From: a virus
Strand: one strand, 5' to 3'
Length of the DNA stretch: 64,000 nt
IMG/VR virus record: IMGVR_UViG_3300022932_000001
Coordinates: 1 to 64,000 of that record
Positions 1 through 64,000 of the stretch are shown in pieces. The first letter of the stretch is position 1. Every line of letters starts with the position of its first letter. A model generated the notes under the pieces. The model searched no databases and was not told the origin of the DNA. It worked only from the letters and a program-made list of their open reading frames with translations. The position numbers and the translations under genes were made by a program.

Positions 1-264
1 TGGGAAGAAATAAATGAATTATTAAAGTCTTTAGGTTATTATTGGAAGAACGGATCACCAGGTGTAGAACCATTTATACCCGCCTATGTTGAATCTTTTC
101 CTTATTTAGTTATAAATGATGCAGGTAAGGGATATATATTAATAAGATTAAGGACTAATGATTTAAAAGACGATGAACAAATATATACCATATCTCAGTT
201 TATATCAGAATATGGTATTAATGCTGAGTTAGAAGAAGCTTTAAAAATAATATACAATGACTGA
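1..264 (+). CDS. Small tag-A family protein, 5' end outside window
   Basis: The frame is open from base 1 to a TGA, giving 87 residues of a protein whose start lies before the window. It ends in LEEALKIIYND, a version of the tag A tail carried by the next four genes. An early LKSLGYYW resembles the LFSLGYKW of the gene at 1187, so the two are probably paralogs. The next ATG lies inside the last codons of this gene. No known domain was recognised. Confidence 0.75.
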   Translation, partial: WEEINELLKSLGYYWKNGSPGVEPFIPAYVESFPYLVINDAGKGYILIRLRTNDLKDDEQIYTISQFISEYGINAELEEALKIIYND

Positions 265-580
265 TGAAGATAAAAAGTGGATTATAGAGAATTTTACAGA
301 GGGTACACAATTTATTCCAGCTCATATTATTAGTCGCAATGAACATTATAATCTAAAAGAATATATATATACTGTACCTAAAGATCCAGTAATTTATTTT
401 AACGAAGATGGTAATGTTACTATAGTTAGAAGTATTTTATCAGATGATTGGGATGAATTAGCTAGTGAGTATGGTTGGTATGGAAGAATTAAACATAGAG
501 GTGTAATGGCAACTATAATTACCCCTGGAGGAAGTATTGAGTTAAATAATATTAGAAAATGGTTATATGATAAACAATGA
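257..580 (+). CDS. Small tag-A family protein
   Basis: A 107-residue protein of unknown function. Its opening (TDEDKKWIIENFTEGTQF) matches the opening of the gene at 892 (NNEQKQWVIDNFTEGATF), and both carry IITPG before the tail, so the two are paralogs. It ends in LNNIRKWLYDKQ, the tag A tail. The start overlaps the preceding stop and lies within its tail codons. It is acidic, without a signal peptide or membrane segment, so probably cytoplasmic. Confidence 0.8.
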   Translation: MTDEDKKWIIENFTEGTQFIPAHIISRNEHYNLKEYIYTVPKDPVIYFNEDGNVTIVRSILSDDWDELASEYGWYGRIKHRGVMATIITPGGSIELNNIRKWLYDKQ

Positions 581-902
581 TCAGAAAATATTAATACCTG
601 CTACTAAAGATAATTTTAATGATATTATAGATTATTTATATGACCATGGTTATGTATGGGTAAATGAGAATGAAAATGGTAAATTATCACATGTATATCA
701 AAACGTTACTGATTATATAATGGTAAATTATAATCATACAAATAATATATATACCAGTAATGAGATAAGTAGGAAAAAATCTTATATGCATTATAAAATA
801 CATAATATTCATGATATGAAACTAATTTATCCTACTGACCAAAATAAACAAAATAGAGATAAAGATCTTCAAGATATAAGAAATTGGCTGTATGATGAAT
901 AA
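567..902 (+). CDS. Small tag-A family protein
   Basis: A 111-residue unknown protein ending in LQDIRNWLYDE. The start (MINND) is read from the codons encoding the tail of the preceding gene, an overlap of 14 bases. An early DIIDYLYDHGYVW resembles the LFSLGYKW region of the gene at 1187, which suggests one fold of alpha-beta type shared by these neighbours. It is rich in Asn, Tyr and His, with no membrane segment. Confidence 0.8.
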   Translation: MINNDQKILIPATKDNFNDIIDYLYDHGYVWVNENENGKLSHVYQNVTDYIMVNYNHTNNIYTSNEISRKKSYMHYKIHNIHDMKLIYPTDQNKQNRDKDLQDIRNWLYDE

Positions 903-1194
903 TGAACAAAAACAATGGGTTATAGATAACTTTACTGAAGGAGCTACTTTTTATCCTTGTGATGTATATGAACCTGGATTAGAACATTTAATCACAGTTC
1001 CTCCAAATCCTCTTATAAGTTTTGAAAATGATAATTATTGGTTTATATGTAGAGGTAATAATCTTCATGAAGAATTTGATAATGAGAGAGGATGGATAGC
1101 AACTATAAAAAGCAATGAGAAATTATCAAAAATAATTACTCCTGGAGTACAAAGTGAGTTAAATAAGATAAGAACTTGGCTTTATAATGATTAA
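892..1194 (+). CDS. Small tag-A family protein
   Basis: A 100-residue protein closely related to the gene at 257: the same NFTEGA opening, a PPNPLISFENDN stretch matching PKDPVIYFNEDG, an IITPG motif and the tail LNKIRTWLYND. ATG codons at 892 and 895 both fit; either lies inside the tail of the preceding gene. No catalytic motif is visible. The duplicate with an unrelated gene between them suggests cassette shuffling rather than simple tandem duplication. Confidence 0.8.
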   Translation: MMNNEQKQWVIDNFTEGATFYPCDVYEPGLEHLITVPPNPLISFENDNYWFICRGNNLHEEFDNERGWIATIKSNEKLSKIITPGVQSELNKIRTWLYND

Positions 1195-1483
1195 AGAAAG
1201 ATACGCTATTCATTGTTTTAATGAAGAAGAACATGAATCATTACAAGATATACTATTTTCTTTAGGGTATAAATGGCGTGAACTAAATAGATGGAATTGG
1301 GATTATAATTATCCTTGTATATTACTACATGATAGTGGTCTTGATAGTAATATATTATATATTGGAGACGAATATAATGATGATACTACATATATAACAT
1401 ATAGTGATTTTGAACGTATATATGGACAGAATAAAGAATTAGAACAAATAAGAGAATATTTATATAAACCAGATCAATTATGA
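1187..1483 (+). CDS. Small tag-A family protein
   Basis: A 98-residue protein of unknown function ending in LEQIREYLYKPDQL, tag A with a three-residue extension. It overlaps the preceding tail by 8 bases and the next gene by 4, as expected for translational coupling. The N-terminal part has a short helix and LFSLGYKW, also seen in the truncated first gene of the window. No membrane segment is present. Confidence 0.8.
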   Translation: MIKERYAIHCFNEEEHESLQDILFSLGYKWRELNRWNWDYNYPCILLHDSGLDSNILYIGDEYNDDTTYITYSDFERIYGQNKELEQIREYLYKPDQL

Positions 1484-1776
1484 AAAATTTATTATTACTA
1501 CTTATTATAGTAGTTCTAGGAAGCTGTATAAAGCTATCTAAAGAAGAAAAACAAGAGATTGAGCTAATAGCTAACTCAAAGATTTTAATGTCTAAGCTGA
1601 CAGCTAATGATGTTAAACTTGATTATTTTGAAAGCAAATTAAAAAGTACTGATACTACTGTAACAAGAGAAAGAATAGATTTTTATATAAAAGAATCTAA
1701 CAATTTAATTGATTCAAATGAACTATTTCTTGATAGTTTAAGAAAAATAGTAGTTATACTTAAAGCCAAACAATAA
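1480..1776 (+). CDS. Predicted lipoprotein
   Basis: A 98-residue protein with a typical lipoprotein signal: MKN, about 12 hydrophobic residues, then the lipobox LGSC with the acylated Cys at residue 16. The rest is a charged, helical, probably coiled-coil domain. It should sit on a membrane facing the periplasm or outside. A phage lipoprotein outside the lysis cassette could act in superinfection exclusion, but that is a guess. It heads a short run of membrane protein genes. Confidence 0.75.
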   Translation: MKNLLLLLIIVVLGSCIKLSKEEKQEIELIANSKILMSKLTANDVKLDYFESKLKSTDTTVTRERIDFYIKESNNLIDSNELFLDSLRKIVVILKAKQ

Positions 1777-1988
1777 TGAAGACACATAGATATTATAAGT
1801 TTATAGTAGAATACCTTTTATCATTTTCGTTATTCTTAATATTTATAATATTTATGAGTATTCTACTTAGAGTATTTAATATTATTATTACAAAAGATAT
1901 GCTTGTTACTATAGGTGTATCTTTTTTATTAATATGGATAACATCATATATAGGGAGTTGGTTTACAAGTAAATATAAAGAGAAATGA
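1776..1988 (+). CDS. Small membrane protein, two TM segments
   Basis: A 70-residue protein with two strongly hydrophobic segments at about residues 11-34 and 42-62 and a short basic C-terminus (KYKEK). The start overlaps the stop of the lipoprotein gene by one base, so the two are probably made together. No family was recognised. Size and topology would suit a holin-like or accessory membrane protein, but it is far from the lysis genes. Confidence 0.7.
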   Translation: MKTHRYYKFIVEYLLSFSLFLIFIIFMSILLRVFNIIITKDMLVTIGVSFLLIWITSYIGSWFTSKYKEK

Positions 1989-2200
1989 TAACTAAAAGAA
2001 AAGCATTTTATGCTCTATATTCTATATGTGGAGATAAAGCAGATAATTGGTTAGACAATCTAGATAAAGCTCATTTACATCAAGTTAAGAGAATGATATT
2101 AGCTGATTATAGTGTTAAGAACTTTTCTAAAGAAGCTAACCAAGATCTATGTACTATAATGACTTATTTAACAAATATATATTTAGAAAATCATGTATGA
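1985..2200 (+). CDS. Small hypothetical protein
   Basis: A 71-residue, all-helical-looking protein of unknown function, overlapping its neighbours by 4 and 8 bases. It has no tag tail, signal or membrane segment. It contains a CGDKADNWLDNLDKAHLHQVKRM stretch in two adjoining parts rich in Asp, Leu and Lys. The context, between membrane protein genes and a tag-A gene, gives no functional hint. Confidence 0.65.
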   Translation: MITKRKAFYALYSICGDKADNWLDNLDKAHLHQVKRMILADYSVKNFSKEANQDLCTIMTYLTNIYLENHV

Positions 2201-2456
2201 TTTTAAAATTGGAGATGAAGTTTTTATAACTAGTTATGGTTGTAATAATACAGATAATTCTAATTGTAAGAATGTAATACTAGAAGCCACACACCCATTA
2301 GATAGAGTATATACTATAAAAAGTATAAATCTTGATGATAAATATATGGGGTCATATACTGTAAATATAGAGAATACAGTTTATTCTGTAAAATATATAA
2401 AATTAGTTATTAGTAGAGAATTACAAGAAGCAAGAGAAATTATTTACAAAGATTAA
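2193..2456 (+). CDS. Small SH3-like protein with tag A
   Basis: An 87-residue protein that begins with a GD-box (YDFKIGDEVFITS), typical of small SH3/KOW-like beta barrels, and ends in LQEAREIIYKD, tag A in its ARxIIY form. The gene at 3120 has the same layout. It has no catalytic residues that I can identify, so a binding role is more likely than an enzymatic one. Confidence 0.75.
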   Translation: MYDFKIGDEVFITSYGCNNTDNSNCKNVILEATHPLDRVYTIKSINLDDKYMGSYTVNIENTVYSVKYIKLVISRELQEAREIIYKD

Positions 2457-2478
2457 AAACTTAAAAACAAAAAAACAT

Positions 2479-2718
2479 ATGTTAGCATTAGTATTAATAA
2501 ATCATATAGGTATAGTACTTATTATGATTTTAGTTGCATTAATTATTGGACTTATTAGATTAATATTTCAATATATAGAAGATGGTGGTAAACATGTAAT
2601 TATTAGTAAATCAGTAAAAAAAGAATATAAAAATATAGTAGTGACTCCTATTATTATAGCACTTGTAATATTCTCTATATTTGAATTATTTTATTGGATC
2701 TGTAAAATCTTCTTTTAA
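2479..2718 (+). CDS. Small membrane protein
   Basis: A 79-residue protein with hydrophobic segments at about residues 3-30 and 54-78 and a basic segment between them. The family is unknown. It starts 22 bases after the preceding stop behind an A-rich leader, the usual start context here, and its stop overlaps the next ATG by one base, so it is probably coupled to the membrane protein that follows. Confidence 0.7.
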   Translation: MLALVLINHIGIVLIMILVALIIGLIRLIFQYIEDGGKHVIISKSVKKEYKNIVVTPIIIALVIFSIFELFYWICKIFF

Positions 2719-3089
2719 TGGGAATTATAATAAGATTTATAGGTAGATTAATAGTTAGTCTATTTTTATTACTATTCATGTATCCAATCACATTGTTATT
2801 TGTATTTATACTTCCTTTATTGTGGAGTTTTGATATAAAAAAGAGTTGGAATTCTTTTATAGAAGTAATTAATGAGCCAATTGAAGTTGATAGTAATAGT
2901 TATAACTATTGGGGAAATTATGAAGAAACAATCCAATTACATATGCACGTATGGGACTATTTATGGAATAAAATTACTATAATTAAAAATCCTAATTATA
3001 AACCATTTGAATTAATATCTAAAGAAGATAAAGAAGTAAAGAGAATTAAAGCTAAAAAGACTATTATAAAGGCTTTAGGTGATCTTTAA
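2718..3089 (+). CDS. Membrane protein with cytoplasmic C-terminal part
   Basis: A 123-residue protein whose first 40 residues are almost wholly hydrophobic (one or two membrane segments, residues 3-20 and 22-38). A hydrophilic domain rich in Trp, Asn and Lys follows, ending in a basic helix. No family was recognised. It follows another membrane gene with a one-base overlap, which suggests co-expression. Confidence 0.7.
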   Translation: MGIIIRFIGRLIVSLFLLLFMYPITLLFVFILPLLWSFDIKKSWNSFIEVINEPIEVDSNSYNYWGNYEETIQLHMHVWDYLWNKITIIKNPNYKPFELISKEDKEVKRIKAKKTIIKALGDL

Positions 3090-3119
3090 ACTTTAAATAT
3101 TTATAAACTTATAATATTT

Positions 3120-3368
3120 ATGGATAAGATAGAGATAGGAGATATAATAGTTATTACTGATTGGGCTGGGCATGATAGTACTCATAGATGGTTTAAAAAT
3201 AACTTATCTAGAGATAAGACTATTCAATATGAAGTAATAGATATTGATTATAATAAGGATGTTGCAAAAATAGGTAATACCGCTTTCAGATTATCATTTA
3301 CTAAATTAATTAAAAAAGGTTTATATTCTCAATTAGAACAAGCAAGAAAAATAATTTATACAGATTAA
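3120..3368 (+). CDS. Small SH3-like protein with tag A
   Basis: An 82-residue protein with the same plan as the gene at 2193: an N-terminal EIGDIIVITD GD-box, a small beta-rich core, and the tail LEQARKIIYTD. It is probably a paralog. It starts 30 bases after the preceding gene, behind an AT-rich leader. The function is unknown; a small beta barrel with a helical C-terminal docking segment is the likely architecture. Confidence 0.75.
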   Translation: MDKIEIGDIIVITDWAGHDSTHRWFKNNLSRDKTIQYEVIDIDYNKDVAKIGNTAFRLSFTKLIKKGLYSQLEQARKIIYTD

Positions 3369-3369
3369 T

Positions 3370-3636
3370 ATGAAAGTATCAGAAATTAAAAACAATGAGA
3401 TAGTAACAACTGACAATGGTCAGACTATCACAACTAAATTAGATGGAGTATTTATTACTTTATCTAAATCATCAGGTATAGTATCAATGAAAACTATTGC
3501 AGAAGCTAAGGAATCTGTTCCTGTATCTTTAAGTAATATGTTTTCTTTTTTATCATCAATTAGTCCTGAAGTATTAGACTTTAATGGTCTTGTACTAAAG
3601 GAAAAGATAAATATTTCATTCAATGGGACACAATAA
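3370..3636 (+). CDS. Small hypothetical protein
   Basis: An 88-residue unknown protein with a beta-rich N-terminal half (KNNEIVTTDNGQTITTKL) and many Ser residues in the second half. It has neither tag, signal nor membrane segment. Its last 14 bases overlap a 26-residue membrane peptide gene in another frame. Confidence 0.65.
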   Translation: MKVSEIKNNEIVTTDNGQTITTKLDGVFITLSKSSGIVSMKTIAEAKESVPVSLSNMFSFLSSISPEVLDFNGLVLKEKINISFNGTQ

Positions 3637-3703
3637 GATATATGCTTTAATGTTAGCAATTTATATTGCTGTATTATTATTTCTATATTGGTTGGGTAAG
3701 TAA
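3623..3703 (+). CDS. 26-residue membrane peptide
   Basis: A short open frame, MGHNKIYAL then a single hydrophobic helix of about 16 residues ending in WLGK. It overlaps the end of the preceding gene by 14 bases in another frame, the same degree of overlap as established neighbours. A one-helix peptide of this size could insert in the inner membrane, but the evidence is only the clean start, hydrophobic run and stop. Confidence 0.45.
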   Translation: MGHNKIYALMLAIYIAVLLFLYWLGK

Positions 3704-3717
3704 GATATGTTTTAAGT

Positions 3718-3746
3718 TGGTCGAAAGCTGAAAGGTGAGTAGACCA
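3718..3746 (+). terminator. Weak hairpin before tag-B gene
   Basis: TGGTC at 3718-3722 can pair with GACCA at 3742-3746, with a 19-base loop, followed by TTTTAATTT. The stem is short, so a terminator or leader structure in this 60-base intergenic gap is only a possibility. Confidence 0.25.
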
Positions 3747-3763
3747 TTTTAATTTAAACAAAT

Positions 3764-4096
3764 ATGGAATTAGTAACAGAGAATAATATAGATCATACAC
3801 GTATAGTAATATTTAGTGAAGAAGGAAGAAATTCTCACTTTCACTCAGGCTGTAGTGAAATAGAAGGTGAATTCTATATAGCTCCTGAAAATATAAAAGA
3901 AATACATTATGGTGCTAAAGATACAGAAAATTGGTGGCCTTTAATTAAAACTAAAGATTCTGATCACATCATACGTGGGGTTTTAATTGGTAAATATGAT
4001 AAATATAAAGAATATCATCTTTGTTATAAGGATGATACATATGAAATAGAAACAATTATGGACAATCTAGATATTCTAGAAGCTAAACTTAAATAA
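3764..4096 (+). CDS. Small tag-B family protein
   Basis: A 110-residue protein and the first to carry tag B, here ETIMDNLDILEAKLK. The N-terminal part is beta-rich with several acidic residues, His and Cys (HFHSGCSEIEGEFYI) and does not begin with the GD-box common in other tag-B proteins, so the tag is attached here to a different domain. The function is unknown. It lies just before the 2OG-oxygenase-like gene. Confidence 0.75.
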   Translation: MELVTENNIDHTRIVIFSEEGRNSHFHSGCSEIEGEFYIAPENIKEIHYGAKDTENWWPLIKTKDSDHIIRGVLIGKYDKYKEYHLCYKDDTYEIETIMDNLDILEAKLK

Positions 4097-4097
4097 T

Positions 4098-4706
4098 ATG
4101 ATAAAGTCAATATCAAAGAAATTAATAGAAGTATCTTTTCCTTCATTTGAAGGTGAGATTAAAATGTTACCATTTAATTTATCAGATCTTAGTTCTATAC
4201 CTAAACAGTTTTTAGAATTAGTAATGAGTATGATTAACTTTCTTCCTATAAAAGAAGGTATAGCATATCTAACTGTTGATGGTAAAATGATTCCTGCTGG
4301 TTCTTCCCATAGAAGAGGTGGAGCTCATATAGATGGTAATTATATACCAGAAATGTGTGGATGGGGATCTAGTGGAAATGGTGGTGGTAATGGATGGAAA
4401 GTAGGAGAAAATGGTAGAGCTTTAGATAGTGATACTCATAAATTATCTTATAATAATCCAGATGGTGGTATGTTAATAGTATCAGACTATGCTGGTTGTA
4501 AAGGATGGAATGGTGCATTTAATGGAGAACCTGGAATAGGTGGTGACTGTAGACATATAGAATTAGATAAAGGATTTATCCTTGAACCTAACACTGTATA
4601 TTATGGTTCATCTCAATTTATTCATGAATCACTTCCTTTAGAGAAAGAAGTATATAGAACTATGATAAGAATAACTCTTCCATTAGATTATCCAATAATT
4701 AATTAA
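4098..4706 (+). CDS. 2OG-Fe(II) oxygenase-like protein
   Basis: A 202-residue protein with the outline of a 2-oxoglutarate/Fe(II) dioxygenase: an HxD pair (H77 and D79 in GGAHIDG), a distal H176 (FIHES) about 97 residues later and Arg187/Arg191 eleven and fifteen residues after that, all expected for iron and 2OG binding on a jelly-roll fold. The middle is very Gly-rich (residues 88-150). Known phage members hydroxylate DNA bases, proteins or small metabolites; which applies here cannot be read from the sequence. Overlap of one base with the next gene. The assignment rests on the motif triad alone. Confidence 0.5.
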   Translation: MIKSISKKLIEVSFPSFEGEIKMLPFNLSDLSSIPKQFLELVMSMINFLPIKEGIAYLTVDGKMIPAGSSHRRGGAHIDGNYIPEMCGWGSSGNGGGNGWKVGENGRALDSDTHKLSYNNPDGGMLIVSDYAGCKGWNGAFNGEPGIGGDCRHIELDKGFILEPNTVYYGSSQFIHESLPLEKEVYRTMIRITLPLDYPIIN

Positions 4707-5107
4707 TGTCAGCTGAAAAGATAGCTAAATTAAGAGAATTAGCTGACAGAGGTATTGGAGGTGAAAAACAGAATGCTAGAGATATACTTACTAAACTTGG
4801 AGTAGATTGGAAGAAGCCTAAGTTAAACTTTCAAGATACTATTAAAAAGACTTTTAAGAAGGATTATACTAGATCATATCAAATACCTATTAAGGATACA
4901 GGTGATGTATTATTCATAATGCAATTACTTAATAAAATCACTGGTAAAGCTAGTATATCAATAACTGATAATCGTATTCAATTTAATTGTACAAGTGTGC
5001 AAATGGAGGACATCTCTAAAATCTATAATAAATATAGAAAAGATTTCAACGCTAAAATGTGGTATGAATCTGATAAGTATATTAATGAATATTTAAAAAC
5101 AATATAA
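4706..5107 (+). CDS. DUF2786-like N-terminal domain protein
   Basis: A 133-residue protein. The first 35 residues (KIAKLRELADRG then ENAR-like KQNARDILTKLG) resemble the DUF2786 helical domain found at the N-terminus of many phage proteins. The remaining alpha-beta domain is not recognised. It lies between the oxygenase-like gene and a small unknown gene with one-base overlaps on both sides, so the three are likely translated together. Confidence 0.55.
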   Translation: MSAEKIAKLRELADRGIGGEKQNARDILTKLGVDWKKPKLNFQDTIKKTFKKDYTRSYQIPIKDTGDVLFIMQLLNKITGKASISITDNRIQFNCTSVQMEDISKIYNKYRKDFNAKMWYESDKYINEYLKTI

Positions 5108-5289
5108 TGGGACAAATAATAGATAAGCCTGAAGGCTATTTAGACCATACTATAAAGAATAGTAAAGGTCAAACACTACTACTTATTGAAACAGAAGATG
5201 GAGTTGTTACAGAGTCTCTAGGAGACTCTTCATACAATTATGAAATAGAAGTATATGATGCTTCTATAGAAATAAGAGAAGTAGCTTAA
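5107..5289 (+). CDS. Small hypothetical protein
   Basis: A 60-residue acidic protein of unknown function, predicted to be mostly beta strand. It is the last gene before a strong terminator and overlaps the preceding stop by one base. No tag tail, signal or membrane segment is present. Confidence 0.6.
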   Translation: MGQIIDKPEGYLDHTIKNSKGQTLLLIETEDGVVTESLGDSSYNYEIEVYDASIEIREVA

Positions 5290-5314
5290 AGATAATGTTT
5301 ATGTTTTATGGTTT

Positions 5315-5347
5315 AGCCTATACTGAGAAATTGGTATAGGCTTTTTT
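5315..5347 (+). terminator. Rho-independent terminator
   Basis: Nine-base-pair stem AGCCTATAC/GTATAGGCT with a 10-base loop, followed by six T. It closes the transcription unit ending at 5289. Confidence 0.85.
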
Positions 5348-5356
5348 ATTAAAATT

Positions 5357-5713
5357 ATGGGTAAATTATGGAGTTCAGCAAAAGAAGGAGATGTTATAGT
5401 TAAAAGTAATGGAACTAAATTACGTCTAAATAAAGGTCAAAGATATTTAGCAAATGATGATGAAGGTAAATGGTTAACATTTGAATTAGTAGATTTAGAA
5501 TTTTCTGATAAAAGAGGAAAATATTTAATGAGAGTTACTAAAATGTTCGCCTCTAATGGAAATAGTATGTATCATGACGGAAGACAAGTATTATTCTCAT
5601 TTGAATTAAAATATGGAGGTGATTTATATGACTCCATCATTACTACAGAAATTGATTCATTACTTGAAACTATGTTATATAACACTAATAAACTTAAACA
5701 AAATGGGAAGTAA
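5357..5713 (+). CDS. Small SH3-like hypothetical protein
   Basis: A 118-residue beta-rich protein starting with AKEGDVIVKSNG, a GD-box opening like that of the small barrel proteins nearby, but with no tag A or tag B tail. The function is unknown. It is the first gene after a terminator and begins 10 bases beyond the T-run, so its promoter may lie inside the preceding gene. Confidence 0.65.
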   Translation: MGKLWSSAKEGDVIVKSNGTKLRLNKGQRYLANDDEGKWLTFELVDLEFSDKRGKYLMRVTKMFASNGNSMYHDGRQVLFSFELKYGGDLYDSIITTEIDSLLETMLYNTNKLKQNGK

Positions 5714-5951
5714 TAATACAATAACAGATTTTAATAAAGATGATCTGGTATATTATGTACCAAGACATCTTCAACCTTTAGAAGGAGAAAGTCCAATGTT
5801 TAAAGATTGTCAAGAAGGTATAGTAACTAGTATCAGATATCCTTGGGTCTTTGTAAAATATAAGATAAAGAATAAAACATTTACTGGAAAAGATTATTCT
5901 AAATATCAAATAACTTCTCAAGCAACTAAACCTGAAGATTTATGGAAGTAG
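5703..5951 (+). CDS. Small SH3-like hypothetical protein
   Basis: An 82-residue protein with a beta-rich core (DDLVYYV ... VFVKYKIK). I chose the ATG at 5703, which overlaps the previous gene by 11 bases; an in-frame ATG at 5613 would overlap it by about 100 bases, far more than other pairs. No tail tag is present. The function is unknown. Confidence 0.65.
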   Translation: MGSNNTITDFNKDDLVYYVPRHLQPLEGESPMFKDCQEGIVTSIRYPWVFVKYKIKNKTFTGKDYSKYQITSQATKPEDLWK

Positions 5952-6253
5952 ATGAAATAATAGAAATATGTAAAAAGATATATACCAAAGATACTTATTA
6001 TTTTAATGCTCGTGTGGCTGTTGTAGATAATTATAATAGGTTAACATATTTAAGTTTGCCTATTTTTAAAAAATATCATCATCAAAATTATAAACATTCT
6101 GACTTAGCTATAAGTAGTGGTAATGGAATAGTATATTGGAATGGTCATTATGCAGAATTATGTGATAATAAGGGTAATATTATACCTTTTCCAGAGGGAG
6201 TATTTACTAATTCAGATTTAGAACTAGCTAGAAAGATAATATATGAAGAGTAG
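5942..6253 (+). CDS. Small tag-A family protein
   Basis: A 103-residue protein ending in LELARKIIYEE, the ARxIIY version of tag A. It is separated from the main tag-A group by 2.5 kb. The part before the tail is beta-rich with several Tyr and His residues and is not recognised. Start and stop overlap neighbours by 10 and 11 bases. Confidence 0.75.
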   Translation: MEVDEIIEICKKIYTKDTYYFNARVAVVDNYNRLTYLSLPIFKKYHHQNYKHSDLAISSGNGIVYWNGHYAELCDNKGNIIPFPEGVFTNSDLELARKIIYEE

Positions 6254-6488
6254 TTATAAAATTGGAAGCCTTTATTATTATAGAGATAGTACTCAAGTAT
6301 TATTCTTTAGACTTGAATTTTTTGATATAAAGGATAATCTGTGTAGTACATTCGTTATACGTAGAGATGGAAGAACATCATTTCGTACAACATGGGAATT
6401 ACCATATGATGCTGTATATGAAGAAGTAAGTATGTCACAAATACTAGATTATTATTTTGATGGTGAATTACCACCATGGTATTGTTAA
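6243..6488 (+). CDS. Small hypothetical protein
   Basis: An 81-residue protein starting inside the tag A tail of the preceding gene. It begins KIGSLYYYRD and is rich in Phe, Tyr and Arg. A tag tail is missing; the protein ends DGELPPWYC. The function is unknown. Confidence 0.6.
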   Translation: MKSSYKIGSLYYYRDSTQVLFFRLEFFDIKDNLCSTFVIRRDGRTSFRTTWELPYDAVYEEVSMSQILDYYFDGELPPWYC

Positions 6489-6499
6489 AACTTAAAATT

Positions 6500-6778
6500 A
6501 TGTGGGAAAAATTAAAAAAACAATGGGGTATACAAAAGAAGTATACTCAAGAAGAAGTGGATGATCTTCTTAAATCAGCAGTTAGTGCTACTATAGAAGG
6601 TGCATTACAATTTCTAGAATCAGATAATGTTAAAGCTGTATTTATTAAAAGTGGTAAAGATGTTCCTGGTTGTGAAATAGTGAATGTAGGTGTACATCCA
6701 GTACATTATATAAAAGCAGAATTACTTAAAAGGGATATTGAACTTGAATACAATTTTGGTGAGTCTGAAGAAAGTTAA
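6500..6778 (+). CDS. Small hypothetical protein
   Basis: A 92-residue protein from ATG 6500 (MWEKLKKQWG). An in-frame ATG at 6476 would add eight residues and overlap the previous gene; the later start has the AAAATT leader common here. The N-terminal half has a basic amphipathic helix and TQEEVDDLLKSAV, which looks like a short helical interaction segment. The function is unknown. Confidence 0.6.
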   Translation: MWEKLKKQWGIQKKYTQEEVDDLLKSAVSATIEGALQFLESDNVKAVFIKSGKDVPGCEIVNVGVHPVHYIKAELLKRDIELEYNFGESEES

Positions 6779-6947
6779 CAATCTCAATCAGGTAATGGAT
6801 TTACTTGATAATGATAAAGCTAGTTTTTATTCAGGTAGTGATAAAGAAATGGATAATATCTCTAAAGAAGATATTAGAAAGATGAAAACTGATGATGTAA
6901 GAAACCTAGTAAAAATAGGTCTAATAGTAAGAATAAGCAGATATTAA
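6738..6947 (+). CDS. Small hypothetical helical protein
   Basis: A 69-residue protein ending in a basic helix (IGLIVRISRY). The start is uncertain: ATG 6738 overlaps the previous gene by 41 bases, while ATG 6795 gives 50 residues and no overlap. It is charged and probably helical, with no recognisable family. Confidence 0.5.
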   Translation: MNLNTILVSLKKVNNLNQVMDLLDNDKASFYSGSDKEMDNISKEDIRKMKTDDVRNLVKIGLIVRISRY

Positions 6948-6948
6948 T

Positions 6949-7125
6949 ATGAATCTAATTAAAGTAATTTTGGCAATTGTAGTAATATCTTTTGGTATTA
7001 TACATATTAGTCAACCATCTAACCTTGAAGTATATATAGGTGTAGGTGAAGTAATAATAGCAATGGTGTTATTATATGGTCCAATTAAACAATTAATCAA
7101 AAACTTAAACAATGAACAACTTTGA
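6949..7125 (+). CDS. 58-residue membrane protein
   Basis: A short open frame with an ATG one base after the preceding stop, encoding two hydrophobic segments (about residues 3-20 and 29-44) and the end KNLNNEQL. It overlaps the SPFH gene start by 14 bases, which suggests translational coupling. A small membrane partner of the SPFH protein is possible but not shown. Confidence 0.6.
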   Translation: MNLIKVILAIVVISFGIIHISQPSNLEVYIGVGEVIIAMVLLYGPIKQLIKNLNNEQL

Positions 7126-7990
7126 TCAAAAGGAATCAGGTATTCCACAACCAGCTAGAACAATTATAAAGATTCTAGTACCTCTTATTATTGCAATTAT
7201 CATATTAGCAGTACAACCATTTACTTATGAGAATGTCGATGCTGGAAATGTAGGGATTAAATTAAATCTTTATGGAACAAATAGAGGTGTAGATAAGATC
7301 ACTATTGTTTCAGGAAGAGTGTGGTATAATACCTGGACTACACGTATTGTGGAATTTCCTACATTCATACAAAATGTAGATTACAAACCATTTGCAATTA
7401 ATACTGTAGATGCTGCTAAATTTAATATTGATACAAAAATGCAATATAGAGTATTGTCAGATTCTGTTCCTAGAATATATACAACATTTAGATCTTCTCT
7501 ACAGGAGATACAAGGTGAAGGTAGATATATTCAAACAGCAGTATATGATGCATTTAAGGCTATTGTACCTAAGTATACATCTGACTCATTGATGGCTAAA
7601 AGATCTCAATTTGAAAGTGAAGTTGAAGTTGTATTAAAGGAAAAACTTGGTTCCAGAGGTATATATTTAGAACAATTGACATCTAATATAGATCCACCTA
7701 GATCAATGGCTGATGCAATTGAGGCTAAGAATGCTAGTATACAAGCTAGATTTAAAGCTGAGAATCAAGCTAAACAAGCTGTTGCAGAAGCTACAGTAAT
7801 TAAAGCTAAAGCAGAAGGTGAAGCAGCTGCTACTATTGTTAGAGCTAAAGCAGAATCTGAAGCTAATAGATTAAAACAAGCTACACTTACCCCATTATTA
7901 GTTGAGATGGAAAGAATACGCCGATGGGATGGTACATATCCAACTACAGTAGCTGGTGCTGGTACTAACTTTTTAATGCAGTTAAAATAA
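7112..7990 (+). CDS. SPFH/Band 7 (prohibitin-like) membrane protein
   Basis: A 292-residue protein with one N-terminal membrane segment (about residues 18-36), an SPFH/Band 7 domain (about 40-200; VDAGNVGIKLNLYG, TNIDPPRSMADAIEAKNASI-like region) and an Ala/Glu/Lys-rich coiled coil (about 205-255) with repeated AKAEGEA and RAKAESEA elements, the prohibitin/HflK/HflC pattern. Such proteins build rings or lattices on the membrane and often control AAA proteases such as FtsH. The AAA ATPase gene follows 54 bases later, mirroring the SPFH-AAA pairing known in cells. How it serves the phage is not known; membrane remodelling or interference with host HflKC/FtsH are both possible. Confidence 0.9.
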   Translation: MNNFDQKESGIPQPARTIIKILVPLIIAIIILAVQPFTYENVDAGNVGIKLNLYGTNRGVDKITIVSGRVWYNTWTTRIVEFPTFIQNVDYKPFAINTVDAAKFNIDTKMQYRVLSDSVPRIYTTFRSSLQEIQGEGRYIQTAVYDAFKAIVPKYTSDSLMAKRSQFESEVEVVLKEKLGSRGIYLEQLTSNIDPPRSMADAIEAKNASIQARFKAENQAKQAVAEATVIKAKAEGEAAATIVRAKAESEANRLKQATLTPLLVEMERIRRWDGTYPTTVAGAGTNFLMQLK

Positions 7991-7999
7991 TTAAACGTA

Positions 8000-8029
8000 A
8001 ACCTGGGGAGTTCTAAAACAAACCAGGTT
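8000..8029 (+). promoter_or_regulatory. Hairpin between SPFH and AAA genes
   Basis: AACCTGG at 8000-8006 pairs with CCAGGTT at 8023-8029 around a 16-base loop. No T-run follows, so it is not a classical terminator; an mRNA processing or stabilising element in the SPFH-AAA leader is possible. Confidence 0.4.
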
Positions 8030-8044
8030 AATTAAACTAAAAAC

Positions 8045-9073
8045 ATGGATCAAAAATATTTTAAATCAGGAAATAATTATTTCCTACGTGAAGTAAGTAA
8101 TGTAGAAGACCCTCTACAAGTAGCACTATATGTGTTACAATTCTCTCCTAAAGAAGGATTTTATTTAGAGAAATCAGCAGAAGATTTTCATGTAAATCAT
8201 AAAATATATGGTAAAGATGAAAAAGCATTTACAGAACGTGTAAAGAAAACATTTAATGCTACCAAAGATAATCTTGGTGTATTATTAAATGGAGTAAAAG
8301 GTACTGGCAAGTCAGTTCAATTAAAATTAATAGCTAATCATCTTGAGTTACCTATTATTATTATTCCACAAGCTTATGAAGGTGTAGCAGATTATATTAG
8401 TAAAATACCTTATTCAGTTACTCTTGTATTTGATGAGTTTGAAAAAATGTATCCTGCTAACTATAATAACAATGCTGATATACTTACAGTAATGGAAGGT
8501 GTACTTGCAAATCAATATAGAAGAGTATTCTTATTGACAACAAATAGCACTTATATTAATGATAATCTTCTAGAAAGACCAGGAAGAATTAGATATCATA
8601 GGACTTATGAAGATCTTCCTTTAGAGACAATAGAGGAGATTGTAGATGATCTACTTGAATATAAAGATCTTAGAACTGCTACAATTGATTTCTTATCGAC
8701 TCTTAAAACTATTACTATTGATATAGTAAAGAAAATTGTTGAAGAGGTTAATATCCATAATGAAGACCCTAAAATCTTTGGTAAATATTTTAATATCAAA
8801 AAAGATAGTAAAAAATATGATGTATTAATCATTAATGAGAATGGTACTGAAAAAGTATGGTTTGAAGATGTAGCTTTACCTGTTTTTGATCCTAAAAAGC
8901 CAATTAAAGATCTTAGAGTAAATGGTGAATGGGAAGCTAAAATTATTAGTATTCTTTCTCCAACTATGTTAATTGTTGATGAACAGCTAAATGAAAATAA
9001 TGAACCAGAAGTTCATATTAAGATTAAAATTGTAGATAGAGATAATCTACATAAATCATTTAGAGTTTTCTAG
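8045..9073 (+). CDS. AAA ATPase, BCS1-like
   Basis: A 342-residue ATPase: Walker A GVKGTGKS (83-90), Walker B LVFDEFE (127-133), sensor-1 TTN (165-167) and an arginine-finger motif RPGRIR (178-183), an order typical of BCS1/AAA-type ATPases. The N-terminal 80 residues and C-terminal 130 residues (beta-rich) are not recognised. It follows the SPFH gene, so the two may form a membrane-associated remodelling complex. No protease motif (HExxH) is present, so it is not an FtsH. It ends in TAG. Confidence 0.85.
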   Translation: MDQKYFKSGNNYFLREVSNVEDPLQVALYVLQFSPKEGFYLEKSAEDFHVNHKIYGKDEKAFTERVKKTFNATKDNLGVLLNGVKGTGKSVQLKLIANHLELPIIIIPQAYEGVADYISKIPYSVTLVFDEFEKMYPANYNNNADILTVMEGVLANQYRRVFLLTTNSTYINDNLLERPGRIRYHRTYEDLPLETIEEIVDDLLEYKDLRTATIDFLSTLKTITIDIVKKIVEEVNIHNEDPKIFGKYFNIKKDSKKYDVLIINENGTEKVWFEDVALPVFDPKKPIKDLRVNGEWEAKIISILSPTMLIVDEQLNENNEPEVHIKIKIVDRDNLHKSFRVF

Positions 9074-9104
9074 TCTAGTATCTTCAAAGGATACAATCGT
9101 AAGA

Positions 9105-9112
9105 TAGATTTG
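9105..9112 (+). promoter_or_regulatory. Possible -7 promoter element
   Basis: TAGATTTG matches the Bacteroidota -7 consensus TAnnTTTG in the gap before the main tag-B array. No TTG lies at the expected -33 distance, so support is partial. Confidence 0.3.
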
Positions 9113-9115
9113 ATG

Positions 9116-9135
9116 ACATGGGAGCAATCCCATGT
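9116..9135 (+). promoter_or_regulatory. Leader hairpin before tag-B array
   Basis: ACATGGG (9116-9122) pairs perfectly with CCCATGT (9129-9135) around a 6-base loop, 13 bases before the chosen ATG of the next gene. It has no T-run. It could shape the leader of the array transcript or pair with a regulator. Confidence 0.4.
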
Positions 9136-9148
9136 AAAAACCATAGAT

Positions 9149-9424
9149 ATGAAAACAAAGTATGAAGTAGGAGATATGGCTATTATTGTTAGGTATGATA
9201 AATATAAAGGAGATAAGTCACAGAATAATATAGGTGAATTGGTTTGTATAACTACAGCTGGAAGCTTGACAAGAGCTCCTCAAGTTCTTATAGCTGATGA
9301 TAGAATATTTACACAAGATTCTGTATTTACTTGTGATGTAAATGAACTTTTTCCTATAGAAAAATACATAGAAGTAATAGATATGAATTTAGATAAGTTA
9401 ATAGATAAGTATGGCAAAAGATAA
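9149..9424 (+). CDS. Small SH3-like protein with tag B
   Basis: A 91-residue protein starting MKTKYEVGDMAIIV, a GD-box barrel opening, and ending VIDMNLDKLIDKYGKR (tag B). A TTG at 9110 is in frame, but it would place the leader hairpin inside the coding region and push the GD-box 13 residues from the start, unlike all relatives; I therefore chose ATG 9149. It opens a run of seven tag-B or related genes. Confidence 0.75.
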   Translation: MKTKYEVGDMAIIVRYDKYKGDKSQNNIGELVCITTAGSLTRAPQVLIADDRIFTQDSVFTCDVNELFPIEKYIEVIDMNLDKLIDKYGKR

Positions 9425-9752
9425 TACAATATTTCAACAAGGTAAATACTATATTATTACAGAATTCAAAAAAGGATATGGTAAATCTTTTAGTAATATA
9501 TTTAAAGATCACATATATATATCTAGAAAAAGTGACAATGGATATTTATTTCCAAGACTTGATAGTCTTGGTAGAATAAATTCTGGTATTCACACTAACT
9601 ATATAGAAAGTTATAGAGAAGCAACTAAAGAAGAAATAATTAGATATAGAAAGCTAAAGAAACCTTTTGATATTAATGATAAATCATATATAATAGATGA
9701 TATTAATATGTATTTAGATATATTAGAATTAAAATTTAAAGAAGATGAATAA
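9411..9752 (+). CDS. Small tag-B family protein
   Basis: A 113-residue protein, paralog of the next gene: both have an N-terminal GQCIVI/GKYYII barrel strand, an internal R-x-A-T-x-E-E/A motif (YREATKEEI) followed by YRKLKKPFDINDKSY, and a tag B tail (DINMYLDILELKFKEDE). Start overlaps the preceding tag codons by 14 bases. The function is unknown. Confidence 0.8.
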   Translation: MAKDNTIFQQGKYYIITEFKKGYGKSFSNIFKDHIYISRKSDNGYLFPRLDSLGRINSGIHTNYIESYREATKEEIIRYRKLKKPFDINDKSYIIDDINMYLDILELKFKEDE

Positions 9753-10080
9753 TAGATTTAGTCAAGGACAATGTATAGTAATAACTAAATTAAATACTAG
9801 TTATATATCTTCTAAAGATCAATATTTGAAAGTTAATCATGTATATAAACAAAGAAAAAATTATAACTGTTTATTACCTATGTTAGATAGTAATGGTAAA
9901 GAAAATACACGTGTACATTTTATAAACCCAGCTAATAATTATGATAATGAATGTAGAGCAGCTACCCCAACAGAAGCTGCTAGATATAAGTTACTAAAGA
10001 AACCATTTGATGTTTATGATAATGCTTATTTAATAGAAAAGATGTTTGATGATTTAGATAAATTAGAGAAGAAATTGTAA
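9745..10080 (+). CDS. Small tag-B family protein
   Basis: A 111-residue paralog of the preceding gene, sharing NGK/NGR loops, RAATPTEAARY, LLKKPFDVYDNAY and the tag B tail MFDDLDKLEKKL. The overlap with the previous gene is 8 bases, and the stop overlaps the next ATG by one base. The pair shows that whole cassettes duplicate, and not only the tail. Confidence 0.8.
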   Translation: MNNRFSQGQCIVITKLNTSYISSKDQYLKVNHVYKQRKNYNCLLPMLDSNGKENTRVHFINPANNYDNECRAATPTEAARYKLLKKPFDVYDNAYLIEKMFDDLDKLEKKL

Positions 10081-10427
10081 TGTTTAAAAGAGGAGAAAGA
10101 GTAGTATTAAAGAAATGTGATATAGAAGGTTATAGATTTAACTTTGAATATAACTTATCTAATGATCCTAACACTATAATAGATGAATCTGATGATATTT
10201 ATAATTCACAATATGGTGAAATAGCTAAAGATTGGATAAAAGATAATTCTACTATAGGAGTAAATTGGTATAATTCTAAAGAAGAAATTATAAATACTAA
10301 AGGTCCACTTAATATGTATGTTATCGAGTCTAATGGTAATTTAGTAGAAATTGAACATATACAACTGTATTCTATAGATAAAATTATTAGTGATTTAGAT
10401 ACATTAGAAAATGGACTTAAAGATTAA
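10080..10427 (+). CDS. Small SH3-like protein with tag B
   Basis: A 115-residue protein beginning FKRGERVVLK, with a central VNWYNSKEE strand resembling the VTWYDYNHN of genes at 14782 and 15038, and ending DKIISDLDTLENGLKD (tag B). It appears to be a small beta barrel with an inserted acidic loop (residues 25-50) and the helical tag. The function is unknown. Confidence 0.8.
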   Translation: MFKRGERVVLKKCDIEGYRFNFEYNLSNDPNTIIDESDDIYNSQYGEIAKDWIKDNSTIGVNWYNSKEEIINTKGPLNMYVIESNGNLVEIEHIQLYSIDKIISDLDTLENGLKD

Positions 10428-10740
10428 AAAAGGTGATAAACTAAAATTAGTCAAGACTTTAAATTCTAGATATTTTTATCCAGATGGAAGATTAAAATTT
10501 ACTGAATTGATAGATTATCAATATTTTGAAGTTGATAAACATAAACCTTATCCAGATAAAATTAATTGTTCATTTTGTGAAGGTGAATTTATATTAAAAG
10601 ATGGTTCTAGATCAAAAACTTATAATGTTAATTATAGAGAAAATAAGGATTTTGGTATTGAAGTAGAATTGTATGATTTAATAAAAATTGAAGATATAAT
10701 AAGTAATTTGGATAAACTGGAAAGTAAATATAATGTTTAA
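10411..10740 (+). CDS. Small SH3-like protein with tag B
   Basis: A 109-residue protein beginning KIKKGDKLKLVKT and ending EDIISNLDKLESKYNV (tag B). It has an early DSRYF-like NSRYFYPDG stretch shared with the next gene (DSRYFNEDL), so the two are probably paralogs. It overlaps the preceding tag codons by 17 bases. Confidence 0.8.
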   Translation: MDLKIKKGDKLKLVKTLNSRYFYPDGRLKFTELIDYQYFEVDKHKPYPDKINCSFCEGEFILKDGSRSKTYNVNYRENKDFGIEVELYDLIKIEDIISNLDKLESKYNV

Positions 10741-11050
10741 GGCTGGAGATAAAGTTAGGCTTATAGTTGATAAAGATAGTAGATATTTTAACGAAGATTT
10801 AAGTCATGTACATGAAAATTTAATAGGTTATAAGTATGGGATATTAAAGGATAATTTAACTTATATATATGAGGACCCTGGTACTGAAAAATTTTATGTT
10901 AATTGGTTAGAAATAGGTGGAAACTTTACTAGTGATTGGGGTATATATGATGGATCAAATAAGAAACACAAGTGTGAAATAGAGTTTTATCAATATGATA
11001 TAAATAGAATAGTTAAGAATTTAGAGATATTAGAAAGTAAATATGAGTGA
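10733..11050 (+). CDS. Small SH3-like protein with tag B
   Basis: A 105-residue protein beginning FKAGDKVRLIVDKDSRYF and ending NRIVKNLEILESKYE (tag B). It has a YKYGILKDN strand similar to SAYGII or SRYGIV in the genes at 14534 and 14782, which suggests a common barrel fold. Its ATG lies within the last codons of the previous tag. Confidence 0.8.
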   Translation: MFKAGDKVRLIVDKDSRYFNEDLSHVHENLIGYKYGILKDNLTYIYEDPGTEKFYVNWLEIGGNFTSDWGIYDGSNKKHKCEIEFYQYDINRIVKNLEILESKYE

Positions 11051-11522
11051 ATTTAAAATAGGAGATATAGTAGTCTCACTTATAGATCAAGAATCATCTA
11101 CTAATCAAGAACCTGTTTCCATAAGAGAAGGTTATGTAGGTGAAAATATATCACCATTAGATAATCAAGTAGTATTCTTTGATCAAACAGTCCCTGGAAA
11201 AGGATGTTATAAATCAGAGAACTTTAGATTAGCTACTGATGATGAGAAAGAACAGTTTTTGAAAGGAAGAAAAATAGTAGAACCTGAATCACCATTTGAG
11301 GAAGGAGACGTAATTATTACTACAGGTAAGGTTTCTTCTGTAGAAGGTATTATTCCAGAATCTTTTGAAGCTGGTAAAATATTAGTAATAACTGATATTA
11401 TAAAAACTAAAGATATTAGTAAAGCTATTATGTGGTTTACTAATAGTACACAAGCTTTCAAGTTGATAGATAAATTCAGATTAGCTACACAAGAAGAAAT
11501 TGATAATGAATCAAAACTCTAA
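11043..11522 (+). CDS. Two-barrel SH3-like protein
   Basis: A 159-residue protein made of two similar halves, each starting with a GD-box (FKIGDIVVSL, FEEGDVIITT) and each ending in an FRLAT-x-(D/E)E motif (ENFRLATDDEKEQF, DKFRLATQEEID). It lacks the tag B tail. The FRLAT motif relates it to the RxATxEE motif of the genes at 9411 and 9745, and to its own paralog downstream. Confidence 0.75.
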   Translation: MSEFKIGDIVVSLIDQESSTNQEPVSIREGYVGENISPLDNQVVFFDQTVPGKGCYKSENFRLATDDEKEQFLKGRKIVEPESPFEEGDVIITTGKVSSVEGIIPESFEAGKILVITDIIKTKDISKAIMWFTNSTQAFKLIDKFRLATQEEIDNESKL

Positions 11523-11982
11523 ATTTGTAAATAATACTATCATAGTAGCATTGCTAGATATGAATAGTGTTGATGGTAATGAAAGTATAAAAGAAGGAAC
11601 TGTAGATAGAGTATCAATATCTGGTAGCAGTGGTAAGTTTAGCTGTGATTGGGTTATTGGATTTATAGATAGAAGAGCAACAGAAAGCTACTATAAAGCT
11701 GATAAAGAGATCTATTTTAGGTTAGCTACAGAAAGTGAAATTGAAGAGTTTAATAAAAAAGGAAGATATACAATAGATCAACCTAAATTTAAGATAGGTG
11801 ATAAAATAGTAGCATTAGATGATATTACTACTACTGAAGATGAGTACTCAGTTAAGAAGGGAGAAGAAAGAACTATAGAAGATATAATTGTTAATAAAAA
11901 AGATATTAATAAATCTATATTTTGGTTTCCTGGACATAAAGGAGTATTTACAATGGAAGATAATTTTAAATTAAAAGATTAG
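11506..11982 (+). CDS. Two-barrel SH3-like protein, paralog of preceding gene
   Basis: A 158-residue paralog of the gene at 11043 with the same two-half structure: IYFRLATESEIEEF in the middle, then FKIGDKIVALDD opening the second half, and INKSIFWFPG matching ISKAIMWFTN. ATG 11506 was preferred to ATG 11500; both overlap the previous stop. No tag B is present. The function is unknown. Confidence 0.75.
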   Translation: MNQNSKFVNNTIIVALLDMNSVDGNESIKEGTVDRVSISGSSGKFSCDWVIGFIDRRATESYYKADKEIYFRLATESEIEEFNKKGRYTIDQPKFKIGDKIVALDDITTTEDEYSVKKGEERTIEDIIVNKKDINKSIFWFPGHKGVFTMEDNFKLKD

Positions 11983-11985
11983 ATA

Positions 11986-12387
11986 ATGACTGAAGAATTA
12001 AAAAATGCAGTAAAAAGAGAAGCTGCTCTATTAAGAGCAAATGCTACTCAAGAACAACTAGATAAAATTAATCTAGATGATCTTAATGGTTTATCAGCAG
12101 AATATTGTATATATGGACAGCTTACTGGATCATGTTATAATGATGAAGCTAGAGATCTATTTGCTAAATGTGCTATACCATATAGAAGAGGTATATATAG
12201 TGATTTTAATGAGGGTTCACCAGAACCAGCTGAAGCTACAGCAACATGTTTTGATGAAGCTGGAGAAGCTAGAAAACAAGGTAATCACTCAGCTATTGAG
12301 TATTATATATCTTTACCAGAGAATGAGTATAAATTACAAGGATTAGTAGATTTCTTACAAAATAAAACAAATAAATTAATTTTATAA
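11986..12387 (+). CDS. Hypothetical protein
   Basis: A 133-residue, mainly helical, soluble protein with four Cys (including YCIYGQLTGSC and CAIPYRRG) and several acidic segments. The LSAEYCIYGQLTGSCYND stretch resembles conserved phage hypotheticals, but I can name no family. It follows the two-barrel pair with a 3-base gap. Confidence 0.65.
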   Translation: MTEELKNAVKREAALLRANATQEQLDKINLDDLNGLSAEYCIYGQLTGSCYNDEARDLFAKCAIPYRRGIYSDFNEGSPEPAEATATCFDEAGEARKQGNHSAIEYYISLPENEYKLQGLVDFLQNKTNKLIL

Positions 12388-12399
12388 TTAAAAATAAGT

Positions 12400-12624
12400 A
12401 TGACAATAGCAGAACAAGCAACAGCTCAAGAAAGAAGAGAATTATTACAAAGAATGATTAACTTAAACAAAGTAGAACCTATAGATAGAAGTATCTATAC
12501 TAAATCTGAACAGGATAAAGCTAAGTTGTTTAAACTTAAAAAAGAGTGGCAGGTAAAAATTGATAATGGTTATTTAATCAATACAGTAATTCATTCTGGA
12601 GCATATACTGCAATCGCTGAATAA
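12400..12624 (+). CDS. Small hypothetical protein
   Basis: A 74-residue charged helical protein of unknown function (QERRELLQRMINLNKVEP, KAKLFKLKKEW). The stop overlaps the Nudix start by one base, suggesting coupled translation. Confidence 0.6.
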   Translation: MTIAEQATAQERRELLQRMINLNKVEPIDRSIYTKSEQDKAKLFKLKKEWQVKIDNGYLINTVIHSGAYTAIAE

Positions 12625-13070
12625 TGAAAAGATCAGTTGTATTAATAGTAATGGATACTCAAAGTAGAGTGTTATTACTAAAAAGACCAGAGCATCATAC
12701 TTATGGATCAGAATGGTGTTTCCCTGGTGGAAAAGTAGATTACATAGTTGATGATGTTAAATATCAGATATATGGTACTGATTCACATGGTACTATTAAA
12801 CGTTTTGAAACAGATGATGAAGCTTGTGTAAGAGAATGTATTGAAGAAACTGGTTACGTACCAGCTGTAATACAAGATACATTAGTAACTGCTAGTGATG
12901 GAAAATATTTAGTTAAAGTATTTGTATCCCACGAACGTATAGAAGAAAATGAAGTAACAAAGAAATTTCCTAACAGAGAACATACTGAGTATAGATTCTT
13001 TGCTTTGAATGAATTACCTGAAGATATAGGTAAATTAACTAATAAAATTTTAAAACACGTACAACTTTAA
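12624..13070 (+). CDS. Nudix hydrolase with split Nudix box
   Basis: A 148-residue Nudix-fold protein that should hydrolyse a nucleoside diphosphate linked to another moiety. The second part of the Nudix box is intact: E62, R70, E71, E74, E75, G77 in ETDDEACVRECIEETGY. The Gly (FPGGK, 34-37) that normally lies six residues before E62 is displaced by about 20 extra residues, a beta-hairpin-like insert. The N-terminal strand SVVLIVMDTQSRVLLLKRPE is typical. Likely substrates (dNTP, ADP-ribose, NADH, capped RNA) cannot be told apart from this. It precedes the PAN-like ATPase by 3 bases. Confidence 0.85.
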   Translation: MKRSVVLIVMDTQSRVLLLKRPEHHTYGSEWCFPGGKVDYIVDDVKYQIYGTDSHGTIKRFETDDEACVRECIEETGYVPAVIQDTLVTASDGKYLVKVFVSHERIEENEVTKKFPNREHTEYRFFALNELPEDIGKLTNKILKHVQL

Positions 13071-13073
13071 AAC

Positions 13074-14237
13074 ATGGCTGAAACACAAGACGAAATTATT
13101 GAACAATTAGAAGCTAAGGTTCAAGAATATGAGAATTTATTAGAAGAGACTCTTTCTGATAAAAAAGGATTTGGTAAGATACTAGCAGGTCCTTTTGATC
13201 ATGATGGTAAAAAGTATTATAGAGTTTCTATAGGAAGTGATATATCAATGGTATATGCTGCTGAAGTTAGTATGTTTGATGGATCTCCAATTGATCCAAC
13301 TTTACCTGAAGAAACAGAAGTTATTGTTGTAGGTCAAACTATAGCATGTGTTGTTCCTGAAGAACTTAAAGTTATCATCGAACCACCAGTATTTGATCTT
13401 ATTTCATGGTCTGATATAGGTGGATTTAAATCACAACTTCAAATTATCAGAGATGCTATTGAACTTCCTATGGTAAATGCTAAGTTAGCAGAAGAATTGG
13501 GTGTTCAACCTATCTGTGGTATTCTTTTATATGGAGCTCCAGGTTGTGGTAAAACATATATAGCAAAAGCTATTGCATCTACAGTACTTGGTGCAACTAG
13601 AATTGATCCACAAGCTTTTCAGTATATGAAAGGTGGTGAGATGTTATCTATGTATGTTGGTAAAACTGAACAAGATATTAAGAATTCATTTGCACAATGT
13701 AGAGATTACACTAAACGTACTGGTAAAAAGGCTATTATGTTTATTGATGAAGCTGAAGCATTACTTCCTACAAGAGGTAGCAGAAGATCATCTGATGTAG
13801 AAACTACTATTGTACCAACATTCTTAAGTGAGATGTCTGGTTTTGAAGGTAATAATCCAATTGTTATCTTAGCAACAAATAAAAAAGATGCTATTGATGA
13901 AGCCATTCTTAGAGAAGGTAGGATTGATATTAAAATTGAGATCAAACGTCCTACAGAGCCTGATGCATTAGAGATATTTGAGATTCATCTTAAGAAACTT
14001 AAAACTCATGATGCTGTTGCAGATTTGGCAGAATTTGCATCTTCATCTTTATTTGGATCACCTGCTGCTAAGAAAGTTAGTGGAGCTATGATAGAAGCTA
14101 TCTGTAAAGATGCTATACGTAAAACCATGACTAGAGTAATAGCTACTCCAAAAACTAAGGAAAAAGGAATAACCTTAGATGATATGTCAAAAGCAATAAC
14201 AGCAATAAATACATCATATGTCACTACAAAAGCGTAA
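13074..14237 (+). CDS. PAN/Cdc48-like AAA+ unfoldase
   Basis: A 387-residue AAA+ ATPase with the proteasomal-ATPase layout: an N-terminal coiled coil (about 5-30), a small beta domain (about 35-95) like the OB domain of PAN/ARC, then the AAA core starting with SWSDIGGF. Walker A GAPGCGKT (154-161), pore-loop-1 aromatic in SMYVGKTE (near 194), Walker B IMFIDEAEA (221-229), sensor-1 LATN (266-269) and RxGRID (280-285). The DIGG, pore loop and helical lid match Cdc48/PAN/Rpt proteins much better than ClpX or FtsH. There is no C-terminal HbYX motif (it ends TSYVTTKA), so it may act as a stand-alone protein unfoldase. Bacteroidota have no 20S proteasome, so partner and substrate are open questions. 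Confidence 0.85.
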   Translation: MAETQDEIIEQLEAKVQEYENLLEETLSDKKGFGKILAGPFDHDGKKYYRVSIGSDISMVYAAEVSMFDGSPIDPTLPEETEVIVVGQTIACVVPEELKVIIEPPVFDLISWSDIGGFKSQLQIIRDAIELPMVNAKLAEELGVQPICGILLYGAPGCGKTYIAKAIASTVLGATRIDPQAFQYMKGGEMLSMYVGKTEQDIKNSFAQCRDYTKRTGKKAIMFIDEAEALLPTRGSRRSSDVETTIVPTFLSEMSGFEGNNPIVILATNKKDAIDEAILREGRIDIKIEIKRPTEPDALEIFEIHLKKLKTHDAVADLAEFASSSLFGSPAAKKVSGAMIEAICKDAIRKTMTRVIATPKTKEKGITLDDMSKAITAINTSYVTTKA

Positions 14238-14490
14238 AGGTCAAGAATCTGATCAAGAACAAAGTGGTTTAGAATCTCTTAAAGAGAAGTTCTCTAAAGA
14301 GAAAGCTAAAGTTATAGATACTGAAATATCCCAAGAAGACAGACAAGTTAGATTAACTGTAACTATGGATCAATTCTGTGGGTGTGGAGGAAAAGAAGAT
14401 GTTGAAGTTACAAGAACTGTTCCATGGGATTCTCCATTAAATGATGGAGATAAAGTGGAAGGTTTTCATGACTCTGACGAAATACATTAG
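14218..14490 (+). CDS. Small hypothetical protein downstream of PAN-like ATPase
   Basis: A 90-residue acidic protein with a charged helical N-terminal half and a C-terminal beta part containing FCGCGGKEDVEV, a Cys pair that might bind metal. The 20-base overlap with the ATPase gene and the terminator just behind it suggest the two are co-expressed, so it could be an adaptor or substrate of the ATPase; this is inference only. Confidence 0.65.
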   Translation: MSLQKRKGQESDQEQSGLESLKEKFSKEKAKVIDTEISQEDRQVRLTVTMDQFCGCGGKEDVEVTRTVPWDSPLNDGDKVEGFHDSDEIH

Positions 14491-14497
14491 TAAGATA

Positions 14498-14522
14498 GGG
14501 GACTCAAAAGGTCCCCTTTTTT
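14498..14522 (+). terminator. Rho-independent terminator
   Basis: GGGGAC/GTCCCC stem with a 7-base loop followed by six T. It ends the unit containing the Nudix and PAN-like genes. Confidence 0.85.
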
Positions 14523-14533
14523 AATTTTACATT

Positions 14534-14794
14534 ATGATTCCAGGAGAAAAAAGACAATTAACAGATTTAGGAAGAGAACAATTTAAATTAATAAAATGGG
14601 ATAGTATAGCTAATTCCAGATATGGAATTGTTGAAATAAATTCCTCTGATATAACTTGGTATAATGATCTTAATCAAAATGTAGGAAAAAGTGGACGCTG
14701 TAGAGATGGTTGGCATATTGAATGGGAAGAACCTTATACTATTGAGAAAATTGAAGAGAATTTGGATAAACTAATGAAGAAATGTTTAAGTTAA
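14534..14794 (+). CDS. Small SH3-like protein with tag B
   Basis: An 86-residue protein of a distinct subfamily with the next two genes and those at 17215 and 20927: PGEKRQLT opening, a SRYGIVE strand, ITWYNDLNQNVG (W-Y-D/N hairpin), a short W-containing strand and the tail KIEENLDKLMKKCLS. Its last codons AAA TGT TTA A.. are read in another frame as the ATG TTT AA. start of the next gene. Confidence 0.8.
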   Translation: MIPGEKRQLTDLGREQFKLIKWDSIANSRYGIVEINSSDITWYNDLNQNVGKSGRCRDGWHIEWEEPYTIEKIEENLDKLMKKCLS

Positions 14795-15045
14795 ATGACA
14801 GAGTAGTTCTTTCTAAAGAAGGTATAGAAGTATTTGGTAATCCTAATGAAATTAATATTAAAAATTCAGCTTATGGTATAATAACATATTATAGGGAATC
14901 TAATATAGATGTAACTTGGTATGATTATAATCATAATAAAATAATAGTTACTGGATCTTATAAAGATTGGATTCAACATGATATTATATATGATATCAAA
15001 GAGATTGAGCAAAATTTAGATAAATTGATAGAAAAATATGTATAA
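14782..15045 (+). CDS. Small SH3-like protein with tag B
   Basis: An 87-residue paralog of its neighbours: FKLNDRVVLSKEGIE, SAYGII, VTWYDYNHNKI, KDWIQHD and tail EIEQNLDKLIEKYV. The start overlaps the previous tag by 13 bases. It is probably a five-stranded barrel with a C-terminal helix; no catalytic residues are evident. Confidence 0.8.
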   Translation: MFKLNDRVVLSKEGIEVFGNPNEINIKNSAYGIITYYRESNIDVTWYDYNHNKIIVTGSYKDWIQHDIIYDIKEIEQNLDKLIEKYV

Positions 15046-15328
15046 GAAAGGAGATAGAGTTGAATTAACATATGAAGGTATAGAAGATTTAAATTCTATA
15101 AGTCGTACTGATATATTAACATCTCATTATGGTATTTGTCAAGATGATGTTATTTTACTCAATCCAAATTTTGGACCTCATGTACATTGGTATGATCAAT
15201 ATCATAATTATATATCTAGTTCAGGAACAGATATTAGATGGATTAGGCACTTTGAAGAAGTTGAACCATATAATATCAGTAAAATAATGAATAATTTAGA
15301 TAAACTTATTGAAAAATGTTTAAAGTAG
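15038..15328 (+). CDS. Small SH3-like protein with tag B
   Basis: A 96-residue paralog: YKKGDRVELTYEGIE, SHYGIC, VHWYDQYHNYI, DIRWIRH and tail KIMNNLDKLIEKCLK. Three consecutive members of this subfamily (14534, 14782, 15038) keep the WYD hairpin and tail while diverging elsewhere, the pattern expected from repeated duplication with selection for new binding surfaces. Confidence 0.8.
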   Translation: MYKKGDRVELTYEGIEDLNSISRTDILTSHYGICQDDVILLNPNFGPHVHWYDQYHNYISSSGTDIRWIRHFEEVEPYNISKIMNNLDKLIEKCLK

Positions 15329-15630
15329 GAGATAAGATTAAATTTAATGATTATACTAAATCTTTAATAAATGCTAGTAATCATGAATATTATAGAAGTG
15401 CGATATGGAAATCAGTAGAATATATGATTATTGATATAGTACGTACTCAAAGTTATGGTGCTAGATGTTTTTATATCAATGGTCTACCCATCAAAGATTT
15501 ACATGCAGGACAACCTAAACATGAAGATATTGAACTATATATCAAATATAATATAGAAGAAATAATAAACGATTTAAATAACTTAGAACAAAAATTAAAT
15601 GGAAAATTGGTTAGTAATATTAGCAGCTAG
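15316..15630 (+). CDS. Small SH3-like protein with tag B
   Basis: A 104-residue protein of a second subfamily (with 16553 and 16840): FKVGDKIKFNDYTKSLINA, W-K-x-V-E-Y-M-I-I-D, a central NGLPIKD-like turn and tail EEIINDLNNLEQKLNG, extended by about nine residues. It overlaps the preceding tag by 13 bases and the next membrane gene by 32. Confidence 0.75.
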   Translation: MFKVGDKIKFNDYTKSLINASNHEYYRSAIWKSVEYMIIDIVRTQSYGARCFYINGLPIKDLHAGQPKHEDIELYIKYNIEEIINDLNNLEQKLNGKLVSNISS

Positions 15631-15970
15631 TTTATGTTGTGCTGGTATATCATTCACAGTTACAATATCTGGAATGTTTGAAAGATTAAGAAATTGGATT
15701 TATAATAAAAATAAATTCTTAGGTGAACTTATAACATGTCCATGGTGTTTTGGACATTATGTTGTATTTGTATTGTTACTTATTTCAGATATACAATATA
15801 TAATTGTGTCACAGTATGTAGTTTTTAACTTTTTATTTACATCTTTTGTAATAATTGGATTAATGGGACTATGGCATAAGATATTACTTGTAGCATATGA
15901 CCCTGTAATGAAGATTAAAGCTCAAAGAGAAATAAATAGATTAAAGATAGCTAAAGCTAAATCTGAATAA
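15599..15970 (+). CDS. DUF1360-like membrane protein
   Basis: A 123-residue membrane protein with an N-terminal hydrophobic segment (about 4-24), the motif CPWCFGHYV (residues 48-56) just before a second segment, and one or two more hydrophobic segments up to about residue 103, then a basic helical C-terminus. The CPxC-x-G-(F/H)-(W/Y) motif after a helix fits the DUF1360 family of phage and bacterial membrane proteins. The biochemical role of the family is unknown to me. Confidence 0.65.
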   Translation: MENWLVILAASLCCAGISFTVTISGMFERLRNWIYNKNKFLGELITCPWCFGHYVVFVLLLISDIQYIIVSQYVVFNFLFTSFVIIGLMGLWHKILLVAYDPVMKIKAQREINRLKIAKAKSE

Positions 15971-15973
15971 TAT

Positions 15974-16047
15974 ATAGGAGTCGTATAAATGGTTAGTAAG
16001 ATTCGCTGAAGAATCTGGTGGTAGTTCGAATCTGCCCTCCTATGCCA
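15974..16047 (+). tRNA. tRNA-like gene with aberrant anticodon arm
   Basis: A 7-bp acceptor stem (ATAGGAG/CTCCTAT), discriminator G and encoded CCA; a T arm GGTAG-TTCGAAT-CTGCC; and a D arm with loop AAATGGTTA and stem GTAT/GTAA, one G-A mismatch. Between them the anticodon arm is a 6-bp AGATTC/GAATCT stem with a 6-base loop GCTGAA, about two bases short of a canonical tRNA. The anticodon cannot be fixed: GAA (Phe) follows the U33-like T if the stem rearranges. It may be a degraded, unusual or decoy tRNA. It sits between the DUF1360-like and HTH genes. Confidence 0.7.
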
Positions 16048-16061
16048 CTAAATAAAGTGAT

Positions 16062-16457
16062 ATGACATATTCAAAAGTAACACCAGAGATCACCAGAGAA
16101 GTGATCAGAATGAGAGGTCTAGGTAAACAGCTAGAAGTAATAGCTAAAGCTGTTGGCATCTCTACAACATCAGTATTCAGAATTGTGAATACAAGAAAAA
16201 CAATTATAAATGGAGCAAAGAATGGACAAATAGTCTCTGCTAAAGAATTAATTAGTAAAAGTATATCAAAATCAAATGATTCTACTTTTGTAGAACGTAT
16301 GCAAATGGCTAAACAAGCTAAGAAAGTTGCACCACTTCCTGTAGAAGAGAATACAACTAATCTTATAATTGAATTTAATGGTTTAAAAATCCATGTAGAT
16401 AATAAAGTAAGTGATGTATATTTATCAGAATCTTCAATACGAGTTATAACTAAGTAA
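16062..16457 (+). CDS. Helix-turn-helix DNA-binding protein
   Basis: A 131-residue protein with an N-terminal homeodomain-like HTH (about 5-42: EITREVIRMRGLGKQLEVIAKAVG then ISTTSVFRIVN, split here) of the type found in transposase or resolvase-like regulators, a linker with many Lys and Ser, and a C-terminal beta domain (about 95-130). A role as transcription regulator is likely. It directly follows the tRNA-like gene and is followed by a large RNA hairpin. Confidence 0.7.
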   Translation: MTYSKVTPEITREVIRMRGLGKQLEVIAKAVGISTTSVFRIVNTRKTIINGAKNGQIVSAKELISKSISKSNDSTFVERMQMAKQAKKVAPLPVEENTTNLIIEFNGLKIHVDNKVSDVYLSESSIRVITK

Positions 16458-16465
16458 TATACCAT

Positions 16466-16537
16466 AAGTACAGCAGATCTAATATAAGCTATAGGTTCCC
16501 TGGAATACTACCCTTATAGGTTTGGTCTGTTGTACTT
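16466..16537 (+). ncRNA. Two-tier structured RNA element / possible terminator
   Basis: A 12-bp outer stem (16466-16477 with 16526-16537, one G-U pair) encloses a 7-bp inner stem (16489-16495 with 16513-16519, one G-U pair). TTTCTATTTT follows, so it may terminate transcription, but the nested structure and 72-base size exceed the simple hairpins used elsewhere in the window. A structured small RNA or regulatory element is possible. Confidence 0.5.
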
Positions 16538-16552
16538 TCTATTTTAATATTT

Positions 16553-16852
16553 ATGAAAATAACTGTAGGGAGTAAGATAAAATTCAAGGATAAAGTAAAA
16601 TCGGGATTAAAGGATAGCACTTTCTATGAGGGTGAGGAATGGAATTTAGTTGATTATATGATAGTACTATCAATTGATGAAGAACCAGATGATAAAAGAT
16701 ATACCGTTGATCCCTATAATATAGATAATATTTTATTAGAAAAGATTAGTGGTCATTGTCCTAGACAAGAAGATTGTATACCTTATTACGATTATAATAT
16801 AAATGAAATTATGAGTAATTTAGATAAACTTAAAAACAAATGGAAAAGATAG
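16553..16852 (+). CDS. Small SH3-like protein with tag B
   Basis: A 99-residue protein of the same subfamily as the gene at 15316: VGSKIKFKDKVKSGLKDS, WNLVDYMIVLSI, a YNIDN loop and tail NEIMSNLDKLKNKWKR. It is the first gene behind the structured RNA element. Its tail codons contain the ATG of the next gene. Confidence 0.8.
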   Translation: MKITVGSKIKFKDKVKSGLKDSTFYEGEEWNLVDYMIVLSIDEEPDDKRYTVDPYNIDNILLEKISGHCPRQEDCIPYYDYNINEIMSNLDKLKNKWKR

Positions 16853-17205
16853 TAGCAACACCAAATAATGTTAAAGTAGGTACTAAAGTTATTATTGATA
16901 AAACTAATACAAGATTATCTAAATGGGCAACTACAATAGTGAACAGTGATCAATATCGTTTAGTTGAATATTTTAAAGTAATAAGATTTAATAAAGTTAA
17001 TGATAATGTAGTATATGTAAATGGTTATAATCTTAATGATAAAAAGATAGATATTGCGGAAGATGTACTATGTATAGGTTATGATGGATTTTATGATGTT
17101 ACACTTTATGAAAATACTCCAGATTATGATCTTGATAGTATTTTGAATAATCTTGATAAACTTCAATATAAATTACCTAAAAAGAAATGGTGGAAAATAT
17201 TTTAA
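16840..17205 (+). CDS. Small SH3-like protein with tag B
   Basis: A 121-residue paralog of the preceding gene: VKVGTKVIIDKTNTRLSKW, YRLVEYFKVIRF, VNGYNLNDKKID and tail DSILNNLDKLQYKLPKKKWWKIF. The tag here is followed by a basic-aromatic extension (KKKWWKIF), suggesting that the tag need not be at the extreme C-terminus. Confidence 0.8.
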   Translation: MEKIVATPNNVKVGTKVIIDKTNTRLSKWATTIVNSDQYRLVEYFKVIRFNKVNDNVVYVNGYNLNDKKIDIAEDVLCIGYDGFYDVTLYENTPDYDLDSILNNLDKLQYKLPKKKWWKIF

Positions 17206-17214
17206 TAAAAGAAT

Positions 17215-17523
17215 ATGACTAAAGGAGATATAGTAAAAAATGACAACTTTAAAAAAGGACACAAAGTTATAAAAGGTCCTGATTGGGAATATGGAGATCA
17301 GGATATACATTCTATATATGGAGTAATAGTAACTCCTCCAGGGACATATAATGAAGATTGTGAAGTTATCTGGATAGATCAACATAATCATCCATTAAAG
17401 AAATATGTATATAGAACAGGAAGAGCTGGTAAACATGATTTAGTATTTTATCAAGATACAATTGATTATTCATTAGAAGATATGTTTGCAGATCTAGATG
17501 CTTTAGCAGATAAATTTAAATAG
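17215..17523 (+). CDS. Small SH3-like protein with tag B
   Basis: A 102-residue protein of the WYD-hairpin subfamily: FKKGHKVIKGPDWEYG, SIYGVIV, VIWIDQHNHPLK and tail EDMFADLDALADKFK. The linker before the tag is acidic. The start lies nine bases after the preceding stop, so this pair is not overlapped. Confidence 0.8.
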   Translation: MTKGDIVKNDNFKKGHKVIKGPDWEYGDQDIHSIYGVIVTPPGTYNEDCEVIWIDQHNHPLKKYVYRTGRAGKHDLVFYQDTIDYSLEDMFADLDALADKFK

Positions 17524-17524
17524 T

Positions 17525-17809
17525 ATGCATGGTATAAATATTGGAGATAAAATGTATATCTCAGATGAAGATAGAGATAATACAGTAGACTGGAGTAAAT
17601 ATGGATATTGTATATTGAAAACTGACTATAGAGAACCAAAAGATTTTGCTTTAGTGGATATATACTCGAAATTTAATGTATTACTAGCTGAGCAACACAT
17701 GGTTAGATGTAGGGACTTATCGCTAGTTGATAAAAGTATAGAAACTACAATGCATAATATTTTAGTAAATTTAAATAAATTAGAAAAGAAAATCATAAAA
17801 CAAAAATAA
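17525..17809 (+). CDS. Small SH3-like protein with tag B
   Basis: A 94-residue protein beginning INIGDKMYISD and ending HNILVNLNKLEKKIIKQK (tag B). The middle (KYGYCILKTDY, FALVDIYS) is divergent from the other members. It is followed at 1-base distance by the 225-residue gene. Confidence 0.75.
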   Translation: MHGINIGDKMYISDEDRDNTVDWSKYGYCILKTDYREPKDFALVDIYSKFNVLLAEQHMVRCRDLSLVDKSIETTMHNILVNLNKLEKKIIKQK

Positions 17810-17810
17810 C

Positions 17811-18488
17811 ATGGAAAAATTAGTAGTCCCACAATTTGATCACGAAGCAAAAGGATTGTCAGCATCATTAGGATTGACAGACAGAGAAGTACATTATGTA
17901 AGATCTGCTATCTTATTTGAAGCATTAGCTTGTCCTATATTAGCTAAAGAATTATTTGATGAAGATCAAGCACCAGCTAACATGACAACTATGACAGGAG
18001 TTATGGAAAGAGTTTATCTTCATATGAGAAATTATGTAGAACAATTCTATATGACAATGATATTTGCTGATGGTTGGTTTAATATTCAAAATGCTATTAA
18101 ACATTCAGAACAATTGGGTGAAAGAGAAGCTGAAATTAATGAATTACCTGAAGCATTAAAGAAAATGCTTAGTAAAGCTATTGGAGGACCACTTCAAACA
18201 CTTACTGGAGTAACAGCCCAAATTAGACAATCATCTTTTAATTTCAATGAATTTGTCAATATAGTTCTTGATGATAATAATTATGATGCTTCAGGTAAAT
18301 ACTGTCCTATAGAAATTGAACCTAATGAAACTGATATCAAAGAAGTTGAGGAATTCATGGCTAAAAAACTTGAAGCTTTTAAAGAAAAGGCTGAGAAGTT
18401 AAAGAAAGAGAAGAAAGCTAAGAAGAAAGATAAGAAGAAGTCTAAGGACAATCCTGAAAGTACAACTGAAGAAAAGAAAGATGAATAA
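17811..18488 (+). CDS. Hypothetical helical protein with Lys-rich tail
   Basis: A 225-residue protein, helical throughout. The C-terminal 50 residues are an almost uninterrupted Lys/Glu run (EKLKKEKKAKKKDKKKSK) that would bind nucleic acid or act as a flexible charged tail. The N-terminal 170 residues form an unrecognised all-alpha domain. It precedes two membrane protein genes with short overlaps. Confidence 0.65.
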   Translation: MEKLVVPQFDHEAKGLSASLGLTDREVHYVRSAILFEALACPILAKELFDEDQAPANMTTMTGVMERVYLHMRNYVEQFYMTMIFADGWFNIQNAIKHSEQLGEREAEINELPEALKKMLSKAIGGPLQTLTGVTAQIRQSSFNFNEFVNIVLDDNNYDASGKYCPIEIEPNETDIKEVEEFMAKKLEAFKEKAEKLKKEKKAKKKDKKKSKDNPESTTEEKKDE

Positions 18489-18852
18489 TATGGGTATTAT
18501 AATAGGATTTATTCCTACAGTATTTATATTATTTTATATAGTAAAAATACTAATTGAAGCATTTAAACATGAATGTTACTACTTTGTATCTTACTACTGG
18601 ACATCAGAAGATCAAAAAGGACATGGAAATATAGAAGTTATATTACATGGTACTACAATAGATTCTTATGATGATATGGAAGAAATAACTCATTATATAG
18701 AAGATAGAGTTAGAGATAGTAAAGGAAAACAAGTTAAAGCTATAGTACTTAATATAGTTAAATTAACTAAAGCTTCAAAAAACGGTAAAACAGATAACAT
18801 ATTATTTACAGACGAAGGTATAATTATAAAACAAAATGAAAAGAACATATAA
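18481..18852 (+). CDS. Membrane-anchored hypothetical protein
   Basis: A 123-residue protein with one N-terminal membrane segment (about residues 4-23) and a soluble alpha-beta domain of about 95 residues. Start may be ATG 18481 or 18490. No family was recognised. It overlaps the next gene, also a membrane protein, by 17 bases. Confidence 0.65.
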   Translation: MNNMGIIIGFIPTVFILFYIVKILIEAFKHECYYFVSYYWTSEDQKGHGNIEVILHGTTIDSYDDMEEITHYIEDRVRDSKGKQVKAIVLNIVKLTKASKNGKTDNILFTDEGIIIKQNEKNI

Positions 18853-19222
18853 AATAGCTAGTATAATATTACTAATTGTAATACTATTTTGGATTGGTGA
18901 GACAGTGTTTTTCCTTATAAAAGATGGTTGGCACTACAGACCCTTATCAGTAGCTGAAGCTCAGTGTGATAAAATAGTAAGTTATATATTTACTTTAGGT
19001 TGGATATTTATTGCATGGGCTATGATACAGACTATTCAATGGGCTATAAGAGCTAAAGATGATATTGAATTATTATTTGAGTTACTAGAAAGAAATACAG
19101 AAGTTACTAGAGCTAATAGTAAATCATTTATGTCACTTATGGATGATCTTAAAAAAGCATTTGATTCAATAGGTAAATCTAGTGATAAGAAGCCTGAAGA
19201 AAAGGTAGAGAAAACAGAGTAA
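18836..19222 (+). CDS. Membrane protein, two TM segments
   Basis: A 128-residue protein with hydrophobic segments at about 7-25 and 48-66 and a helical, charged C-terminal part (LLFELLERNTEV, DLKKAFDSIGK, EEKVEKTE). It is the last gene before a terminator. The function is unknown. Confidence 0.65.
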   Translation: MKRTYKIASIILLIVILFWIGETVFFLIKDGWHYRPLSVAEAQCDKIVSYIFTLGWIFIAWAMIQTIQWAIRAKDDIELLFELLERNTEVTRANSKSFMSLMDDLKKAFDSIGKSSDKKPEEKVEKTE

Positions 19223-19227
19223 TTATA

Positions 19228-19252
19228 TGGGTCCTTTAATCGGGACCCTTTT
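19228..19252 (+). terminator. Rho-independent terminator
   Basis: GGGTCC/GGACCC stem with an 8-base loop followed by a T-rich run (TTTTTATTTT). Confidence 0.85.
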
Positions 19253-19263
19253 TATTTTAAGAT

Positions 19264-19521
19264 ATGTTTAACAAAGGAGATGTAATTGTAGTACGTGAAG
19301 ATCGTGAATGTTATGATGAATATAGTGATACTGATTATATAGTAGATCGTATGGAAAATAGTAATCATAGTGTTTATTGTTATCCTACATCTGGTGAACG
19401 TTTAGGACAATTACATGGTTTTGACCTAAAAGATGTTGTTCTAAAAAATCAATATTTCATTGAAGATATAATTAAAGATTTAGAAATACTAGAGAAAAGA
19501 TGTTTAATAAAGGAGATATAG
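19264..19521 (+). CDS. Small SH3-like protein with tag B
   Basis: An 85-residue protein, clear paralog of the next gene: FNKGDVIVVRE, a YSDTDYIVDR strand, a PTSGE-R-LGQLHGF motif and tail EDIIKDLEILEKRCLIKEI. It is the first gene after a terminator. The tail codons contain the ATGTTTAAT start of the next gene in another frame. Confidence 0.8.
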   Translation: MFNKGDVIVVREDRECYDEYSDTDYIVDRMENSNHSVYCYPTSGERLGQLHGFDLKDVVLKNQYFIEDIIKDLEILEKRCLIKEI

Positions 19522-19745
19522 TTACGATTATACCTGGTACTAGATATTTTAAAGATTATTCATATACAAATTATAGAGTAGAAGAATTTAGTAGCAATGA
19601 TCATATTCAAACAAAGCCTACATCAGGTGGCAAAACAATGCAATCACATTCATTCACTATACTTGATATAATGTTAGTACCAGATCCTATAGATTCTATA
19701 TTAGAAAATTTAGAAATATTAGAAAAGAAATATGAAAAAGCATGA
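19500..19745 (+). CDS. Small SH3-like protein with tag B
   Basis: An 81-residue paralog of the preceding gene: FNKGDIVTIIPGTRYF, YTNYRVEEF, KPTSGGKTMQSHSF and tail DSILENLEILEKKYEKA. The duplication is comparatively recent, since barrel, PTSG loop and tail all align without gaps over most of the length. Confidence 0.8.
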   Translation: MFNKGDIVTIIPGTRYFKDYSYTNYRVEEFSSNDHIQTKPTSGGKTMQSHSFTILDIMLVPDPIDSILENLEILEKKYEKA

Positions 19746-20016
19746 ATATTTAATGGCTGAAGACCATTATGAAGTAAGAAGTGTAAAGAAGGGTAGAAAA
19801 GAAAAAGTTTGTGAATATTGTGGAAGAGCTATACCTATAGGAGCTCCAGCAAATACCCACACATTCTATCCTGAATTTCAAGCTTATGATACACATTTAA
19901 AATGTAGTGATGATTTTGAGGCTAGTCTAAATACTCAAGAAGACATAAAACAAAAAGAGTATGAAGAATCCACTGAATATCAATTACAACAAGTTAGAGA
20001 ATTAATTAAAGAATAA
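19732..20016 (+). CDS. Zinc-finger protein
   Basis: A 94-residue protein with a likely zinc site: CEYCGRAIPIG (Cys pair, residues 24-27), then THTFYP, and THLKC (His/Cys about residues 60-63), resembling small phage zinc-ribbon proteins. The C-terminus STEYQLQQVRELIKE resembles tag A weakly (LQ-x-x-R-E-L/I-I), so it may be a distant tagged protein. It overlaps the preceding tag-B gene by 14 bases. Confidence 0.65.
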   Translation: MKKHEYLMAEDHYEVRSVKKGRKEKVCEYCGRAIPIGAPANTHTFYPEFQAYDTHLKCSDDFEASLNTQEDIKQKEYEESTEYQLQQVRELIKE

Positions 20017-20663
20017 TGGCATCAGGAGATTTAAGTATAGCAGGACCAGGTTCTCCTATATCAATGCAAAAGTTTACAGACTATTTAGATGCAGAAACTC
20101 CTATAGAAAGGCAGCCAGAATTAATTGTAATGCTTAATCAGTCAGGACAAGGATTATTACAGGATAATGATAGTATAGTTCAAGTTATGATAGCTGATAG
20201 AGTAATGCAAGCTCATTATTGGAGAGATGAATTCTGGAATGGAAAGCAGATATCAGCATACTTATATAGATATGTATATTATATGCTAGAAGAAGACGAA
20301 TATGATATAGCTAAACATAAATATCCAAATAACCAAGCTATAGTAGATGCATTAACTTCAGGAGCTTTAACAGAAACTTCAGATGAGTTTGTAAGAATGA
20401 AAGGTTATTTTGAATGGCTTAAAAGTAATAATGAAGTAACTCATATAGTAGGATTAGTCCAATTAGTAGGAGGTTCATTAAGAGCTGCTGCTAAAAAACA
20501 ATCTTATCTTAGAATATTTATAGAAGAACCTGAAACAGGTATGCATCCTAAAAGAGAAAGAAAACTTGTAACATTAATTAAAATGTTAGGAGATGACTAT
20601 GGATTTAGTCAAAAGAATCATGACAGAGATGTTGATGAAGTTAGAAAAATAATAGGAGAATAA
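20016..20663 (+). CDS. ABC-ATPase-signature protein without Walker A
   Basis: A 215-residue protein whose C-terminal part contains IFIEEPETGMHPKRERKL (about 168-185), the Walker B plus D-loop-like EEPE-x-x-x-HP motif typical of RecF/OLD-type ABC ATPases. No Walker A (GxxxxGKS/T) or signature motif is visible, so it is not a complete ATPase: a split half, a degenerate relic or chance resemblance. The N-terminal part is helical. One-base gap to the WGR gene. Confidence 0.6.
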   Translation: MASGDLSIAGPGSPISMQKFTDYLDAETPIERQPELIVMLNQSGQGLLQDNDSIVQVMIADRVMQAHYWRDEFWNGKQISAYLYRYVYYMLEEDEYDIAKHKYPNNQAIVDALTSGALTETSDEFVRMKGYFEWLKSNNEVTHIVGLVQLVGGSLRAAAKKQSYLRIFIEEPETGMHPKRERKLVTLIKMLGDDYGFSQKNHDRDVDEVRKIIGE

Positions 20664-20664
20664 T

Positions 20665-20940
20665 ATGAGAGATAAAGTAAGATTAATATATACTGATGCC
20701 AATAGTAATAAATATTACGAAATGGAAGAAAGTGTTACTGGTAGTATAATGGTTTCTTATGGAAGAATTGGGACAAAACCTCAAATTAATTATTATACCA
20801 TGAATATGTGGGATAAGAAATATAATGAAAAGATTAATAAAGGATATAAAGATGTATCTACTAGTATAGTTAAATTTAGTCTTGAAGATGTATTTGCTAA
20901 TCTAGACAAACTAGAACTTAAGTTAAGTGAAAAAGGGTGA
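20665..20940 (+). CDS. WGR-domain protein with tag B
   Basis: A 91-residue protein in which residues 1-70 look like a WGR domain: a first strand RLIYTDANSNKYYEM, the core VSYGRIGTKPQI and then KKYNEKINKGYKDV. WGR domains occur in PARPs and bacterial MolR-type proteins and bind DNA ends or nucleic acid. It then carries EDVFANLDKLELKLSEKG (tag B), the strongest case of the tag attached to an unrelated recognised domain. The Trp of the motif is Tyr here. Confidence 0.75.
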   Translation: MRDKVRLIYTDANSNKYYEMEESVTGSIMVSYGRIGTKPQINYYTMNMWDKKYNEKINKGYKDVSTSIVKFSLEDVFANLDKLELKLSEKG

Positions 20941-21217
20941 TAAAGTTCAATTAAATGAATTAGGATATAAAGGATATTCAAAAGGTGCTGGATCTGATTG
21001 GAATTTAGAAAAAGAATTTGGATATGCTATTATAAATGTAATTGATTCAGGTAAACAAAATTATATTGATGTTAATATTTATAACAAAAGAGGAAAGACA
21101 ATAGGTACTATAGGTGGATGTGCAGATTGGTTTGAACCTTATGAAGAACCTTTTAATATAAAAAATGCTATAAATGATCTAAATAAATTAGAAATTAAAC
21201 TAAAAAAAGATGAGTAA
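20927..21217 (+). CDS. Small SH3-like protein with tag B
   Basis: A 96-residue protein: KKGDKVQLNELGYKG, EFGYAII, VNIYNKRGKTIG, ADWFEPYEEPFNIK and tail NAINDLNKLEIKLKKDE. It belongs with the WYD-hairpin subfamily of 14534-15328 (there EWEEPYTIEKIEEN). It overlaps the WGR tag by 14 bases and the next gene by 8. Confidence 0.8.
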   Translation: MKKGDKVQLNELGYKGYSKGAGSDWNLEKEFGYAIINVIDSGKQNYIDVNIYNKRGKTIGTIGGCADWFEPYEEPFNIKNAINDLNKLEIKLKKDE

Positions 21218-22502
21218 TACACAATTGGTTATACCAAAAACAATTACTGTAGGTTATCAAGAGAGATCTGATACTTACACTAAAAGATTAGCATATGTTA
21301 TATATACAGATGCTAAAGGAGTACTTAGAAAAGAAAAATCCTGGAGAGGGTGGTGTCAATTAGAAGATGAATATATAACTCAACAAGTACCAAATCCTAA
21401 CTATAAACATAATAAACCTTATAATGCAGTAACTAATAATTATTATTTATTAGATGAGGATGGTAAAGTAAAATTTGAGAGTCATTTTATAAGTAAAGGA
21501 TTAGGTTCAGATGTTTATGATAATACTCCTACAGAAGGATTTGTATTAAATAAAGGAGCTGGAGGTTATGCTGGAAGTAGTTCATCATGGAACATTAGAA
21601 AAGAAACTATTAGAGTTTATGATCCAAGAGGATTTGAATTTGAGATTAGTATAGCTAATCTATTATTTATACTTGAAAATAGTAATTCCTATAAGGGTAA
21701 AGGATTAGAAGGTGAATTTGTTTATTCCTGGGAAGGAACTGAACTTGTATTACTTCCTGCTGCATGTGATGAGTATAAAAAGTCTCAAGTATTTACTAAT
21801 CTTCAATCTGGTAAAGTAGCCAGTAAAGATCTAGTAGAAGGTGGAACATATGAAACTAAGAGACAAGAAAAACTTGTTTATATGGGAAGACATATGTGGT
21901 TTACTTTTGATGGTTATTATAAAAAAGAAGCTAAGTTTAGAAAAGTATATGCTTTTATGAATGAAGCTGGAGCCTTTGTAACTCAAACTGGATTAACTTC
22001 TATTGCTGCTACAATTGATGATAAACCTATATCAGATTATGCAAATAGAGTTGAGAAGTTTGAGAAGACTTGTGCTTTTAACTTATCTAAACCAAAAGAG
22101 TTTTTCTTAAAACCAGCTAAGTTTAATACAAAAAATAGAAATTATGGTTGGGTTGAAGCTAATGATGGAAGTAAATTCTGCCATAAAGTAGGAGATCTTT
22201 ATAAACACTATAATATTTATTGTAAACAAACTTATGAGCAAAAAAGAGCTACTGATAGTTGGATGTTAGGTAGAATGATAGATGATATAAAAAAACCTCT
22301 TGGTTATCGTATGTGTATGGTTCCCATAGAAGATCTTATTATAAAAAATGATACTATTATTCAAAAAGAAAATAGGGAAAATCATAATGATGTTATAAAT
22401 GGAAAACATACTAAATGGTATACAGAATCTGAAATAGAACCTTTAGTAAGTGTATTATGGTTGAAAATGGATTCAGGTAAAGAAGTAATATTTAACAAAT
22501 AA
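21210..22502 (+). CDS. Hypothetical protein, 430 residues
   Basis: The largest gene of the left arm without an assignment. It is soluble, rich in Tyr, Lys and Trp, with a GGYAGSSSSWNIRKE stretch near residue 125 and beta-rich character. No ATPase, nuclease or signal motif was found. It heads a group with the next two genes, with gaps of only 2-9 bases. Similar unassigned proteins of this size are common in large Bacteroidota phages, but I cannot name a family. Confidence 0.7.
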   Translation: MSNTQLVIPKTITVGYQERSDTYTKRLAYVIYTDAKGVLRKEKSWRGWCQLEDEYITQQVPNPNYKHNKPYNAVTNNYYLLDEDGKVKFESHFISKGLGSDVYDNTPTEGFVLNKGAGGYAGSSSSWNIRKETIRVYDPRGFEFEISIANLLFILENSNSYKGKGLEGEFVYSWEGTELVLLPAACDEYKKSQVFTNLQSGKVASKDLVEGGTYETKRQEKLVYMGRHMWFTFDGYYKKEAKFRKVYAFMNEAGAFVTQTGLTSIAATIDDKPISDYANRVEKFEKTCAFNLSKPKEFFLKPAKFNTKNRNYGWVEANDGSKFCHKVGDLYKHYNIYCKQTYEQKRATDSWMLGRMIDDIKKPLGYRMCMVPIEDLIIKNDTIIQKENRENHNDVINGKHTKWYTESEIEPLVSVLWLKMDSGKEVIFNK

Positions 22503-22504
22503 CA

Positions 22505-22939
22505 ATGGCTAAAAAAGAAAACAAAGACAAAGTTGTAGCAGAATTACAAGAGATTGTCAAAACAAAGAAAGCTGAAATAGCTAGTATAGAAAGACCTAAT
22601 TATAAGACTCATATGTCTTTAAATATAGGTAATGGTAGTGTTAATCTAAATACTGTAACTGATCCATTTGTATTAGGAACATCCCTAGGTACATTATTGA
22701 GATTAAAAGCTGATTATTCAGCAGCAGCTGAAATTTTAGGATTTAATGAAACATATAAACACCAAGGATTTCCTGTAGAAGATTGGGTAGATGATATTCA
22801 AGCTAGATTTGAAAAAGTAACTATTAATCAAAAGAAACAACAACTTGAGATCATAGAGAAAAGATTAGCTGCTTTAGAGTCTAAGGAATCACGTGAAGAA
22901 AAAGAGTTAAAAGAAATTCAATCATTATTAAACAAATAA
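22505..22939 (+). CDS. Hypothetical helical protein
   Basis: A 144-residue protein with a central segment (SLNIGNGSVNLNTV) between two helical, Lys/Glu-rich regions; the C-terminal 35 residues are probably a coiled coil (KKQQLEIIEKRLAALESK). The function is unknown. Context: between the 430-residue protein and another unknown. Confidence 0.65.
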   Translation: MAKKENKDKVVAELQEIVKTKKAEIASIERPNYKTHMSLNIGNGSVNLNTVTDPFVLGTSLGTLLRLKADYSAAAEILGFNETYKHQGFPVEDWVDDIQARFEKVTINQKKQQLEIIEKRLAALESKESREEKELKEIQSLLNK

Positions 22940-22948
22940 ATAACAAAT

Positions 22949-23326
22949 ATGAAAAAAGTAAAAGTAACACCTGCACAAGTACAAGAGATCACTAGTAAAG
23001 AAGCTGCTGAAATGGGATTTAATGATGCTCCAGCTAAGAAATTAACTGCTGCTGAAATTAAAACAAAAAATATTAGTAGAACTCAAGCTTTAGAGTTGAT
23101 GAAAAATAATAAAGGTCATTTCTTCAGTGCTGTATTTGTGACTAAAGGTAATAAACTACGTACTATTAATGGTCAATGGTTGAAAGATCAAGGTCCTTCA
23201 GATTTAGGTTATGTTAAAGTTAGAGAAACTTCTAAACTTAAATCAGGTAAAGAAGCTATCCGTAATGTAAATCTTCAGACTCTTGAGTTATTGAAAATTG
23301 CTGGCAAAACTTTTAACGTAGGATAA
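22949..23326 (+). CDS. Hypothetical basic protein
   Basis: A 125-residue basic protein. The second half (AVFVTKGNKLRTINGQWLKDQ, quoted in part: TKGNKLRTINGQW) resembles a small beta domain that might bind nucleic acid. The function is unknown. The stop is followed by a 190-base gap with a start-less open frame and a terminator. Confidence 0.65.
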   Translation: MKKVKVTPAQVQEITSKEAAEMGFNDAPAKKLTAAEIKTKNISRTQALELMKNNKGHFFSAVFVTKGNKLRTINGQWLKDQGPSDLGYVKVRETSKLKSGKEAIRNVNLQTLELLKIAGKTFNVG

Positions 23327-23391
23327 TTATTTATCCTGGAGGTTCTGTTACAGTTATAAAAGAAAAGAAACATTATAGAGAAGCCGATTTA

Positions 23392-23466
23392 ATGGAACAG
23401 TATTACCATGAATCTCCAATAATCTGGAAACGGATAAAAAGAAAAGTACGTGTATCTCAAAAGTAA
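23392..23466 (+). CDS. Possible short gene, start uncertain
   Basis: An open frame runs from 23317 to a TAA at 23466 with only an internal ATG at 23392 (24 residues, MEQYYHESPIIWKRIKRKVR). The translation upstream of that ATG (YPGGSVTVIKEKKHYREAD) looks protein-like, so a non-ATG start near 23329 is possible. The C-terminal end is strongly basic. It lies directly before a terminator. Confidence 0.4.
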   Translation: MEQYYHESPIIWKRIKRKVRVSQK

Positions 23467-23475
23467 CGTATATTA

Positions 23476-23503
23476 AGGGGTATCTGAGATATGGATACCC
23501 CTT
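23476..23503 (+). terminator. Rho-independent terminator
   Basis: GGGGTATC (23476-23483) pairs with GATACCCC around a short loop, followed by TTT. It separates the left-arm small-gene block from the glucosaminidase gene. Confidence 0.75.
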
Positions 23504-23520
23504 TCACTTAATTAAAAAGA

Positions 23521-24048
23521 ATGAATAAAGAAGACAGTGGACATAGACAGTGGGCTACAGGATTGTTAGGAGGAATAGTTATAGCATTTATCAGTATTGG
23601 ATTTATGTATTATCTTATGCAAAAGGTTCCTATTAAAGTCACTGAAACTAAAACTCAAGTAGTATATGATTTAAATGATTCATATAGTGAACAGAAGGTG
23701 ATGGATTATTTATTACAGTTAAATGTAAAATATCCTAAAGTAGCTTTAGCTCAGATGAAGTTAGAATCAGCTAATGGTACTAGTAAAATCTTTAAAGAAG
23801 GTAACAATCTTTTTGGGATGAAAGTACCTGTAAGAAGACCTACTACTGCTTTAGGTGAAAAGGATAATCATGCTTATTATTCACATTGGAGACAAGCTGT
23901 TATTGATTATGCATTATTTCAAGCATTTGTATCTAATACAGAGAATATGAATAGTGAATCTGATTGGTTGGATTATATTAGTCATACATATGCATCTGAT
24001 ACTTCTTATAGAAATAAATTAGTTCATATTAAGAACAATTTAAAATGA
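23521..24048 (+). CDS. Membrane-anchored glucosaminidase-like protein
   Basis: A 175-residue protein with one N-terminal membrane segment (about 13-33) followed by a glucosaminidase (Bax/FlgJ-C-like) domain: YPKVALAQMKLESANG with the presumed catalytic Glu in LES, EGNNLFGMK, HAYYSHWRQAVIDY. Such enzymes cut the glycan strands of peptidoglycan. It lies 17 kb from the lysis cassette and in the opposite orientation, so it is probably made early or middle. Local wall remodelling or an accessory lysin are both possible. Confidence 0.75.
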   Translation: MNKEDSGHRQWATGLLGGIVIAFISIGFMYYLMQKVPIKVTETKTQVVYDLNDSYSEQKVMDYLLQLNVKYPKVALAQMKLESANGTSKIFKEGNNLFGMKVPVRRPTTALGEKDNHAYYSHWRQAVIDYALFQAFVSNTENMNSESDWLDYISHTYASDTSYRNKLVHIKNNLK

Positions 24049-24386
24049 CACAACAAATTGAAGAAGGTCAAATAGTATATAGATTCTCAACTGGTATGTA
24101 TCCAAAAATTGAAGAATGGAAGGTAACTGGTTTAACACCTGAAGTTACTTCATTTGAGTATCAACATAGTAAAATAACTAGAAATACAGAGACAGTTAAT
24201 AGTTACATTGATAATATAGCTTATTTATACAATTCTTTTTATACTACAAAACAGAAGTGTATTGAGGGTATTGAAGCACATAGTGTATTAATGAAAAACA
24301 ATTATATTAAGAAACAACAACAAATGCAAGGTAAAATTGATAGAATCAATGATTACTTAACAAATATTAAACTTAAAAATAAATAA
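24045..24386 (+). CDS. Hypothetical protein
   Basis: A 113-residue protein of unknown function, with a beta-rich N-terminal half (EEGQIVYRFSTG) and a helical, Lys/Gln-rich C-terminal half likely to be a coiled coil. It overlaps the glucosaminidase gene by 4 bases. Confidence 0.6.
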   Translation: MTQQIEEGQIVYRFSTGMYPKIEEWKVTGLTPEVTSFEYQHSKITRNTETVNSYIDNIAYLYNSFYTTKQKCIEGIEAHSVLMKNNYIKKQQQMQGKIDRINDYLTNIKLKNK

Positions 24387-24387
24387 T

Positions 24388-24699
24388 ATGAAAACTACAA
24401 TTAGAGAAGTGTTTATGCACTCAAAACCTAAGAAAAATGTAAAACGTTCTAGAACTACTATTGCTGGTATTGTCAATTATGAAGAACAGACAATCTCATT
24501 ACATGGTGCTAGAAATAATACTTCTGTAGGAGAAACATTTAAAAGAGAAATAGGAAGACAGGTTGCTCTAGGTAGAGCTAGAAAACATCCAATTAAAGTT
24601 GTTCCTTTCAGTGATGCTAAAACAGTTAGAGATATTTTTAATGCTGAAGCAACTCAGTTAATTAAACACTCTCATAGACTTAATCCTTTAGCGGATTAA
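24388..24699 (+). CDS. Hypothetical basic protein
   Basis: A 103-residue basic protein (HSKPKKNVKRSRTT near the start; several Arg clusters) that may bind nucleic acid. No family was recognised. The stop overlaps the next ATG by one base. Confidence 0.6.
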   Translation: MKTTIREVFMHSKPKKNVKRSRTTIAGIVNYEEQTISLHGARNNTSVGETFKREIGRQVALGRARKHPIKVVPFSDAKTVRDIFNAEATQLIKHSHRLNPLAD

Positions 24700-25028
24700 T
24701 GATTTGGTATAAGTTGGTAGGTAAGAAAGTTGTACAAACAAATGAGCCTCCAGCTGGATCAAATATAATAAACGTTACAAATCTAGAAATACTAGATCAT
24801 AAAGTTAAAGTATCTACAGTATTTTTAGCTATAGATCACAATCATTCTCGTACTGGACTCCCAATATTATTTGAAACAATGATATTTGGGGGTTCACATG
24901 ATCAAGATCAATTCAGATATACATCATATGAAGCTGCTGAAAGAGGTCATGAACTAATAGTGAAATATATCACTGGTAGAATATATGAGGATGAATTTTA
25001 TAAATCAATTAACATTGAAGAGGCATAA
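24699..25028 (+). CDS. Hypothetical protein
   Basis: A 109-residue soluble protein of unknown function with a His-rich middle (AIDHNHSRTGLP, GGSHDQDQ). The central region, with FETMIFGGSHDQ and YTSYEAAERGHE, recalls small phage proteins conserved in other genomes, but I cannot name a family. It precedes the first MoxR-VWA pair by 44 bases. Confidence 0.6.
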   Translation: MIWYKLVGKKVVQTNEPPAGSNIINVTNLEILDHKVKVSTVFLAIDHNHSRTGLPILFETMIFGGSHDQDQFRYTSYEAAERGHELIVKYITGRIYEDEFYKSINIEEA

Positions 25029-25072
25029 GCCATTAAACATTAAATTAAAAAAAAACAAATTAAAAATAAGTT

Positions 25073-26167
25073 ATGGTAACTACACAAAACAAATCAGCAT
25101 TGAAAGAGAAATTAGCTAAAATTAATGAGAAAGAAATCATTAAACCAGGAACACCTCCTGCTAGTGCAGCAGTAATTGATGCATCAAAATTTGTATATAT
25201 TGATCCAACTAAAAAAGCTTTAGAATTATCTTTTAATTGCAATGAGAATATCATTCTTTATGGTAAAGGTGGACATGGTAAGTCAGAACTTGTTGAATGG
25301 TTTTTACATAACAAAGGAATTACTCCATTTGTTAAAACTATGGGTGCCGGTACTACTACAGAAAGTCTATTTGGTGGTATGGATATTAAAAAATTCAATG
25401 ATACAGGTATGTTAGAGTACTTAGTTGAAAATTCGTTCATGAATCATGAGTATGTAATTTTTGAAGAGTTAATGGATGCACCTGATTATATCTTAGAGCA
25501 ATTGAAAGATATTATCACTTCTAAGAAATTTAGAAATGGTAGTCAAGTATTCCATATCAAAACTAAACTTATCATCTGCTGTACTAATCGTACTAGGGAT
25601 GAATTCTCTAAAAACGATTCATTAAAAGCATTGATGGAAAGGTTTCCTTTAGAGCAAAAAGTAGAATGGGATTCATATAACAGAACTACTTACGGATTCA
25701 TGTTCAAAACACTATTTGGTAAAAACTATAAAACTCTTGAATATATCTTAGAGAAATTAGCTCAAGCAGATAGTATTGTATCACCAAGGACTGCTGTTAA
25801 AGCAGCTAAAATTCTTGATGCAAATGGAGGTGATTATAGCTGTTTAGAATTTATTGCAGATTTTGCAGGTAAAAACCAGAAAATGGTTCAAACTGAAATT
25901 GCTAAATACAAAACAGTTGAGCAAGTTGATGTTATTATTGATAGTGTTAAATCTATGATGACTCAATGTGATGCTCTTAAATTAGATACACTTGATAATA
26001 TCAAAAATGTTAAAACATTATTGCGTAGTATTGATAGTGAAACTAAAACATTAAAAGCTAAAAAAGTTGATGATGATTTAATGAAAACTATTAATGCAAA
26101 CACAAGTCAATTTGAGAATTATTTAGTAACTAAAGGTAAAGAGATTCAACATGCTACAGAAGGATAA
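25073..26167 (+). CDS. MoxR/CobS-type AAA+ ATPase (pair 1)
   Basis: A 364-residue AAA+ ATPase: Walker A GKGGHGKS (64-71), TTTESLFGG (95-102, typical MoxR/CobS), Walker B VIFEELMDAP (128-137), sensor-1 CCTN (169-172), an Arg near 190. The C-terminal 110 residues are helical. MoxR ATPases work with VWA-domain proteins as metal-insertion or complex-remodelling chaperones. The next gene is a VWA protein overlapping by 17 bases, so the two form a functional pair. Confidence 0.9.
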   Translation: MVTTQNKSALKEKLAKINEKEIIKPGTPPASAAVIDASKFVYIDPTKKALELSFNCNENIILYGKGGHGKSELVEWFLHNKGITPFVKTMGAGTTTESLFGGMDIKKFNDTGMLEYLVENSFMNHEYVIFEELMDAPDYILEQLKDIITSKKFRNGSQVFHIKTKLIICCTNRTRDEFSKNDSLKALMERFPLEQKVEWDSYNRTTYGFMFKTLFGKNYKTLEYILEKLAQADSIVSPRTAVKAAKILDANGGDYSCLEFIADFAGKNQKMVQTEIAKYKTVEQVDVIIDSVKSMMTQCDALKLDTLDNIKNVKTLLRSIDSETKTLKAKKVDDDLMKTINANTSQFENYLVTKGKEIQHATEG

Positions 26168-27395
26168 TAAGAAGTTTTATATTAATGACCATGATTGGTA
26201 TTGGACACCAAGTGAGTGGAATGTTGAGTGGAGATTAAAAATGAGAAAGTTGGGCATTAATAATGTCCACTTTGCTCAAGAATTATCTAGATTTTATTAT
26301 CATAAGATGATTCAAGAAAAAGAATATGTTGATCCATATTTTGCAGATGAAACTAAACTTAATGCATTTGAGTTAGAACAAGCTAACCAGTCAAAGGAGT
26401 TTTATGCAAAAATGTGGGACAAATATGTTCCTGGAATGTCTCCTTTAGATAAGGCTTTAAATTTATTAGCTTTACTAAAGAAACAACATGATGCATCTGG
26501 TGGAGTTGGTGGTCAAAGAGGAAGAAATGAGTTAATGGATGTAGATATTGAGAAAGCTTTGGAACATGTCCCTGAGAAAGAGATATTTGAATCCTCTACT
26601 CTAAATGAAATCTTTGATCGTAAAGAAGGTTTGGATGACTTTGATAAGAAAATCAATCTTATGAATAAGATTGCTATGGTTGAAAAGTTTGGTAAAACCT
26701 TTGATGTAAAGAAAATCATCTCTGAGAAAAGAGTAACTAATTCTCGTATACACAAACAGAAAAGAATGGTTGAGTATGAAGAATTAATTAATTCTCCTTT
26801 GTATCAAAAAATACTTCCTAATTATCAAGCCAAATTAATCAGTAAAGATCTAGTAATTAATACTCCTGTAGTATATGAAGAATCTAAACAAAAGATTATT
26901 ATTTTGGTAGATTATAGTGGTAGTATGTCAATGATACAGAAACAAGACTGGGTTTTATCTATATTAGCAGATAGACTTAGATATTGTGTCAAAGAGGAGT
27001 GTGAGATTTTCTTTAGTTTCTTTTTAACTGCACGTGATGTAAAGAACAAAAACTTTAAATTCACACACATTTATAATAGAGAAACAGCTCTTAAGTTCTT
27101 CAAAGAATTGAGTACTGCTCCTTCTGGTGGTGACACTGAAGTTGGACATGTAATTGAATTAATCAGAGAAGAGATTATGGACAATAAACGTCTATTTAAT
27201 CTTGATGTTGATTTATCTTTTGAGAAACCTGAAATCTTAGTGATTAATGATGGTCAAGATAGTGTTAAAACTGATAAGTTAACATGGAAGACCAATGCAA
27301 TTACCTTATATGGTAATAATCCTGAATTAGAAGCCTTATGTAAAAAGACAGGTGGAAAATTTATATCTATTGATGGTAAACAAGATCATTACTAA
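26151..27395 (+). CDS. VWA-domain protein, partner of MoxR ATPase (pair 1)
   Basis: A 414-residue protein with a helical N-terminal part (1-240) and a C-terminal VWA domain (about 248-414). The MIDAS metal site is complete: DYSGSMS (254-260), a Thr in SGGDTEVG, and an Asp in INDGQD. The arrangement is that of CobT/YehP-type partners of MoxR/CobS ATPases. It ends just before a terminator, so the pair forms its own unit. No chelatase substrate can be inferred. Confidence 0.9.
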   Translation: MLQKDNKKFYINDHDWYWTPSEWNVEWRLKMRKLGINNVHFAQELSRFYYHKMIQEKEYVDPYFADETKLNAFELEQANQSKEFYAKMWDKYVPGMSPLDKALNLLALLKKQHDASGGVGGQRGRNELMDVDIEKALEHVPEKEIFESSTLNEIFDRKEGLDDFDKKINLMNKIAMVEKFGKTFDVKKIISEKRVTNSRIHKQKRMVEYEELINSPLYQKILPNYQAKLISKDLVINTPVVYEESKQKIIILVDYSGSMSMIQKQDWVLSILADRLRYCVKEECEIFFSFFLTARDVKNKNFKFTHIYNRETALKFFKELSTAPSGGDTEVGHVIELIREEIMDNKRLFNLDVDLSFEKPEILVINDGQDSVKTDKLTWKTNAITLYGNNPELEALCKKTGGKFISIDGKQDHY

Positions 27396-27402
27396 TGATC
27401 AT

Positions 27403-27435
27403 AAGCTGGTATGGAGAAATCTGTACCAGCTTTTT
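27403..27435 (+). terminator. Rho-independent terminator
   Basis: AAGCTGGTA (27403-27411) pairs with TACCAGCTT (27424-27432) around a 12-base loop, followed by TTTTT. It closes the MoxR-VWA unit. Confidence 0.85.
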
Positions 27436-27439
27436 AATT

Positions 27440-27778
27440 ATGAACAAAAAAGTACCAGTGATTCTTAAAATAGTAAACAAGGAATTTGTTGTAGAGTTTG
27501 AGGATCAGATTATAAAAATAGAAAATATTGGCTGGGTAAGTGAATCAATCCAAATTATTATGGATCATATACCACGTAAGTATAAACCTATTACAGAAGA
27601 TGATTTAATCAGTATAGTAGAGGATGGAGGTGAGTGTTATCTTGAACTTGTTGAAGTTAGAAATAAAGCTAAAACATGGGAAGGAAGTGCAATTAATTCA
27701 TTTACTACAGAAGAACCTATTTACACAGATGAGATAAAATTAATTGAGAACAAAATGGTACTTCACTATAAAAACTAA
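27440..27778 (+). CDS. Hypothetical protein
   Basis: A 112-residue, mainly beta, soluble protein of unknown function. I start it at ATG 27440 (MNKKVPVILKIV), just behind the terminator; the in-frame ATG at 27395 would put the terminator hairpin inside the gene. Confidence 0.65.
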   Translation: MNKKVPVILKIVNKEFVVEFEDQIIKIENIGWVSESIQIIMDHIPRKYKPITEDDLISIVEDGGECYLELVEVRNKAKTWEGSAINSFTTEEPIYTDEIKLIENKMVLHYKN

Positions 27779-27780
27779 GT

Positions 27781-27981
27781 ATGAATCCATTAGAATGGTT
27801 AAAAAGGAAGTTACTTCCTGAATATTATAAACAACTAGATGAAATAACAAAAGACAGAGATAATTTGACTAAAGTAGTTAAAGATCTAGAGGAAAGAAAC
27901 AAAAATTGTCAAGAAAATATCAATAAGACTAATTCATACTGGAAAGGTGTAATTAGAACTAAAAAAGGAAGTAAACTATAG
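27781..27981 (+). CDS. Small coiled-coil protein
   Basis: A 66-residue, highly charged helical protein (LDEITKDRDNLTKVVKDLEE) of the kind that forms coiled coils. The beginning MNPLEWLKRKLLPE may be amphipathic. The function is unknown. An imperfect hairpin lies in the following gap (TCTATT/AATAGA near 28012-28032), without a T-run. Confidence 0.6.
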   Translation: MNPLEWLKRKLLPEYYKQLDEITKDRDNLTKVVKDLEERNKNCQENINKTNSYWKGVIRTKKGSKL

Positions 27982-28061
27982 CTATATTCTCCCGTTAGAT
28001 AAACTCATCTATTGCTAATACAGTTAATAGAGTTTACATTTATGATACAAATTATCATCAA

Positions 28062-28316
28062 ATGACTTATTCATTAAAAAACGGGACAACTATTGAGATG
28101 TCTGTAGAACAATATTTAAACATGTCAGATTCAGAATTAGATTATTTAAATAGTACCTATCATGGTGACTATATAGAGAATCCTTGGCATGGTTCAGTAT
28201 TAGGAAGACAGATACCAGATGATATAGAAGAAGAAATTCTTGAAGATCTTACTTCTGTAACAGATGAAGAAAAGCTATTAGATCCAGATATTGACATAGA
28301 TTTATTTATGGAATAA
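28062..28316 (+). CDS. Small acidic hypothetical protein
   Basis: An 84-residue, strongly acidic protein (C-terminus DEEKLLDPDIDIDLFME). It contains the N-terminal pair SLKNGTTIEMSVEQYLNMSD, quoted in part: a NGTTIEMSVEQYL segment seen in small phage proteins. The acidity might mimic DNA or serve a structural role; neither is shown. Confidence 0.6.
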   Translation: MTYSLKNGTTIEMSVEQYLNMSDSELDYLNSTYHGDYIENPWHGSVLGRQIPDDIEEEILEDLTSVTDEEKLLDPDIDIDLFME

Positions 28317-28317
28317 A

Positions 28318-28800
28318 ATGAGAAGTCCAGTAACAATAACTGCTGATGTTACTGGGGCAATTATAGGAATATCACCTAATAATCCAGAGTATGGTTATAT
28401 TAGGGTAGAACAGAACACTCCTTTAATTAGTAACAAAGGTTGGTTAACCTTTGATCCCAGATCAGCATTAATTAAAGGTACATTAGATGATTTAAAGAAA
28501 GCTAAATATAGAGATGGACAAGAATTAGAAGGAAGAATAGTAATTAAAGAATCTTTAATACCATTCAATACTGAAGATCCTGATCATGATCTAAAAATAG
28601 CTGGAAATACAGGAATTATATGTACTTTTCAAGGTGATCCAATTTATAGACAAGTTGTATATACACCAGATTTTAATGACAAAGATGAGTTAATTCAACA
28701 TGATAATGGTGAAGAGATAAGAAAAGAAATAGCTTATCTAAAAAAGATGGGTAGATACTACTCAGATAATGTAGTAAATGGTGATACCATAACAGAATAA
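28318..28800 (+). CDS. Hypothetical protein, beta-rich
   Basis: A 160-residue protein with long beta segments (PVTITADVTGAIIGIS, YGYIRVEQNTPLIS, GQELEGRIVIKESLIP) that may form an OB-like or beta-sandwich domain, followed by a charged C-terminal helix. No assignment. It is the last gene before a terminator. Confidence 0.65.
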   Translation: MRSPVTITADVTGAIIGISPNNPEYGYIRVEQNTPLISNKGWLTFDPRSALIKGTLDDLKKAKYRDGQELEGRIVIKESLIPFNTEDPDHDLKIAGNTGIICTFQGDPIYRQVVYTPDFNDKDELIQHDNGEEIRKEIAYLKKMGRYYSDNVVNGDTITE

Positions 28801-28806
28801 TACCAG

Positions 28807-28843
28807 AATGGGGTTTGTAGGAATACAGCCCCATTTATTTTTT
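28807..28843 (+). terminator. Rho-independent terminator
   Basis: AATGGGG pairs with CCCCATT around a loop that itself can pair (TGT/ACA), followed by TATTTTTT. Confidence 0.75.
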
Positions 28844-28867
28844 ATACTAACTATAAATCCATGTAAC

Positions 28868-29383
28868 ATGAAACACAATCCTAACAAAGCTATTTCAGCA
28901 AACAGTCGTGGTATAACAATATCATATACTGACACATGTAAACACTTTAATCTACCTTATGAAAAAGAATCAATATTAAATAGTATTCAGTTACATGGAA
29001 ATAAATACAAAGGTAAGTTCTATCAAAATAAAGCTCAACAACAAGCTTATAGAGTAGCATTGTATGGATTATCTGTATTTACTCCCGAAGAAGTTAAAGA
29101 AATCCCATTCCTAAAGAAGGCTAAAATTACAAACAATCAACAAAAAGTACAACAATTTCTTGATAAGTGGAAACAAGAAATATGTCATCAAAAATTAGGT
29201 AGTTTTCTTACTACTTTCTTTTCACATAGTAAACTAGCATCTGAATTAGCTAATTATGATTATTATGATTCAAATAATAAGAATAAATTAGATTTTAAAG
29301 AGTTAGGTATTACAAAAGATATGATAGTTAAAAAGCTTATATTAGCTAAGTTATTACCAAATAACTATTATGAATTAAAATAA
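28868..29383 (+). CDS. Hypothetical protein
   Basis: A 171-residue, basic, soluble protein from ATG 28868 (MKHNPNKAISANSRG). An in-frame ATG at 28808 would place the terminator inside the gene. The N-terminal half has a TCKHFNLPYEKESI segment; the second half is helical. No family was recognised. The frame continues past its TAA into the zinc-ribbon/HNH reading frame. Confidence 0.6.
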   Translation: MKHNPNKAISANSRGITISYTDTCKHFNLPYEKESILNSIQLHGNKYKGKFYQNKAQQQAYRVALYGLSVFTPEEVKEIPFLKKAKITNNQQKVQQFLDKWKQEICHQKLGSFLTTFFSHSKLASELANYDYYDSNNKNKLDFKELGITKDMIVKKLILAKLLPNNYYELK

Positions 29384-29548
29384 ATACTTATAGAAAATAA
29401 GAAAAAACTATGCTACGGATGTAAACTAGAAAAGTTCATCTGGTCAAGCAAACTGGGTGAGAAGTATTGTATTTCATGTTGGAATAAACTGAAATTAGAT
29501 ACTAAAGAGGCTGTAGATTCATATGAAACTCCAGTCTCTACTCAACCT
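29384..29548 (+). other. Start-less coding frame for zinc ribbon, upstream part of HNH gene
   Basis: This stretch is open in the frame of the following HNH gene and of the preceding gene beyond its TAA. It encodes LCYGCKLEKFIWSSKLGEKYCISCWNK in one run (quoted across CYGC and CISC), a clear two-CxxC zinc ribbon, but contains no ATG, GTG or TTG in that frame. An ATA/ATT start, readthrough of the TAA, or a recent loss of the start would all explain it. Confidence 0.6.
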
Positions 29549-29887
29549 ATGAAATATAAACCATTGAAGAGGACTAAGTTCCCTAAAATAGTTTCATTAA
29601 AGAGAAAGATAGAACAAAAAGAATATGGTATAGAAAGATTATTATTTTTAGTAGCAAATCCTATATGTGCAGCTAATATAAGATTTATATGTACACATGA
29701 ATCAACGGAAGTACATCACTCAAGAGGTAGAGTTGGTGATTTGTATTTGGATAAAAAATGGTGGAAACCTTTATGTCATGCATGTCATGAATATTGTGAG
29801 CTTCACCCTAAAGAAGCTAAAGAATTAGGTATAAGTTATAATAGATTAGATAAATACAATGAAGATGAAGATGAAGATAAGGAATGA
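29549..29887 (+). CDS. HNH endonuclease
   Basis: Coding from the first ATG gives 112 residues with an HNH nuclease core: EVHHSRGRVGDLYLD (H and H of the first motif), WWKPLCHACHEYCELHP (C-x-x-C with catalytic or metal His). With the start-less zinc ribbon upstream the protein would be about 165 residues, like phage ribbon-HNH proteins (NinG-like or homing nucleases). A very acidic C-terminus (EDEDEDKE) overlaps the next gene. Probable DNA-cleaving enzyme in recombination or homing. Confidence 0.75.
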   Translation: MKYKPLKRTKFPKIVSLKRKIEQKEYGIERLLFLVANPICAANIRFICTHESTEVHHSRGRVGDLYLDKKWWKPLCHACHEYCELHPKEAKELGISYNRLDKYNEDEDEDKE

Positions 29888-30113
29888 AGTACATACTAGA
29901 ATAAAGTTTGCATCACAACAGTATTATAAACATTTAACTAATGCTGCATATAATTTACCAACAGATAATAAGAAAATTGATTTAACTGCATATAGAAGAT
30001 TAAGTGGTATTGGAGTAAAAGAATTACCATATAAATTATTAAAAGCAGTTAATATATATAATCATTATACTAAAGAGTATAATGATACACTAGATAAAAT
30101 AAATTCACAATGA
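29859..30113 (+). CDS. Small hypothetical protein
   Basis: An 84-residue basic helical protein. Starts at 29859, 29865 and 29871 are all ATG in a GAAGAT repeat shared with the acidic tail of the HNH gene, so the start is uncertain; an overlap of 17-29 bases results. The function is unknown. Confidence 0.6.
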   Translation: MKMKMKIRNEVHTRIKFASQQYYKHLTNAAYNLPTDNKKIDLTAYRRLSGIGVKELPYKLLKAVNIYNHYTKEYNDTLDKINSQ

Positions 30114-30358
30114 AAAATGAAATATTAGTATGTGAATGTTCTAGCTTAGAACATATGGTAGTTATTAGATATGATGATGAAGATGTATATTTAGGTGTAC
30201 ATCTAACTAAGAGATCTTTTTTAGATAGACTTAAGTATGGTATTAAATATATATTTGGATACCAATCTACATATGGGGCTTTTGAAGAAGTAATACTTCA
30301 TAAAGATCATTTAGAAGGATTTGAAAATATTGTTAAAGAATTAAAGTTTAAACAATAA
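30110..30358 (+). CDS. Small hypothetical protein, possible tag C
   Basis: An 82-residue protein: beta-rich N-terminal half (EILVCECSSLEHMVVIRYDDEDVYLGV in two adjoining parts) and tail ENIVKELKFKQ, which resembles the IVKELKP tails of the genes at 35391 and 35579. The N-terminal segment looks like a small beta domain found in phage hypotheticals; the function is unknown. Confidence 0.6.
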   Translation: MKNEILVCECSSLEHMVVIRYDDEDVYLGVHLTKRSFLDRLKYGIKYIFGYQSTYGAFEEVILHKDHLEGFENIVKELKFKQ

Positions 30359-30681
30359 TGATAGAATTTAGATATATAAAAACAGGTAATGCTTATATGC
30401 CTCAATATAAACAAGCTGAGTTTGAAAATGAGTGGAGATATTTTACTGAAAAAACTTTAGGTGAAAAGACTTTAATAAGAAGATTAGCAGCTGGATTAGC
30501 AGAACTTAATATTATTACACAAAGTAGATTTGAAAGTAGATGGGATAGTGTTAAATCAGGTCCATATTTTATAATGACTGATAATAAACAAGTATATTTT
30601 CTAGAGGAGCATTTAGTATGTGCATTTTTAGGTGGAGCTAAATCCTACTATAGTAAAGAAATAAAAGAATTTGATTCATGA
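30358..30681 (+). CDS. Hypothetical protein
   Basis: A 107-residue soluble protein of unknown function with aromatic-rich ends and a RRLAAGLAELNIITQ helix. It overlaps the preceding stop by one base and the next start by 4. No tail tag is present. Confidence 0.6.
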   Translation: MIEFRYIKTGNAYMPQYKQAEFENEWRYFTEKTLGEKTLIRRLAAGLAELNIITQSRFESRWDSVKSGPYFIMTDNKQVYFLEEHLVCAFLGGAKSYYSKEIKEFDS

Positions 30682-30911
30682 AAGTTAAAGTAACAAAAAT
30701 ATTAGATGATAAGTTTAATGATAATCATCCTAATAAAATAAATACTGGTTATGAAAAGACTGGAGATATGATTAATAGCGAATTAAGAGTTGGAGAATGT
30801 GTTATGATTTTAACCCTTGGTACATGGTTTTCTACTTCTCCTATAGAAGAGATTATTGATAACTCTACATTTAAAACTGCTAATTCAACATATAAAATAG
30901 AATACTTATGA
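30678..30911 (+). CDS. Small hypothetical protein
   Basis: A 77-residue beta-rich protein (MKVKVTKILDDKF, RVGECVMILTLGTWFSTSP), perhaps a small barrel. It has no tag. The coupling (4-base overlaps on both sides) places it in the same run as its neighbours. Confidence 0.6.
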   Translation: MKVKVTKILDDKFNDNHPNKINTGYEKTGDMINSELRVGECVMILTLGTWFSTSPIEEIIDNSTFKTANSTYKIEYL

Positions 30912-31297
30912 TTGAGAATAGACAATATATTAAAGCTATAGAATTAGAAAAAGGTGAATATAATTCTTTAGATGAATTAAGTAAAGAAGTATTACAGATC
31001 TATAATGATGGTCTTAAAGATATCTATATAACATATCCACCTGATGAATTTCAATTTGAATATGTTCTTAATATAGCTGGAAATGAAAATGATGCTTATA
31101 TAGAAGTTGATTTTTATAGATCTGAAAATAAAGATGAAAAGATTAAAAGAGAAAAATATGAAGCTGATAAAATTCAGAAACAACTAGATAGAGAAAGAGC
31201 TATTAAAGTGAGAGAAACCAGATTACAATTGGCTCAAGATGACCCTGATTATATTCAATATAATAAGTTATATGAAAAATTTAAAGATATATTATGA
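30908..31297 (+). CDS. Hypothetical protein with C-terminal coiled coil
   Basis: A 129-residue protein: an alpha-beta N-terminal domain (about 1-75, with DIYITYPPDEFQFEYV) and a charged coiled coil (about 78-129, REKYEADKIQKQLDRERA). It has the same plan as the gene at 31496, and the two may be distant paralogs. The function is unknown. Confidence 0.6.
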   Translation: MIENRQYIKAIELEKGEYNSLDELSKEVLQIYNDGLKDIYITYPPDEFQFEYVLNIAGNENDAYIEVDFYRSENKDEKIKREKYEADKIQKQLDRERAIKVRETRLQLAQDDPDYIQYNKLYEKFKDIL

Positions 31298-31518
31298 CAC
31301 TAGGAGAATTAAGGCAACATATAGATAACATACTTATAGATGACCCATCTAAGAATGATTTAAGAGTAGTAATATCAACTAATGATGATAGTGTAGGACC
31401 ATCTTCTTCTGCTAATATAGTTATGTTACATGAGGGATTCGACTGGGATTCTGGAACTATATTTATACATCCAGAATATATGTTAGTAAAAGATAATGGA
31501 AGAACTAGAAATAGGTAA
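31294..31518 (+). CDS. Small hypothetical protein
   Basis: A 74-residue protein with TLGELRQHIDNIL and NDLRVVISTNDDSVGPS segments, similar in style to small phage proteins with a helix-strand start. The function is unknown; it overlaps the next gene by 23 bases. Confidence 0.6.
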   Translation: MTLGELRQHIDNILIDDPSKNDLRVVISTNDDSVGPSSSANIVMLHEGFDWDSGTIFIHPEYMLVKDNGRTRNR

Positions 31519-31942
31519 TGACTATTTTTCAACTATAGATAATATTGAAGATCAAATAAAGTTAATTAAAGAAAAGTATATACAACAAAATATAGAAATA
31601 TCTTCTATAAAGGTCATTTCTTATAGTAGTGGTTATTTTTATCTTAAATATTTTAGAGAATTAACTGAAGAGTTAAAAGAAGAAATACGTATTAAGAAAG
31701 AAGCTGATCTTATTAAACAACAAGAACGTTTAAAAGCTTTATCTGAAAAAATGTCTAAAGCAGCAAAGAAAGGTTGGATTAAAAGACATGAAAGAGAAAC
31801 TGAAGAAAGAGAAAAACGTAATGAAGCAGCTAGAAAGTATGCTGAAAAACAGTTGATTAAAAGACAAGCTAAAGAAGCAGAAAAATTAAGAATACAACAA
31901 GAAAAAGATTTCTTACATAAGTTATTATACGAAGAAGAGTAA
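31496..31942 (+). CDS. Hypothetical protein with long coiled coil
   Basis: A 148-residue protein: an N-terminal alpha-beta domain (1-55) and about 90 residues of Lys/Glu/Arg-rich helix (IRIKKEADLIKQQERLKAL, KAAKKGWIKRHE, RIQQEKDFLHKLLYEEE) expected to form a coiled coil. It is the second of this type in 600 bases. The function is unknown. Confidence 0.6.
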   Translation: MEELEIGNDYFSTIDNIEDQIKLIKEKYIQQNIEISSIKVISYSSGYFYLKYFRELTEELKEEIRIKKEADLIKQQERLKALSEKMSKAAKKGWIKRHERETEEREKRNEAARKYAEKQLIKRQAKEAEKLRIQQEKDFLHKLLYEEE

Positions 31943-31944
31943 TT

Positions 31945-32682
31945 ATGAAAGTATATATTTATAAAAATAAAGAAATAGAAACTGATTGGATTTTTGCAGC
32001 ATATAAAGGTTTTCGGGAATTACAAGCAGAAATTATATTCTTTACTAATGTAAATGATATACCTTATGCTCCTGATAATATAGTAGTAGCTGATGTAGAA
32101 CCTACTATTGAATATATGGATAAGCATAATATAAAATATCCAAGACCTTTAAATATACCAGCATGTCTAAGAGAAGATGATTATTTACAAAGAAAAGTAA
32201 AAACTCTAACACTCAAACAGGTTGCTGCTATTACTACACCTGTCTTTATTAAACCATTTGAAAAAGTTAAACAGTTTTCTTCAGGTGTTATTAAACATGG
32301 ATCTAATATTCATTATTTAATTGATCAACCAGATGCTACTGCTGTTTTTGTATCTAATATTATAGATATAGTATCTGAATGGAGAGGCTTTGTATATAAT
32401 AAAGAATTAGTAGGATTAAAACATTATAGTGGTCAATTTGATAAATTTCCAGATATAGCAATTATAGATAAAATGATTTATAGATATAAAGGTTTTGCAT
32501 ATTCTCCTATAGCATATACTATAGATGTAGCAGTAATAAGTACTCCTAATCCTCAAAAAACTGTACTAATTGAATGTAATGATTTTTGGAGTATAGGACA
32601 TTATGGATTAGATCCACTAACATATGCTAAAATGCTAAGAGATAGGTGGTTTCAAATGACAGAATATAGAAAATGGACTTAA
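31945..32682 (+). CDS. ATP-grasp domain protein (DUF4343-like)
   Basis: A 245-residue protein with ATP-grasp features in order: PVFIKPF with the nucleotide-binding Lys, SEWRGFVYNKELVGLKHYSGQF split as SEWRGFV and HYSGQF, AYTIDVAVI, and VLIECNDFWSIGHYGLDP with the metal-binding E-x-N. The match is to the phage/bacterial ATP-grasp group formerly DUF4343. ATP-grasp enzymes join a carboxylate to an amine, thiol or similar group through an acyl phosphate; the substrate here is unknown. Overlap of 10 bases with the next gene. Confidence 0.75.
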   Translation: MKVYIYKNKEIETDWIFAAYKGFRELQAEIIFFTNVNDIPYAPDNIVVADVEPTIEYMDKHNIKYPRPLNIPACLREDDYLQRKVKTLTLKQVAAITTPVFIKPFEKVKQFSSGVIKHGSNIHYLIDQPDATAVFVSNIIDIVSEWRGFVYNKELVGLKHYSGQFDKFPDIAIIDKMIYRYKGFAYSPIAYTIDVAVISTPNPQKTVLIECNDFWSIGHYGLDPLTYAKMLRDRWFQMTEYRKWT

Positions 32683-33023
32683 AGGTTATTAAAGAAAAAT
32701 GTCCTAATGCATACAGTAACTTCAAATTTTGGAAAGATAAAGAAGTAACTAGTGGAAGCAGACATTTCGTTATAGTAAGAGATTTATATACATTCTTTGA
32801 TAAGAAAAGAATATGGATTGAAGTATGTCCTGAATATAACTTTGGAGAAGAGTATGTAAATATTAAAAGATGGTTTTTTACTATTAATAATGGTACATCC
32901 TTTAAAGGACAATCTTCAGATAACAAACCTTATGAGAGTAGAAAAGAATGTGAAGAAGCTGCTTTTTATAGTAGCTTTTTTATATTAGAGCAAAACATAC
33001 TTAATAAAAAGAAAAAGATATGA
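32673..33023 (+). CDS. Hypothetical protein
   Basis: A 116-residue protein of unknown function, aromatic-rich with one EVCPEYNFGEEYVNIKRWFF stretch (quoted in part: CPEYNFGEEYVN) and a basic C-terminus (NKKKKI). Overlapping both neighbours, it probably belongs to the ATP-grasp/helicase run. Confidence 0.6.
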   Translation: MDLKVIKEKCPNAYSNFKFWKDKEVTSGSRHFVIVRDLYTFFDKKRIWIEVCPEYNFGEEYVNIKRWFFTINNGTSFKGQSSDNKPYESRKECEEAAFYSSFFILEQNILNKKKKI

Positions 33024-33409
33024 AGAAGGTAGAAAAGAAGAAGTATGAAGAGTATGCTGATGTTCCTCCAGGAGAGAATGTTATAAGGAAGAAAGTACCT
33101 AAACCATGGCAATTAGAAGCTATGATGATAGATGAAAATGTAGTTAAAGAACATGCTTTCTTTTATAAAGAGTTTAAAAAAGATACTTGGGTTAAAGACT
33201 CATGGTTTAGTAATATGCTATCAGTTAAACACTGTATAGAACAAATGAATAAATTAGCTAGGACTACAATGTTAGCTGGTAAAGGTAAAACTGCAATTAA
33301 TGAACATTGGAGGTTTGCTGGAAGAAAGTTTAGAGTAGTAAATACAGAAACAAAAGAAATCGTATCTTTGTTAAATACAGATACAGAATTCTATGCAGAA
33401 TCAGAATAG
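33020..33409 (+). CDS. Hypothetical protein upstream of SF2 helicase
   Basis: A 129-residue basic protein containing KHCIEQMNKLARTTMLAGKG (part quoted: EQMNKLARTTML), of unknown function. It overlaps the helicase gene by 17 bases, so the two are probably translated together. Confidence 0.6.
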   Translation: MKKVEKKKYEEYADVPPGENVIRKKVPKPWQLEAMMIDENVVKEHAFFYKEFKKDTWVKDSWFSNMLSVKHCIEQMNKLARTTMLAGKGKTAINEHWRFAGRKFRVVNTETKEIVSLLNTDTEFYAESE

Positions 33410-34493
33410 AGAAAAGATTCAGGAAGAGGCAATTACTGAAGCTTTAAAATATAAAAGACGAACTCTTAATGTGAGTATGAGAGTTGGTAAAACTAAAATA
33501 GGTCTTGAAATAATAAATAAGATAGTTAAAGGAACTGAAGGTAAAGTATTGATAGTTGCTCCTAAATTATCCATCTTTAAAGGATGGAAAGATGATATAG
33601 AGAAGTTTAACTATCAATACTTAAATGAACATATAGAATATGTAACTTATAGATCATTTAATAAATTAAAACTATCAGATTATAAACTTATAGTATTTGA
33701 TGAGATACATTCTCTTAAAATGAGTCATAATACTCAAGAGTTGTATACTTTTAAAGGAGAAATATTAGGTCTTACTGGTACACCTCCAACAAATAAACAT
33801 AGTGAGCAATATAAAATGATTAAGCATTATGCTCCTATTCAATATACTTATAATACTGAAGATGCAATAGATGCTGAGATCCTAAATGATTATAGGATTA
33901 TAGTTCATATGATTCCTTTATCAGAAAAGAAAGATATTCGTGTAAAAACAGCTAAACATGATTTTCATACTAATGAGATAAAAGCTTATGAGTATGCTAA
34001 AAAATCTGTAGAAGAGACCAGAACTTCTTGGGCTTCTATAAACAGAATGAAGACAATGCAGAACTTTAAATCAAAAGAAGTTTATGCTAAGAATCTTCTA
34101 GAAAAGATGGAACATAAATGTATTATATTTGCTAATACTAAAGAACAAGCTGATAAATTATGTGATCATACTTATCATAGTAGTAATTCAGAAAGTGAAG
34201 CCAATCTTCAATTATTTAAAATTGGAGTAATAGATAAACTAGGATGTGTATTACAGCTTTCTGAAGGAGTAACAATACCAGGATTAAAGGCATCTATTAT
34301 AATGCATGCTTATGCATCAGATAATAAGTTTTTACAAAGATTTGCTAGAGCTTTGAATTTAACTACAGATGATATGTCTAACGTACATTTATTGTGTTAT
34401 AAGGATACAGTAGATGAACAGTGGGTTAAGAAAGCTTTATCTAGTTTAGATCAAACTAAGATAACATATAAGGAGTTTAAAGATGAATTATAA
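33393..34493 (+). CDS. SF2 (SNF2/DEAD-like) DNA helicase
   Basis: A 366-residue superfamily 2 helicase or translocase: motif I SMRVGKT (28-34), motif Ia VAPKLSIF, motif II FDEIH (about 107-111), motif III LTGTPP, motif IV-like KCIIFAN, motif V and VI regions ending in LQRFARALN. The size and motifs resemble the SNF2-type helicases of crAss-like phages. Likely roles are replication restart, recombination or transcription-associated DNA translocation. It overlaps both neighbours. Confidence 0.85.
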   Translation: MQNQNREKIQEEAITEALKYKRRTLNVSMRVGKTKIGLEIINKIVKGTEGKVLIVAPKLSIFKGWKDDIEKFNYQYLNEHIEYVTYRSFNKLKLSDYKLIVFDEIHSLKMSHNTQELYTFKGEILGLTGTPPTNKHSEQYKMIKHYAPIQYTYNTEDAIDAEILNDYRIIVHMIPLSEKKDIRVKTAKHDFHTNEIKAYEYAKKSVEETRTSWASINRMKTMQNFKSKEVYAKNLLEKMEHKCIIFANTKEQADKLCDHTYHSSNSESEANLQLFKIGVIDKLGCVLQLSEGVTIPGLKASIIMHAYASDNKFLQRFARALNLTTDDMSNVHLLCYKDTVDEQWVKKALSSLDQTKITYKEFKDEL

Positions 34494-34878
34494 TTTTTTT
34501 GGTAGACTTAAGAAAGAGAATGGACAATTAGTCTATGTTAAAGATAGGGATACGAAGGATTATGAGAAGTTTAAATCACTTATTCCCGAAGGAAGTTATG
34601 TTGATTTATATGCAGAGATTGTAGATGATGATGCTAACTTAGCCCAGTTATCAAAGATTCATGCTATGATTAGAGATTTATCTAGACATACTGGTATAAG
34701 TACATCTGATCTTAAGTTAGTAATTAAACAGAAAGCTGGATTATGTATTACTAGAGAAAAAGAAGGAAAGGAGATATTTATCTGCCCTTCCTTCGGTGAT
34801 GCATCTAAAGAAGATTTATCAGCTGCTATACAAGAATGTTATAATTTAGGTGATGAACTTAACTACCCATTGATGTAA
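34483..34878 (+). CDS. Conserved phage protein, possibly recombination-related
   Basis: A 131-residue protein with LAQLSKIHAMIRDLSRHTG (part quoted: SKIHAMIRDLSRHTG) followed by LKLVIKQKAGLC, a pattern I associate with NinB-like phage recombination proteins, though the match is loose. It overlaps the helicase gene by 11 bases and the minus-strand gene that follows by 20. Confidence 0.5.
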   Translation: MNYNFFGRLKKENGQLVYVKDRDTKDYEKFKSLIPEGSYVDLYAEIVDDDANLAQLSKIHAMIRDLSRHTGISTSDLKLVIKQKAGLCITREKEGKEIFICPSFGDASKEDLSAAIQECYNLGDELNYPLM

Positions 34879-35134
34879 CATCCTTTTCTTCAGTTAAATT
34901 AGATTGCATAGCTGAGTCTTCAATAGCTTTGATTAGAAGAGCTAAAGTCTCATAATGAGTCATCCATTCACTTAAAGAAGTTTCTCCCTTGAGAGCATCT
35001 GTAAATGCCTGTACCTCTTCATCAGTCTTCTGATTCATAAAATAAACAAAAGCTTGTTGTAATTTATTTATAAAACTTGTTCCTAAGTTTAATGGAACAA
35101 GTGCGTCCTTTTTTATAACAGTTATATTATCCAT
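34859..35134 (-). CDS. Minus-strand hypothetical protein inside plus-strand operon
   Basis: A 91-residue soluble protein, the only minus-strand gene between 1 and 40.3 kb. It is a normal-looking alpha-helical protein (TSFINKLQQAFVYFMNQK, TDEEVQAFTDALKG). I chose ATG at 35134; an upstream in-frame ATG would overlap the divergent gene at 35146. On the minus strand TATATTTG lies 4 bases upstream of this ATG. The function is unknown. Confidence 0.7.
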   Translation of the reverse strand: MDNITVIKKDALVPLNLGTSFINKLQQAFVYFMNQKTDEEVQAFTDALKGETSLSEWMTHYETLALLIKAIEDSAMQSNLTEEKDVTSMGS

Positions 35135-35138
35135 AATA

Positions 35139-35146
35139 CAAATATA
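35139..35146 (-). promoter_or_regulatory. Possible -7 promoter element for the minus-strand gene
   Basis: On the minus strand TATATTTG fits TAnnTTTG; an upstream TTTG lies only 15 bases away (19-20 is usual). The box ends 4 bases before the ATG, so transcription from it would give a near-leaderless message. Confidence 0.4.
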
Positions 35147-35394
35147 TGAAAACATTATTAACAAAGGAATTACTTATAGAAAAAGGATTCTTATATAAAA
35201 GTGGTAAAGGCCCTAGTGGAGCAGATCAGTGGCAAGGAATGGACTTCTGGAAATTACCTTATGGAAGTAATAAAGAATTAGTTTTTAGAGGTCCAGCTAA
35301 TCATTTATATTCTCAAGATGAGTTTAATGCTCAATTTGATAACTATGAAGAATTAGCTGATTTTATATTTAATAAGATTAAAAAATTAATATGA
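35146..35394 (+). CDS. Small hypothetical protein
   Basis: An 82-residue protein (GKGPSGADQWQGMDFWKLPY near the middle, partly quoted) ending in NYEELADFIFNKIKKLI, a helical tail loosely like those of the other small proteins. It starts 12 bases from the divergent minus-strand gene. The function is unknown. Confidence 0.6.
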   Translation: MKTLLTKELLIEKGFLYKSGKGPSGADQWQGMDFWKLPYGSNKELVFRGPANHLYSQDEFNAQFDNYEELADFIFNKIKKLI

Positions 35395-35582
35395 AAAATT
35401 TAGATAGTGAGTGGAAATACACTACAAAAGTAAATATAGCTCAAGCAGAGTTATTAGGTAGAATAGGATACTATAGACAAGGTGCATCTGAGTTTCAGGA
35501 AAGACTTCTTAAAGTATTAGAAGATAGACAACCAGGTGATGAACCTAATATTATAACATTAGTTAAGGAATTAAAACCATGA
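35391..35582 (+). CDS. Small protein with tag C, paralog 1
   Basis: A 63-residue protein, paralog of the next gene: both begin LD-x-(E/K)W, have a FQ(E/S)-x-LL-K-x-L helix in the middle and end in I-x-(I/L)-V-K-E-L-K-P, directly overlapping the next ATG by 4 bases. The function is unknown. Confidence 0.65.
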   Translation: MKNLDSEWKYTTKVNIAQAELLGRIGYYRQGASEFQERLLKVLEDRQPGDEPNIITLVKELKP

Positions 35583-35764
35583 GCCAATTAGATGAAAAAT
35601 GGTTTAAAACTGCTGAAGAATTTGGTGAACACCCATTATCATATTTTGAGGGATGTGAAGATTTTCAGTCAACATTACTTAAAAAATTAAAAAAAGTTAA
35701 AGAATTAAAAGCTATTGATTCAATAGATAATATTATTAAAATAGTAAAAGAATTAAAACCATGA
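35579..35764 (+). CDS. Small protein with tag C, paralog 2
   Basis: A 61-residue paralog of the preceding gene (QLDEKWFKTAEEFG, DFQSTLLKKL, NIIKIVKELKP). The final codons CCATGA supply the next start, exactly as in paralog 1, so the junction as well as the gene has been duplicated. Confidence 0.65.
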   Translation: MSQLDEKWFKTAEEFGEHPLSYFEGCEDFQSTLLKKLKKVKELKAIDSIDNIIKIVKELKP

Positions 35765-36027
35765 ATTATAACTGTGTAATATGCAATTTTGAAATTGTAA
35801 ATTTAGAACCATCATTAACTAAAGACAGACCTGAATCAGGTATGTATGATGGAGGAGTTGTAGATAAAATATCTGCTGGATATGGAAGTAGATTAGATGG
35901 TAATATGCATATTATAGCAATATGTGATAACTGTTTAAATGAGAAAACTTTAGCAGGTATTACTCCTTTTGTAGGAGACTATATGATGCCTGATGTAAAA
36001 GAATATACTCCATTAAGAAATGATTGA
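35761..36027 (+). CDS. Small zinc-ribbon-like protein
   Basis: An 88-residue protein with CVIC (residues 5-8) and CDNC (about 59-62), a pair of CxxC motifs expected to bind one zinc ion, with Gly-rich GGVVDKISAGYGSRLDG between them. Similar phage proteins are of unknown function. It starts in the tag C codons of the preceding gene. Confidence 0.65.
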   Translation: MNYNCVICNFEIVNLEPSLTKDRPESGMYDGGVVDKISAGYGSRLDGNMHIIAICDNCLNEKTLAGITPFVGDYMMPDVKEYTPLRND

Positions 36028-36448
36028 AAGAGAATATACTCCAGATAATATAGAATCATTACCAGATAATGGAATATTTGTATTTGGTAGTAATACAGAA
36101 GGTAGACATGGTAAGGGGGCTGCCTTAATAGCCAAACAAAAATTTGGAGCTATATATGGACAAGCTGAAGGTTTACAAGGTAAATCATATGCTATAATTA
36201 CTAAAGATTTAACTGTAAAGGATAATAACTCTTTGAAATCAGTTTCTTTAGATAAAATAGCTGGTGGTATAGTTAAAATGTTAAATTTTGCTATAGAAAA
36301 TCCAGATAAAATATTTTATGTAACAAAATTAGGTAGTTCATTAGCTGGTTATACTGCAAAACAAATAAGACTTGCATTTATGATACATTCATTTATATTT
36401 CCATCAAATGTGATTTTACCAAGAGAATACGAATTTAGAAATGATTAA
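36020..36448 (+). CDS. Macro-domain-like phage protein (A1S_2505 type)
   Basis: A 142-residue protein with the signature FVFGSNTEGRHGKGAAL (about 20-36), an IITKDL strand and VTKLGSSLAGYTAKQIRLAF (partly quoted: LGSSLAGY), the pattern of the A1S_2505-like phage family, related to macro domains. Macro-type folds bind or hydrolyse ADP-ribose derivatives. It lies just before the UDG gene. The binding loop GSNTEGRHGKGAA is Gly-rich as expected for a phosphate loop; its ligand is unknown. Confidence 0.75.
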   Translation: MIEREYTPDNIESLPDNGIFVFGSNTEGRHGKGAALIAKQKFGAIYGQAEGLQGKSYAIITKDLTVKDNNSLKSVSLDKIAGGIVKMLNFAIENPDKIFYVTKLGSSLAGYTAKQIRLAFMIHSFIFPSNVILPREYEFRND

Positions 36449-37145
36449 CATAGAAGAGATTAAAGAAAAGCTTATAGATAAATTAAAATCATCAGGATGG
36501 GCGTCAGTACTTAAGGGATTTATATACTCATCAGACTTTGTTAAGATTATAGAAGATCTAGAAAAAGAAGTTAATGATGGTAAGAGGTTTACTCCTGTAC
36601 TAAAAGATGTATTTACTGCATTTGAAGAATCTAAATGGGAAGATCTTAGAGTAGTAATGATTGGACAAGATAGTTATCCTACTTTAGGAGTAGCAGATGG
36701 ACTAGCATTTAGTTGTAGTAAGACTAACAAAGAGCAACCTAGTTTAAGATATATGAGAGATGCAATACAAAGAACTGTATATGATCCAATACCTGAACCT
36801 AGACAAACTGATTTAAGGTATTTAGCTAATCAGGGTGTATTATTAATAAATACAGCTCTTACTACTCAAATAGATAAACCAATGACTCATCAGAAGATAT
36901 GGTCAGCATTTATTGCATATACTTTAGATACTATTAGTAATAATAAGAAACATGTTGTTTTTGTTTTCTTAGGAAAAGAAGCTGCTAGTCTTGAAGGATT
37001 GGTTAGTGATTCACATACTAAATATATTATATCACATCCAATGTCTGCTGGTTATACTAATCAATTAGAATGGGATTGTAAAGATGTATTTAATAAAGTA
37101 AATGAAAGTTTAGAACAAAATAAAGTAACTCCAATAAAATGGTAG
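36441..37145 (+). CDS. ung: Uracil-DNA glycosylase-like protein
   Basis: A 234-residue protein of UNG type. Motif 1 is GQDSYP (about 75-80, usual GQDPYH): the catalytic Asp and the Tyr that excludes thymine are kept, His is Pro. LAFSCS carries the stacking Phe, LLINTAL the uracil-binding Asn, and HPMSAG (about 199) replaces HPSPLS with the catalytic His kept. The C-terminus TPIKW matches the typical TPIDW. It should remove uracil from DNA, though the changed motif 1 leaves activity uncertain. UDGs occur in crAss-like phage replication modules. Confidence 0.8.
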   Translation: MINIEEIKEKLIDKLKSSGWASVLKGFIYSSDFVKIIEDLEKEVNDGKRFTPVLKDVFTAFEESKWEDLRVVMIGQDSYPTLGVADGLAFSCSKTNKEQPSLRYMRDAIQRTVYDPIPEPRQTDLRYLANQGVLLINTALTTQIDKPMTHQKIWSAFIAYTLDTISNNKKHVVFVFLGKEAASLEGLVSDSHTKYIISHPMSAGYTNQLEWDCKDVFNKVNESLEQNKVTPIKW

Positions 37146-37495
37146 AAGATAAGTTAATTACAAAAATAGTTGATGCAAGTGATTATAAAATAGGTGCAAA
37201 ATTTAATTTTATTATAAAAGATAATCCTAGAATATCAACCATGAATTCTAGTCATTATGCAATTATTAAAGAAACACAGGTAACATACTATGATAGATTA
37301 AGTAATCCAGCATTTTATATAGATATATATACTAAGAAAGATAAACTTGTAAATTCAAATGAATTTGGATTAATATATAGAACTGGATCAACATATAGTG
37401 GTCAATATAGTCCAGAATTATGTCATCTCGAACCAGATTATAATATTGATGATATATTAAATAATTTACAAATATTAGAACAGAACATAAAATGA
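37139..37495 (+). CDS. Small tag-B family protein
   Basis: A 118-residue protein with an SH3-like start (YKIGAKFNFIIKDN), SHYAIIKE and VTYYDRLSNP segments like the WYD subfamily, and tail DDILNNLQILEQNIK. It is the only tag-B gene outside the left arm, 16 kb from the nearest relative, and it sits between UDG and the second MoxR pair. Confidence 0.75.
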   Translation: MVEDKLITKIVDASDYKIGAKFNFIIKDNPRISTMNSSHYAIIKETQVTYYDRLSNPAFYIDIYTKKDKLVNSNEFGLIYRTGSTYSGQYSPELCHLEPDYNIDDILNNLQILEQNIK

Positions 37496-37860
37496 TAGAA
37501 AAAGTAAAATTAACCATAACACAATTAATAGAAGATTTAAATTCAGGATTATCTTGGTTAAAAAAAGATGATAATGGAGCTGGTAGTATTCAACAAAAAT
37601 ATGAAGCTACTGATATTCAGATACTTACTATACAGAAACATCCAGCATTAAAAGATGTTCAAGTTACTAAATATATATTTGAAATAGTTGATGATACTAA
37701 ACCTACAGAAATTGTAGAAGAAAAAGTTTGTGATAATCAGGTAGTTATACCAGAAAAACCAACTCCTCCTAGTTTAAGAATGGTTAAAGAAGGTGAATTA
37801 TTACAAAAAGGTCCTGGTATATATCCACATTCAGCTGAAGTAGAACAACAATTACCATAA
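37492..37860 (+). CDS. Hypothetical protein upstream of MoxR pair 2
   Basis: A 122-residue protein with a helical N-terminal part and a Pro-rich C-terminal half (VIPEKPTPPSLRMVKEGE) that is probably extended. The stop overlaps the ATG of the MoxR ATPase by one base, so it may be a third component of that system. Confidence 0.6.
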   Translation: MIEKVKLTITQLIEDLNSGLSWLKKDDNGAGSIQQKYEATDIQILTIQKHPALKDVQVTKYIFEIVDDTKPTEIVEEKVCDNQVVIPEKPTPPSLRMVKEGELLQKGPGIYPHSAEVEQQLP

Positions 37861-38951
37861 TGGAACAAACAAAGTCAGATAGATATATAACTATAGATAC
37901 TAATCTTATTAATAAGAAAGAAGTATTCAAAATGCTGGCTTTAGCTCATTCATCTGGATTACCTGTCTTATTGATTGGTAATCCAGGTACTGGGAAAACC
38001 AGGATAGCATTGGATTATGCTAAAGCATGGATAATGCAGAATATAGATAAGAGTAATAAACAAGAAATGACTCAAGCTTCTAATGACTATATGGATAAAG
38101 TATATATCTTAGAAACTGATGAAGGTACAAAGGCTTCTGAAATTAAAGGTACTCCTGATATAGAGAATATGTTTATTAATAACAAATACTCTTTAAATAC
38201 TCCTATAGCAGATGCAGAAATTATTATTGTTAATGAAATAGATAAAGCCTCTTCTGCTATTAGAAATAGTTTATTAGGTGTTATGAATGAGAAGTTCATA
38301 TTTAATGGTAAAGAGAAAATACCATGTAAATGGAAGCTTTTTATAGGTGCATGCAATGAGATCCCTAAAGAAGAGGAAGGATCACCATTTTGGGATAGAT
38401 TTATTCTAAAGAAAGTAGTTAATAGAATATCTTCTTCAGATGTATTAAAATACTATGAAGGTGGAGAAAAGAGTTATAAAGAGTGTTTTGATATTAACAT
38501 TCCTACTAAAGAAGAGATTGATGATATAGAAGTAAATTCTAAAAAGTTAAATAAGTTTCTTACTGTAAGTTATAATAAATGTTCTGATAGGACTCTTACC
38601 TTTATTCCAAAGCTTACTAAAATTATCAGTAAAGTATGGGAAGAGAATATAGATAAATCATTAATTAGATTAGCATCTATTATAGTTGGATCTGCTGCTG
38701 CTTCTGAGCTTCATAATAGTTTAATAAGTACTGAAGTAAAAAGTATATTAAATAAAATCGAAGTATTATATACAGTTACTGATCCTGTAGGAATTGAGGC
38801 TCATATGAATGAAATAGAAGCTTTAATTAAAGGTTATACTGCATCTAAAAAGATTGACAGTGATGATCTAATTATAATTGAAGATGCTATTACAGAAGTA
38901 ATGAATAAACATCCTAGTAAAGCTCAAAATGATGATGACACACCATTTTAA
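37860..38951 (+). CDS. MoxR-type AAA+ ATPase (pair 2)
   Basis: A 363-residue ATPase: Walker A GNPGTGKT (40-47), Walker B IIVNEIDKAS (121-130), a sensor-1 Asn in GACNE (about 163-167), and a following FWDRFI with the arginine-finger-like Arg typical of MoxR. It differs from pair 1 in lacking the TTTESLFGG motif, so the two are distant. The VWA partner overlaps by 23 bases. Confidence 0.9.
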   Translation: MEQTKSDRYITIDTNLINKKEVFKMLALAHSSGLPVLLIGNPGTGKTRIALDYAKAWIMQNIDKSNKQEMTQASNDYMDKVYILETDEGTKASEIKGTPDIENMFINNKYSLNTPIADAEIIIVNEIDKASSAIRNSLLGVMNEKFIFNGKEKIPCKWKLFIGACNEIPKEEEGSPFWDRFILKKVVNRISSSDVLKYYEGGEKSYKECFDINIPTKEEIDDIEVNSKKLNKFLTVSYNKCSDRTLTFIPKLTKIISKVWEENIDKSLIRLASIIVGSAAASELHNSLISTEVKSILNKIEVLYTVTDPVGIEAHMNEIEALIKGYTASKKIDSDDLIIIEDAITEVMNKHPSKAQNDDDTPF

Positions 38952-40305
38952 AAAAGAGTTAGTAAGTCCTTATCTACATGAGATGGATAGTAATGCATTA
39001 ATTAATGCTATTAATGCTTATATCAATGATAATTCTAATAATAAGAAGTTTGTTCAGTTAATAACTAAATATAAGAAGACTGAAATACTTTCTCCAGATG
39101 ACATATTTAATCAAATAAGACAAATATGGAGATCTTTTCCAAGATCAATTGTCAATGATATATATAATATATATTATAATGATATTGAGAATCTAAAGTT
39201 TGAACAAAGAACAGAACAAAATGGTAGTAAATATAGATTACTTGATAAAGCAAATGATCCTAATATAAAAGTTATTACTAACAATAACAGTATTAGATCT
39301 ATGATCTTTACTAGAGGACTTGTCCAATATTATTTAATTATGTTAGCTACTATAGAGCAGTATGATAATGATGCTTTTCATGAGATAATGAAAGATCTTA
39401 AAGATAAAAGTGGATCTGCTGGATTAGAAGAGTTAAATGACTTACTTGAAGAACAAAATAGTTGGAATAAAATTATAAGTAATACTATTGATAAAGACTC
39501 TAATGAAAATATTGAAGAACTTTCTAAGATATATACTGAAAATGAGTTACAAGAAATGTGGGAAGAGTTAAAAACAACTACTGTTCCATCAAATGTTATT
39601 AATAAAATGGATCTTCAAAGTCTTAAATTATTAGGATATGAACTTAAAAAAGTAACAATGAGTCTTGGTTCTTTACAATCAAGTATTAAAAAGATACTTA
39701 ATAAGTCTATATCTTACTTTTCTTCTAAAGAAGAAGTTATTTATAATAATTTATTAGAAAGTGATAATTTGGATGGTTTAGAAGATTATCATTTACTTCA
39801 TCCTAAGTTAAAGAAATTATTTATTAATGACATCCTAGTAAAAGATATAAAAAAGATAGGTAAGGTAGATCTATATTTAGATGTATCTGGATCTATGGAT
39901 GCATGGTCAGGATCTTACAATAAAGAAGGTAAATCAATTACTAAAATACATTTTGCTAAAGCATTCGTATTTAAGATGAAAGAATTAAACCTTATTAATG
40001 ATCTTTATGTTTTTGATACAGTTGTAGATAAGACAGGAAAAAGTATTCATGATATACTTTCTATAGAAAGTGGTGGAGGTACAAATATTAATGAAGTAGT
40101 TAAGCATATATCTAAAGTTAATAGAAATGCAATTGTTCTTACTGATGCTGAAGACCATTGCAGTCTATACTCAAAATATACATATTTTATTGGAGTAAAA
40201 GGTGCAAATTTTAGTAGATTTGCTAATGGAGTAAAAAAACAATATGTTGAAAACAAACAAATTATAATATTTGATGGAATTAAAGTAGAAAATGTTGTTA
40301 AATAA
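38929..40305 (+). CDS. VWA-domain protein, partner of MoxR ATPase (pair 2)
   Basis: A 458-residue protein with a helical N-terminal 300 residues and a C-terminal VWA domain (about 310-458): MIDAS DVSGSMD (about 318-324), GGGTNI with the MIDAS Thr, and TDAEDH with the Asp. Three in-frame ATGs at 38929, 38932 and 38935 make the exact start uncertain. It is the last plus-strand gene before the convergent lysis cassette. The pair probably remodels a protein complex or inserts a cofactor. Confidence 0.9.
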   Translation: MMMTHHFKKELVSPYLHEMDSNALINAINAYINDNSNNKKFVQLITKYKKTEILSPDDIFNQIRQIWRSFPRSIVNDIYNIYYNDIENLKFEQRTEQNGSKYRLLDKANDPNIKVITNNNSIRSMIFTRGLVQYYLIMLATIEQYDNDAFHEIMKDLKDKSGSAGLEELNDLLEEQNSWNKIISNTIDKDSNENIEELSKIYTENELQEMWEELKTTTVPSNVINKMDLQSLKLLGYELKKVTMSLGSLQSSIKKILNKSISYFSSKEEVIYNNLLESDNLDGLEDYHLLHPKLKKLFINDILVKDIKKIGKVDLYLDVSGSMDAWSGSYNKEGKSITKIHFAKAFVFKMKELNLINDLYVFDTVVDKTGKSIHDILSIESGGGTNINEVVKHISKVNRNAIVLTDAEDHCSLYSKYTYFIGVKGANFSRFANGVKKQYVENKQIIIFDGIKVENVVK

Positions 40306-40306
40306 T

Positions 40307-40331
40307 AAAGGGAGATATTATTCTCCCTTTT
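40307..40331. terminator. Bidirectional terminator between VWA gene and lysis cassette
   Basis: AAAGGGAGA pairs with TCTCCCTTT around a 6-base loop, with T-rich sequence on the plus strand and T after AAA complement on the minus strand. It serves the convergent plus-strand VWA gene and the minus-strand cassette. Confidence 0.8.
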
Positions 40332-40620
40332 CTTTAATCTTATTATCTACATTTATATCTCCAGAATTTGTTGTTGCTACTGGAGTAGGACTAGCATTCA
40401 TAGTTGCTATTAACTCATCCTTTTTATTAGCTCCTTGACTACTACCGAAGTAATATTGTAATACATTACTCATTGCAGCTACTATAGCAATTATTACTTG
40501 AGGATCAGCTTTACGTTCATAAAAAGTAATTATAAAGAAATAAGCAAATGAGGATACAATTACTGTTGCTGCTAATATACCTTTAAAGTTATCTGGAATC
40601 CATTTAAATCCTGTTTCCAT
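40318..40620 (-). CDS. Holin-like membrane protein
   Basis: A 100-residue minus-strand protein with two probable membrane segments (about 13-32 and 40-57), a short loop KADPQ between, and a charged C-terminus. Size, topology and place directly behind the endolysin gene suggest a holin or antiholin, which would form or time the membrane lesion for endolysin release. Low complexity C-terminal part ATMNASPTPVAT. Confidence 0.65.
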   Translation of the reverse strand: METGFKWIPDNFKGILAATVIVSSFAYFFIITFYERKADPQVIIAIVAAMSNVLQYYFGSSQGANKKDELIATMNASPTPVATTNSGDINVDNKIKEKGE

Positions 40621-41162
40621 TATGATTCATTTGATGATAAAGAACCAGTTTCATTAAGATATATTTTTCTTACACCTGCTGGTTGTGATGTTTTCCAATG
40701 TGCTCTACGACATCCTTTTAGTCTATCTTTTGCTATAAATGCAAATCCAACAGCATTAGATTGGTTACCACCATATACTAAAAAAGCATTATCATTTTCT
40801 CCAATATAATATCCAACATGTCCACCACCAGGTCTAATAAATACTAAAGTATCTCCAAGAGATTCTTGACCTTTAGGTACAGCATCACCCCATGTTAACC
40901 ATGATAATGCAGAAAGTAGATCATATTTAGGTTTTTCTAACCAACCAGTTCTTTTAGCACATACACCTTTAAATAAACCACACCAAGGTATATCATCATC
41001 TCCATACCAACCTGATACACCAACTTCTTTGGCCCAACTGGTTATATTAGGATTTGATCCTTTACCTACTTTTTCTAAAGTACCATAATGCTTTAAAGCT
41101 TCTTTTAATTCTAATGGTCCACTTTCTTTAAGTAACCATTGATATTTATTTGGTAGCATCAT
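40620..41162 (-). CDS. Endolysin, TIGR02594-type NlpC/P60-CHAP-like peptidase
   Basis: A 180-residue peptidase: DDIPWCGLFKGV with the nucleophile Cys at residue 61, GDTLVFIRPGGGHVGYYIGE with the catalytic His (about 115), and GGNQSNAVG, the signature of the TIGR02594 family of phage amidase-type peptidoglycan hydrolases. It has no signal sequence, so it needs a holin. It overlaps the holin genes on both sides (one base and 17 bases), forming the core of the cassette. Confidence 0.85.
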   Translation of the reverse strand: MMLPNKYQWLLKESGPLELKEALKHYGTLEKVGKGSNPNITSWAKEVGVSGWYGDDDIPWCGLFKGVCAKRTGWLEKPKYDLLSALSWLTWGDAVPKGQESLGDTLVFIRPGGGHVGYYIGENDNAFLVYGGNQSNAVGFAFIAKDRLKGCRRAHWKTSQPAGVRKIYLNETGSLSSNES

Positions 41163-41442
41163 TTTTATCTTTTTGTTCTAATTGATTTAGTTTTTGAATT
41201 AGAGCCCATTTATCTTTGATGAACTTGAGATATAAATCTCCACCACCAAATATCCAACAGAATATTATTGCAAAACTAAGTACAGATCCTAACCATGTAC
41301 GTTGTACTAATGATAATTCTAAGTATCCTTTAGTTATTACTGTAAGTACAGCTATCATGTTTGGTAACAATACAGCAGAAATTGGACGCATTATTTGTAT
41401 AAAGCGTAGTAACCAACTTGATTTCTCTTTTTCTGTATTCAT
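41146..41442 (-). CDS. Holin-like membrane protein
   Basis: A 98-residue protein with two hydrophobic segments (about 18-36 and 48-67), one of them containing FCWIFGGGDLY, and a charged helical tail (KLNQLEQKDKND). It stands just upstream of the endolysin gene, the usual holin position. The second holin-like gene behind the endolysin may be its antagonist. Confidence 0.7.
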   Translation of the reverse strand: MNTEKEKSSWLLRFIQIMRPISAVLLPNMIAVLTVITKGYLELSLVQRTWLGSVLSFAIIFCWIFGGGDLYLKFIKDKWALIQKLNQLEQKDKNDATK

Positions 41443-41444
41443 TA

Positions 41445-42074
41445 TTAACCATCTTGTTTTAATATCTTATATCGGTTACGTTTTTTAAGTCTCAACCACT
41501 CAAGAAATAGAGTTAAACTAATGAATATGAATCCAAGACCTAATATTAAATATATTGCTAAATCACGTACTGTTATTATTAAGTTAGTCAATCCCTGTGA
41601 TATTTTAGTTGCTTCTATATTAGTATTTTCAATTCTATTTACTGCGGATTGTAAAGAATCAATTCTTTTATCTTTAACAATTGATTGTAATAAAGAAGAA
41701 TCTCTTTCTGTTGATGCTTTTTGATATTCTAATGTTTCTATATATCTTAAATTATTTATACTATCTAATCTCTTACTTTGTCTTTGTAGGACAAATGTTA
41801 ATGTAGATATATCTTTATAATTTGAGTTTTTTAAATCATCAGTATAAGGTTGTATAATACTAGCTATATATCTTCTAAAGGAAGTATCACGTTGAGCTTG
41901 TTCTTTTTTTGAAAGAGGTTGTCTTTCTACATATTTTATAACTGTATCTTGTTTTAAATGTATTAATGTTGTAGATGGTTTACTTTGTGTAATACCTCCT
42001 CTTGTTGAAAATGCACAACTTACTACGATACATATAAAAGATACAATTAGTACTTTTTTCATCATTGCTATCAT
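41445..42074 (-). CDS. Spanin-like lipoprotein with C-terminal TM segment
   Basis: A 209-residue protein with a lipoprotein-type signal (MKKVLIVSFICIVVSC, the Cys being the lipidated residue near position 20 of the long form), a long coiled-coil periplasmic part (about 60-165) and a C-terminal membrane segment (about 170-190) with a basic tail. A lipid anchor in the outer membrane plus a transmembrane anchor in the inner membrane on one chain is the unimolecular spanin (u-spanin) layout, which fuses the membranes at the end of lysis. Starts at MIA or MMKK are both possible. Confidence 0.7.
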   Translation of the reverse strand: MIAMMKKVLIVSFICIVVSCAFSTRGGITQSKPSTTLIHLKQDTVIKYVERQPLSKKEQAQRDTSFRRYIASIIQPYTDDLKNSNYKDISTLTFVLQRQSKRLDSINNLRYIETLEYQKASTERDSSLLQSIVKDKRIDSLQSAVNRIENTNIEATKISQGLTNLIITVRDLAIYLILGLGFIFISLTLFLEWLRLKKRNRYKILKQDG

Positions 42075-42075
42075 A

Positions 42076-42639
42076 TTAGAGAAAAGGGATAAATTTTTTA
42101 AACAAACCTGTTTTTATACCAATCCCCAACAATAATACCAAACCAATGCCAATATATGTAAAGGTTAATTTATTTTTTGCAGATTTTAATTCTAAATTTC
42201 TTACTTTTAAATTACTTTCTGTAATATTAAGCTGTTTAAGTGCTGTATCTCGTTCTACTTTTAACATAGATTCTAATTTAAGATCTCTAATATTATTAGT
42301 AATTGTTCTAGTAATTAATTTTTCTTTTGTTTTTACTGGATAATCAACTGTTAGAATCCCATTTTTACTAGTTACTGTAGCACCATTACTTGTTTTTTTA
42401 GTAAAATCAGGACATGGGGTATCTACAGTGTCTCTAATAATAGAATCCTTAGTTAAATATGTTATACTATCTTTAGAAATAGTTACAGTATCATTAACAC
42501 AAATCTTTAAATCTTCAATTAAGTACTTTTGTACTGCATTAAATGTTTTAGGATCTGTTTTAATTTTCTTTAAAGTACGATTAACTGAACTACATGATGA
42601 CAATATTAGAAGTAATAGTAGTATTATTGTTGGTTTCAT
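42076..42639 (-). CDS. Spanin-like lipoprotein with C-terminal TM segment
   Basis: A 187-residue protein with lipobox LSSC (Cys 16), an extended periplasmic domain (residues 17-155, beta and helical, VKTKEKLITRTITNN), and a C-terminal membrane segment (about 163-178). This is the u-spanin architecture like its neighbour, so the cassette carries two candidate spanins. One of them may instead be a two-component partner or have a different periplasmic role. Confidence 0.7.
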   Translation of the reverse strand: MKPTIILLLLLILSSCSSVNRTLKKIKTDPKTFNAVQKYLIEDLKICVNDTVTISKDSITYLTKDSIIRDTVDTPCPDFTKKTSNGATVTSKNGILTVDYPVKTKEKLITRTITNNIRDLKLESMLKVERDTALKQLNITESNLKVRNLELKSAKNKLTFTYIGIGLVLLLGIGIKTGLFKKFIPFL

Positions 42640-42644
42640 GATTA

Positions 42645-42935
42645 TTAAGCTATACTATCAAATAATATAAATTCTCTATATTTACCTTTTGGTCTTTTCT
42701 TAGAAGCAATAAGTGAGTTTGGTAAAACATCACAACAGGCTCCTGATACTTGATAAAAATAATGTAGACCATTAGGATGATATCTACGTGAATCATTACC
42801 ATCTGGTTGATCTGGAGTACCTAAGATTTCAATAAGTTCACATTTACATGGATCTTTAAGGTAACCTCTAAGAGTAGATGGAATAGGGAAGCCCAATTCG
42901 TCTTTTAATGCAAAATATCTTAATTTTTTTGCCAT
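42645..42935 (-). CDS. Small hypothetical protein heading the lysis cassette
   Basis: A 96-residue protein (MAKKLRYFALKDELGFPIPSTL at the start) with several Cys (PCKCEL, GACCDVL) and no membrane segment. I start it at ATG 42935; a longer frame from 43010 would run through the promoter region for the replication operon. Its place at the head of the minus-strand run fits a small structural or late regulatory protein, but I cannot assign one. Confidence 0.6.
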   Translation of the reverse strand: MAKKLRYFALKDELGFPIPSTLRGYLKDPCKCELIEILGTPDQPDGNDSRRYHPNGLHYFYQVSGACCDVLPNSLIASKKRPKGKYREFILFDSIA

Positions 42936-42945
42936 AATATATAGT

Positions 42946-42975
42946 TTGAATTTAAACTTGAAATGTGTAGATTTG
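42946..42975 (+). promoter_or_regulatory. Bacteroidota-type promoter for replication operon
   Basis: TTG at 42946-42948 (-33) and TAGATTTG at 42968-42975 (-7, consensus TAnnTTTG), spaced by 19 bases. It faces the DnaA-like gene with a leader of about 60 bases. Confidence 0.75.
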
Positions 42976-42982
42976 TGAATAA
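42974..42982 (-). promoter_or_regulatory. DnaA-box-like site
   Basis: On the plus strand TGTGAATAA differs from TGTGGATAA (complement of TTATCCACA) at one of nine bases. It overlaps the start of transcription predicted from the promoter and lies upstream of the DnaA-domain-like gene in an AT-rich gap, so it may be an initiator-binding or autoregulatory site. Confidence 0.45.
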
Positions 42983-43041
42983 CTTTACAATATAATATAC
43001 TAAAAATCAACTAATAAACCTAAATATATAATAAATAACAT

Positions 43042-43617
43042 ATGAATGATGATGATATAAAAGAAGAGAAAAGATATATAGATAAGTTTAAAATGAATTT
43101 TGCTCTTAGGTACGGATATTACCCTAAGATAGATATAAGTGACAGAACACCAACATTATTAACACACGATTTAAATAGTCTTTTAGAAATAATTGATAAC
43201 TTTATTCCTGATGATATAGTTAATAAACTATCAACTATAAAAATGAAAACTAGAAAAAGACCTATTACTCTTCTTAGAAGTATATTTTGTATGTTATCAA
43301 TGGATATGGGATATACTTTAGTTGAAATAGGTAAATTTTTAAATAAAGATCATTCTACTATTATTTATAATAATAAAGCAGGATATGATTTATTAGAGAA
43401 TGATACTGAATTTCAGAAATTATATATTCAGATATCAACAATAGTCAATCCAAAAATATATCCACATGCAAGAATTAATGAAGTTATTGATAATAAACAA
43501 ATTGACACCAAACCAGTTGGTGCTTTTAGATTGCATCAACGAAGGTATAATGTCACAAGACCTAATTTCGAACAAAGAAGAGGAATTAAAGGTATTAGAA
43601 GAGAAGAATTTCATTGA
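43042..43617 (+). CDS. DnaA domain IV-like initiator or regulator
   Basis: A 191-residue protein whose centre (about 73-130) resembles the DnaA C-terminal DNA-binding domain: a helical RPITLLRSIFCMLSM (turning into the helix-turn-helix), YTLVEIGKFLNKDHSTIIY with the DnaA signature DHST. The AAA domain of DnaA is absent. It opens the replication operon next to a DnaA-box-like site, so it may bind the phage origin or the promoter. Its last 150 bases are shared with the next gene in another frame, and the end (residues 155-191) reads less like a natural protein. Confidence 0.7.
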   Translation: MNDDDIKEEKRYIDKFKMNFALRYGYYPKIDISDRTPTLLTHDLNSLLEIIDNFIPDDIVNKLSTIKMKTRKRPITLLRSIFCMLSMDMGYTLVEIGKFLNKDHSTIIYNNKAGYDLLENDTEFQKLYIQISTIVNPKIYPHARINEVIDNKQIDTKPVGAFRLHQRRYNVTRPNFEQRRGIKGIRREEFH

Positions 43618-44053
43618 TGAACATAATAAACTTACAGTAAGTGGTTATACTTTATTAGAGGATGCACAAAAGTTATTTGTAATTCCACGTAACAAGAAAA
43701 AGAATAATCTAATTACTACTGAGTTTATGCAAAATTTAGAAGAGTATAGGGAACTATTTCCTAATAAAAAACTACCGTCTGGTAAAGCTGCCAGAACCAA
43801 TATAGATGATCTTAAGAAGAAAATGATTGAATTTAGAATTAAATATCCTAGTTATAGTTGGGATACAATTTTAGATGCTACTACATATTATGTAGAAGAA
43901 TATCGTAAATCTGATTACATGTATATGAAAACTGCGGGATATTATATATCAAAAAATAATGAGTCAGATTTAGCTACGGATTGTCAACTTCTTATAGAGG
44001 GTGGTATGGAAGAGCTACAAAGAAAATCTACATCATTATATAGTGTAAGATAA
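43466..44053 (+). CDS. Winged-helix replication-operon protein
   Basis: A 195-residue protein beginning with a winged-helix-like segment (LTPNQLVLLDCINEG, LKVLEEKNFIDEHNKL, LTVSGYTLLEDAQKL). A helical C-terminal domain follows. It overlaps the preceding gene by 152 bases, unusually long; a start at 43550 would reduce that to 68 but remove half of the winged helix. The position before DnaB suggests a helicase loader or primosomal protein, which is inference only. Confidence 0.65.
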   Translation: MQELMKLLIINKLTPNQLVLLDCINEGIMSQDLISNKEEELKVLEEKNFIDEHNKLTVSGYTLLEDAQKLFVIPRNKKKNNLITTEFMQNLEEYRELFPNKKLPSGKAARTNIDDLKKKMIEFRIKYPSYSWDTILDATTYYVEEYRKSDYMYMKTAGYYISKNNESDLATDCQLLIEGGMEELQRKSTSLYSVR

Positions 44054-44060
44054 AGGAGGA
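44052..44060 (+). promoter_or_regulatory. Shine-Dalgarno sequence
   Basis: TAAAGGAGG ends 3-4 bases before the ATG of the helicase gene, a strong SD in a window where nearly all other genes lack one. Confidence 0.7.
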
Positions 44061-44062
44061 AG

Positions 44063-45028
44063 ATGAGTGATAAACCTAAACTGAAATTGTGGAGTCATAT
44101 CTCTGATATTCATAAAGCTGGTATAGCTTATATGGAAGATAGAAGAGATGGTATTGTTAAATCAATAGCAACTCCATGGAAGAAGTTTAATGATGCGGGT
44201 ATTGGTGGGCTTGAATGGGGAACTATAAATACTATAGGTGGAAGACCTGGAAGTGGTAAAACACTTATAGTAAATCAAATAACCAGACAAGCTCATAGCT
44301 TAAATAAAGATCAAGACTTTTGTGTTCTTGATTTTCAGTTTGAAATGAGTAATAAGACTACTGCTGTAAGAGAATTCTCTTCTATAGTACGTAAGACTTA
44401 TAAAGAATTAGTAAGTGTTGATAGAAGAATTGATGATTCTGATATTAATATTATTAAGACTTATATAAGTAAAGGTGAACATAAAGAGATATATCAAGTA
44501 GATATGTCTATGACTGTTGATCAGATGAAGGAAACAATATTGTTATTCCTACATGAAAAAGGTAAACCTACTATAATCACAATAGATCATAGTGTGTTGA
44601 TTAAAAAGGATGCTACAGAGAAAGATAAATTTGAAATGTTATATAATTTAGGTGAGATGATGACAGAGCTTAAAAGAGCTTACCCTGTTATCTTTATTGT
44701 ATTAACACAAATGAATCGTAGTATTGAGGCACAGGAAAGAAAGATTCCTGGAACAGTAGGAAATTATCCTACAACAGCTGATGTTTTTGGAGCAGATGCT
44801 CTATTACAACATTCAGATTTAATGGTTGCAATCAATAAACCATCTGAATATTATTTAGATATTTATGGTCCAGAACAGTACATTGTTGATGAAAAAACCT
44901 TAGCTTTACACTTTGTAAAAGCACGTAATGGTGATAGATCAATATGTTTCTTTGAAGCTCAATTTGAACATATGAGTATTAAAGAGATGGGAATACCAGC
45001 AACTAAAAAAGTAAAATTAAGAACGTAA
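44063..45028 (+). CDS. dnaB: DnaB-type replicative helicase
   Basis: A 321-residue RecA-fold helicase of the DnaB family: Walker A GGRPGSGKT (59-67), the QFEMSNKTTAVREF helix, Walker B TIITIDHS, and the H4-like VLTQMNRSIEAQ segment with Q and R. The N-terminal DnaB domain is absent, as in many phage helicases. It should unwind DNA at the phage fork. The only strong Shine-Dalgarno in the operon lies directly before it. Confidence 0.9.
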   Translation: MSDKPKLKLWSHISDIHKAGIAYMEDRRDGIVKSIATPWKKFNDAGIGGLEWGTINTIGGRPGSGKTLIVNQITRQAHSLNKDQDFCVLDFQFEMSNKTTAVREFSSIVRKTYKELVSVDRRIDDSDINIIKTYISKGEHKEIYQVDMSMTVDQMKETILLFLHEKGKPTIITIDHSVLIKKDATEKDKFEMLYNLGEMMTELKRAYPVIFIVLTQMNRSIEAQERKIPGTVGNYPTTADVFGADALLQHSDLMVAINKPSEYYLDIYGPEQYIVDEKTLALHFVKARNGDRSICFFEAQFEHMSIKEMGIPATKKVKLRT

Positions 45029-45029
45029 T

Positions 45030-45545
45030 ATGATTACATCAAAAGGACTTCTTACTAAAGAGGAAAAAGAACAAAAGTTATTGGATGCTAGAGAATATCA
45101 TAAAGATATTTTGCAACATTATAATGCAAAAGCAACAGACTTTAACTTTAAGAAAGAATTTATGGATGCCAGACAAAAAGTTGTTGGTATATTTCCATCA
45201 GAATTTAAGAAAGACAATGGTTTCTTTCTTGAGTTTATAGATTCTAATCTTGATCCTACAGATAAAGAAAGAAAGTTATATAGATTACAGCCTACTGAAA
45301 ATTATGAAGATATTTATAATTTATTACAGTCAGGTTCTTATGCAGTTCCTTTAGAAGATCTAGAGGTTGCATCTATACCAGTTAAGGAAAAGAAGAAAGA
45401 TTTTGAAGTTAATTTTGATACATTAAATGAAATAAAAGACGATAATATCAGTAACATGACTATTACAGACTTTGCTGCAATAATGTGGATGAAACCAGTA
45501 TCAACAAGACCATGGTTAAATAACTTAATAAATCAGAATTTATAA
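45030..45545 (+). CDS. Hypothetical protein between helicase and Sak4-like gene
   Basis: A 171-residue soluble protein of unknown function, one base behind the helicase gene and 3 bases before the ATPase. Its helical, Lys/Glu-rich N-terminus and position suggest a replication accessory protein; the middle part (ENYEDIYNLLQSGSYAVPLE, partly quoted) is not recognised. Confidence 0.65.
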   Translation: MITSKGLLTKEEKEQKLLDAREYHKDILQHYNAKATDFNFKKEFMDARQKVVGIFPSEFKKDNGFFLEFIDSNLDPTDKERKLYRLQPTENYEDIYNLLQSGSYAVPLEDLEVASIPVKEKKKDFEVNFDTLNEIKDDNISNMTITDFAAIMWMKPVSTRPWLNNLINQNL

Positions 45546-45548
45546 TAT

Positions 45549-46337
45549 ATGTCAGATTTTAAATTACCAACATCACCAACTATAAATGTAGATCAATCAC
45601 CTAATAACTTAGTGATTATATCTAAACCAAAAACAGGTAAGACTAGTTTATTGGCTGGATTACCTAATTGTTTAATCTTAGACTTTGAAAATGGTTCAGG
45701 ATTTGTAAATGCAATGAGAGTTCATATTGAATCAGTTGATGATATTGTAAAGACAGCAGAAGCTATTGCAGCAGCTAACTATCCATATGAATATGTGGGA
45801 GTAGATACTATGACTGCTTTAGAGGATATGTGTGTAGGATATGCTGAAACATTGTATAGCAGATCACCAATGGGTAAGAATTGGTATGTAGCTGAAACAG
45901 GTGGTAAAGCTAAATATGGAAGTATTATAGCTCTTCCTGAAGGAAGTGGATATCATTGGTTAAGACAAGCATTTGAAAAAGTGTTAGCTGTTATTCAAAA
46001 GATGGCACCAAGGATTGTATTAGCAGGACACATAAAAGACATCTTTTTAGATAAAGATGATAATAAAGTAACTTCATCAGAAATTGATTTAACTGGTAAG
46101 TTAAAAAGAGTTATAGCTTCTAAATCAGATTCCATTGGATATTTGTTTAGGAAGAAAAATCAAACTATATTGAGCTTTAAAACTAGTGAAGATGTTGTAT
46201 GTGGTGCAAGACCAGAACATCTTAGTAATAAGGAAATTGTAGTCTCAGAAAAAATAGGTGATAAATTATACACTTATTGGGATAAAATTTTCTTAGATTT
46301 GGATGAACAACCAAGAGCTCCTAAAGAGGAAAAGTAA
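45549..46337 (+). CDS. RecA-like ATPase of Sak4/AAA_24 type
   Basis: A 262-residue ATPase: Walker A SKPKTGKT (25-32), a Walker B-like YVGVDTMTALED (Asp at the end of strand) and IVLAGHIKD. The short N-terminus and the pattern correspond to phage AAA_24 proteins, including Sak4-type single-strand annealing recombinases. The SSB-like gene lies 260 bases downstream, the gene pair expected for Sak4 systems. It probably loads on ssDNA during recombination-dependent replication. Confidence 0.75.
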   Translation: MSDFKLPTSPTINVDQSPNNLVIISKPKTGKTSLLAGLPNCLILDFENGSGFVNAMRVHIESVDDIVKTAEAIAAANYPYEYVGVDTMTALEDMCVGYAETLYSRSPMGKNWYVAETGGKAKYGSIIALPEGSGYHWLRQAFEKVLAVIQKMAPRIVLAGHIKDIFLDKDDNKVTSSEIDLTGKLKRVIASKSDSIGYLFRKKNQTILSFKTSEDVVCGARPEHLSNKEIVVSEKIGDKLYTYWDKIFLDLDEQPRAPKEEK

Positions 46338-46588
46338 TGATAAAGACAGCACATGAGATATTAAGTTCTTATCAGTGTTTTTCAGTTGAAATAGCAGATC
46401 ACTATACTGAATATGTAATATCAACTGAAGATGCTGAATTAGCAATGAAAGAATTTGCTGCACAATTTATAGATCTAGCAGCAGCTACAGCTGAAGTAAA
46501 AGAAGTTTATAATGATATGTTATCAGGTGAACCTAATTACTATGTAGACGAAAATTCAATTTTAATATTAAAAGAACAAATAAAATAA
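46337..46588 (+). CDS. Small acidic hypothetical protein
   Basis: An 83-residue acidic helical protein between Sak4-like and SSB-like genes, with a one-base overlap on the left. It contains AMKEFAAQFIDLAAATAEVKE. No family was recognised; it may be an accessory to the recombination pair. Confidence 0.6.
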   Translation: MIKTAHEILSSYQCFSVEIADHYTEYVISTEDAELAMKEFAAQFIDLAAATAEVKEVYNDMLSGEPNYYVDENSILILKEQIK

Positions 46589-46598
46589 ATACAAATAT

Positions 46599-47246
46599 AT
46601 GTTAAGTACAAACAATCTTCCACAAGCAAACGTATCAAAAACTTTAAATCCAGGTAACCAAGTAGTTAAAATCAATTCTATTGAATTAGCAAAAGGATAT
46701 AATGAAGGTTCATATCAAGTTAATCTTAATATGGAAGGAGAGGATTTAGGTGATGATTTTGAGGGATTTTTTATAGATAACGTATCTAAATCTGGAGACA
46801 GATATAAAGGACAAGTGGGAAGAGTTAGAATGTCACAATATGCATACAGTGACAATGTTACAAAAAGTGGAGTTAAGATTGATAGAGATCAATCTATTTT
46901 AAGAGGCTTACAGAACTTAGCTAAAGTAAGTGGAGTATTATCCCAACTTGATGCTATTGAAGCTGATACGATTGAGGAATATATCCCATTGGCATCAGAA
47001 GTGTTAGCTGGTGGTGAGTATTTTAAAGCATGTATTGGTGGTAAAGAATACCTTAACAAAGGTGGATATACACAACATGATTTGTTCTTACCTGGAAGTA
47101 AAGGTGGACAATATGCATTTACTGCATTAGATGAAGATGATTCTAAATTAATGCAGTTTGATAATACTAAACATATTATTAAAAGTACTCCAGCAGCATC
47201 AGTAGATGGTTTTGAAGCAGCTAAGAAAAGTCAGTTTGCATTGTAA
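46599..47246 (+). CDS. Probable single-stranded DNA-binding protein
   Basis: A 215-residue protein with a beta-rich N-terminal part suggesting an OB fold (NQVVKINSIELAKG, YQVNLNMEGEDLG, KGQVGRVRMSQY) and an extended C-terminal end. Location next to the Sak4-like ATPase and before the primase, and a strong terminator directly after it, agree with an abundantly made SSB. The assignment is by context and general pattern, not by a diagnostic motif. Confidence 0.6.
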   Translation: MLSTNNLPQANVSKTLNPGNQVVKINSIELAKGYNEGSYQVNLNMEGEDLGDDFEGFFIDNVSKSGDRYKGQVGRVRMSQYAYSDNVTKSGVKIDRDQSILRGLQNLAKVSGVLSQLDAIEADTIEEYIPLASEVLAGGEYFKACIGGKEYLNKGGYTQHDLFLPGSKGGQYAFTALDEDDSKLMQFDNTKHIIKSTPAASVDGFEAAKKSQFAL

Positions 47247-47266
47247 TAGTTATAAATAGATAAATT

Positions 47267-47294
47267 AGGGGAGGAGAGATCTTCCCCTTTTTTT
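47267..47294 (+). terminator. Rho-independent terminator
   Basis: Nine-pair stem AGGGGAGGA/TCTTCCCCT (one G-U pair) with a GAGA tetraloop followed by seven T. It ends the helicase-SSB unit. Confidence 0.9.
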
Positions 47295-47311
47295 GTCTTA
47301 AAATTTTAATA

Positions 47312-48280
47312 ATGTTATCAACTAAGAATCTTGTTAATGATTATACAAGTGTTCCAGCTAAATTTATCTTTGAATACTACTGTAATTTACAAGAGAAACT
47401 AACTGGTCAAGAGGTTACAATAAAGTCAATATTCAATGATCAGGATAATAATCCTAGTATGAGTATCTATATAGATAAAAAGACTAGAGATTATAAATTT
47501 AAAGATTTTTCTACAGGAATAGGTGGAAGTGCTATCAATTTAGTAATGGCTAGTAAAGGATTAAATTTTAATCAAGCTGCATTATTAATTGTAAGTGATT
47601 ATAATACATATAAACTACTTCATCCTGAAGAAGAAACAAAACAAATTGTAGTTCAAGATAAGTTTACAGTAAGTGATTATAAAATACGTAAATGGAATAC
47701 TAATGATCAATCTTTTTGGACAGACTTTTATATTGGCAGTGAATTCTTAAATGAATATGAGGTTAAACCTTTATCAGAGTATACTATGTCACGTGTTGGT
47801 GATTCATTTACTATGAAAGGTCAATTTATGTATGGTTATTTTACTAAAGATGGAGAGCTCTATAAAATATATCAACCTAAGAATAAAGAAAGAAAGTTTA
47901 TTAAAGTTAAATCACATATACAAGGATCAGAGCAATTAAAAGGTTATGATGTTCTTATTATACAATCAAGTATAAAAGATATTGGAGCTATGAAGAGTTT
48001 AAAACTTAAAGTAGATTCTATAGCTGCTGATTCAGAAAATGTAATGATACTTCCTGCTGTAATAGCTAAGTATAAGAAAGAGTATAAGTGGGTATTTGTA
48101 ATGTTTGATAATGATGAAGCTGGTATAAAAGCTATGAAGAAGTATAGAGAGGTTTATAACTTACCATGTATATTACTTACTATAGGAAAAGACTTAGCTG
48201 AAGCAGTTAAAGAGAGGGGACCTAGAGAAATCAGACCACGTGTAATATCTTTGATAGAATTAAAAACTTTTGATATGTAA
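47312..48280 (+). CDS. DnaG-type primase with Toprim domain
   Basis: A 322-residue primase-like protein. The N-terminal 90 residues resemble the primase zinc-binding region without its Cys ligands (YCNLQEKLTG, NNPSMSIYID, FKDFSTGIGGSAINLVM). The Toprim part (about 215-290) contains YDVLIIQSS, ILPAVI and MFDNDEAG with the DxD-type metal-binding acids; the usual first Glu (EG) is replaced by QS. It should make RNA primers for lagging-strand synthesis if the altered first motif is compatible with activity. Confidence 0.75.
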   Translation: MLSTKNLVNDYTSVPAKFIFEYYCNLQEKLTGQEVTIKSIFNDQDNNPSMSIYIDKKTRDYKFKDFSTGIGGSAINLVMASKGLNFNQAALLIVSDYNTYKLLHPEEETKQIVVQDKFTVSDYKIRKWNTNDQSFWTDFYIGSEFLNEYEVKPLSEYTMSRVGDSFTMKGQFMYGYFTKDGELYKIYQPKNKERKFIKVKSHIQGSEQLKGYDVLIIQSSIKDIGAMKSLKLKVDSIAADSENVMILPAVIAKYKKEYKWVFVMFDNDEAGIKAMKKYREVYNLPCILLTIGKDLAEAVKERGPREIRPRVISLIELKTFDM

Positions 48281-48299
48281 TAAAGTAGTTATATATTTG
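48270..48299 (+). promoter_or_regulatory. Bacteroidota-type promoter for SegE-like gene
   Basis: TTG at 48270-48272 and TATATTTG at 48292-48299 with a 19-base spacer. The -7 box ends only 4 bases before the ATG at 48304, so the transcript would be almost leaderless. Confidence 0.7.
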
Positions 48300-48303
48300 T
48301 TGT

Positions 48304-48762
48304 ATGACTCATTGGAAATATAAAGGAAAAGAAGTTACATGTTTAGAAGATATGGCTGACTATGAAAAGATAGTTGGTTTTGTGTACATTATAAAACGTG
48401 TTAAGTCTTCACATGGACCTGAAAAGATTTATATTGGTAAGAAGTCTTTACAACATTCACGTAAAGTACGTATAACAAAGAAAGAGAAACTTGAATTTCC
48501 AACTAGAAAAGTATTTAAAAAAGTAGTAAAAGAATCTGATTGGATTAAGTATTGGGGTTCTTGTAATCCTTTGAAAGATGATATGAAGGTTATACCATTA
48601 AAATATTTTACTAGAGAAATAATTGAGTTTTGTTATAGTAAAAAGTATTTATCTTATTGTGAAATTGAACATCAGTTTAAATATGATGTTCTTAGAAAAG
48701 ATACCTATAATGGTAATATATTAAGTAGATACTTTAAAAAAGATATGTTAAATGAGCCGTAG
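48304..48762 (+). CDS. SegE-like GIY-YIG endonuclease
   Basis: A 152-residue protein with GFVYIIKRV (the GIY-like strand), IYIGKKSLQ (YIG-like), SDWIKYWGSC and REIIEFCYSK followed by YLSYCEIEHQ with the metal-binding Glu. This is the pattern of SegE-type GIY-YIG nucleases in phages. It has its own promoter and probably acts as a free-standing homing nuclease. Confidence 0.75.
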   Translation: MTHWKYKGKEVTCLEDMADYEKIVGFVYIIKRVKSSHGPEKIYIGKKSLQHSRKVRITKKEKLEFPTRKVFKKVVKESDWIKYWGSCNPLKDDMKVIPLKYFTREIIEFCYSKKYLSYCEIEHQFKYDVLRKDTYNGNILSRYFKKDMLNEP

Positions 48763-49183
48763 TTATAAACAACCATATACAGGATCAAAAAGGTTTGATA
48801 GTACATGTAGATGTAACGGTTCTTGTGGATATTGTAGAGATAACAGACTATATCAATCCAACAAACAACCAACATTAGAAGAAGAATTAAAAATAGGAGA
48901 TTATAGTATGATACAACCAGAAAGTAAACTTCCTTGGACCATATTATCTTTTAATGAAGAATATAGAATAATAAATTCTGATAAATCAGATGTAATTTTA
49001 TTATCTGAAGATTATCATTTTAATATTGTTCCAGAATTAAAAGATGCAGAATATATAGTAGTAGCTTGTAATCAATATCCAGTATTATTAGATACTCTAG
49101 AAAGATTAGAGTCAACTACTACAGATAAAGCTACAGCAGCTAAAATAAGAGAAGTTCTAATAGAACAAGGATTATGGAAATAA
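48752..49183 (+). CDS. Hypothetical protein with Cys-rich N-terminus
   Basis: A 143-residue protein whose N-terminus (SRSYKQPYTGSKRFD, CRCNGSCGYCRDNRLY) has four Cys in the spacing of a zinc-binding segment known from phage hypotheticals. The middle has GD-type EELKIGDYSMI and a beta core; the C-terminal helix is DTLERLESTTTDKATAAKIREV (partly quoted). The function is unknown. Confidence 0.65.
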   Translation: MSRSYKQPYTGSKRFDSTCRCNGSCGYCRDNRLYQSNKQPTLEEELKIGDYSMIQPESKLPWTILSFNEEYRIINSDKSDVILLSEDYHFNIVPELKDAEYIVVACNQYPVLLDTLERLESTTTDKATAAKIREVLIEQGLWK

Positions 49184-49184
49184 T

Positions 49185-49886
49185 ATGAATATTAAAATAG
49201 TTTGCATATCTGATACGCACAATAAGCATAGACAGATGAAACATAAAATACCAGAATGTGATATACTTATCCATGCTGGAGATTACACTAATAGAGGTGA
49301 AAAAGAACAAGTAGATGATTTCTTTTTATGGTTAAATGAGCAAACTCAATGTACCAATAAAGTTATCACTGAAGGTAATCATGATTTACACACAGAAACT
49401 AGATTTGATTCTGAGACTGGTGCAAACAAATGGTTTGATGAGTTAATAGATAAACATAATATAAATAAACCAGAAGGTTCAATAACTAGATTATATAATT
49501 CATCAGTACAATTGTATGGATTAAATATATGGGGATCTCCTATTACTCCTGATTTTTATCCTGAACATTGGGCACATAATTGTGCTAGAGGAACTAAGAT
49601 TAAAGCTGTATGGGATGAAATTCCTTTAGATACGGATATAGTTATAACACATGGTCCTGTATATGCTAAATTAGATTGGGTTCCTTACAGAGGAGGTGAA
49701 TTTGTTGGTTGTGCAGAACTTGATTATAAATTACAAGAAGTAAAACCTATATTGCATGTATGTGGTCATATACATTGTGGGGTAGGTATTGAACAAACTA
49801 TTGATACAATATATGTTAATGCTTCTATATGTGATGAAAAGTATAGACCAATTAATGAACCACATACAATAGATTTGACAATATGA
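49185..49886 (+). CDS. Calcineurin-like metallophosphoesterase
   Basis: A 233-residue metallophosphoesterase: D-x-H (D10, H12 in ISDTHNKH), GD (HAGDYT, about 34-35), GNHD (about 64-67), H in ITHGPVY and GHIHCG (C-terminal GHxH). All metal ligands of the family are present. It hydrolyses a phosphomonoester or diester; candidates include nucleotides, 2',3'-cyclic products or DNA ends. It overlaps the SLOG-like gene by 4 bases. Confidence 0.85.
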   Translation: MNIKIVCISDTHNKHRQMKHKIPECDILIHAGDYTNRGEKEQVDDFFLWLNEQTQCTNKVITEGNHDLHTETRFDSETGANKWFDELIDKHNINKPEGSITRLYNSSVQLYGLNIWGSPITPDFYPEHWAHNCARGTKIKAVWDEIPLDTDIVITHGPVYAKLDWVPYRGGEFVGCAELDYKLQEVKPILHVCGHIHCGVGIEQTIDTIYVNASICDEKYRPINEPHTIDLTI

Positions 49887-50314
49887 CAATAATTAGTGGT
49901 TTTCAGACAGGAATTGACCAAATGGGATTAGAAGTTGCTAGAGAATTAGGTCTCCCTACAGGAGGATTTGCACCTAAAGACTTTAGAACTGAAAATGGTA
50001 GTCAACGTAAATTGGCTGAGTTATATGGTATAAAAGAACACTCTAGTGGTGATTATAATGCAAGAACAGAGTTAAATATACAATTATCAGGAGGTACTAT
50101 TATATTTGGAGATATTAATTCTCCAGGAAGTAGGGCTACATTAAGATTTCTTAAGAAGCATGGTAAACCATATCTTATTAATCCCTCTGTAGAAGAAATA
50201 AAAGCTTTCAAGAAATATCAAGATATAATTAATATAGCTGGAAACAGAGGATCTAAGATAAGTAAAGAAGACTTAGAGAAATATAGACAAACTTTAAAAG
50301 AAGGTTTAGCATGA
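49883..50314 (+). CDS. SLOG-fold protein, cpYpsA-like
   Basis: A 143-residue protein with FQTGIDQMGLEVARELG and GGFAPKDFRTENG near the N-terminus, SGDYNARTELN, then GTIIFGDINSPGSRATL, the pattern of the cpYpsA ('molybdenum carrier' Pfam) branch of the SLOG superfamily, which binds nucleotide-like ligands and occurs in nucleotide-signalling systems. The basic C-terminal helix may be a phage addition. It lies between the phosphoesterase and PD-(D/E)XK genes. Confidence 0.75.
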   Translation: MTIISGFQTGIDQMGLEVARELGLPTGGFAPKDFRTENGSQRKLAELYGIKEHSSGDYNARTELNIQLSGGTIIFGDINSPGSRATLRFLKKHGKPYLINPSVEEIKAFKKYQDIINIAGNRGSKISKEDLEKYRQTLKEGLA

Positions 50315-51333
50315 TTGAAGAATTAGTACAGGAAACAGTTGAAATTCTTGAAGAAGAATTCTATAGTAAAACATTTTACTTCTCATATTCTAGTATATCA
50401 AAGCTATTATACAGTCCTGCTGTATTTTATCAAATGTATATACTTGGACATAGACCAGAGACAAGAGAACAACATCTCTTAACTGGAAGTGTTATACATT
50501 GTCTATTATTAGAACCACATGAATTTGATAATAGATATATTGTTTCTCCTACTAATTTACCAAAAGATCCATCTAAGTCTATTATAGATTCTGTATATAG
50601 AAAAAATAAGAAAGCTATAAGTTTTGATAATACAATTGAGCTTGATACTTTAGAATATAGTATATTAGAAACTCTGATGGATATTAATTTACATCAAAGT
50701 TTAAAACAAGATTCAGCTAGACTTGATAAAGTAATAACTGAGCAGAACAAAAGTTATTTTGAGTTCTTAAAAAATAAAAATAATAAAGAGTTATTAGATG
50801 AAGAAACATTTATCTATTGTAAAGAAGCTATAGACATCATTAAAAGTACCCCTGGAGTTCCCAAACTACTTGGAATGGGTGTAACACCAGAAGATAATAT
50901 TGAGGTATTTAATGAGCTATATTTAGAAGGACAATTTCCTGGTAAAGTATATGGTATAAAAGGAATATTAGATAATTTAGTAATTAATCATGATGAAAAG
51001 ATTATCTATATCAATGACTTTAAAACATCAAGTAAATCACTTGATAAATTTGAAGAGTCTATTGAATTCTGGAATTATTGGATGCAAGCCGTAATATATA
51101 TAGATTTAGTAGGAATTAACTATATGAATCTAATAATGAAAGGATATCAAATTAAATTTTGTTTTCTAGTAATAGATAAATATTTTAATGTATATCCTTT
51201 TCACCTAAGTGCTGATACTGCATTAAAGTGGAATAATAGATTATTGAAAGTATTTGATGATTTAGATTATCATTACTTAAAGAATGATTATACACTTCCT
51301 GCAAAATATGCACAAGGATTAGTAAAATTATAA
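50311..51333 (+). CDS. PD-(D/E)XK exonuclease
   Basis: A 340-residue nuclease of the Cas4/RecB-exonuclease-like PD-(D/E)XK superfamily. An N-terminal FSYSSISKLLYSPAVFY and HLLTGSVIHCLLL lead segment is typical of phage exonucleases (RecE/PDDEXK_1). The core GIKGILDNL (Asp about 218), IYINDFKTS (D-x-K about 231-235) and YWMQAVIYI (Q) fits the active site. It probably resects DNA for recombination with the Sak4-like annealer. Confidence 0.8.
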   Translation: MIEELVQETVEILEEEFYSKTFYFSYSSISKLLYSPAVFYQMYILGHRPETREQHLLTGSVIHCLLLEPHEFDNRYIVSPTNLPKDPSKSIIDSVYRKNKKAISFDNTIELDTLEYSILETLMDINLHQSLKQDSARLDKVITEQNKSYFEFLKNKNNKELLDEETFIYCKEAIDIIKSTPGVPKLLGMGVTPEDNIEVFNELYLEGQFPGKVYGIKGILDNLVINHDEKIIYINDFKTSSKSLDKFEESIEFWNYWMQAVIYIDLVGINYMNLIMKGYQIKFCFLVIDKYFNVYPFHLSADTALKWNNRLLKVFDDLDYHYLKNDYTLPAKYAQGLVKL

Positions 51334-51334
51334 G

Positions 51335-51365
51335 TTGTATATAAGACAAATTATATATAAATTTG
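51335..51365 (+). promoter_or_regulatory. Bacteroidota-type promoter upstream of DNA polymerase region
   Basis: TTG at 51335-51337 and TAAATTTG at 51358-51365 with a 20-base spacer. The ATG at 51376 is 10 bases downstream of the box. Confidence 0.7.
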
Positions 51366-51375
51366 TACACACAAT

Positions 51376-51741
51376 ATGAGAGATAATAAAACAATGATAC
51401 TAATTACATCTTCATGGGAAGATAAAAAAACATTTAAAATGTTACCTATTAATGATAGGTGTATATATAATGAATGTATTTTTGATCCAGTTGAATGTAT
51501 ATTAGCTATCGTTTCTAAAGAATATAAAAAGAACCTGCATATGATACCTCAACTAGATATAACTGGTGGGGTTAAAAGTGCAAAAGAAAGAATAAAGTTA
51601 GATACTTATTATGAGTATTTCATAGAGGAAAAAGAAGAGATAGTAGACTTTATTAAGTCAATGGCAGATAATGATTTTACCTATAATTATAAGGATATAT
51701 TAGAATCAGCCTTTAAAAACAAAGCTGTTGAAACAGTTTAG
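51376..51741 (+). CDS. Hypothetical protein before DNA polymerase
   Basis: A 121-residue soluble protein of unknown function, transcribed from its own promoter and followed by a strong terminator, so it forms a one-gene unit upstream of the polymerase. LPINDRCIYNECIFDP and LAIVSKEYKKNLHMIPQLD (partly quoted) may be conserved in related phages, which I could not check. Confidence 0.65.
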   Translation: MRDNKTMILITSSWEDKKTFKMLPINDRCIYNECIFDPVECILAIVSKEYKKNLHMIPQLDITGGVKSAKERIKLDTYYEYFIEEKEEIVDFIKSMADNDFTYNYKDILESAFKNKAVETV

Positions 51742-51764
51742 TGTCGTCATACACATGTTAATTA

Positions 51765-51790
51765 AGAGGGGTTTCAGCCCCTCTTTTTTT
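51765..51790 (+). terminator. Rho-independent terminator
   Basis: AGAGGGG (51765-51771) pairs with CCCCTCT (51778-51784) around a 6-base loop, followed by a run of seven T. Confidence 0.9.
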
Positions 51791-51802
51791 ATCTTATAGA
51801 TT

Positions 51803-53767
51803 ATGAATAAGAATTGGATAGTAGATTTTGAAACTATGGTCAACTGTACTATATTATGTGCAGAAGATTATAAGACTGATGAAAGACATGAGTTTGTAAT
51901 TAATAGGGATAGAAATGATATAGCTAAATTAATAGATTTTCTAGAGCAGAATATTACTAATGTAGAATGGCATATAAGTTTTAATGGTTTAGCATTTGAT
52001 GGTCAGGTAACTCACCATATTCTAAAGAATAAGTGGAGATATCTTAAGATGGATTCAGAAAGATTATCTGCTGATATACAAAGATTTGCTGGAGGTGTAA
52101 TTGAAAAGATTAATAAAGGTGAATTTCCACCATATTACTTTGCTAATTTTAAACATAGACATATAGATTTATTTAAGCAGAATCACTGGGATAACAAAGC
52201 TAAAAAGACTAGTCTTAAATGGGCAGAGTATTCTATGGATTGGTATAACATTGAAGAGATGCCTATTCATTATACAACAAGAATAGAAAATGATGAAGAT
52301 TTACAAACTGTAATAGATTATTGTTGGAATGATGTAGGTGCTACTAAGAAGATATATGAATATTCTAAAGGAGGAATTGAGTTAAGAGCTAAATTGTCTG
52401 AACTTTATGATCTAGATTTATATTCTGCTTCAGAGACAGCTATTAGTAAAGCTATATTAGGTCCTAAGTTATCTTCTGCAATGAATATGGATCTTAAAGA
52501 ATTTAAAGCTTTAAGAACTCCAAGATATAATGTATTAGGTAGAGATATTATATTAGATTATGTGGACTTCAAAACTATGAAGTTTGAAGCTGTTAAAACT
52601 TGGGTTGAGAATCTTAATATAGATTTTCATACTAAGATGACTAAAGAGCAACGTAAGAAATTATACACATATAACTTTGAATATAAAGGTGCTAAAACTA
52701 AATTTGCATTAGGAGGAATACATGGTGCTGCTCCTACAGGAATATATGAATCTGGTAACGGTAAGGTTATTAAATCTGCTGATGTTACTAGTTTTTATCC
52801 TAATCTTATTATGCAGAATAATTGGTCTCCTGCACACATTCCACCTGAGATATTTATACCTGAGTACAGATTCTTTTATACAGAGAGACAGCTTATTCCT
52901 AAGAAAGATCCAATTAACTATACATATAAGATTATATTAAATGCTACTTATGGATTAAGTAATGAAGCAAACTCATTTATGTTTGATCCAGAATTAACTA
53001 TGAAGATTACTCTTAATGGTCAATTATTACTAGCTATGTTATATGAAATGCTTGGGGAAAGAATTCCAGGTATTCAACCATTAATGCAGAATACAGATGG
53101 TTTAGAAATGATGTTTGATGAGAAATATACTGATCTATATATGGAAATATGTAATGAATGGTGTAAGCTTACTAAACTAGAACTAGAGTATGCTGATTAT
53201 ACCAAAATGATCATAGGTGACGTAAATAGTTATATTGCTGTAGATACTAATGGAAATGTTAAATCTAAAGGTAGATATGAATGGGAAGATCAAGATAAAA
53301 AGAAAGTAGGTTATTTTCATAAAAATAAATCCTTTTTAATTATACCTAAAGCTATTCATGAGTATTTTATTAATGGTACATTACCAGAAGATTATTTAGA
53401 ATCAAACAAAAATATATTTGATTACTGTGCTGGAGTTAAAGTTGATGGCAGATTTAGATTATATGAAAAGTACATTGAAGATGGAGAAGTAATAGAAAGA
53501 GATCTTAATAAGATTGTACGTTATTACATCTCTAAAGAAGGTAATAAGTTACTTAAGTATAATAAGATATCTGGAACAACAAGTCAATTAGAGGCAGGTA
53601 AATGGATGCAAATTGAATGTAATAAGATTGATGTTAATAAGAAATTTGAAGATTACCCTATAGATAAAGAATACTATCTAGAGAAGATATATAATGAGAT
53701 TTATAATCTTGAAAATAGAGTTGAAGAAGTTATAAAAGAAGGAACACAACAATTAGAATTATTTTAA
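51803..53767 (+). CDS. Family B DNA polymerase
   Basis: A 654-residue family B polymerase. Exonuclease motifs: VDFETM (D8, E10), ISFNGLAFDG (N, D), and YCWNDVGATKK (Y, D). Polymerase motifs: A DVTSFYP (about 326-332), B KIILNATYG (about 376), and C NTDG (about 431; YxDTD changed to QNTDG with a kept Asp). Compact size; no protein-primed TPR insertions could be told. It should be the replicative polymerase together with the DnaB-like helicase and primase. It ends 1 base before the next gene. Confidence 0.9.
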   Translation: MNKNWIVDFETMVNCTILCAEDYKTDERHEFVINRDRNDIAKLIDFLEQNITNVEWHISFNGLAFDGQVTHHILKNKWRYLKMDSERLSADIQRFAGGVIEKINKGEFPPYYFANFKHRHIDLFKQNHWDNKAKKTSLKWAEYSMDWYNIEEMPIHYTTRIENDEDLQTVIDYCWNDVGATKKIYEYSKGGIELRAKLSELYDLDLYSASETAISKAILGPKLSSAMNMDLKEFKALRTPRYNVLGRDIILDYVDFKTMKFEAVKTWVENLNIDFHTKMTKEQRKKLYTYNFEYKGAKTKFALGGIHGAAPTGIYESGNGKVIKSADVTSFYPNLIMQNNWSPAHIPPEIFIPEYRFFYTERQLIPKKDPINYTYKIILNATYGLSNEANSFMFDPELTMKITLNGQLLLAMLYEMLGERIPGIQPLMQNTDGLEMMFDEKYTDLYMEICNEWCKLTKLELEYADYTKMIIGDVNSYIAVDTNGNVKSKGRYEWEDQDKKKVGYFHKNKSFLIIPKAIHEYFINGTLPEDYLESNKNIFDYCAGVKVDGRFRLYEKYIEDGEVIERDLNKIVRYYISKEGNKLLKYNKISGTTSQLEAGKWMQIECNKIDVNKKFEDYPIDKEYYLEKIYNEIYNLENRVEEVIKEGTQQLELF

Positions 53768-53768
53768 A

Positions 53769-54578
53769 ATGCCAATAAAAATAGAATATAAAACAGAACA
53801 AGAGATAAGGGATATCAAAGTGACAGGTCTTGTCTCTTATTCTGATGTAATTGATGAAACATATAGATTACTAGAAGAAAAGAATATAAGAGTTAAATAT
53901 GTAATATATAAACCTAGTAGTAATGGAGATACAGTAACTGCAACATTTATTTTAGATGATGGAGTAATTGCTGATCCAGATATATTTATGAGTCTTACTT
54001 GGACACATAGTTATCATAAAGCTATCAGATTTCAATGTAATAGTTCAGCAACTACTACAGATGGATTAATAGTTGTAAAAGGTGTACAAACTCCAGTTAC
54101 AAAAGCTAGAAGATCATCTGATGCAATTAAATATAAAGATGAAATATTCTCTGATCTACAATTAGAGATATCGTATATATTAAATAGTTTTAATGAAATT
54201 ATTAAATTTAAAGATACACTTAAAGGTTCTGTAGCTAATTTAGAAGTAGCTGCTATTAGTTTAGGTATATTGTATGTACAGTTTAATATTTTAACTACAT
54301 CTCAAGCATCTGTAATAAAAGATTGGTTATTAACTAATACTATAAAAACAGGTTGGGATATATATACATCTTTTGCTGAAGGATTGAGAGACTCACATCC
54401 TAAACAATTTATGAATGATCATATTGATAGTTATTTATTCTTTCAAGATAGTTTCTCTGAAGAAATTAAACCAAAAGAGTTATATTTACCAAATGAAACA
54501 CCTAAATCAGTTAATCAAGAATTAATAGATGATCATGATTTTATATCAAAAATACCAAGTGTAATATTTATTTCATGA
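53769..54578 (+). CDS. Hypothetical protein downstream of polymerase
   Basis: A 269-residue protein of unknown function with beta-rich N-terminal half (VKYVIYKPSSNGDTVTATFIL, partly quoted) and helical C-terminal half. Its overall pattern (TWTHSYHKAIRF, LNSFNEIIKF) loosely resembles DUF932-type proteins of phages and plasmids. It is the first gene after the polymerase and has a 1-base gap to it. Confidence 0.6.
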   Translation: MPIKIEYKTEQEIRDIKVTGLVSYSDVIDETYRLLEEKNIRVKYVIYKPSSNGDTVTATFILDDGVIADPDIFMSLTWTHSYHKAIRFQCNSSATTTDGLIVVKGVQTPVTKARRSSDAIKYKDEIFSDLQLEISYILNSFNEIIKFKDTLKGSVANLEVAAISLGILYVQFNILTTSQASVIKDWLLTNTIKTGWDIYTSFAEGLRDSHPKQFMNDHIDSYLFFQDSFSEEIKPKELYLPNETPKSVNQELIDDHDFISKIPSVIFIS

Positions 54579-54579
54579 G

Positions 54580-54813
54580 ATGAAACGTTATAAATGTAAT
54601 TTGACGGGTAAAACTACTTTTGAATCAGTTTCTGAAGCTAAAGACTCAATGTTTGGATTTGGTTTCAGGAACTGGGACCCTGTCACATTACAACGTAGAA
54701 ATAGACGGATTAAAAAGAAAGAACAAAAAAGAGTTTACTTTTGTGAAGGATGTCAAGGATATCACTTAACAAGTCAAGAATATTATTCAGAAGACTATAA
54801 ACGTAAAAAATGA
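54580..54813 (+). CDS. Small zinc-ribbon-like protein
   Basis: A 77-residue very basic protein with CNLTGK near the start and CEGCQGYHLTS near residue 50, the type of small zinc ribbon found in many phages. A basic patch between (RRNRRIKKKEQKR) suggests nucleic acid binding. It overlaps the MazG-like gene by 4 bases. Confidence 0.65.
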   Translation: MKRYKCNLTGKTTFESVSEAKDSMFGFGFRNWDPVTLQRRNRRIKKKEQKRVYFCEGCQGYHLTSQEYYSEDYKRKK

Positions 54814-55220
54814 AAGATCAATTAAATAAAATTGAACAATTCCATACATCATTTGGTGTAAAAAATGGTGAATCACCTTCTAATATTGATGAGATAGATT
54901 ATCTATTAAGATATGATCTTATGAAAGAAGAAAATGATGAATATTTAAAAGCTTGTCAGGAAGATGATTTAGTAGAAATAGCAGATGCTCTAGGGGATAA
55001 GTTAGTTATCTTATGTGGAACTATATTAAAACATGGTATGCAGAATATTATTGAAGATGTATTCTCTGCAATACATGATAATAATATGTCTAAGTTAGAT
55101 GAAAATGGTAAACCTATTATTAATGGTGAAAATGGAATACTTGATACTAAAAGACCATTAGGTAAAATACTTAAACCATCTACTTATAGACCAGTAGATA
55201 TTACTCATTTAGTTAAATAA
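54810..55220 (+). CDS. MazG-like NTP pyrophosphohydrolase
   Basis: A 136-residue helical protein with the all-alpha NTP pyrophosphatase pattern: LLRYDLMKEENDEYLKA, EIADALGDKLVILCG (E-x-x-D-x-x-x-D), and later EDVFSAIHDNNMSKLD. The metal-binding Glu and Asp residues of the MazG/PRA-PH family are present. It should cleave (d)NTPs to monophosphates, which may tune dNTP pools or counter alarmone signals. Near ThyX. Confidence 0.8.
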   Translation: MKDQLNKIEQFHTSFGVKNGESPSNIDEIDYLLRYDLMKEENDEYLKACQEDDLVEIADALGDKLVILCGTILKHGMQNIIEDVFSAIHDNNMSKLDENGKPIINGENGILDTKRPLGKILKPSTYRPVDITHLVK

Positions 55221-55423
55221 TGAAACAATATAGATTTTTCTATCATTATAGAAGATCTGATAAAAAGATGAGTGTTCATTTTAGAGGTAGTTGTTATTCT
55301 ACAGATAATGTAGATTGTAAAGTACCTTGTCAAACTAAAAGAAATAAAATACAACCATATCTTGTGTTACAAGGTTATTGTACAGAGTTAGAACAAAAAG
55401 ATAATATAATTATAATCAAATAA
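55220..55423 (+). CDS. Small basic hypothetical protein
   Basis: A 67-residue protein, basic and aromatic with four Cys; RFFYHYRRSDKKMSVHFRG near the start. A similar protein upstream of thyX is found in other phages in my memory, but I cannot name a family. It overlaps the MazG-like stop by one base. Confidence 0.6.
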   Translation: MKQYRFFYHYRRSDKKMSVHFRGSCYSTDNVDCKVPCQTKRNKIQPYLVLQGYCTELEQKDNIIIIK

Positions 55424-55425
55424 TC

Positions 55426-55626
55426 ATGACTGAGAAAAAAGAAGATCATAAAGAGAAAGAGATTAAAACTCATAAAGAGGATAAGAAACCAGAAAAGAAA
55501 CAAAGTCTAGCAGATAAGATCGGTGTAGATCAAAAAGTTGTTGATTTTGTTAAAGATTTTTTAAAGACTGATGATGAAGTTATTTTAGAACATCACATTA
55601 TAGCTCATTATGAAACTAAAAACTAA
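55426..55626 (+). CDS. Small charged hypothetical protein
   Basis: A 66-residue protein, Lys/Glu-rich in the first half (EKKEDHKEKEIKTHKEDKK), with a short helical domain in the second (DQKVVDFVKDFLKTDDEV). The function is unknown. It is directly followed by the TTG start of thyX. Confidence 0.6.
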   Translation: MTEKKEDHKEKEIKTHKEDKKPEKKQSLADKIGVDQKVVDFVKDFLKTDDEVILEHHIIAHYETKN

Positions 55627-56307
55627 TTGAAGAATACAGTAGAACTTATAGGTTTTTATGGATCTGATACTGTTATTGCAAGTTCAGCTTGGACTAGTAC
55701 TAGTAGAAAATTATCAGAAGAGAAGAAAGCTAGGATACCTAAGCTTATTAATCAGTTATGGAAAGATGGGCATGAAACTCCATTCGAAAAGGGTGTTGTT
55801 CACTTTCTTGTAGATACAGATATTGCATCCCATATACATTTATTAAAACATAGAATATCATCATTTAATGGTGAATCTGCTAGATATAAAGAGTTAAAAG
55901 AGGATAAGACATATTCACCTGAAGATTGGATAGGAATCGAATTTGATATTGATAAATTTAACTCTTATACAGTTAATTTCTTACATGGTTATGAAACTTG
56001 GACACAAGTTTTAGAAAGATATAACGAATTAGGTAATGAATTATATCATCAGGCTTTAGAAGATATCACTCCTGTATTAGGTAGAAAAAGAGCTAAAGAG
56101 TCTGCTAGATACTTTAAAACATATGCTTCACAGATACAGGGTGATGTTAGTTTTAATATGAGATCTTTTGCTAACTTCATTAAGTTACGTAATTCTCCAC
56201 ATGCTCAATTAGAAATAAGAGAAGTTGCTGCTGAAATGTTAAAGTTAGTTAAAGAAATACCAGGGAATCCATTTGAACATACATTAAAAGCCTGGGAAGA
56301 TGAATAA
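55627..56307 (+). CDS. thyX: FAD-dependent thymidylate synthase
   Basis: A 226-residue ThyX. The signature RHRxxSxNxxSxRY is present as KHRISSFNGESARY (about 74-87) with Lys for the first Arg. ThyX methylates dUMP to dTMP with FADH2 and methylenetetrahydrofolate, providing dTTP for an AT-rich genome. The start is TTG at 55627, directly behind a TAA; it is the only clear TTG start here. It overlaps a 52-residue gene at its end. Confidence 0.9.
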   Translation: MKNTVELIGFYGSDTVIASSAWTSTSRKLSEEKKARIPKLINQLWKDGHETPFEKGVVHFLVDTDIASHIHLLKHRISSFNGESARYKELKEDKTYSPEDWIGIEFDIDKFNSYTVNFLHGYETWTQVLERYNELGNELYHQALEDITPVLGRKRAKESARYFKTYASQIQGDVSFNMRSFANFIKLRNSPHAQLEIREVAAEMLKLVKEIPGNPFEHTLKAWEDE

Positions 56308-56458
56308 TATATATAAAGTAAAAGTAAAAACACCTCTTTTACGTCCTGGTCTAGAAATAGAAACAGAATGTTCAGAAAAATATTTAGTAGATGTTACCAA
56401 AACATTATTAGAAAAAGTAAGAGAAATAAATACTAAAGATGAACAGAAAGAGGTTTAA
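56300..56458 (+). CDS. 52-residue hypothetical protein
   Basis: An open frame from an ATG inside the end of thyX to a TAA inside the next gene: MNNIYKVKVKTPLLRPG then a helical, charged second half (TLLEKVREINTKDEQKE). Overlaps of 8 and 20 bases with neighbours agree with the general pattern here. The function is unknown. Confidence 0.6.
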   Translation: MNNIYKVKVKTPLLRPGLEIETECSEKYLVDVTKTLLEKVREINTKDEQKEV

Positions 56459-56792
56459 CCATATTATAGATCACAGAGTTGAGAAATCAATTGGTGTATT
56501 TAAATCAAAGAATGATGAGTATGCTTCTGAAGAAGAAGTATTTGCTAATTTTAAACAAGGTGTAGGTATATCATATAATAATACTCCAGAGAAATATGCT
56601 TGGGAGTTATTATCAAAACATCTCCAATCTATAAAAGATGTATTAACTTCTTTAGAGAAAGGTAAATTACCATCTAAAGATTTGATAGATGAAAAGATGA
56701 ATGATGCACACAACTATTTATACCTCATTGAAGGTATGATAACAGAAAAAGTAGAAGATAATGACACACAAAAAACAGGCAATAGTACTTAG
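56439..56792 (+). CDS. Conserved phage protein, possible Nmad-like
   Basis: A 117-residue helical protein with KSKNDEYASEEEVFANF, a KN-x-(D/E)-Y...NF pattern I associate with phage nucleotide-modification-associated proteins, and a C-terminal LIDEKMNDAHNYLYLIEGM. The assignment is loose. It lies between thyX and the cREC gene, in a nucleotide-metabolism context. Confidence 0.5.
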   Translation: MNRKRFNHIIDHRVEKSIGVFKSKNDEYASEEEVFANFKQGVGISYNNTPEKYAWELLSKHLQSIKDVLTSLEKGKLPSKDLIDEKMNDAHNYLYLIEGMITEKVEDNDTQKTGNST

Positions 56793-57051
56793 CTATGTAT
56801 ATAGCAGTTTGCTTATAAAAAACTTAGAGGTAGCTGTCCATGAAGCTAGGGTTAGTAAAGACCCTGATGTAAAGAAAATGGCAGACAAGTTAAAAAAGCT
56901 ACAGGATCAAACTATAACAACAATGATCTTTCTTAATAAGAAAATGATTAAAGATGGAGTTGATATGAATACTGTAGAAGAAGAACTTGATACCATTATG
57001 GATGAAGGTTGGGTTAATATAGAAACAAATGAAGAAAGCACTATATCTTGA
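56761..57051 (+). CDS. Small helical hypothetical protein
   Basis: A 96-residue helical protein with several Lys/Asp residues, without signal or membrane segment. It overlaps the previous gene by 32 bases and the next by 23. The function is unknown. Confidence 0.6.
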   Translation: MTHKKQAIVLSYVYSSLLIKNLEVAVHEARVSKDPDVKKMADKLKKLQDQTITTMIFLNKKMIKDGVDMNTVEEELDTIMDEGWVNIETNEESTIS

Positions 57052-57457
57052 TGACGTAAGAACACCTATAGAAACTATACCAGGATATGATGAATGGATT
57101 ATTGTAAGGAGTTATAATGAGTTTGTTCAATATATTACTGATAATGGTATGCCTGATCTTATATCATATGATCATGACTTAGCTGATGAACATATGGATG
57201 ACTATTATGAGCAATTCAGAAAGTTTGGTAGACAACTACCAGCATATGATTTATATAAAGAAAAGACAGGATTAGATTGTGCTAAATATGTATGTGAGTT
57301 ACATCAGGATAATCCAGATATGAACTTCCCTAGATCATTAGTACATTCATTTAATCCTGTAGGAACTAGTAATATAGTTGGTTATATTAATGGTTATATA
57401 AAACATGCTAAACTTGATTCTTTCTGTTATGAACAAATAACTAAATTTGAATCATGA
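57029..57457 (+). CDS. Cyclic-phosphate-processing receiver-domain protein (cREC-like)
   Basis: A 142-residue protein with LYLDDVRTPIE (the acidic start of a receiver-like fold), IIVRSYNEFVQYI, DLISYDHDLADEH and LDCAKYVCELH, then SFNPVGTSNIVGYI. The LDDxRxP ... SYDHDL ... HSxNPxG pattern is that of the cyclic-phosphate-processing receiver (cREC) family, thought to act on RNA or nucleotide cyclic phosphates. The context (MazG-like, phosphoesterase, SLOG and ThyX genes in the same operon) fits nucleotide processing. Confidence 0.75.
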   Translation: MKKALYLDDVRTPIETIPGYDEWIIVRSYNEFVQYITDNGMPDLISYDHDLADEHMDDYYEQFRKFGRQLPAYDLYKEKTGLDCAKYVCELHQDNPDMNFPRSLVHSFNPVGTSNIVGYINGYIKHAKLDSFCYEQITKFES

Positions 57458-57636
57458 AGGCACACCATTTAAAAATAGATTTCTTAAGTCCTTTTCAAAT
57501 ACTTTTAGGAATTAACTTTCGTAGGGGTTATGAGATAATGGAGAAAGAAGATGAGTCAGATATTAAGATGATGACTACAGATATCCAAATAGGATTAGTA
57601 TTTATCTTATTTACATATACACTATATGAGTTATAA
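57454..57636 (+). CDS. Small hypothetical protein with C-terminal hydrophobic segment
   Basis: A 60-residue protein: a short mixed N-terminus, an acidic middle (EKEDESDIKMM) and a hydrophobic C-terminal stretch (IGLVFILFTYTLY) that may insert in the membrane as a tail anchor. It is the last plus-strand gene. The function is unknown. Confidence 0.55.
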   Translation: MKAHHLKIDFLSPFQILLGINFRRGYEIMEKEDESDIKMMTTDIQIGLVFILFTYTLYEL

Positions 57637-57641
57637 AGGAG

Positions 57642-57660
57642 TGGGGGAGTTAATCCCCCA
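57642..57660. terminator. Bidirectional terminator
   Basis: TGGGGGA pairs with TCCCCCA around a 5-base loop with TTCTTATTT on the plus side. It lies between the convergent plus-strand operon and the minus-strand large gene. Confidence 0.8.
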
Positions 57661-57663
57661 TTC

Positions 57664-60600
57664 TTATTTGATATAAAATGATTTAACAGTCTCAAATGAA
57701 TCCCATCTGTTAAGCATAGCTAATGCTGGAATAACATCTTTAAGTTCTTTCCAAGCTTTTAAATCACCTTTATGAACACCTTTTTCATAATAGTTCTTAT
57801 CATAAGGAGGAATAGGTAGTTTCAATGCAGATAATAATACATCACCAAAATCTTTAGCTGTACCTAATACTGCTATAGGAGATTTAGCCAATTGAAATTG
57901 TTCTTGTAAACCAAATATAGGAACCAGAGTAAGTAATTCTTTTGCTTGTCTTGATTGTTGATATTGTAAGAAGTTCATAAATCTTTTAAGTTCTTCATCT
58001 TCATCAGGAACACCTGCACCTACTAAAGCTACTATATTATACATTGCTATTGAAGACATAAGAAATCCAAGTTCAGCCATATTTTTTCTCATATTAGCTA
58101 TCTGCATATCATCCATATTTGCCCAACCAGATTTAATTCTATCATATATAGCACCCTCTGATTGAGCTATATATTTAATTAGACTCCATACAGTAAGATA
58201 TCTCCCTTCAAGTTCACCTAAGTTCTGATCCATATATCTAGATTTAAATCTATTTTTATATGAAGGATAAACCCATTTATGAAACTGAGCTGCTAGTGAA
58301 CCTATCCAATGTTCTTGAATAACCATTCTATCACCAAAAGCATAGTTACCATGTATCTTTTTATTTACTTCATATATATAATTGGTTTGTTTATGTCTTT
58401 CTTCATCTGACAATGTATATCCAGGTTTTAATTTAAGTTGATTAGTATTAGGATTAAATTCATATGCATCATATATAGATTCAGTTTCTCCTGTAATAGA
58501 GTTAGTTAGCTGTTTATCCATAAGTATTGCAATACCAGTCTTAGATTGTACATTATACTCACCTCCTTCTTGTATGATATATGCCCAAGATAATGGATCT
58601 ACTCTACCTGAATCTTGTTGATTTTTTCTTACAATTCTAAACTTTTCTACTAAAGCTTCATATTTAGATCCATTTTTTTCTTCAGCATATGATCCTGGAT
58701 TACGTCCTACTTTTCCTAACCAACCTGGAACTAATTCTTTATTAAATGCCATGTTTGCTCTAGTAGATGACTTCCATGTATAGTGATGATTACCAGCTGC
58801 TTCTACAGCATTGTTAATCCTACCCATTACATAGTTATTTACACCACCAAATACGTTGAAACCAATACCTTTTAAAGACGTAAGTTGCTGAAGTCGTTGA
58901 GCTACCATTGCCATTGTAGTCTTATTAAACTCTTCATCAGCATAGAATACCATCTTCATATACTTACGTACTCTACGGGCAGCTAATGATTCCTTATCCT
59001 GTTGTAATACAGAACCACCACCTATTTTCTTTAATAGCTTTTGTCCTGTTGAATCTGTTTTAATATAAGTTCTATCTTCAACTACACGTTGGATAGCTTT
59101 AATATCAGCTTCTACATTACTCATAGCTTCAAAGTTCTCAGCCATAGCTCTGAATGCAATTAAGTTGTTTACTAAATCACCTTCAAGTTCACTAGAAGAT
59201 ACTTTACCCTCTTCTATTCTTAACCAATTAGTTAGATCTTTCTTTTGAGCTAAGTATTCTTTTTGGGATACTTTTTTGGACAGCTTATCAGCATTAAGTT
59301 TAGTAATCTTGTCTTTAATATTTTGTACTGATTTTTCTGATTGTAGTTTACCAACGTACATAATTGGCACTGATTCTGCAATTTGTCCTTTTTCATCTAC
59401 TATACGTTGATTAGTATAAACATCAGCTGTAAAAAAGTTTCTCATTTTCTTAGATACTGCTTCATAGAAACCTGATCCATTCTTAGTCATTGCTTCTATA
59501 AAAGATGATCTAATACGACCTACTTTACCATTCATAGATCTTTGTACATCTGGTGGAAGTTTTTCTAAAGTAGTATCCATTTCATTAGTCCAACCTTTAT
59601 AGAATTCAGATTGAGCTCTTTCCACTGGAGAACTAGGATTGCTAAGTTTTACATATTTAGGATCTCTTAGATCCATACCATTTCTAGCAACATCTCTAAT
59701 TTCTACATATTCACTTTTAGGAAAGAAACCTGTTTTTAAAGATACAGCTCCTTCAAATTCACCTGTTTTAGGATCAATATTAGGACCCATATATTCTACT
59801 TTATTAAAGTATTTAGCTCTATATAAGTCATAGTCTTCATGAGATACTGTTTCTTTTTTGTTCCAGTAGTATCTAGTTTCTTTATCAGCATTCTCAACTA
59901 CTTCTAAGTATTCATATTTATCTCTGATAGCTTTAAATGCATCACTGTATTTATGATAATCACCATCTTCCATACCTGAAGCAGTACCTATTTCAGCAGA
60001 TTGAAACTTTCTATTATTAGTCTTATCAATATATAATTGTTTATTGTAAGTTATATCTTCTTTAGAGGCAGTATTAACATTACTGATTGGTATATATTGT
60101 TTCATAGTACCATCTTTTTCTTTAAGATGACTTCTTAATTCATAATACTTTTCCCAGTACTGTTGTCCTACTCTTGTTACGTATCTACCAGTCCATTTAC
60201 CTGCTGCATTAAATACTTTCATAAAGTCATAAGTATCAGACTTAGGTTTACTTATTCCTAGAGAAGATAGCAAAGATCTTCCTAATGATTTAATATTATC
60301 AATAGCAGTATCAGTTTTATCTAATGCAGTTTGTACACCATTCTTAACAATCTTATCTATAGTAGCTAACAATGGATCTGTTGAAGTAGCTATATCTCCT
60401 AAGTAATAATCCTCAGATGATATATCATTTACTTCCTGTAGAATAGAATCTAATTGTTCTTTAGTTAAAGGTTCATTAGAATACTTCTGATATAATCTTT
60501 GTGTATGTTCTTGTAATGCTCTATCAATAGTATCTTTAGCATCATCTAAAGTATCTAATACAGTACCCATTAGTATTTGTTGATCTTTAGATCCAAATCC

Positions 60601-62211
60601 TTGATACTTAATCAATCCTCTATACGACTCTAAAAACTTATCAGCTTCAATTAATACTGAAGCATATTCTTTTCTGTCTTTGTTTGCATCATTAATAACA
60701 AAGTCAATAATCTTATTTAATTCATCTTTAGTATAATTAAGAAATCTACCATATGCTAAACTAGGTTTGTCTTGTTCAAGATCAGATCCCAGCATAATAA
60801 TCAATTCATTTATTTTATCTACAGTAACTTGTTTAGGTCTAAATGATATCGAATCTTTTAATTTCTCAAAGTAGCCCTTTCTTACTTCTAAAGCATCAAC
60901 AATCTTTTCAACTCTATTATAGAGTTTATCAAACATATCTCCTTCTAATTCTTCTTCAGGAAGGGCTTCTTCCTCTGATAAAAAATCATCATTGTCTACT
61001 GGATTATTAATACCCAGCTTTTCACGTAATTCATTGTACTTAAATGCAGATGATATTTTAGTAGGAATAATTTTATTTACAAATGCAGCATTTTGTGAAG
61101 GACTATGTGACTCAATACCTTCAAATATAAATTCAGTTATAGCTTTATTAGCATCTAGTTTTAAATTTATGTGTACAGATTCTGTAGCTTCAACTTCAAA
61201 ACCTTGTAACTCAGCTAACTTTTTATATACAGCTACTTGAATACCATGTTGTTGTTTAGTGGTTAATGATCCTTCTAATAAAGATCCTTCACTTACTGGA
61301 TAAGGATTATTTCTATATGCATCATCATTAATTGAATTTTTAGAAACCTTTAAATCAATAATTTTTAATTTACCATTAGGTTTAATTACTAGAACATCCA
61401 TTGCACCTGCAATACGTGACCCAGGATCACCTAATATTACTTGTGGAATAACTATACTCCCATCAGCAGTAAGTCCTGTTATATAAGCTTGTAATACGTT
61501 AAATGCTTCTTTTTGTTGTGTCTCAGATAATACGGCTAATAGTGGATCTTTTTGAAGTTCTGTCCAAGGTGTTCTTGTTATAATACCTTCTAAGATTTTA
61601 TCAAATGCCTGACCATATTCTCTATTAATACCATATAGATTATTAGGATCATGTAACTTACCTTTAATAGCTGTTGTAGTTGAAGTATACGGATTACCAT
61701 CTACATCATGATACACATGTTCTATAGGTTCAAGTATTACAGGATTATCTGGAGATATCATTAAAGCTTCAGCTATTCTCTGTTGTAAGATATTTCCTCT
61801 AGAGATAGCTTTGTTAACTATTTTAGCAGTAGCAACATCTAATACATAAGATGGTTCTCCTTTTTTAAAATTACCACCAGTTAATACTGTACTGTTAAAG
61901 CTTGAGAATTTAGGTTCACCATTTACATCTGCAAAAGGTAATCCTAATCCAACCATACCTTTAAACATTTTCATATAATCATCAGAGTATGCTATACTCC
62001 AAAGACCTAATGCTATTTCTTCAACACTATCATTTAATAGTTTACCTTCAGCTAATGCAGATTGTATATATGGAGTACTAGCTATTACTTTTGCTGCACC
62101 TTTATCTTGTACATACTTAACTAAGTCTTTGTATAAGATTGATGGTTGCTCATTAGTAGCTAGTACCTTTTCTATTTTATCTTCACTACGATACACTTGG
62201 CATGCTGCCAT
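57664..62211 (-). CDS. Very large protein with PD-(D/E)XK domain, probable virion cargo
   Basis: A 1515-residue minus-strand protein. The N-terminal part has a PD-(D/E)XK nuclease core: GAMD (D272), IIDLK (D286, K288), HGIQ and AVYK (Q325, Y329). A long helical middle follows (about 400-1150). The C-terminal end contains hydrophobic stretches, such as GFLMSSIAMYNIVALVGAGV (about 1400) and a preceding GIGFNVFGG. Size, position at the convergent junction and the joined domain plan suggest a virion protein ejected with DNA, as for the giant cargo proteins of crAss-like phages. This role is inference. It starts at ATG 62211 in an AT-rich gap of 16 bases. Confidence 0.8.
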   Translation of the reverse strand: MAACQVYRSEDKIEKVLATNEQPSILYKDLVKYVQDKGAAKVIASTPYIQSALAEGKLLNDSVEEIALGLWSIAYSDDYMKMFKGMVGLGLPFADVNGEPKFSSFNSTVLTGGNFKKGEPSYVLDVATAKIVNKAISRGNILQQRIAEALMISPDNPVILEPIEHVYHDVDGNPYTSTTTAIKGKLHDPNNLYGINREYGQAFDKILEGIITRTPWTELQKDPLLAVLSETQQKEAFNVLQAYITGLTADGSIVIPQVILGDPGSRIAGAMDVLVIKPNGKLKIIDLKVSKNSINDDAYRNNPYPVSEGSLLEGSLTTKQQHGIQVAVYKKLAELQGFEVEATESVHINLKLDANKAITEFIFEGIESHSPSQNAAFVNKIIPTKISSAFKYNELREKLGINNPVDNDDFLSEEEALPEEELEGDMFDKLYNRVEKIVDALEVRKGYFEKLKDSISFRPKQVTVDKINELIIMLGSDLEQDKPSLAYGRFLNYTKDELNKIIDFVINDANKDRKEYASVLIEADKFLESYRGLIKYQGFGSKDQQILMGTVLDTLDDAKDTIDRALQEHTQRLYQKYSNEPLTKEQLDSILQEVNDISSEDYYLGDIATSTDPLLATIDKIVKNGVQTALDKTDTAIDNIKSLGRSLLSSLGISKPKSDTYDFMKVFNAAGKWTGRYVTRVGQQYWEKYYELRSHLKEKDGTMKQYIPISNVNTASKEDITYNKQLYIDKTNNRKFQSAEIGTASGMEDGDYHKYSDAFKAIRDKYEYLEVVENADKETRYYWNKKETVSHEDYDLYRAKYFNKVEYMGPNIDPKTGEFEGAVSLKTGFFPKSEYVEIRDVARNGMDLRDPKYVKLSNPSSPVERAQSEFYKGWTNEMDTTLEKLPPDVQRSMNGKVGRIRSSFIEAMTKNGSGFYEAVSKKMRNFFTADVYTNQRIVDEKGQIAESVPIMYVGKLQSEKSVQNIKDKITKLNADKLSKKVSQKEYLAQKKDLTNWLRIEEGKVSSSELEGDLVNNLIAFRAMAENFEAMSNVEADIKAIQRVVEDRTYIKTDSTGQKLLKKIGGGSVLQQDKESLAARRVRKYMKMVFYADEEFNKTTMAMVAQRLQQLTSLKGIGFNVFGGVNNYVMGRINNAVEAAGNHHYTWKSSTRANMAFNKELVPGWLGKVGRNPGSYAEEKNGSKYEALVEKFRIVRKNQQDSGRVDPLSWAYIIQEGGEYNVQSKTGIAILMDKQLTNSITGETESIYDAYEFNPNTNQLKLKPGYTLSDEERHKQTNYIYEVNKKIHGNYAFGDRMVIQEHWIGSLAAQFHKWVYPSYKNRFKSRYMDQNLGELEGRYLTVWSLIKYIAQSEGAIYDRIKSGWANMDDMQIANMRKNMAELGFLMSSIAMYNIVALVGAGVPDEDEELKRFMNFLQYQQSRQAKELLTLVPIFGLQEQFQLAKSPIAVLGTAKDFGDVLLSALKLPIPPYDKNYYEKGVHKGDLKAWKELKDVIPALAMLNRWDSFETVKSFYIK

Positions 62212-62227
62212 ATTTTATTAATTTAAA

Positions 62228-64000
62228 TTATGCACAATTATCATCTAATGGATTATTATTGTTCTTAAACGTTGACTTAAATAGATCTGCAAAATCTTTC
62301 ATTCTATCTTGATCAACATCTGCTTGATCTGCATTAGCATTAAAGAATGAGTTGAGCATATTAGATGCTAAATCATCTTGTTCTGGTAATGGAACTTCAT
62401 TATACATATCAGCAGATGGTTCTGATTGATAACTTGTAATTGCTTCAGCAGAGTCTTCTGAATTATATCCAAATAAATTAAGTAAATCCAATGGAGTTTT
62501 GACACTATCTTTTAATTCTTGTGTTAAGTCATTATATAACCCCCCACTAAAAGATACACCTTTGTTTGTTACTTTAGATGTTATACCAAACTTTTTAGCT
62601 AAAACATCTACTGGAGATTCACTATTTGTAAAGTTAATATTATTTCCTGATAATGCACCAGTTTTCTTAACAGTTTCACCAATAGGTGCAAGTCCCATAC
62701 GTTGTTCAATATCTGAAGCATCCATATTAGAATATCTTCCAGTATTCTCTTGAGCATTACCAAATTGTTTTCTAACTCTTGGTTTCTTAGGTATTACTGG
62801 AATAGGTCCAAATAACTCTCCAATCATAGTAGATTTTCTACTTCCTGTAGGAGTGTATTCTTCATATATAGCTCCTAATCCATTAGCAACATATTCACCT
62901 TTTTGAATAAGTCTATTTGGATTTGATTCATCTACTGTAATATCACCAACTTTCTTTTTGTCTTTACTATCTTTAGTAACAGCTATAAGTTTATAATAAG
63001 TTCTTTTACCTTGAATATTACTATCTACAATTACATAAGGAAATGCATATTTACCTAGAGCATTAGAACGAAAACCTTTAGCATCTAATAAAGCTTTATT
63101 TTTTTTAAGTTTAGCTTTCTCAGCATCATTAAATTTACCAGTTCTTTTTATTTGTATTATACCTTGAGTAGTACCAGTATCAAACATTTCTTTTTCATCT
63201 CTGATACCTGCCCATAAGTTAATAGTTATACGAGCTTTAGGTAATTCAACTTCAGGAGTTTTAGTAGTATCATCTTTAACTTTTGGATCAAGTTGGGCTA
63301 ACTTTTCTCTTAAAGTAAGTTCTTTAACTGATTCATCTTTTTTAATTTGTCCAGATTTAGTATAAGATTGAGGAACAAATTTCTTTACATCAGGATCTTG
63401 CGTTTCTTCAAATACAGGATTTCTATTCATGATCTTTGTAATCTCAAAAGTATTACCTATATGAGAAGTATAGGATTTCATAAATTCATTAAACAAATCA
63501 GTAGATTGAACACCAAATGTATCAGAATATTTCTGATCAATACCTTTTGTATCAAGTGGCATTTTCAATACACTATTAACTTGTTCAGTAGATTTAAGTA
63601 AATCACCAAACATAAATGTAGGTATATATCTTATGAATGAATTAGACTTGAACTGTCCAGCATCTTTAACTAAAAGATAGTTAAATATATCTACAGCATT
63701 AGCTCTAGTATCATCATTCTGATATATCTCTAAGAAACTATCTTTAAGTTTTTCAACCTGATACTCACTTAATTTAGCCCAAGTATTAGCTTCAGCTTTA
63801 TTAATACCATCTCTGTTAAGATCATTCATTGCAGTAACTTTATCATTGTTAGTTACTTGTGTAGAAATAATATTAACAAATTTAGAAGCAAAGTAGTTAT
63901 CAGGAAGTTTAGCTCTGATAGTTTTAAATGTATCTATAATATCATTGAAATCTTCACCTTTTAGTTTAGCAGACTCATCATAAATCATTGCATTATCTAA
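62228..64000 (-). CDS. Large hypothetical protein, C-terminal part (start outside window)
   Basis: The frame is open from the window edge (no stop before base 64000), giving at least 590 residues; the ATG at 63988 need not be the start. The protein is soluble with a mixed alpha-beta centre (a beta-rich KGDITVDESN, KLIAVTKDSKDKK segment) and an acidic C-terminus (DQADVDQDRMKDF). No catalytic motif was seen. With the 1515-residue gene 16 bases downstream it forms a large-protein operon, probably virion cargo or structural. Confidence 0.7.
   Translation of the reverse strand, partial: LDNAMIYDESAKLKGEDFNDIIDTFKTIRAKLPDNYFASKFVNIISTQVTNNDKVTAMNDLNRDGINKAEANTWAKLSEYQVEKLKDSFLEIYQNDDTRANAVDIFNYLLVKDAGQFKSNSFIRYIPTFMFGDLLKSTEQVNSVLKMPLDTKGIDQKYSDTFGVQSTDLFNEFMKSYTSHIGNTFEITKIMNRNPVFEETQDPDVKKFVPQSYTKSGQIKKDESVKELTLREKLAQLDPKVKDDTTKTPEVELPKARITINLWAGIRDEKEMFDTGTTQGIIQIKRTGKFNDAEKAKLKKNKALLDAKGFRSNALGKYAFPYVIVDSNIQGKRTYYKLIAVTKDSKDKKKVGDITVDESNPNRLIQKGEYVANGLGAIYEEYTPTGSRKSTMIGELFGPIPVIPKKPRVRKQFGNAQENTGRYSNMDASDIEQRMGLAPIGETVKKTGALSGNNINFTNSESPVDVLAKKFGITSKVTNKGVSFSGGLYNDLTQELKDSVKTPLDLLNLFGYNSEDSAEAITSYQSEPSADMYNEVPLPEQDDLASNMLNSFFNANADQADVDQDRMKDFADLFKSTFKNNNNPLDDNCA

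Follow-up and report, generated by a model that had tools for sequence, protein, structure and literature searches.

The virus record IMGVR_UViG_3300022932_000001 (IMG/VR) is the circular genome, about 134.9 kb in length, of a crAss-like phage, and its first 64,000 nucleotides constitute the window analyzed here. Sequence comparison with classified Crassvirales identified cr10_1 (8e-12) and cr130_1 (2e-8) as relatives of its major capsid protein, which also matches Cellulophaga phi17:2 and Lbo-JY46. By this capsid kinship the phage belongs with the Crassvirales, and it resembles them in encoding very large proteins on its structural strand. A large set of small genes encodes products that share one of two short C-terminal tags, tag B and tag A; most of these genes lie on the same strand and side as the replication genes and opposite to the structural genes.

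Small proteins with two C-terminal tags

Tag B had been described in the initial annotation as a helix of the type I-x-(N/D)-L-(D/E)-(K/I)-L-E-x-K on twenty small proteins. All 20 open reading frames are present at their positions and all 20 carry the tail, which is a single 17-residue helix, [YF]-x-[IL]-x-x-[IVM]-x-x-[ND]-L-[DEN]-x-L-x-x-K. The core of the earlier motif is retained within this longer pattern, which, counted from N/D as position 0, places [YF] at -8, [IL] at -6, [IVM] at -3, L at +1, [DEN] at +2, L at +4, E at +5 and K at +7. The family itself proved larger, with 21 clear members, the additional one (124278..124613) lying beyond the window, plus two divergent ones (125774 and 133476).

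The twenty genes are all encoded on the + strand. The first, 3764..4096, has a head without known relative and its tail core at residues 92-109. It is followed by 9149..9424 (tail core at residues 71-88 from the ATG at 9149, with a TTG upstream at 9110), by 9411..9752 and 9745..10080, which share a head family and of which the former has the weakest tail, with Y at position 0, by 10080..10427, with an SH3-like head of group 1, by 10411..10740, with a head akin to that of 10733, and by 10733..11050, whose SH3-like head has a profile link to group 1. SH3-like heads of group 1 recur in 14534..14794 (the first of four tag B genes between 14218 and 15599), 14782..15045, 15038..15328 and 20927..21217, which has a GTG start. 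Heads of group 2 are found in 15316..15630, 16553..16852, 16840..17205 and 37139..37495, the last immediately 3' of the uracil-DNA glycosylase gene, and the head of 17525..17809 is weakly linked to this group. The others are 17215..17523, with a head assigned to none of these groups, 19264..19521 and 19500..19745, which share a head family, and 20665..20940, in which a WGR-domain head (residues 5-65) precedes a tail core at residues 70-87. The tail ends most of these proteins, as annotated, but 15316 continues for about 10 residues, overlapping gene 15599, and 16840 for 9, unlike a C-terminal degron or other end-read tag, whose signal sits at the very C-terminus.

Tag A, absent from the initial annotation, spans about 12 residues of the form [DE]-L-x-x-[AI]-R-x-[IW]-[IL]-Y-[ED] and occurs on 24 other small proteins. 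Four of these (257, 567, 892 and 1187; 257..1483) form an array that continues from the end of the record, and 2193..2456, 3120..3368 and 5942..6253, the last with a head of the YPIGT..GKWA type, follow on the same + strand. Together with the tag B set this makes about 45 tagged proteins, and hence about a fifth of the genes in the genome. Most tagged genes overlap the start of the next gene, and in the array of tag A genes the tag ends in a sequence (TATGAAGAC..) that provides the next gene's ATG.

A conserved face on the tag B helix

A profile HMM of the tail recovered all 21 members and nothing else below E = 0.2 in about 2,400 proteins; in leave-one-out runs, 20 of the 21 were found at E <= 0.15 and 9411 was missed. 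The short motif [ND]L[DNE].L.. occurs 19 times within the last 40 residues of proteins versus twice elsewhere in the proteome (Fisher p = 2e-12). An unbiased test of small proteins gave 200 pairs scoring at least 35 for the last 20 residues, compared to 5 when interior windows were matched and 30 when N-termini were, and related phages gave 0-5 pairs. Positions -6, -3, +1 and +4 are hydrophobic in 21/21 tails and +8 mostly so, while N or D occupies position 0 in 20/21 and K occupies +7 in 18/21. The helix presents a conserved face on which N/D and K border a hydrophobic stripe with 3-4-3 spacing. The initial proposal of a docking tag, for a putative partner, remains the best reading of this tail behind unlike heads, whereas no result spoke for counter-defence, a host target or a virion partner, which the initial annotation also raised.

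The same positions place hydrophobic residues at a and d of two heptads, with the 3-4-3-4 spacing of a coiled coil. Tag B could be a zipper through which tag B proteins join one another, and tag A could act in the same way; different heads would then be combined in mixed dimers or oligomers with no third partner. Cellulophaga phage Calle_3 already holds the tag A head module in multivalent form, in tandem in one chain. However, a zipper of only two heptads is weak by itself, and the conservation of N/D at 0, of D/E/N at +2 and of K at +7 exceeds what a plain zipper needs. We consider such self-association unlikely.

Heads in front of the tags

Since tag B is carried by a WGR domain, predicted SH3-like barrels and alpha/beta heads, the tail is more than the final helix of a single homologous fold. 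With this and the conserved face, neither of the two refuting conditions named in the initial annotation holds. The WGR head of 20665 matches Pfam PF05406 (E 1.6e-7; 31.7 bits versus a curated cut-off of 22), and its tail lies outside the domain. Tail profiles from which a protein's own head family had been removed still recovered the tail on SH3-like, WGR and alpha/beta heads, for example in 20665 (E 3.1e-5) and 124278 (E 1e-7). Tail identity is 0.44 between proteins with related heads and 0.41 between those with unrelated heads, whereas head identity drops from 0.31 to 0.22, against a background of 0.20. One head type also spans both tags: by hhalign (81%, E 1.3e-5), the head of the tag B protein 124278, whose predicted structure (AlphaFold) is poor (pLDDT 55) and was left out of account, resembles heads that bear tag A. 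The head seen most often with tag A, the YPIGT..GKWA module, is present in Pervagoviridae Cellulophaga phages, in Calle_3 gp61 (three tandem copies; HMM E 9.5e-20) and phi38:1 gp25 (HMM E 1.8e-8), where, in contrast to the present proteins, it is repeated in one chain of 316-382 residues with no tag A after it. These Cellulophaga phages are unrelated to the present phage.

The heads are not as independent as the initial annotation implied, since sequence comparison joins about 12 of the 21 tag B heads into a set of SH3-like relatives, and common descent, with divergence inside one family, accounts for part of the pattern. The tail could then be no more than a regular final helix packed against its own head, with no partner of its own, in an expanded family whose heads have diverged past recognition. 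In the closest pair, 9411 and 9745, the tail shows no extra conservation (identity 0.39, versus 0.41 for the head). The model of 14782 (pLDDT 87), with barrel strands at residues 7-10, 31-38, 41-47, 53-58 and 64-66, likewise has the helix (residues 72-86) predicted with high confidence; its matches in the PDB are SH3/KOW-like, none with E below 0.01. Yet the same tail stands behind the WGR domain, one head type is joined to tag B in a single gene and to tag A elsewhere, tag A heads occur without tag A, and tail identity holds steady when heads become unrelated. A packing helix with no other role is likewise unlikely.

In one lineage, a comparison of two strains captured head turnover at one locus: the head of 124278 was swapped or diverged rapidly (50% amino acid identity) while the tail (89%) and the flanking DNA (90-98%) were kept.

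Searches in other genomes and comparison with known systems

Neither tag was found in 18 related contigs and four known phages, and the relatives with 74-82% capsid identity lack them; in this the phage differs from all the crAss-like phages sampled. A search of viral contigs for relatives via 13074 or 21210 gave none. In IMG/VR, the exact tag A pattern returned only a near-identical strain contig, and the exact tag B pattern the same contig and otherwise chance matches; an alignment-based scan with a tag A head family reached the same strain only. The tag A pattern had 10 matches in bacterial genomes, nine in Pelagibacteraceae and the tenth in an unrelated Bacteroidales stretch, all of which we take as chance; the two Pelagibacteraceae matches that were examined are NusA, with the C-terminus ..SARKIIYED. 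Of the full tagged proteins compared by tblastn with 50,697 phage records, two matched nothing and one led to the Cellulophaga heads. We found no description of such tags in the part of the literature covered.

The AAA+ ATPase encoded at 13074 (VCP/proteasomal type), amid the tag B genes, was considered as a docking partner. In its closest phage relative, LR756500 (41%), the ATPase gene lies near the 15599 homologue and no tag gene intervenes, and its pairing with the tags is therefore not obligatory.

The capsid targeting sequence of T-even phages is N-terminal and is removed in the head through cleavage by the head protease. T-even internal proteins are diverse small phage proteins, some with counter-restriction activity, whose only common part is this sequence (PMC3012670). 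The tagged proteins resemble them as diverse small phage proteins built around one short common sequence, but here the shared element is a C-terminal helix (compare the 30 N-terminal and 200 C-terminal pairs), comes in two kinds and is encoded among replication genes. By analogy, the tags might load the heads into the virion for injection and immediate action in the next cell, a special case of docking in which the partner would be a scaffold, portal or cargo protein. Crassvirales virions are thought to carry ejected cargo proteins; the cargo of crAss001, however, is mostly late (PMC10136315), whereas most tagged genes lie on the replication strand and side. As the relatives with 74-82% capsid identity also lack the tags, packaging seems very improbable.

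Hardly credible is a DNA or RNA element, such as a signal that couples translation to the next gene or a site of recombination, which the gene overlaps and the ATG supplied by tag A would favor: codon identity of the tails (0.635 and 0.621) is close to that expected from codon usage (0.579 and 0.597), pointing to selection on protein rather than DNA, and the tag is kept in eight genes that do not overlap the next one (2193, 3120, 3764, 17215, 17525, 124278, 129427 and 132867), so we set this cause aside.

Proposed docking of interchangeable heads

We favor, at about even chance, the reading in which the tags are two docking helices that carry interchangeable heads to two common partners. The phage would possess two C-terminal tags specific to its lineage: tag B, with about 17 residues in two heptads, and tag A, with about 12. 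Each would be fused to many small heads, among them predicted SH3-like barrels, a WGR domain, alpha/beta heads and the YPIGT..GKWA module, that may bind different things or do different jobs. A conserved tag face, hydrophobic and in tag B flanked by N/D and K, would fit one common partner and so keep the tag constant, and any head that gained a tag would be brought to the partner of that tag. New genes would arise by duplication, rapid divergence or replacement of the head and exchange of tails, with the tail retained. We infer that such a partner exists, one for each tag, and that the resulting complex functions early during infection. More tentatively, and with less confidence, we propose two plug-and-socket systems, in which each helix has its own hub, about 45 quickly renewed effector heads are sorted between them, and a new domain of any kind would be recruited once it gained a tag.

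The poxviral ankyrin/F-box (PRANC) proteins offer an analogy only: they too form a multi-gene viral family, in which the C-terminal part is constant and docks while the N-terminal part varies and binds targets, but they have no sequence relation to the tagged proteins, and no Pfam ankyrin or F-box match was found in the ten tag B proteins scanned. Their F-box of 40-50 residues docks to SCF ubiquitin ligases (PMC9414399), which are missing in bacteria.

Within a single genome, unlike heads sit on one tag and one head type sits on different tags, and one design rule becomes apparent for about a fifth of the genes, nearly all of them without a function by annotation. If each tag docks to one partner, one pull-down for each tag would provide about 45 such proteins with a first function, and the tags would be short peptides able to steer proteins to a hub of the phage or the host. 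Docking would also make these proteins the bacterial-virus counterpart of adaptor families in which the docking end stays constant and the target end varies.

Two C-terminal tags in one phage

The C-terminal helix that the initial annotation had assigned to 20 genes (tag B; genes are named by their start coordinates) is present in all 20, and a search with a profile of its 18-residue core matched 21 proteins, with no further protein below E = 0.2 among ~2,400 proteins from this phage and 19 others. When C-termini were compared without bias, this phage gave 200 high-scoring pairs versus 5 for interior windows; C-terminal pairs numbered 0-5 both in related phages (18 contigs, several of them fragments; four of these and Lbo-JY46 exceed 110 kb) and in phi17:2, phi14:2 and crAss001 (sampled in part).

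Twenty-four further small proteins (23 from the ORF set, the other spanning the record join) carry a second C-terminal tag, tag A, [DE]-L-x-x-[AI]-R-x-[IW]-[IL]-Y-[ED]. Several of their genes stand in tandem, with arrays at 118.5-119.4 kb (minus strand), 127.5-129.7 kb and 132.9-133.5 kb of the record and from 134.1 kb across the record join to 1.5 kb (257-1483 in the window), and single genes at 2193 and 3120 (within 2193-3368) and 5942 (5942-6253). Together, the two tags account for ~45 of some 222 ORFs. Genes 19732 and 20016 (19732-20663) have tag A-like ends (LQQVRELIKE and VDEVRKIIGE), and 20016 weakly matches the end of AAA_21/AbiEii-type ATPases. The C-terminus of Pelagibacteraceae NusA (L183, L184), ..SARKIIYED, contains the exact tag A core, which we took as chance because the matches inspected represent one gene. 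The neighbouring small proteins 35391 and 35579 (35391-35764) have a common end, N-I-I-x-[LI]-V-K-E-L-K-P, which may represent a minor third tag or simply a duplication.

The tails are joined to several families of heads

With the tails removed, the heads fall into several families by sequence, SH3-like heads forming the largest tag B group. The model of 14782 (pLDDT 87) has barrel strands followed by a helix at 72-86, and its structural matches are weak, but to SH3/KOW-like proteins; the head of 20665 is a WGR domain, beyond which the tail lies. The alpha/beta-type head of 124278, a protein modelled with low confidence, matches tag A heads (hhalign 81%, E 1.3e-5, 79 columns); only three comparisons rank higher, two of them pairing untagged neighbours and the third pairing two sets of the same heads that overlap. 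The possibility that the tail is only the last helix of one homologous fold did not hold: SH3-like, WGR and alpha/beta-type heads carry it, and leave-family-out tail profiles recover most members of each omitted head family, 9411, 14782 and 20927 scoring no better than the best untagged protein. Between proteins with unrelated heads, head identity drops to background and tail identity is 0.41, versus 0.44 with related heads; motif-anchored alignment inflates tail identity somewhat, a flaw from which the leave-family-out test is free.

WGR and SH3-like domains exist without such tails. Cellulophaga phage Calle_3 encodes a protein of 382 residues (L201 7467-8615) in which the tag A head family YPIGT..GKWA is present as three tandem copies (HMM E 9.5e-20, against 36 at best for shuffled sequences), and tag A is absent from this three-module protein. 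The untagged neighbours 11043 and 11500 (11043-11982) have related halves (hhalign 82-86%) with a common F-R-L-A-T-x-x-E stretch.

Most tagged genes lie in a region largely absent from relatives

The record comprises 134,893 bases, the window being bases 1-64,000, and the genome was taken as circular because one strain contig bridges both ends. The major capsid protein matches the crAss-like phages cr10_1, cr130_1 and Cellulophaga phi17:2, Leptolyngbya phage Lbo-JY46 being the closest capsid match among annotated phages; an IMG/VR profile search with it found 148 relatives, with identities of 74-82% among the 80 matches listed, save one near-identical strain. The relatives have structural and replication genes in common with this phage; the region from ~117.7 kb through the origin to ~28 kb is mostly not common to them and holds all tagged genes except 37139. 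In the huge phage LR756500, a single small ORF separates the homologues of 13074 (an AAA+ ATPase) and 15599; in the present genome this interval additionally holds four tag B genes, the last of which, 15316, extends into 15599. Gene 37139 directly follows the uracil-DNA glycosylase gene, where relatives carry other genes. From these two contexts, the tag genes look like units inserted among older genes.

The phage encodes four AAA+ ATPases (8045-9073, 13074-14237, 25073-27395 and 37860-40305), of which two are of the AAA type and two of the bpMoxR type; a larger gene follows each of the MoxR genes, and one of these larger genes, 26151, has a homologue in the relative contig G003. Adjoining the tag-bearing region are a minus-strand cluster of eight tRNA genes (12984-14525 of L003, another piece of the record) and a separate tRNA-Cys (L003 18359-18442). 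The structural strand encodes two very large proteins, 1515 and 4497 residues long (57664-62211 in the window; 62228-75721 of the record), whose size and place make them probable cargo or RNA polymerase proteins of the crAss-like kind.

Tails are conserved as protein while a head changes

Codon agreement at identical tail residues is near the expectation from codon usage (0.635 vs 0.579 for tag B, 0.621 vs 0.597 for tag A), so it is the protein rather than the DNA that is conserved; tags are also kept in genes without an overlapping downstream gene. The near-identical strain contig is 99% identical over most of the portion in common. Between the strains, the head of 124278 has 50% amino-acid and 67% nucleotide identity and its tail 89% and 93%, most of the flanking DNA being 85-98% identical. 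The tail has thus been kept, and the head block either exchanged or rapidly diverged, at a single locus of one lineage with two strains; other genes nearby differ too.

A putative docking helix

Positions -6, -3, +1 and +4 of tag B (numbered around N/D at 0) are hydrophobic in 21 of 21 members and are flanked on one side by N/D at 0 and K at +7, so the reservation that the helices might lack a conserved face did not hold. Judged from these residues, stripe and flank look as if shaped to fit a putative partner. Docking of the tails to a common, putative partner is the most likely reading, to which we give about an even chance. Self-association of the tails ranks second and is rather improbable. 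That the tail is a plain fold element, packing on its own head, comes third and seems unlikely, given that unlike heads retain both this face and its flank. Tag B tolerates C-terminal extensions (15316 and 16840), which argues against recognition of the very C-terminus and sets it apart from ssrA-type degrons, where that end is read. As to what such docked proteins may do, the counter-defence role or host target that the initial annotation had offered alongside docking is a guess.
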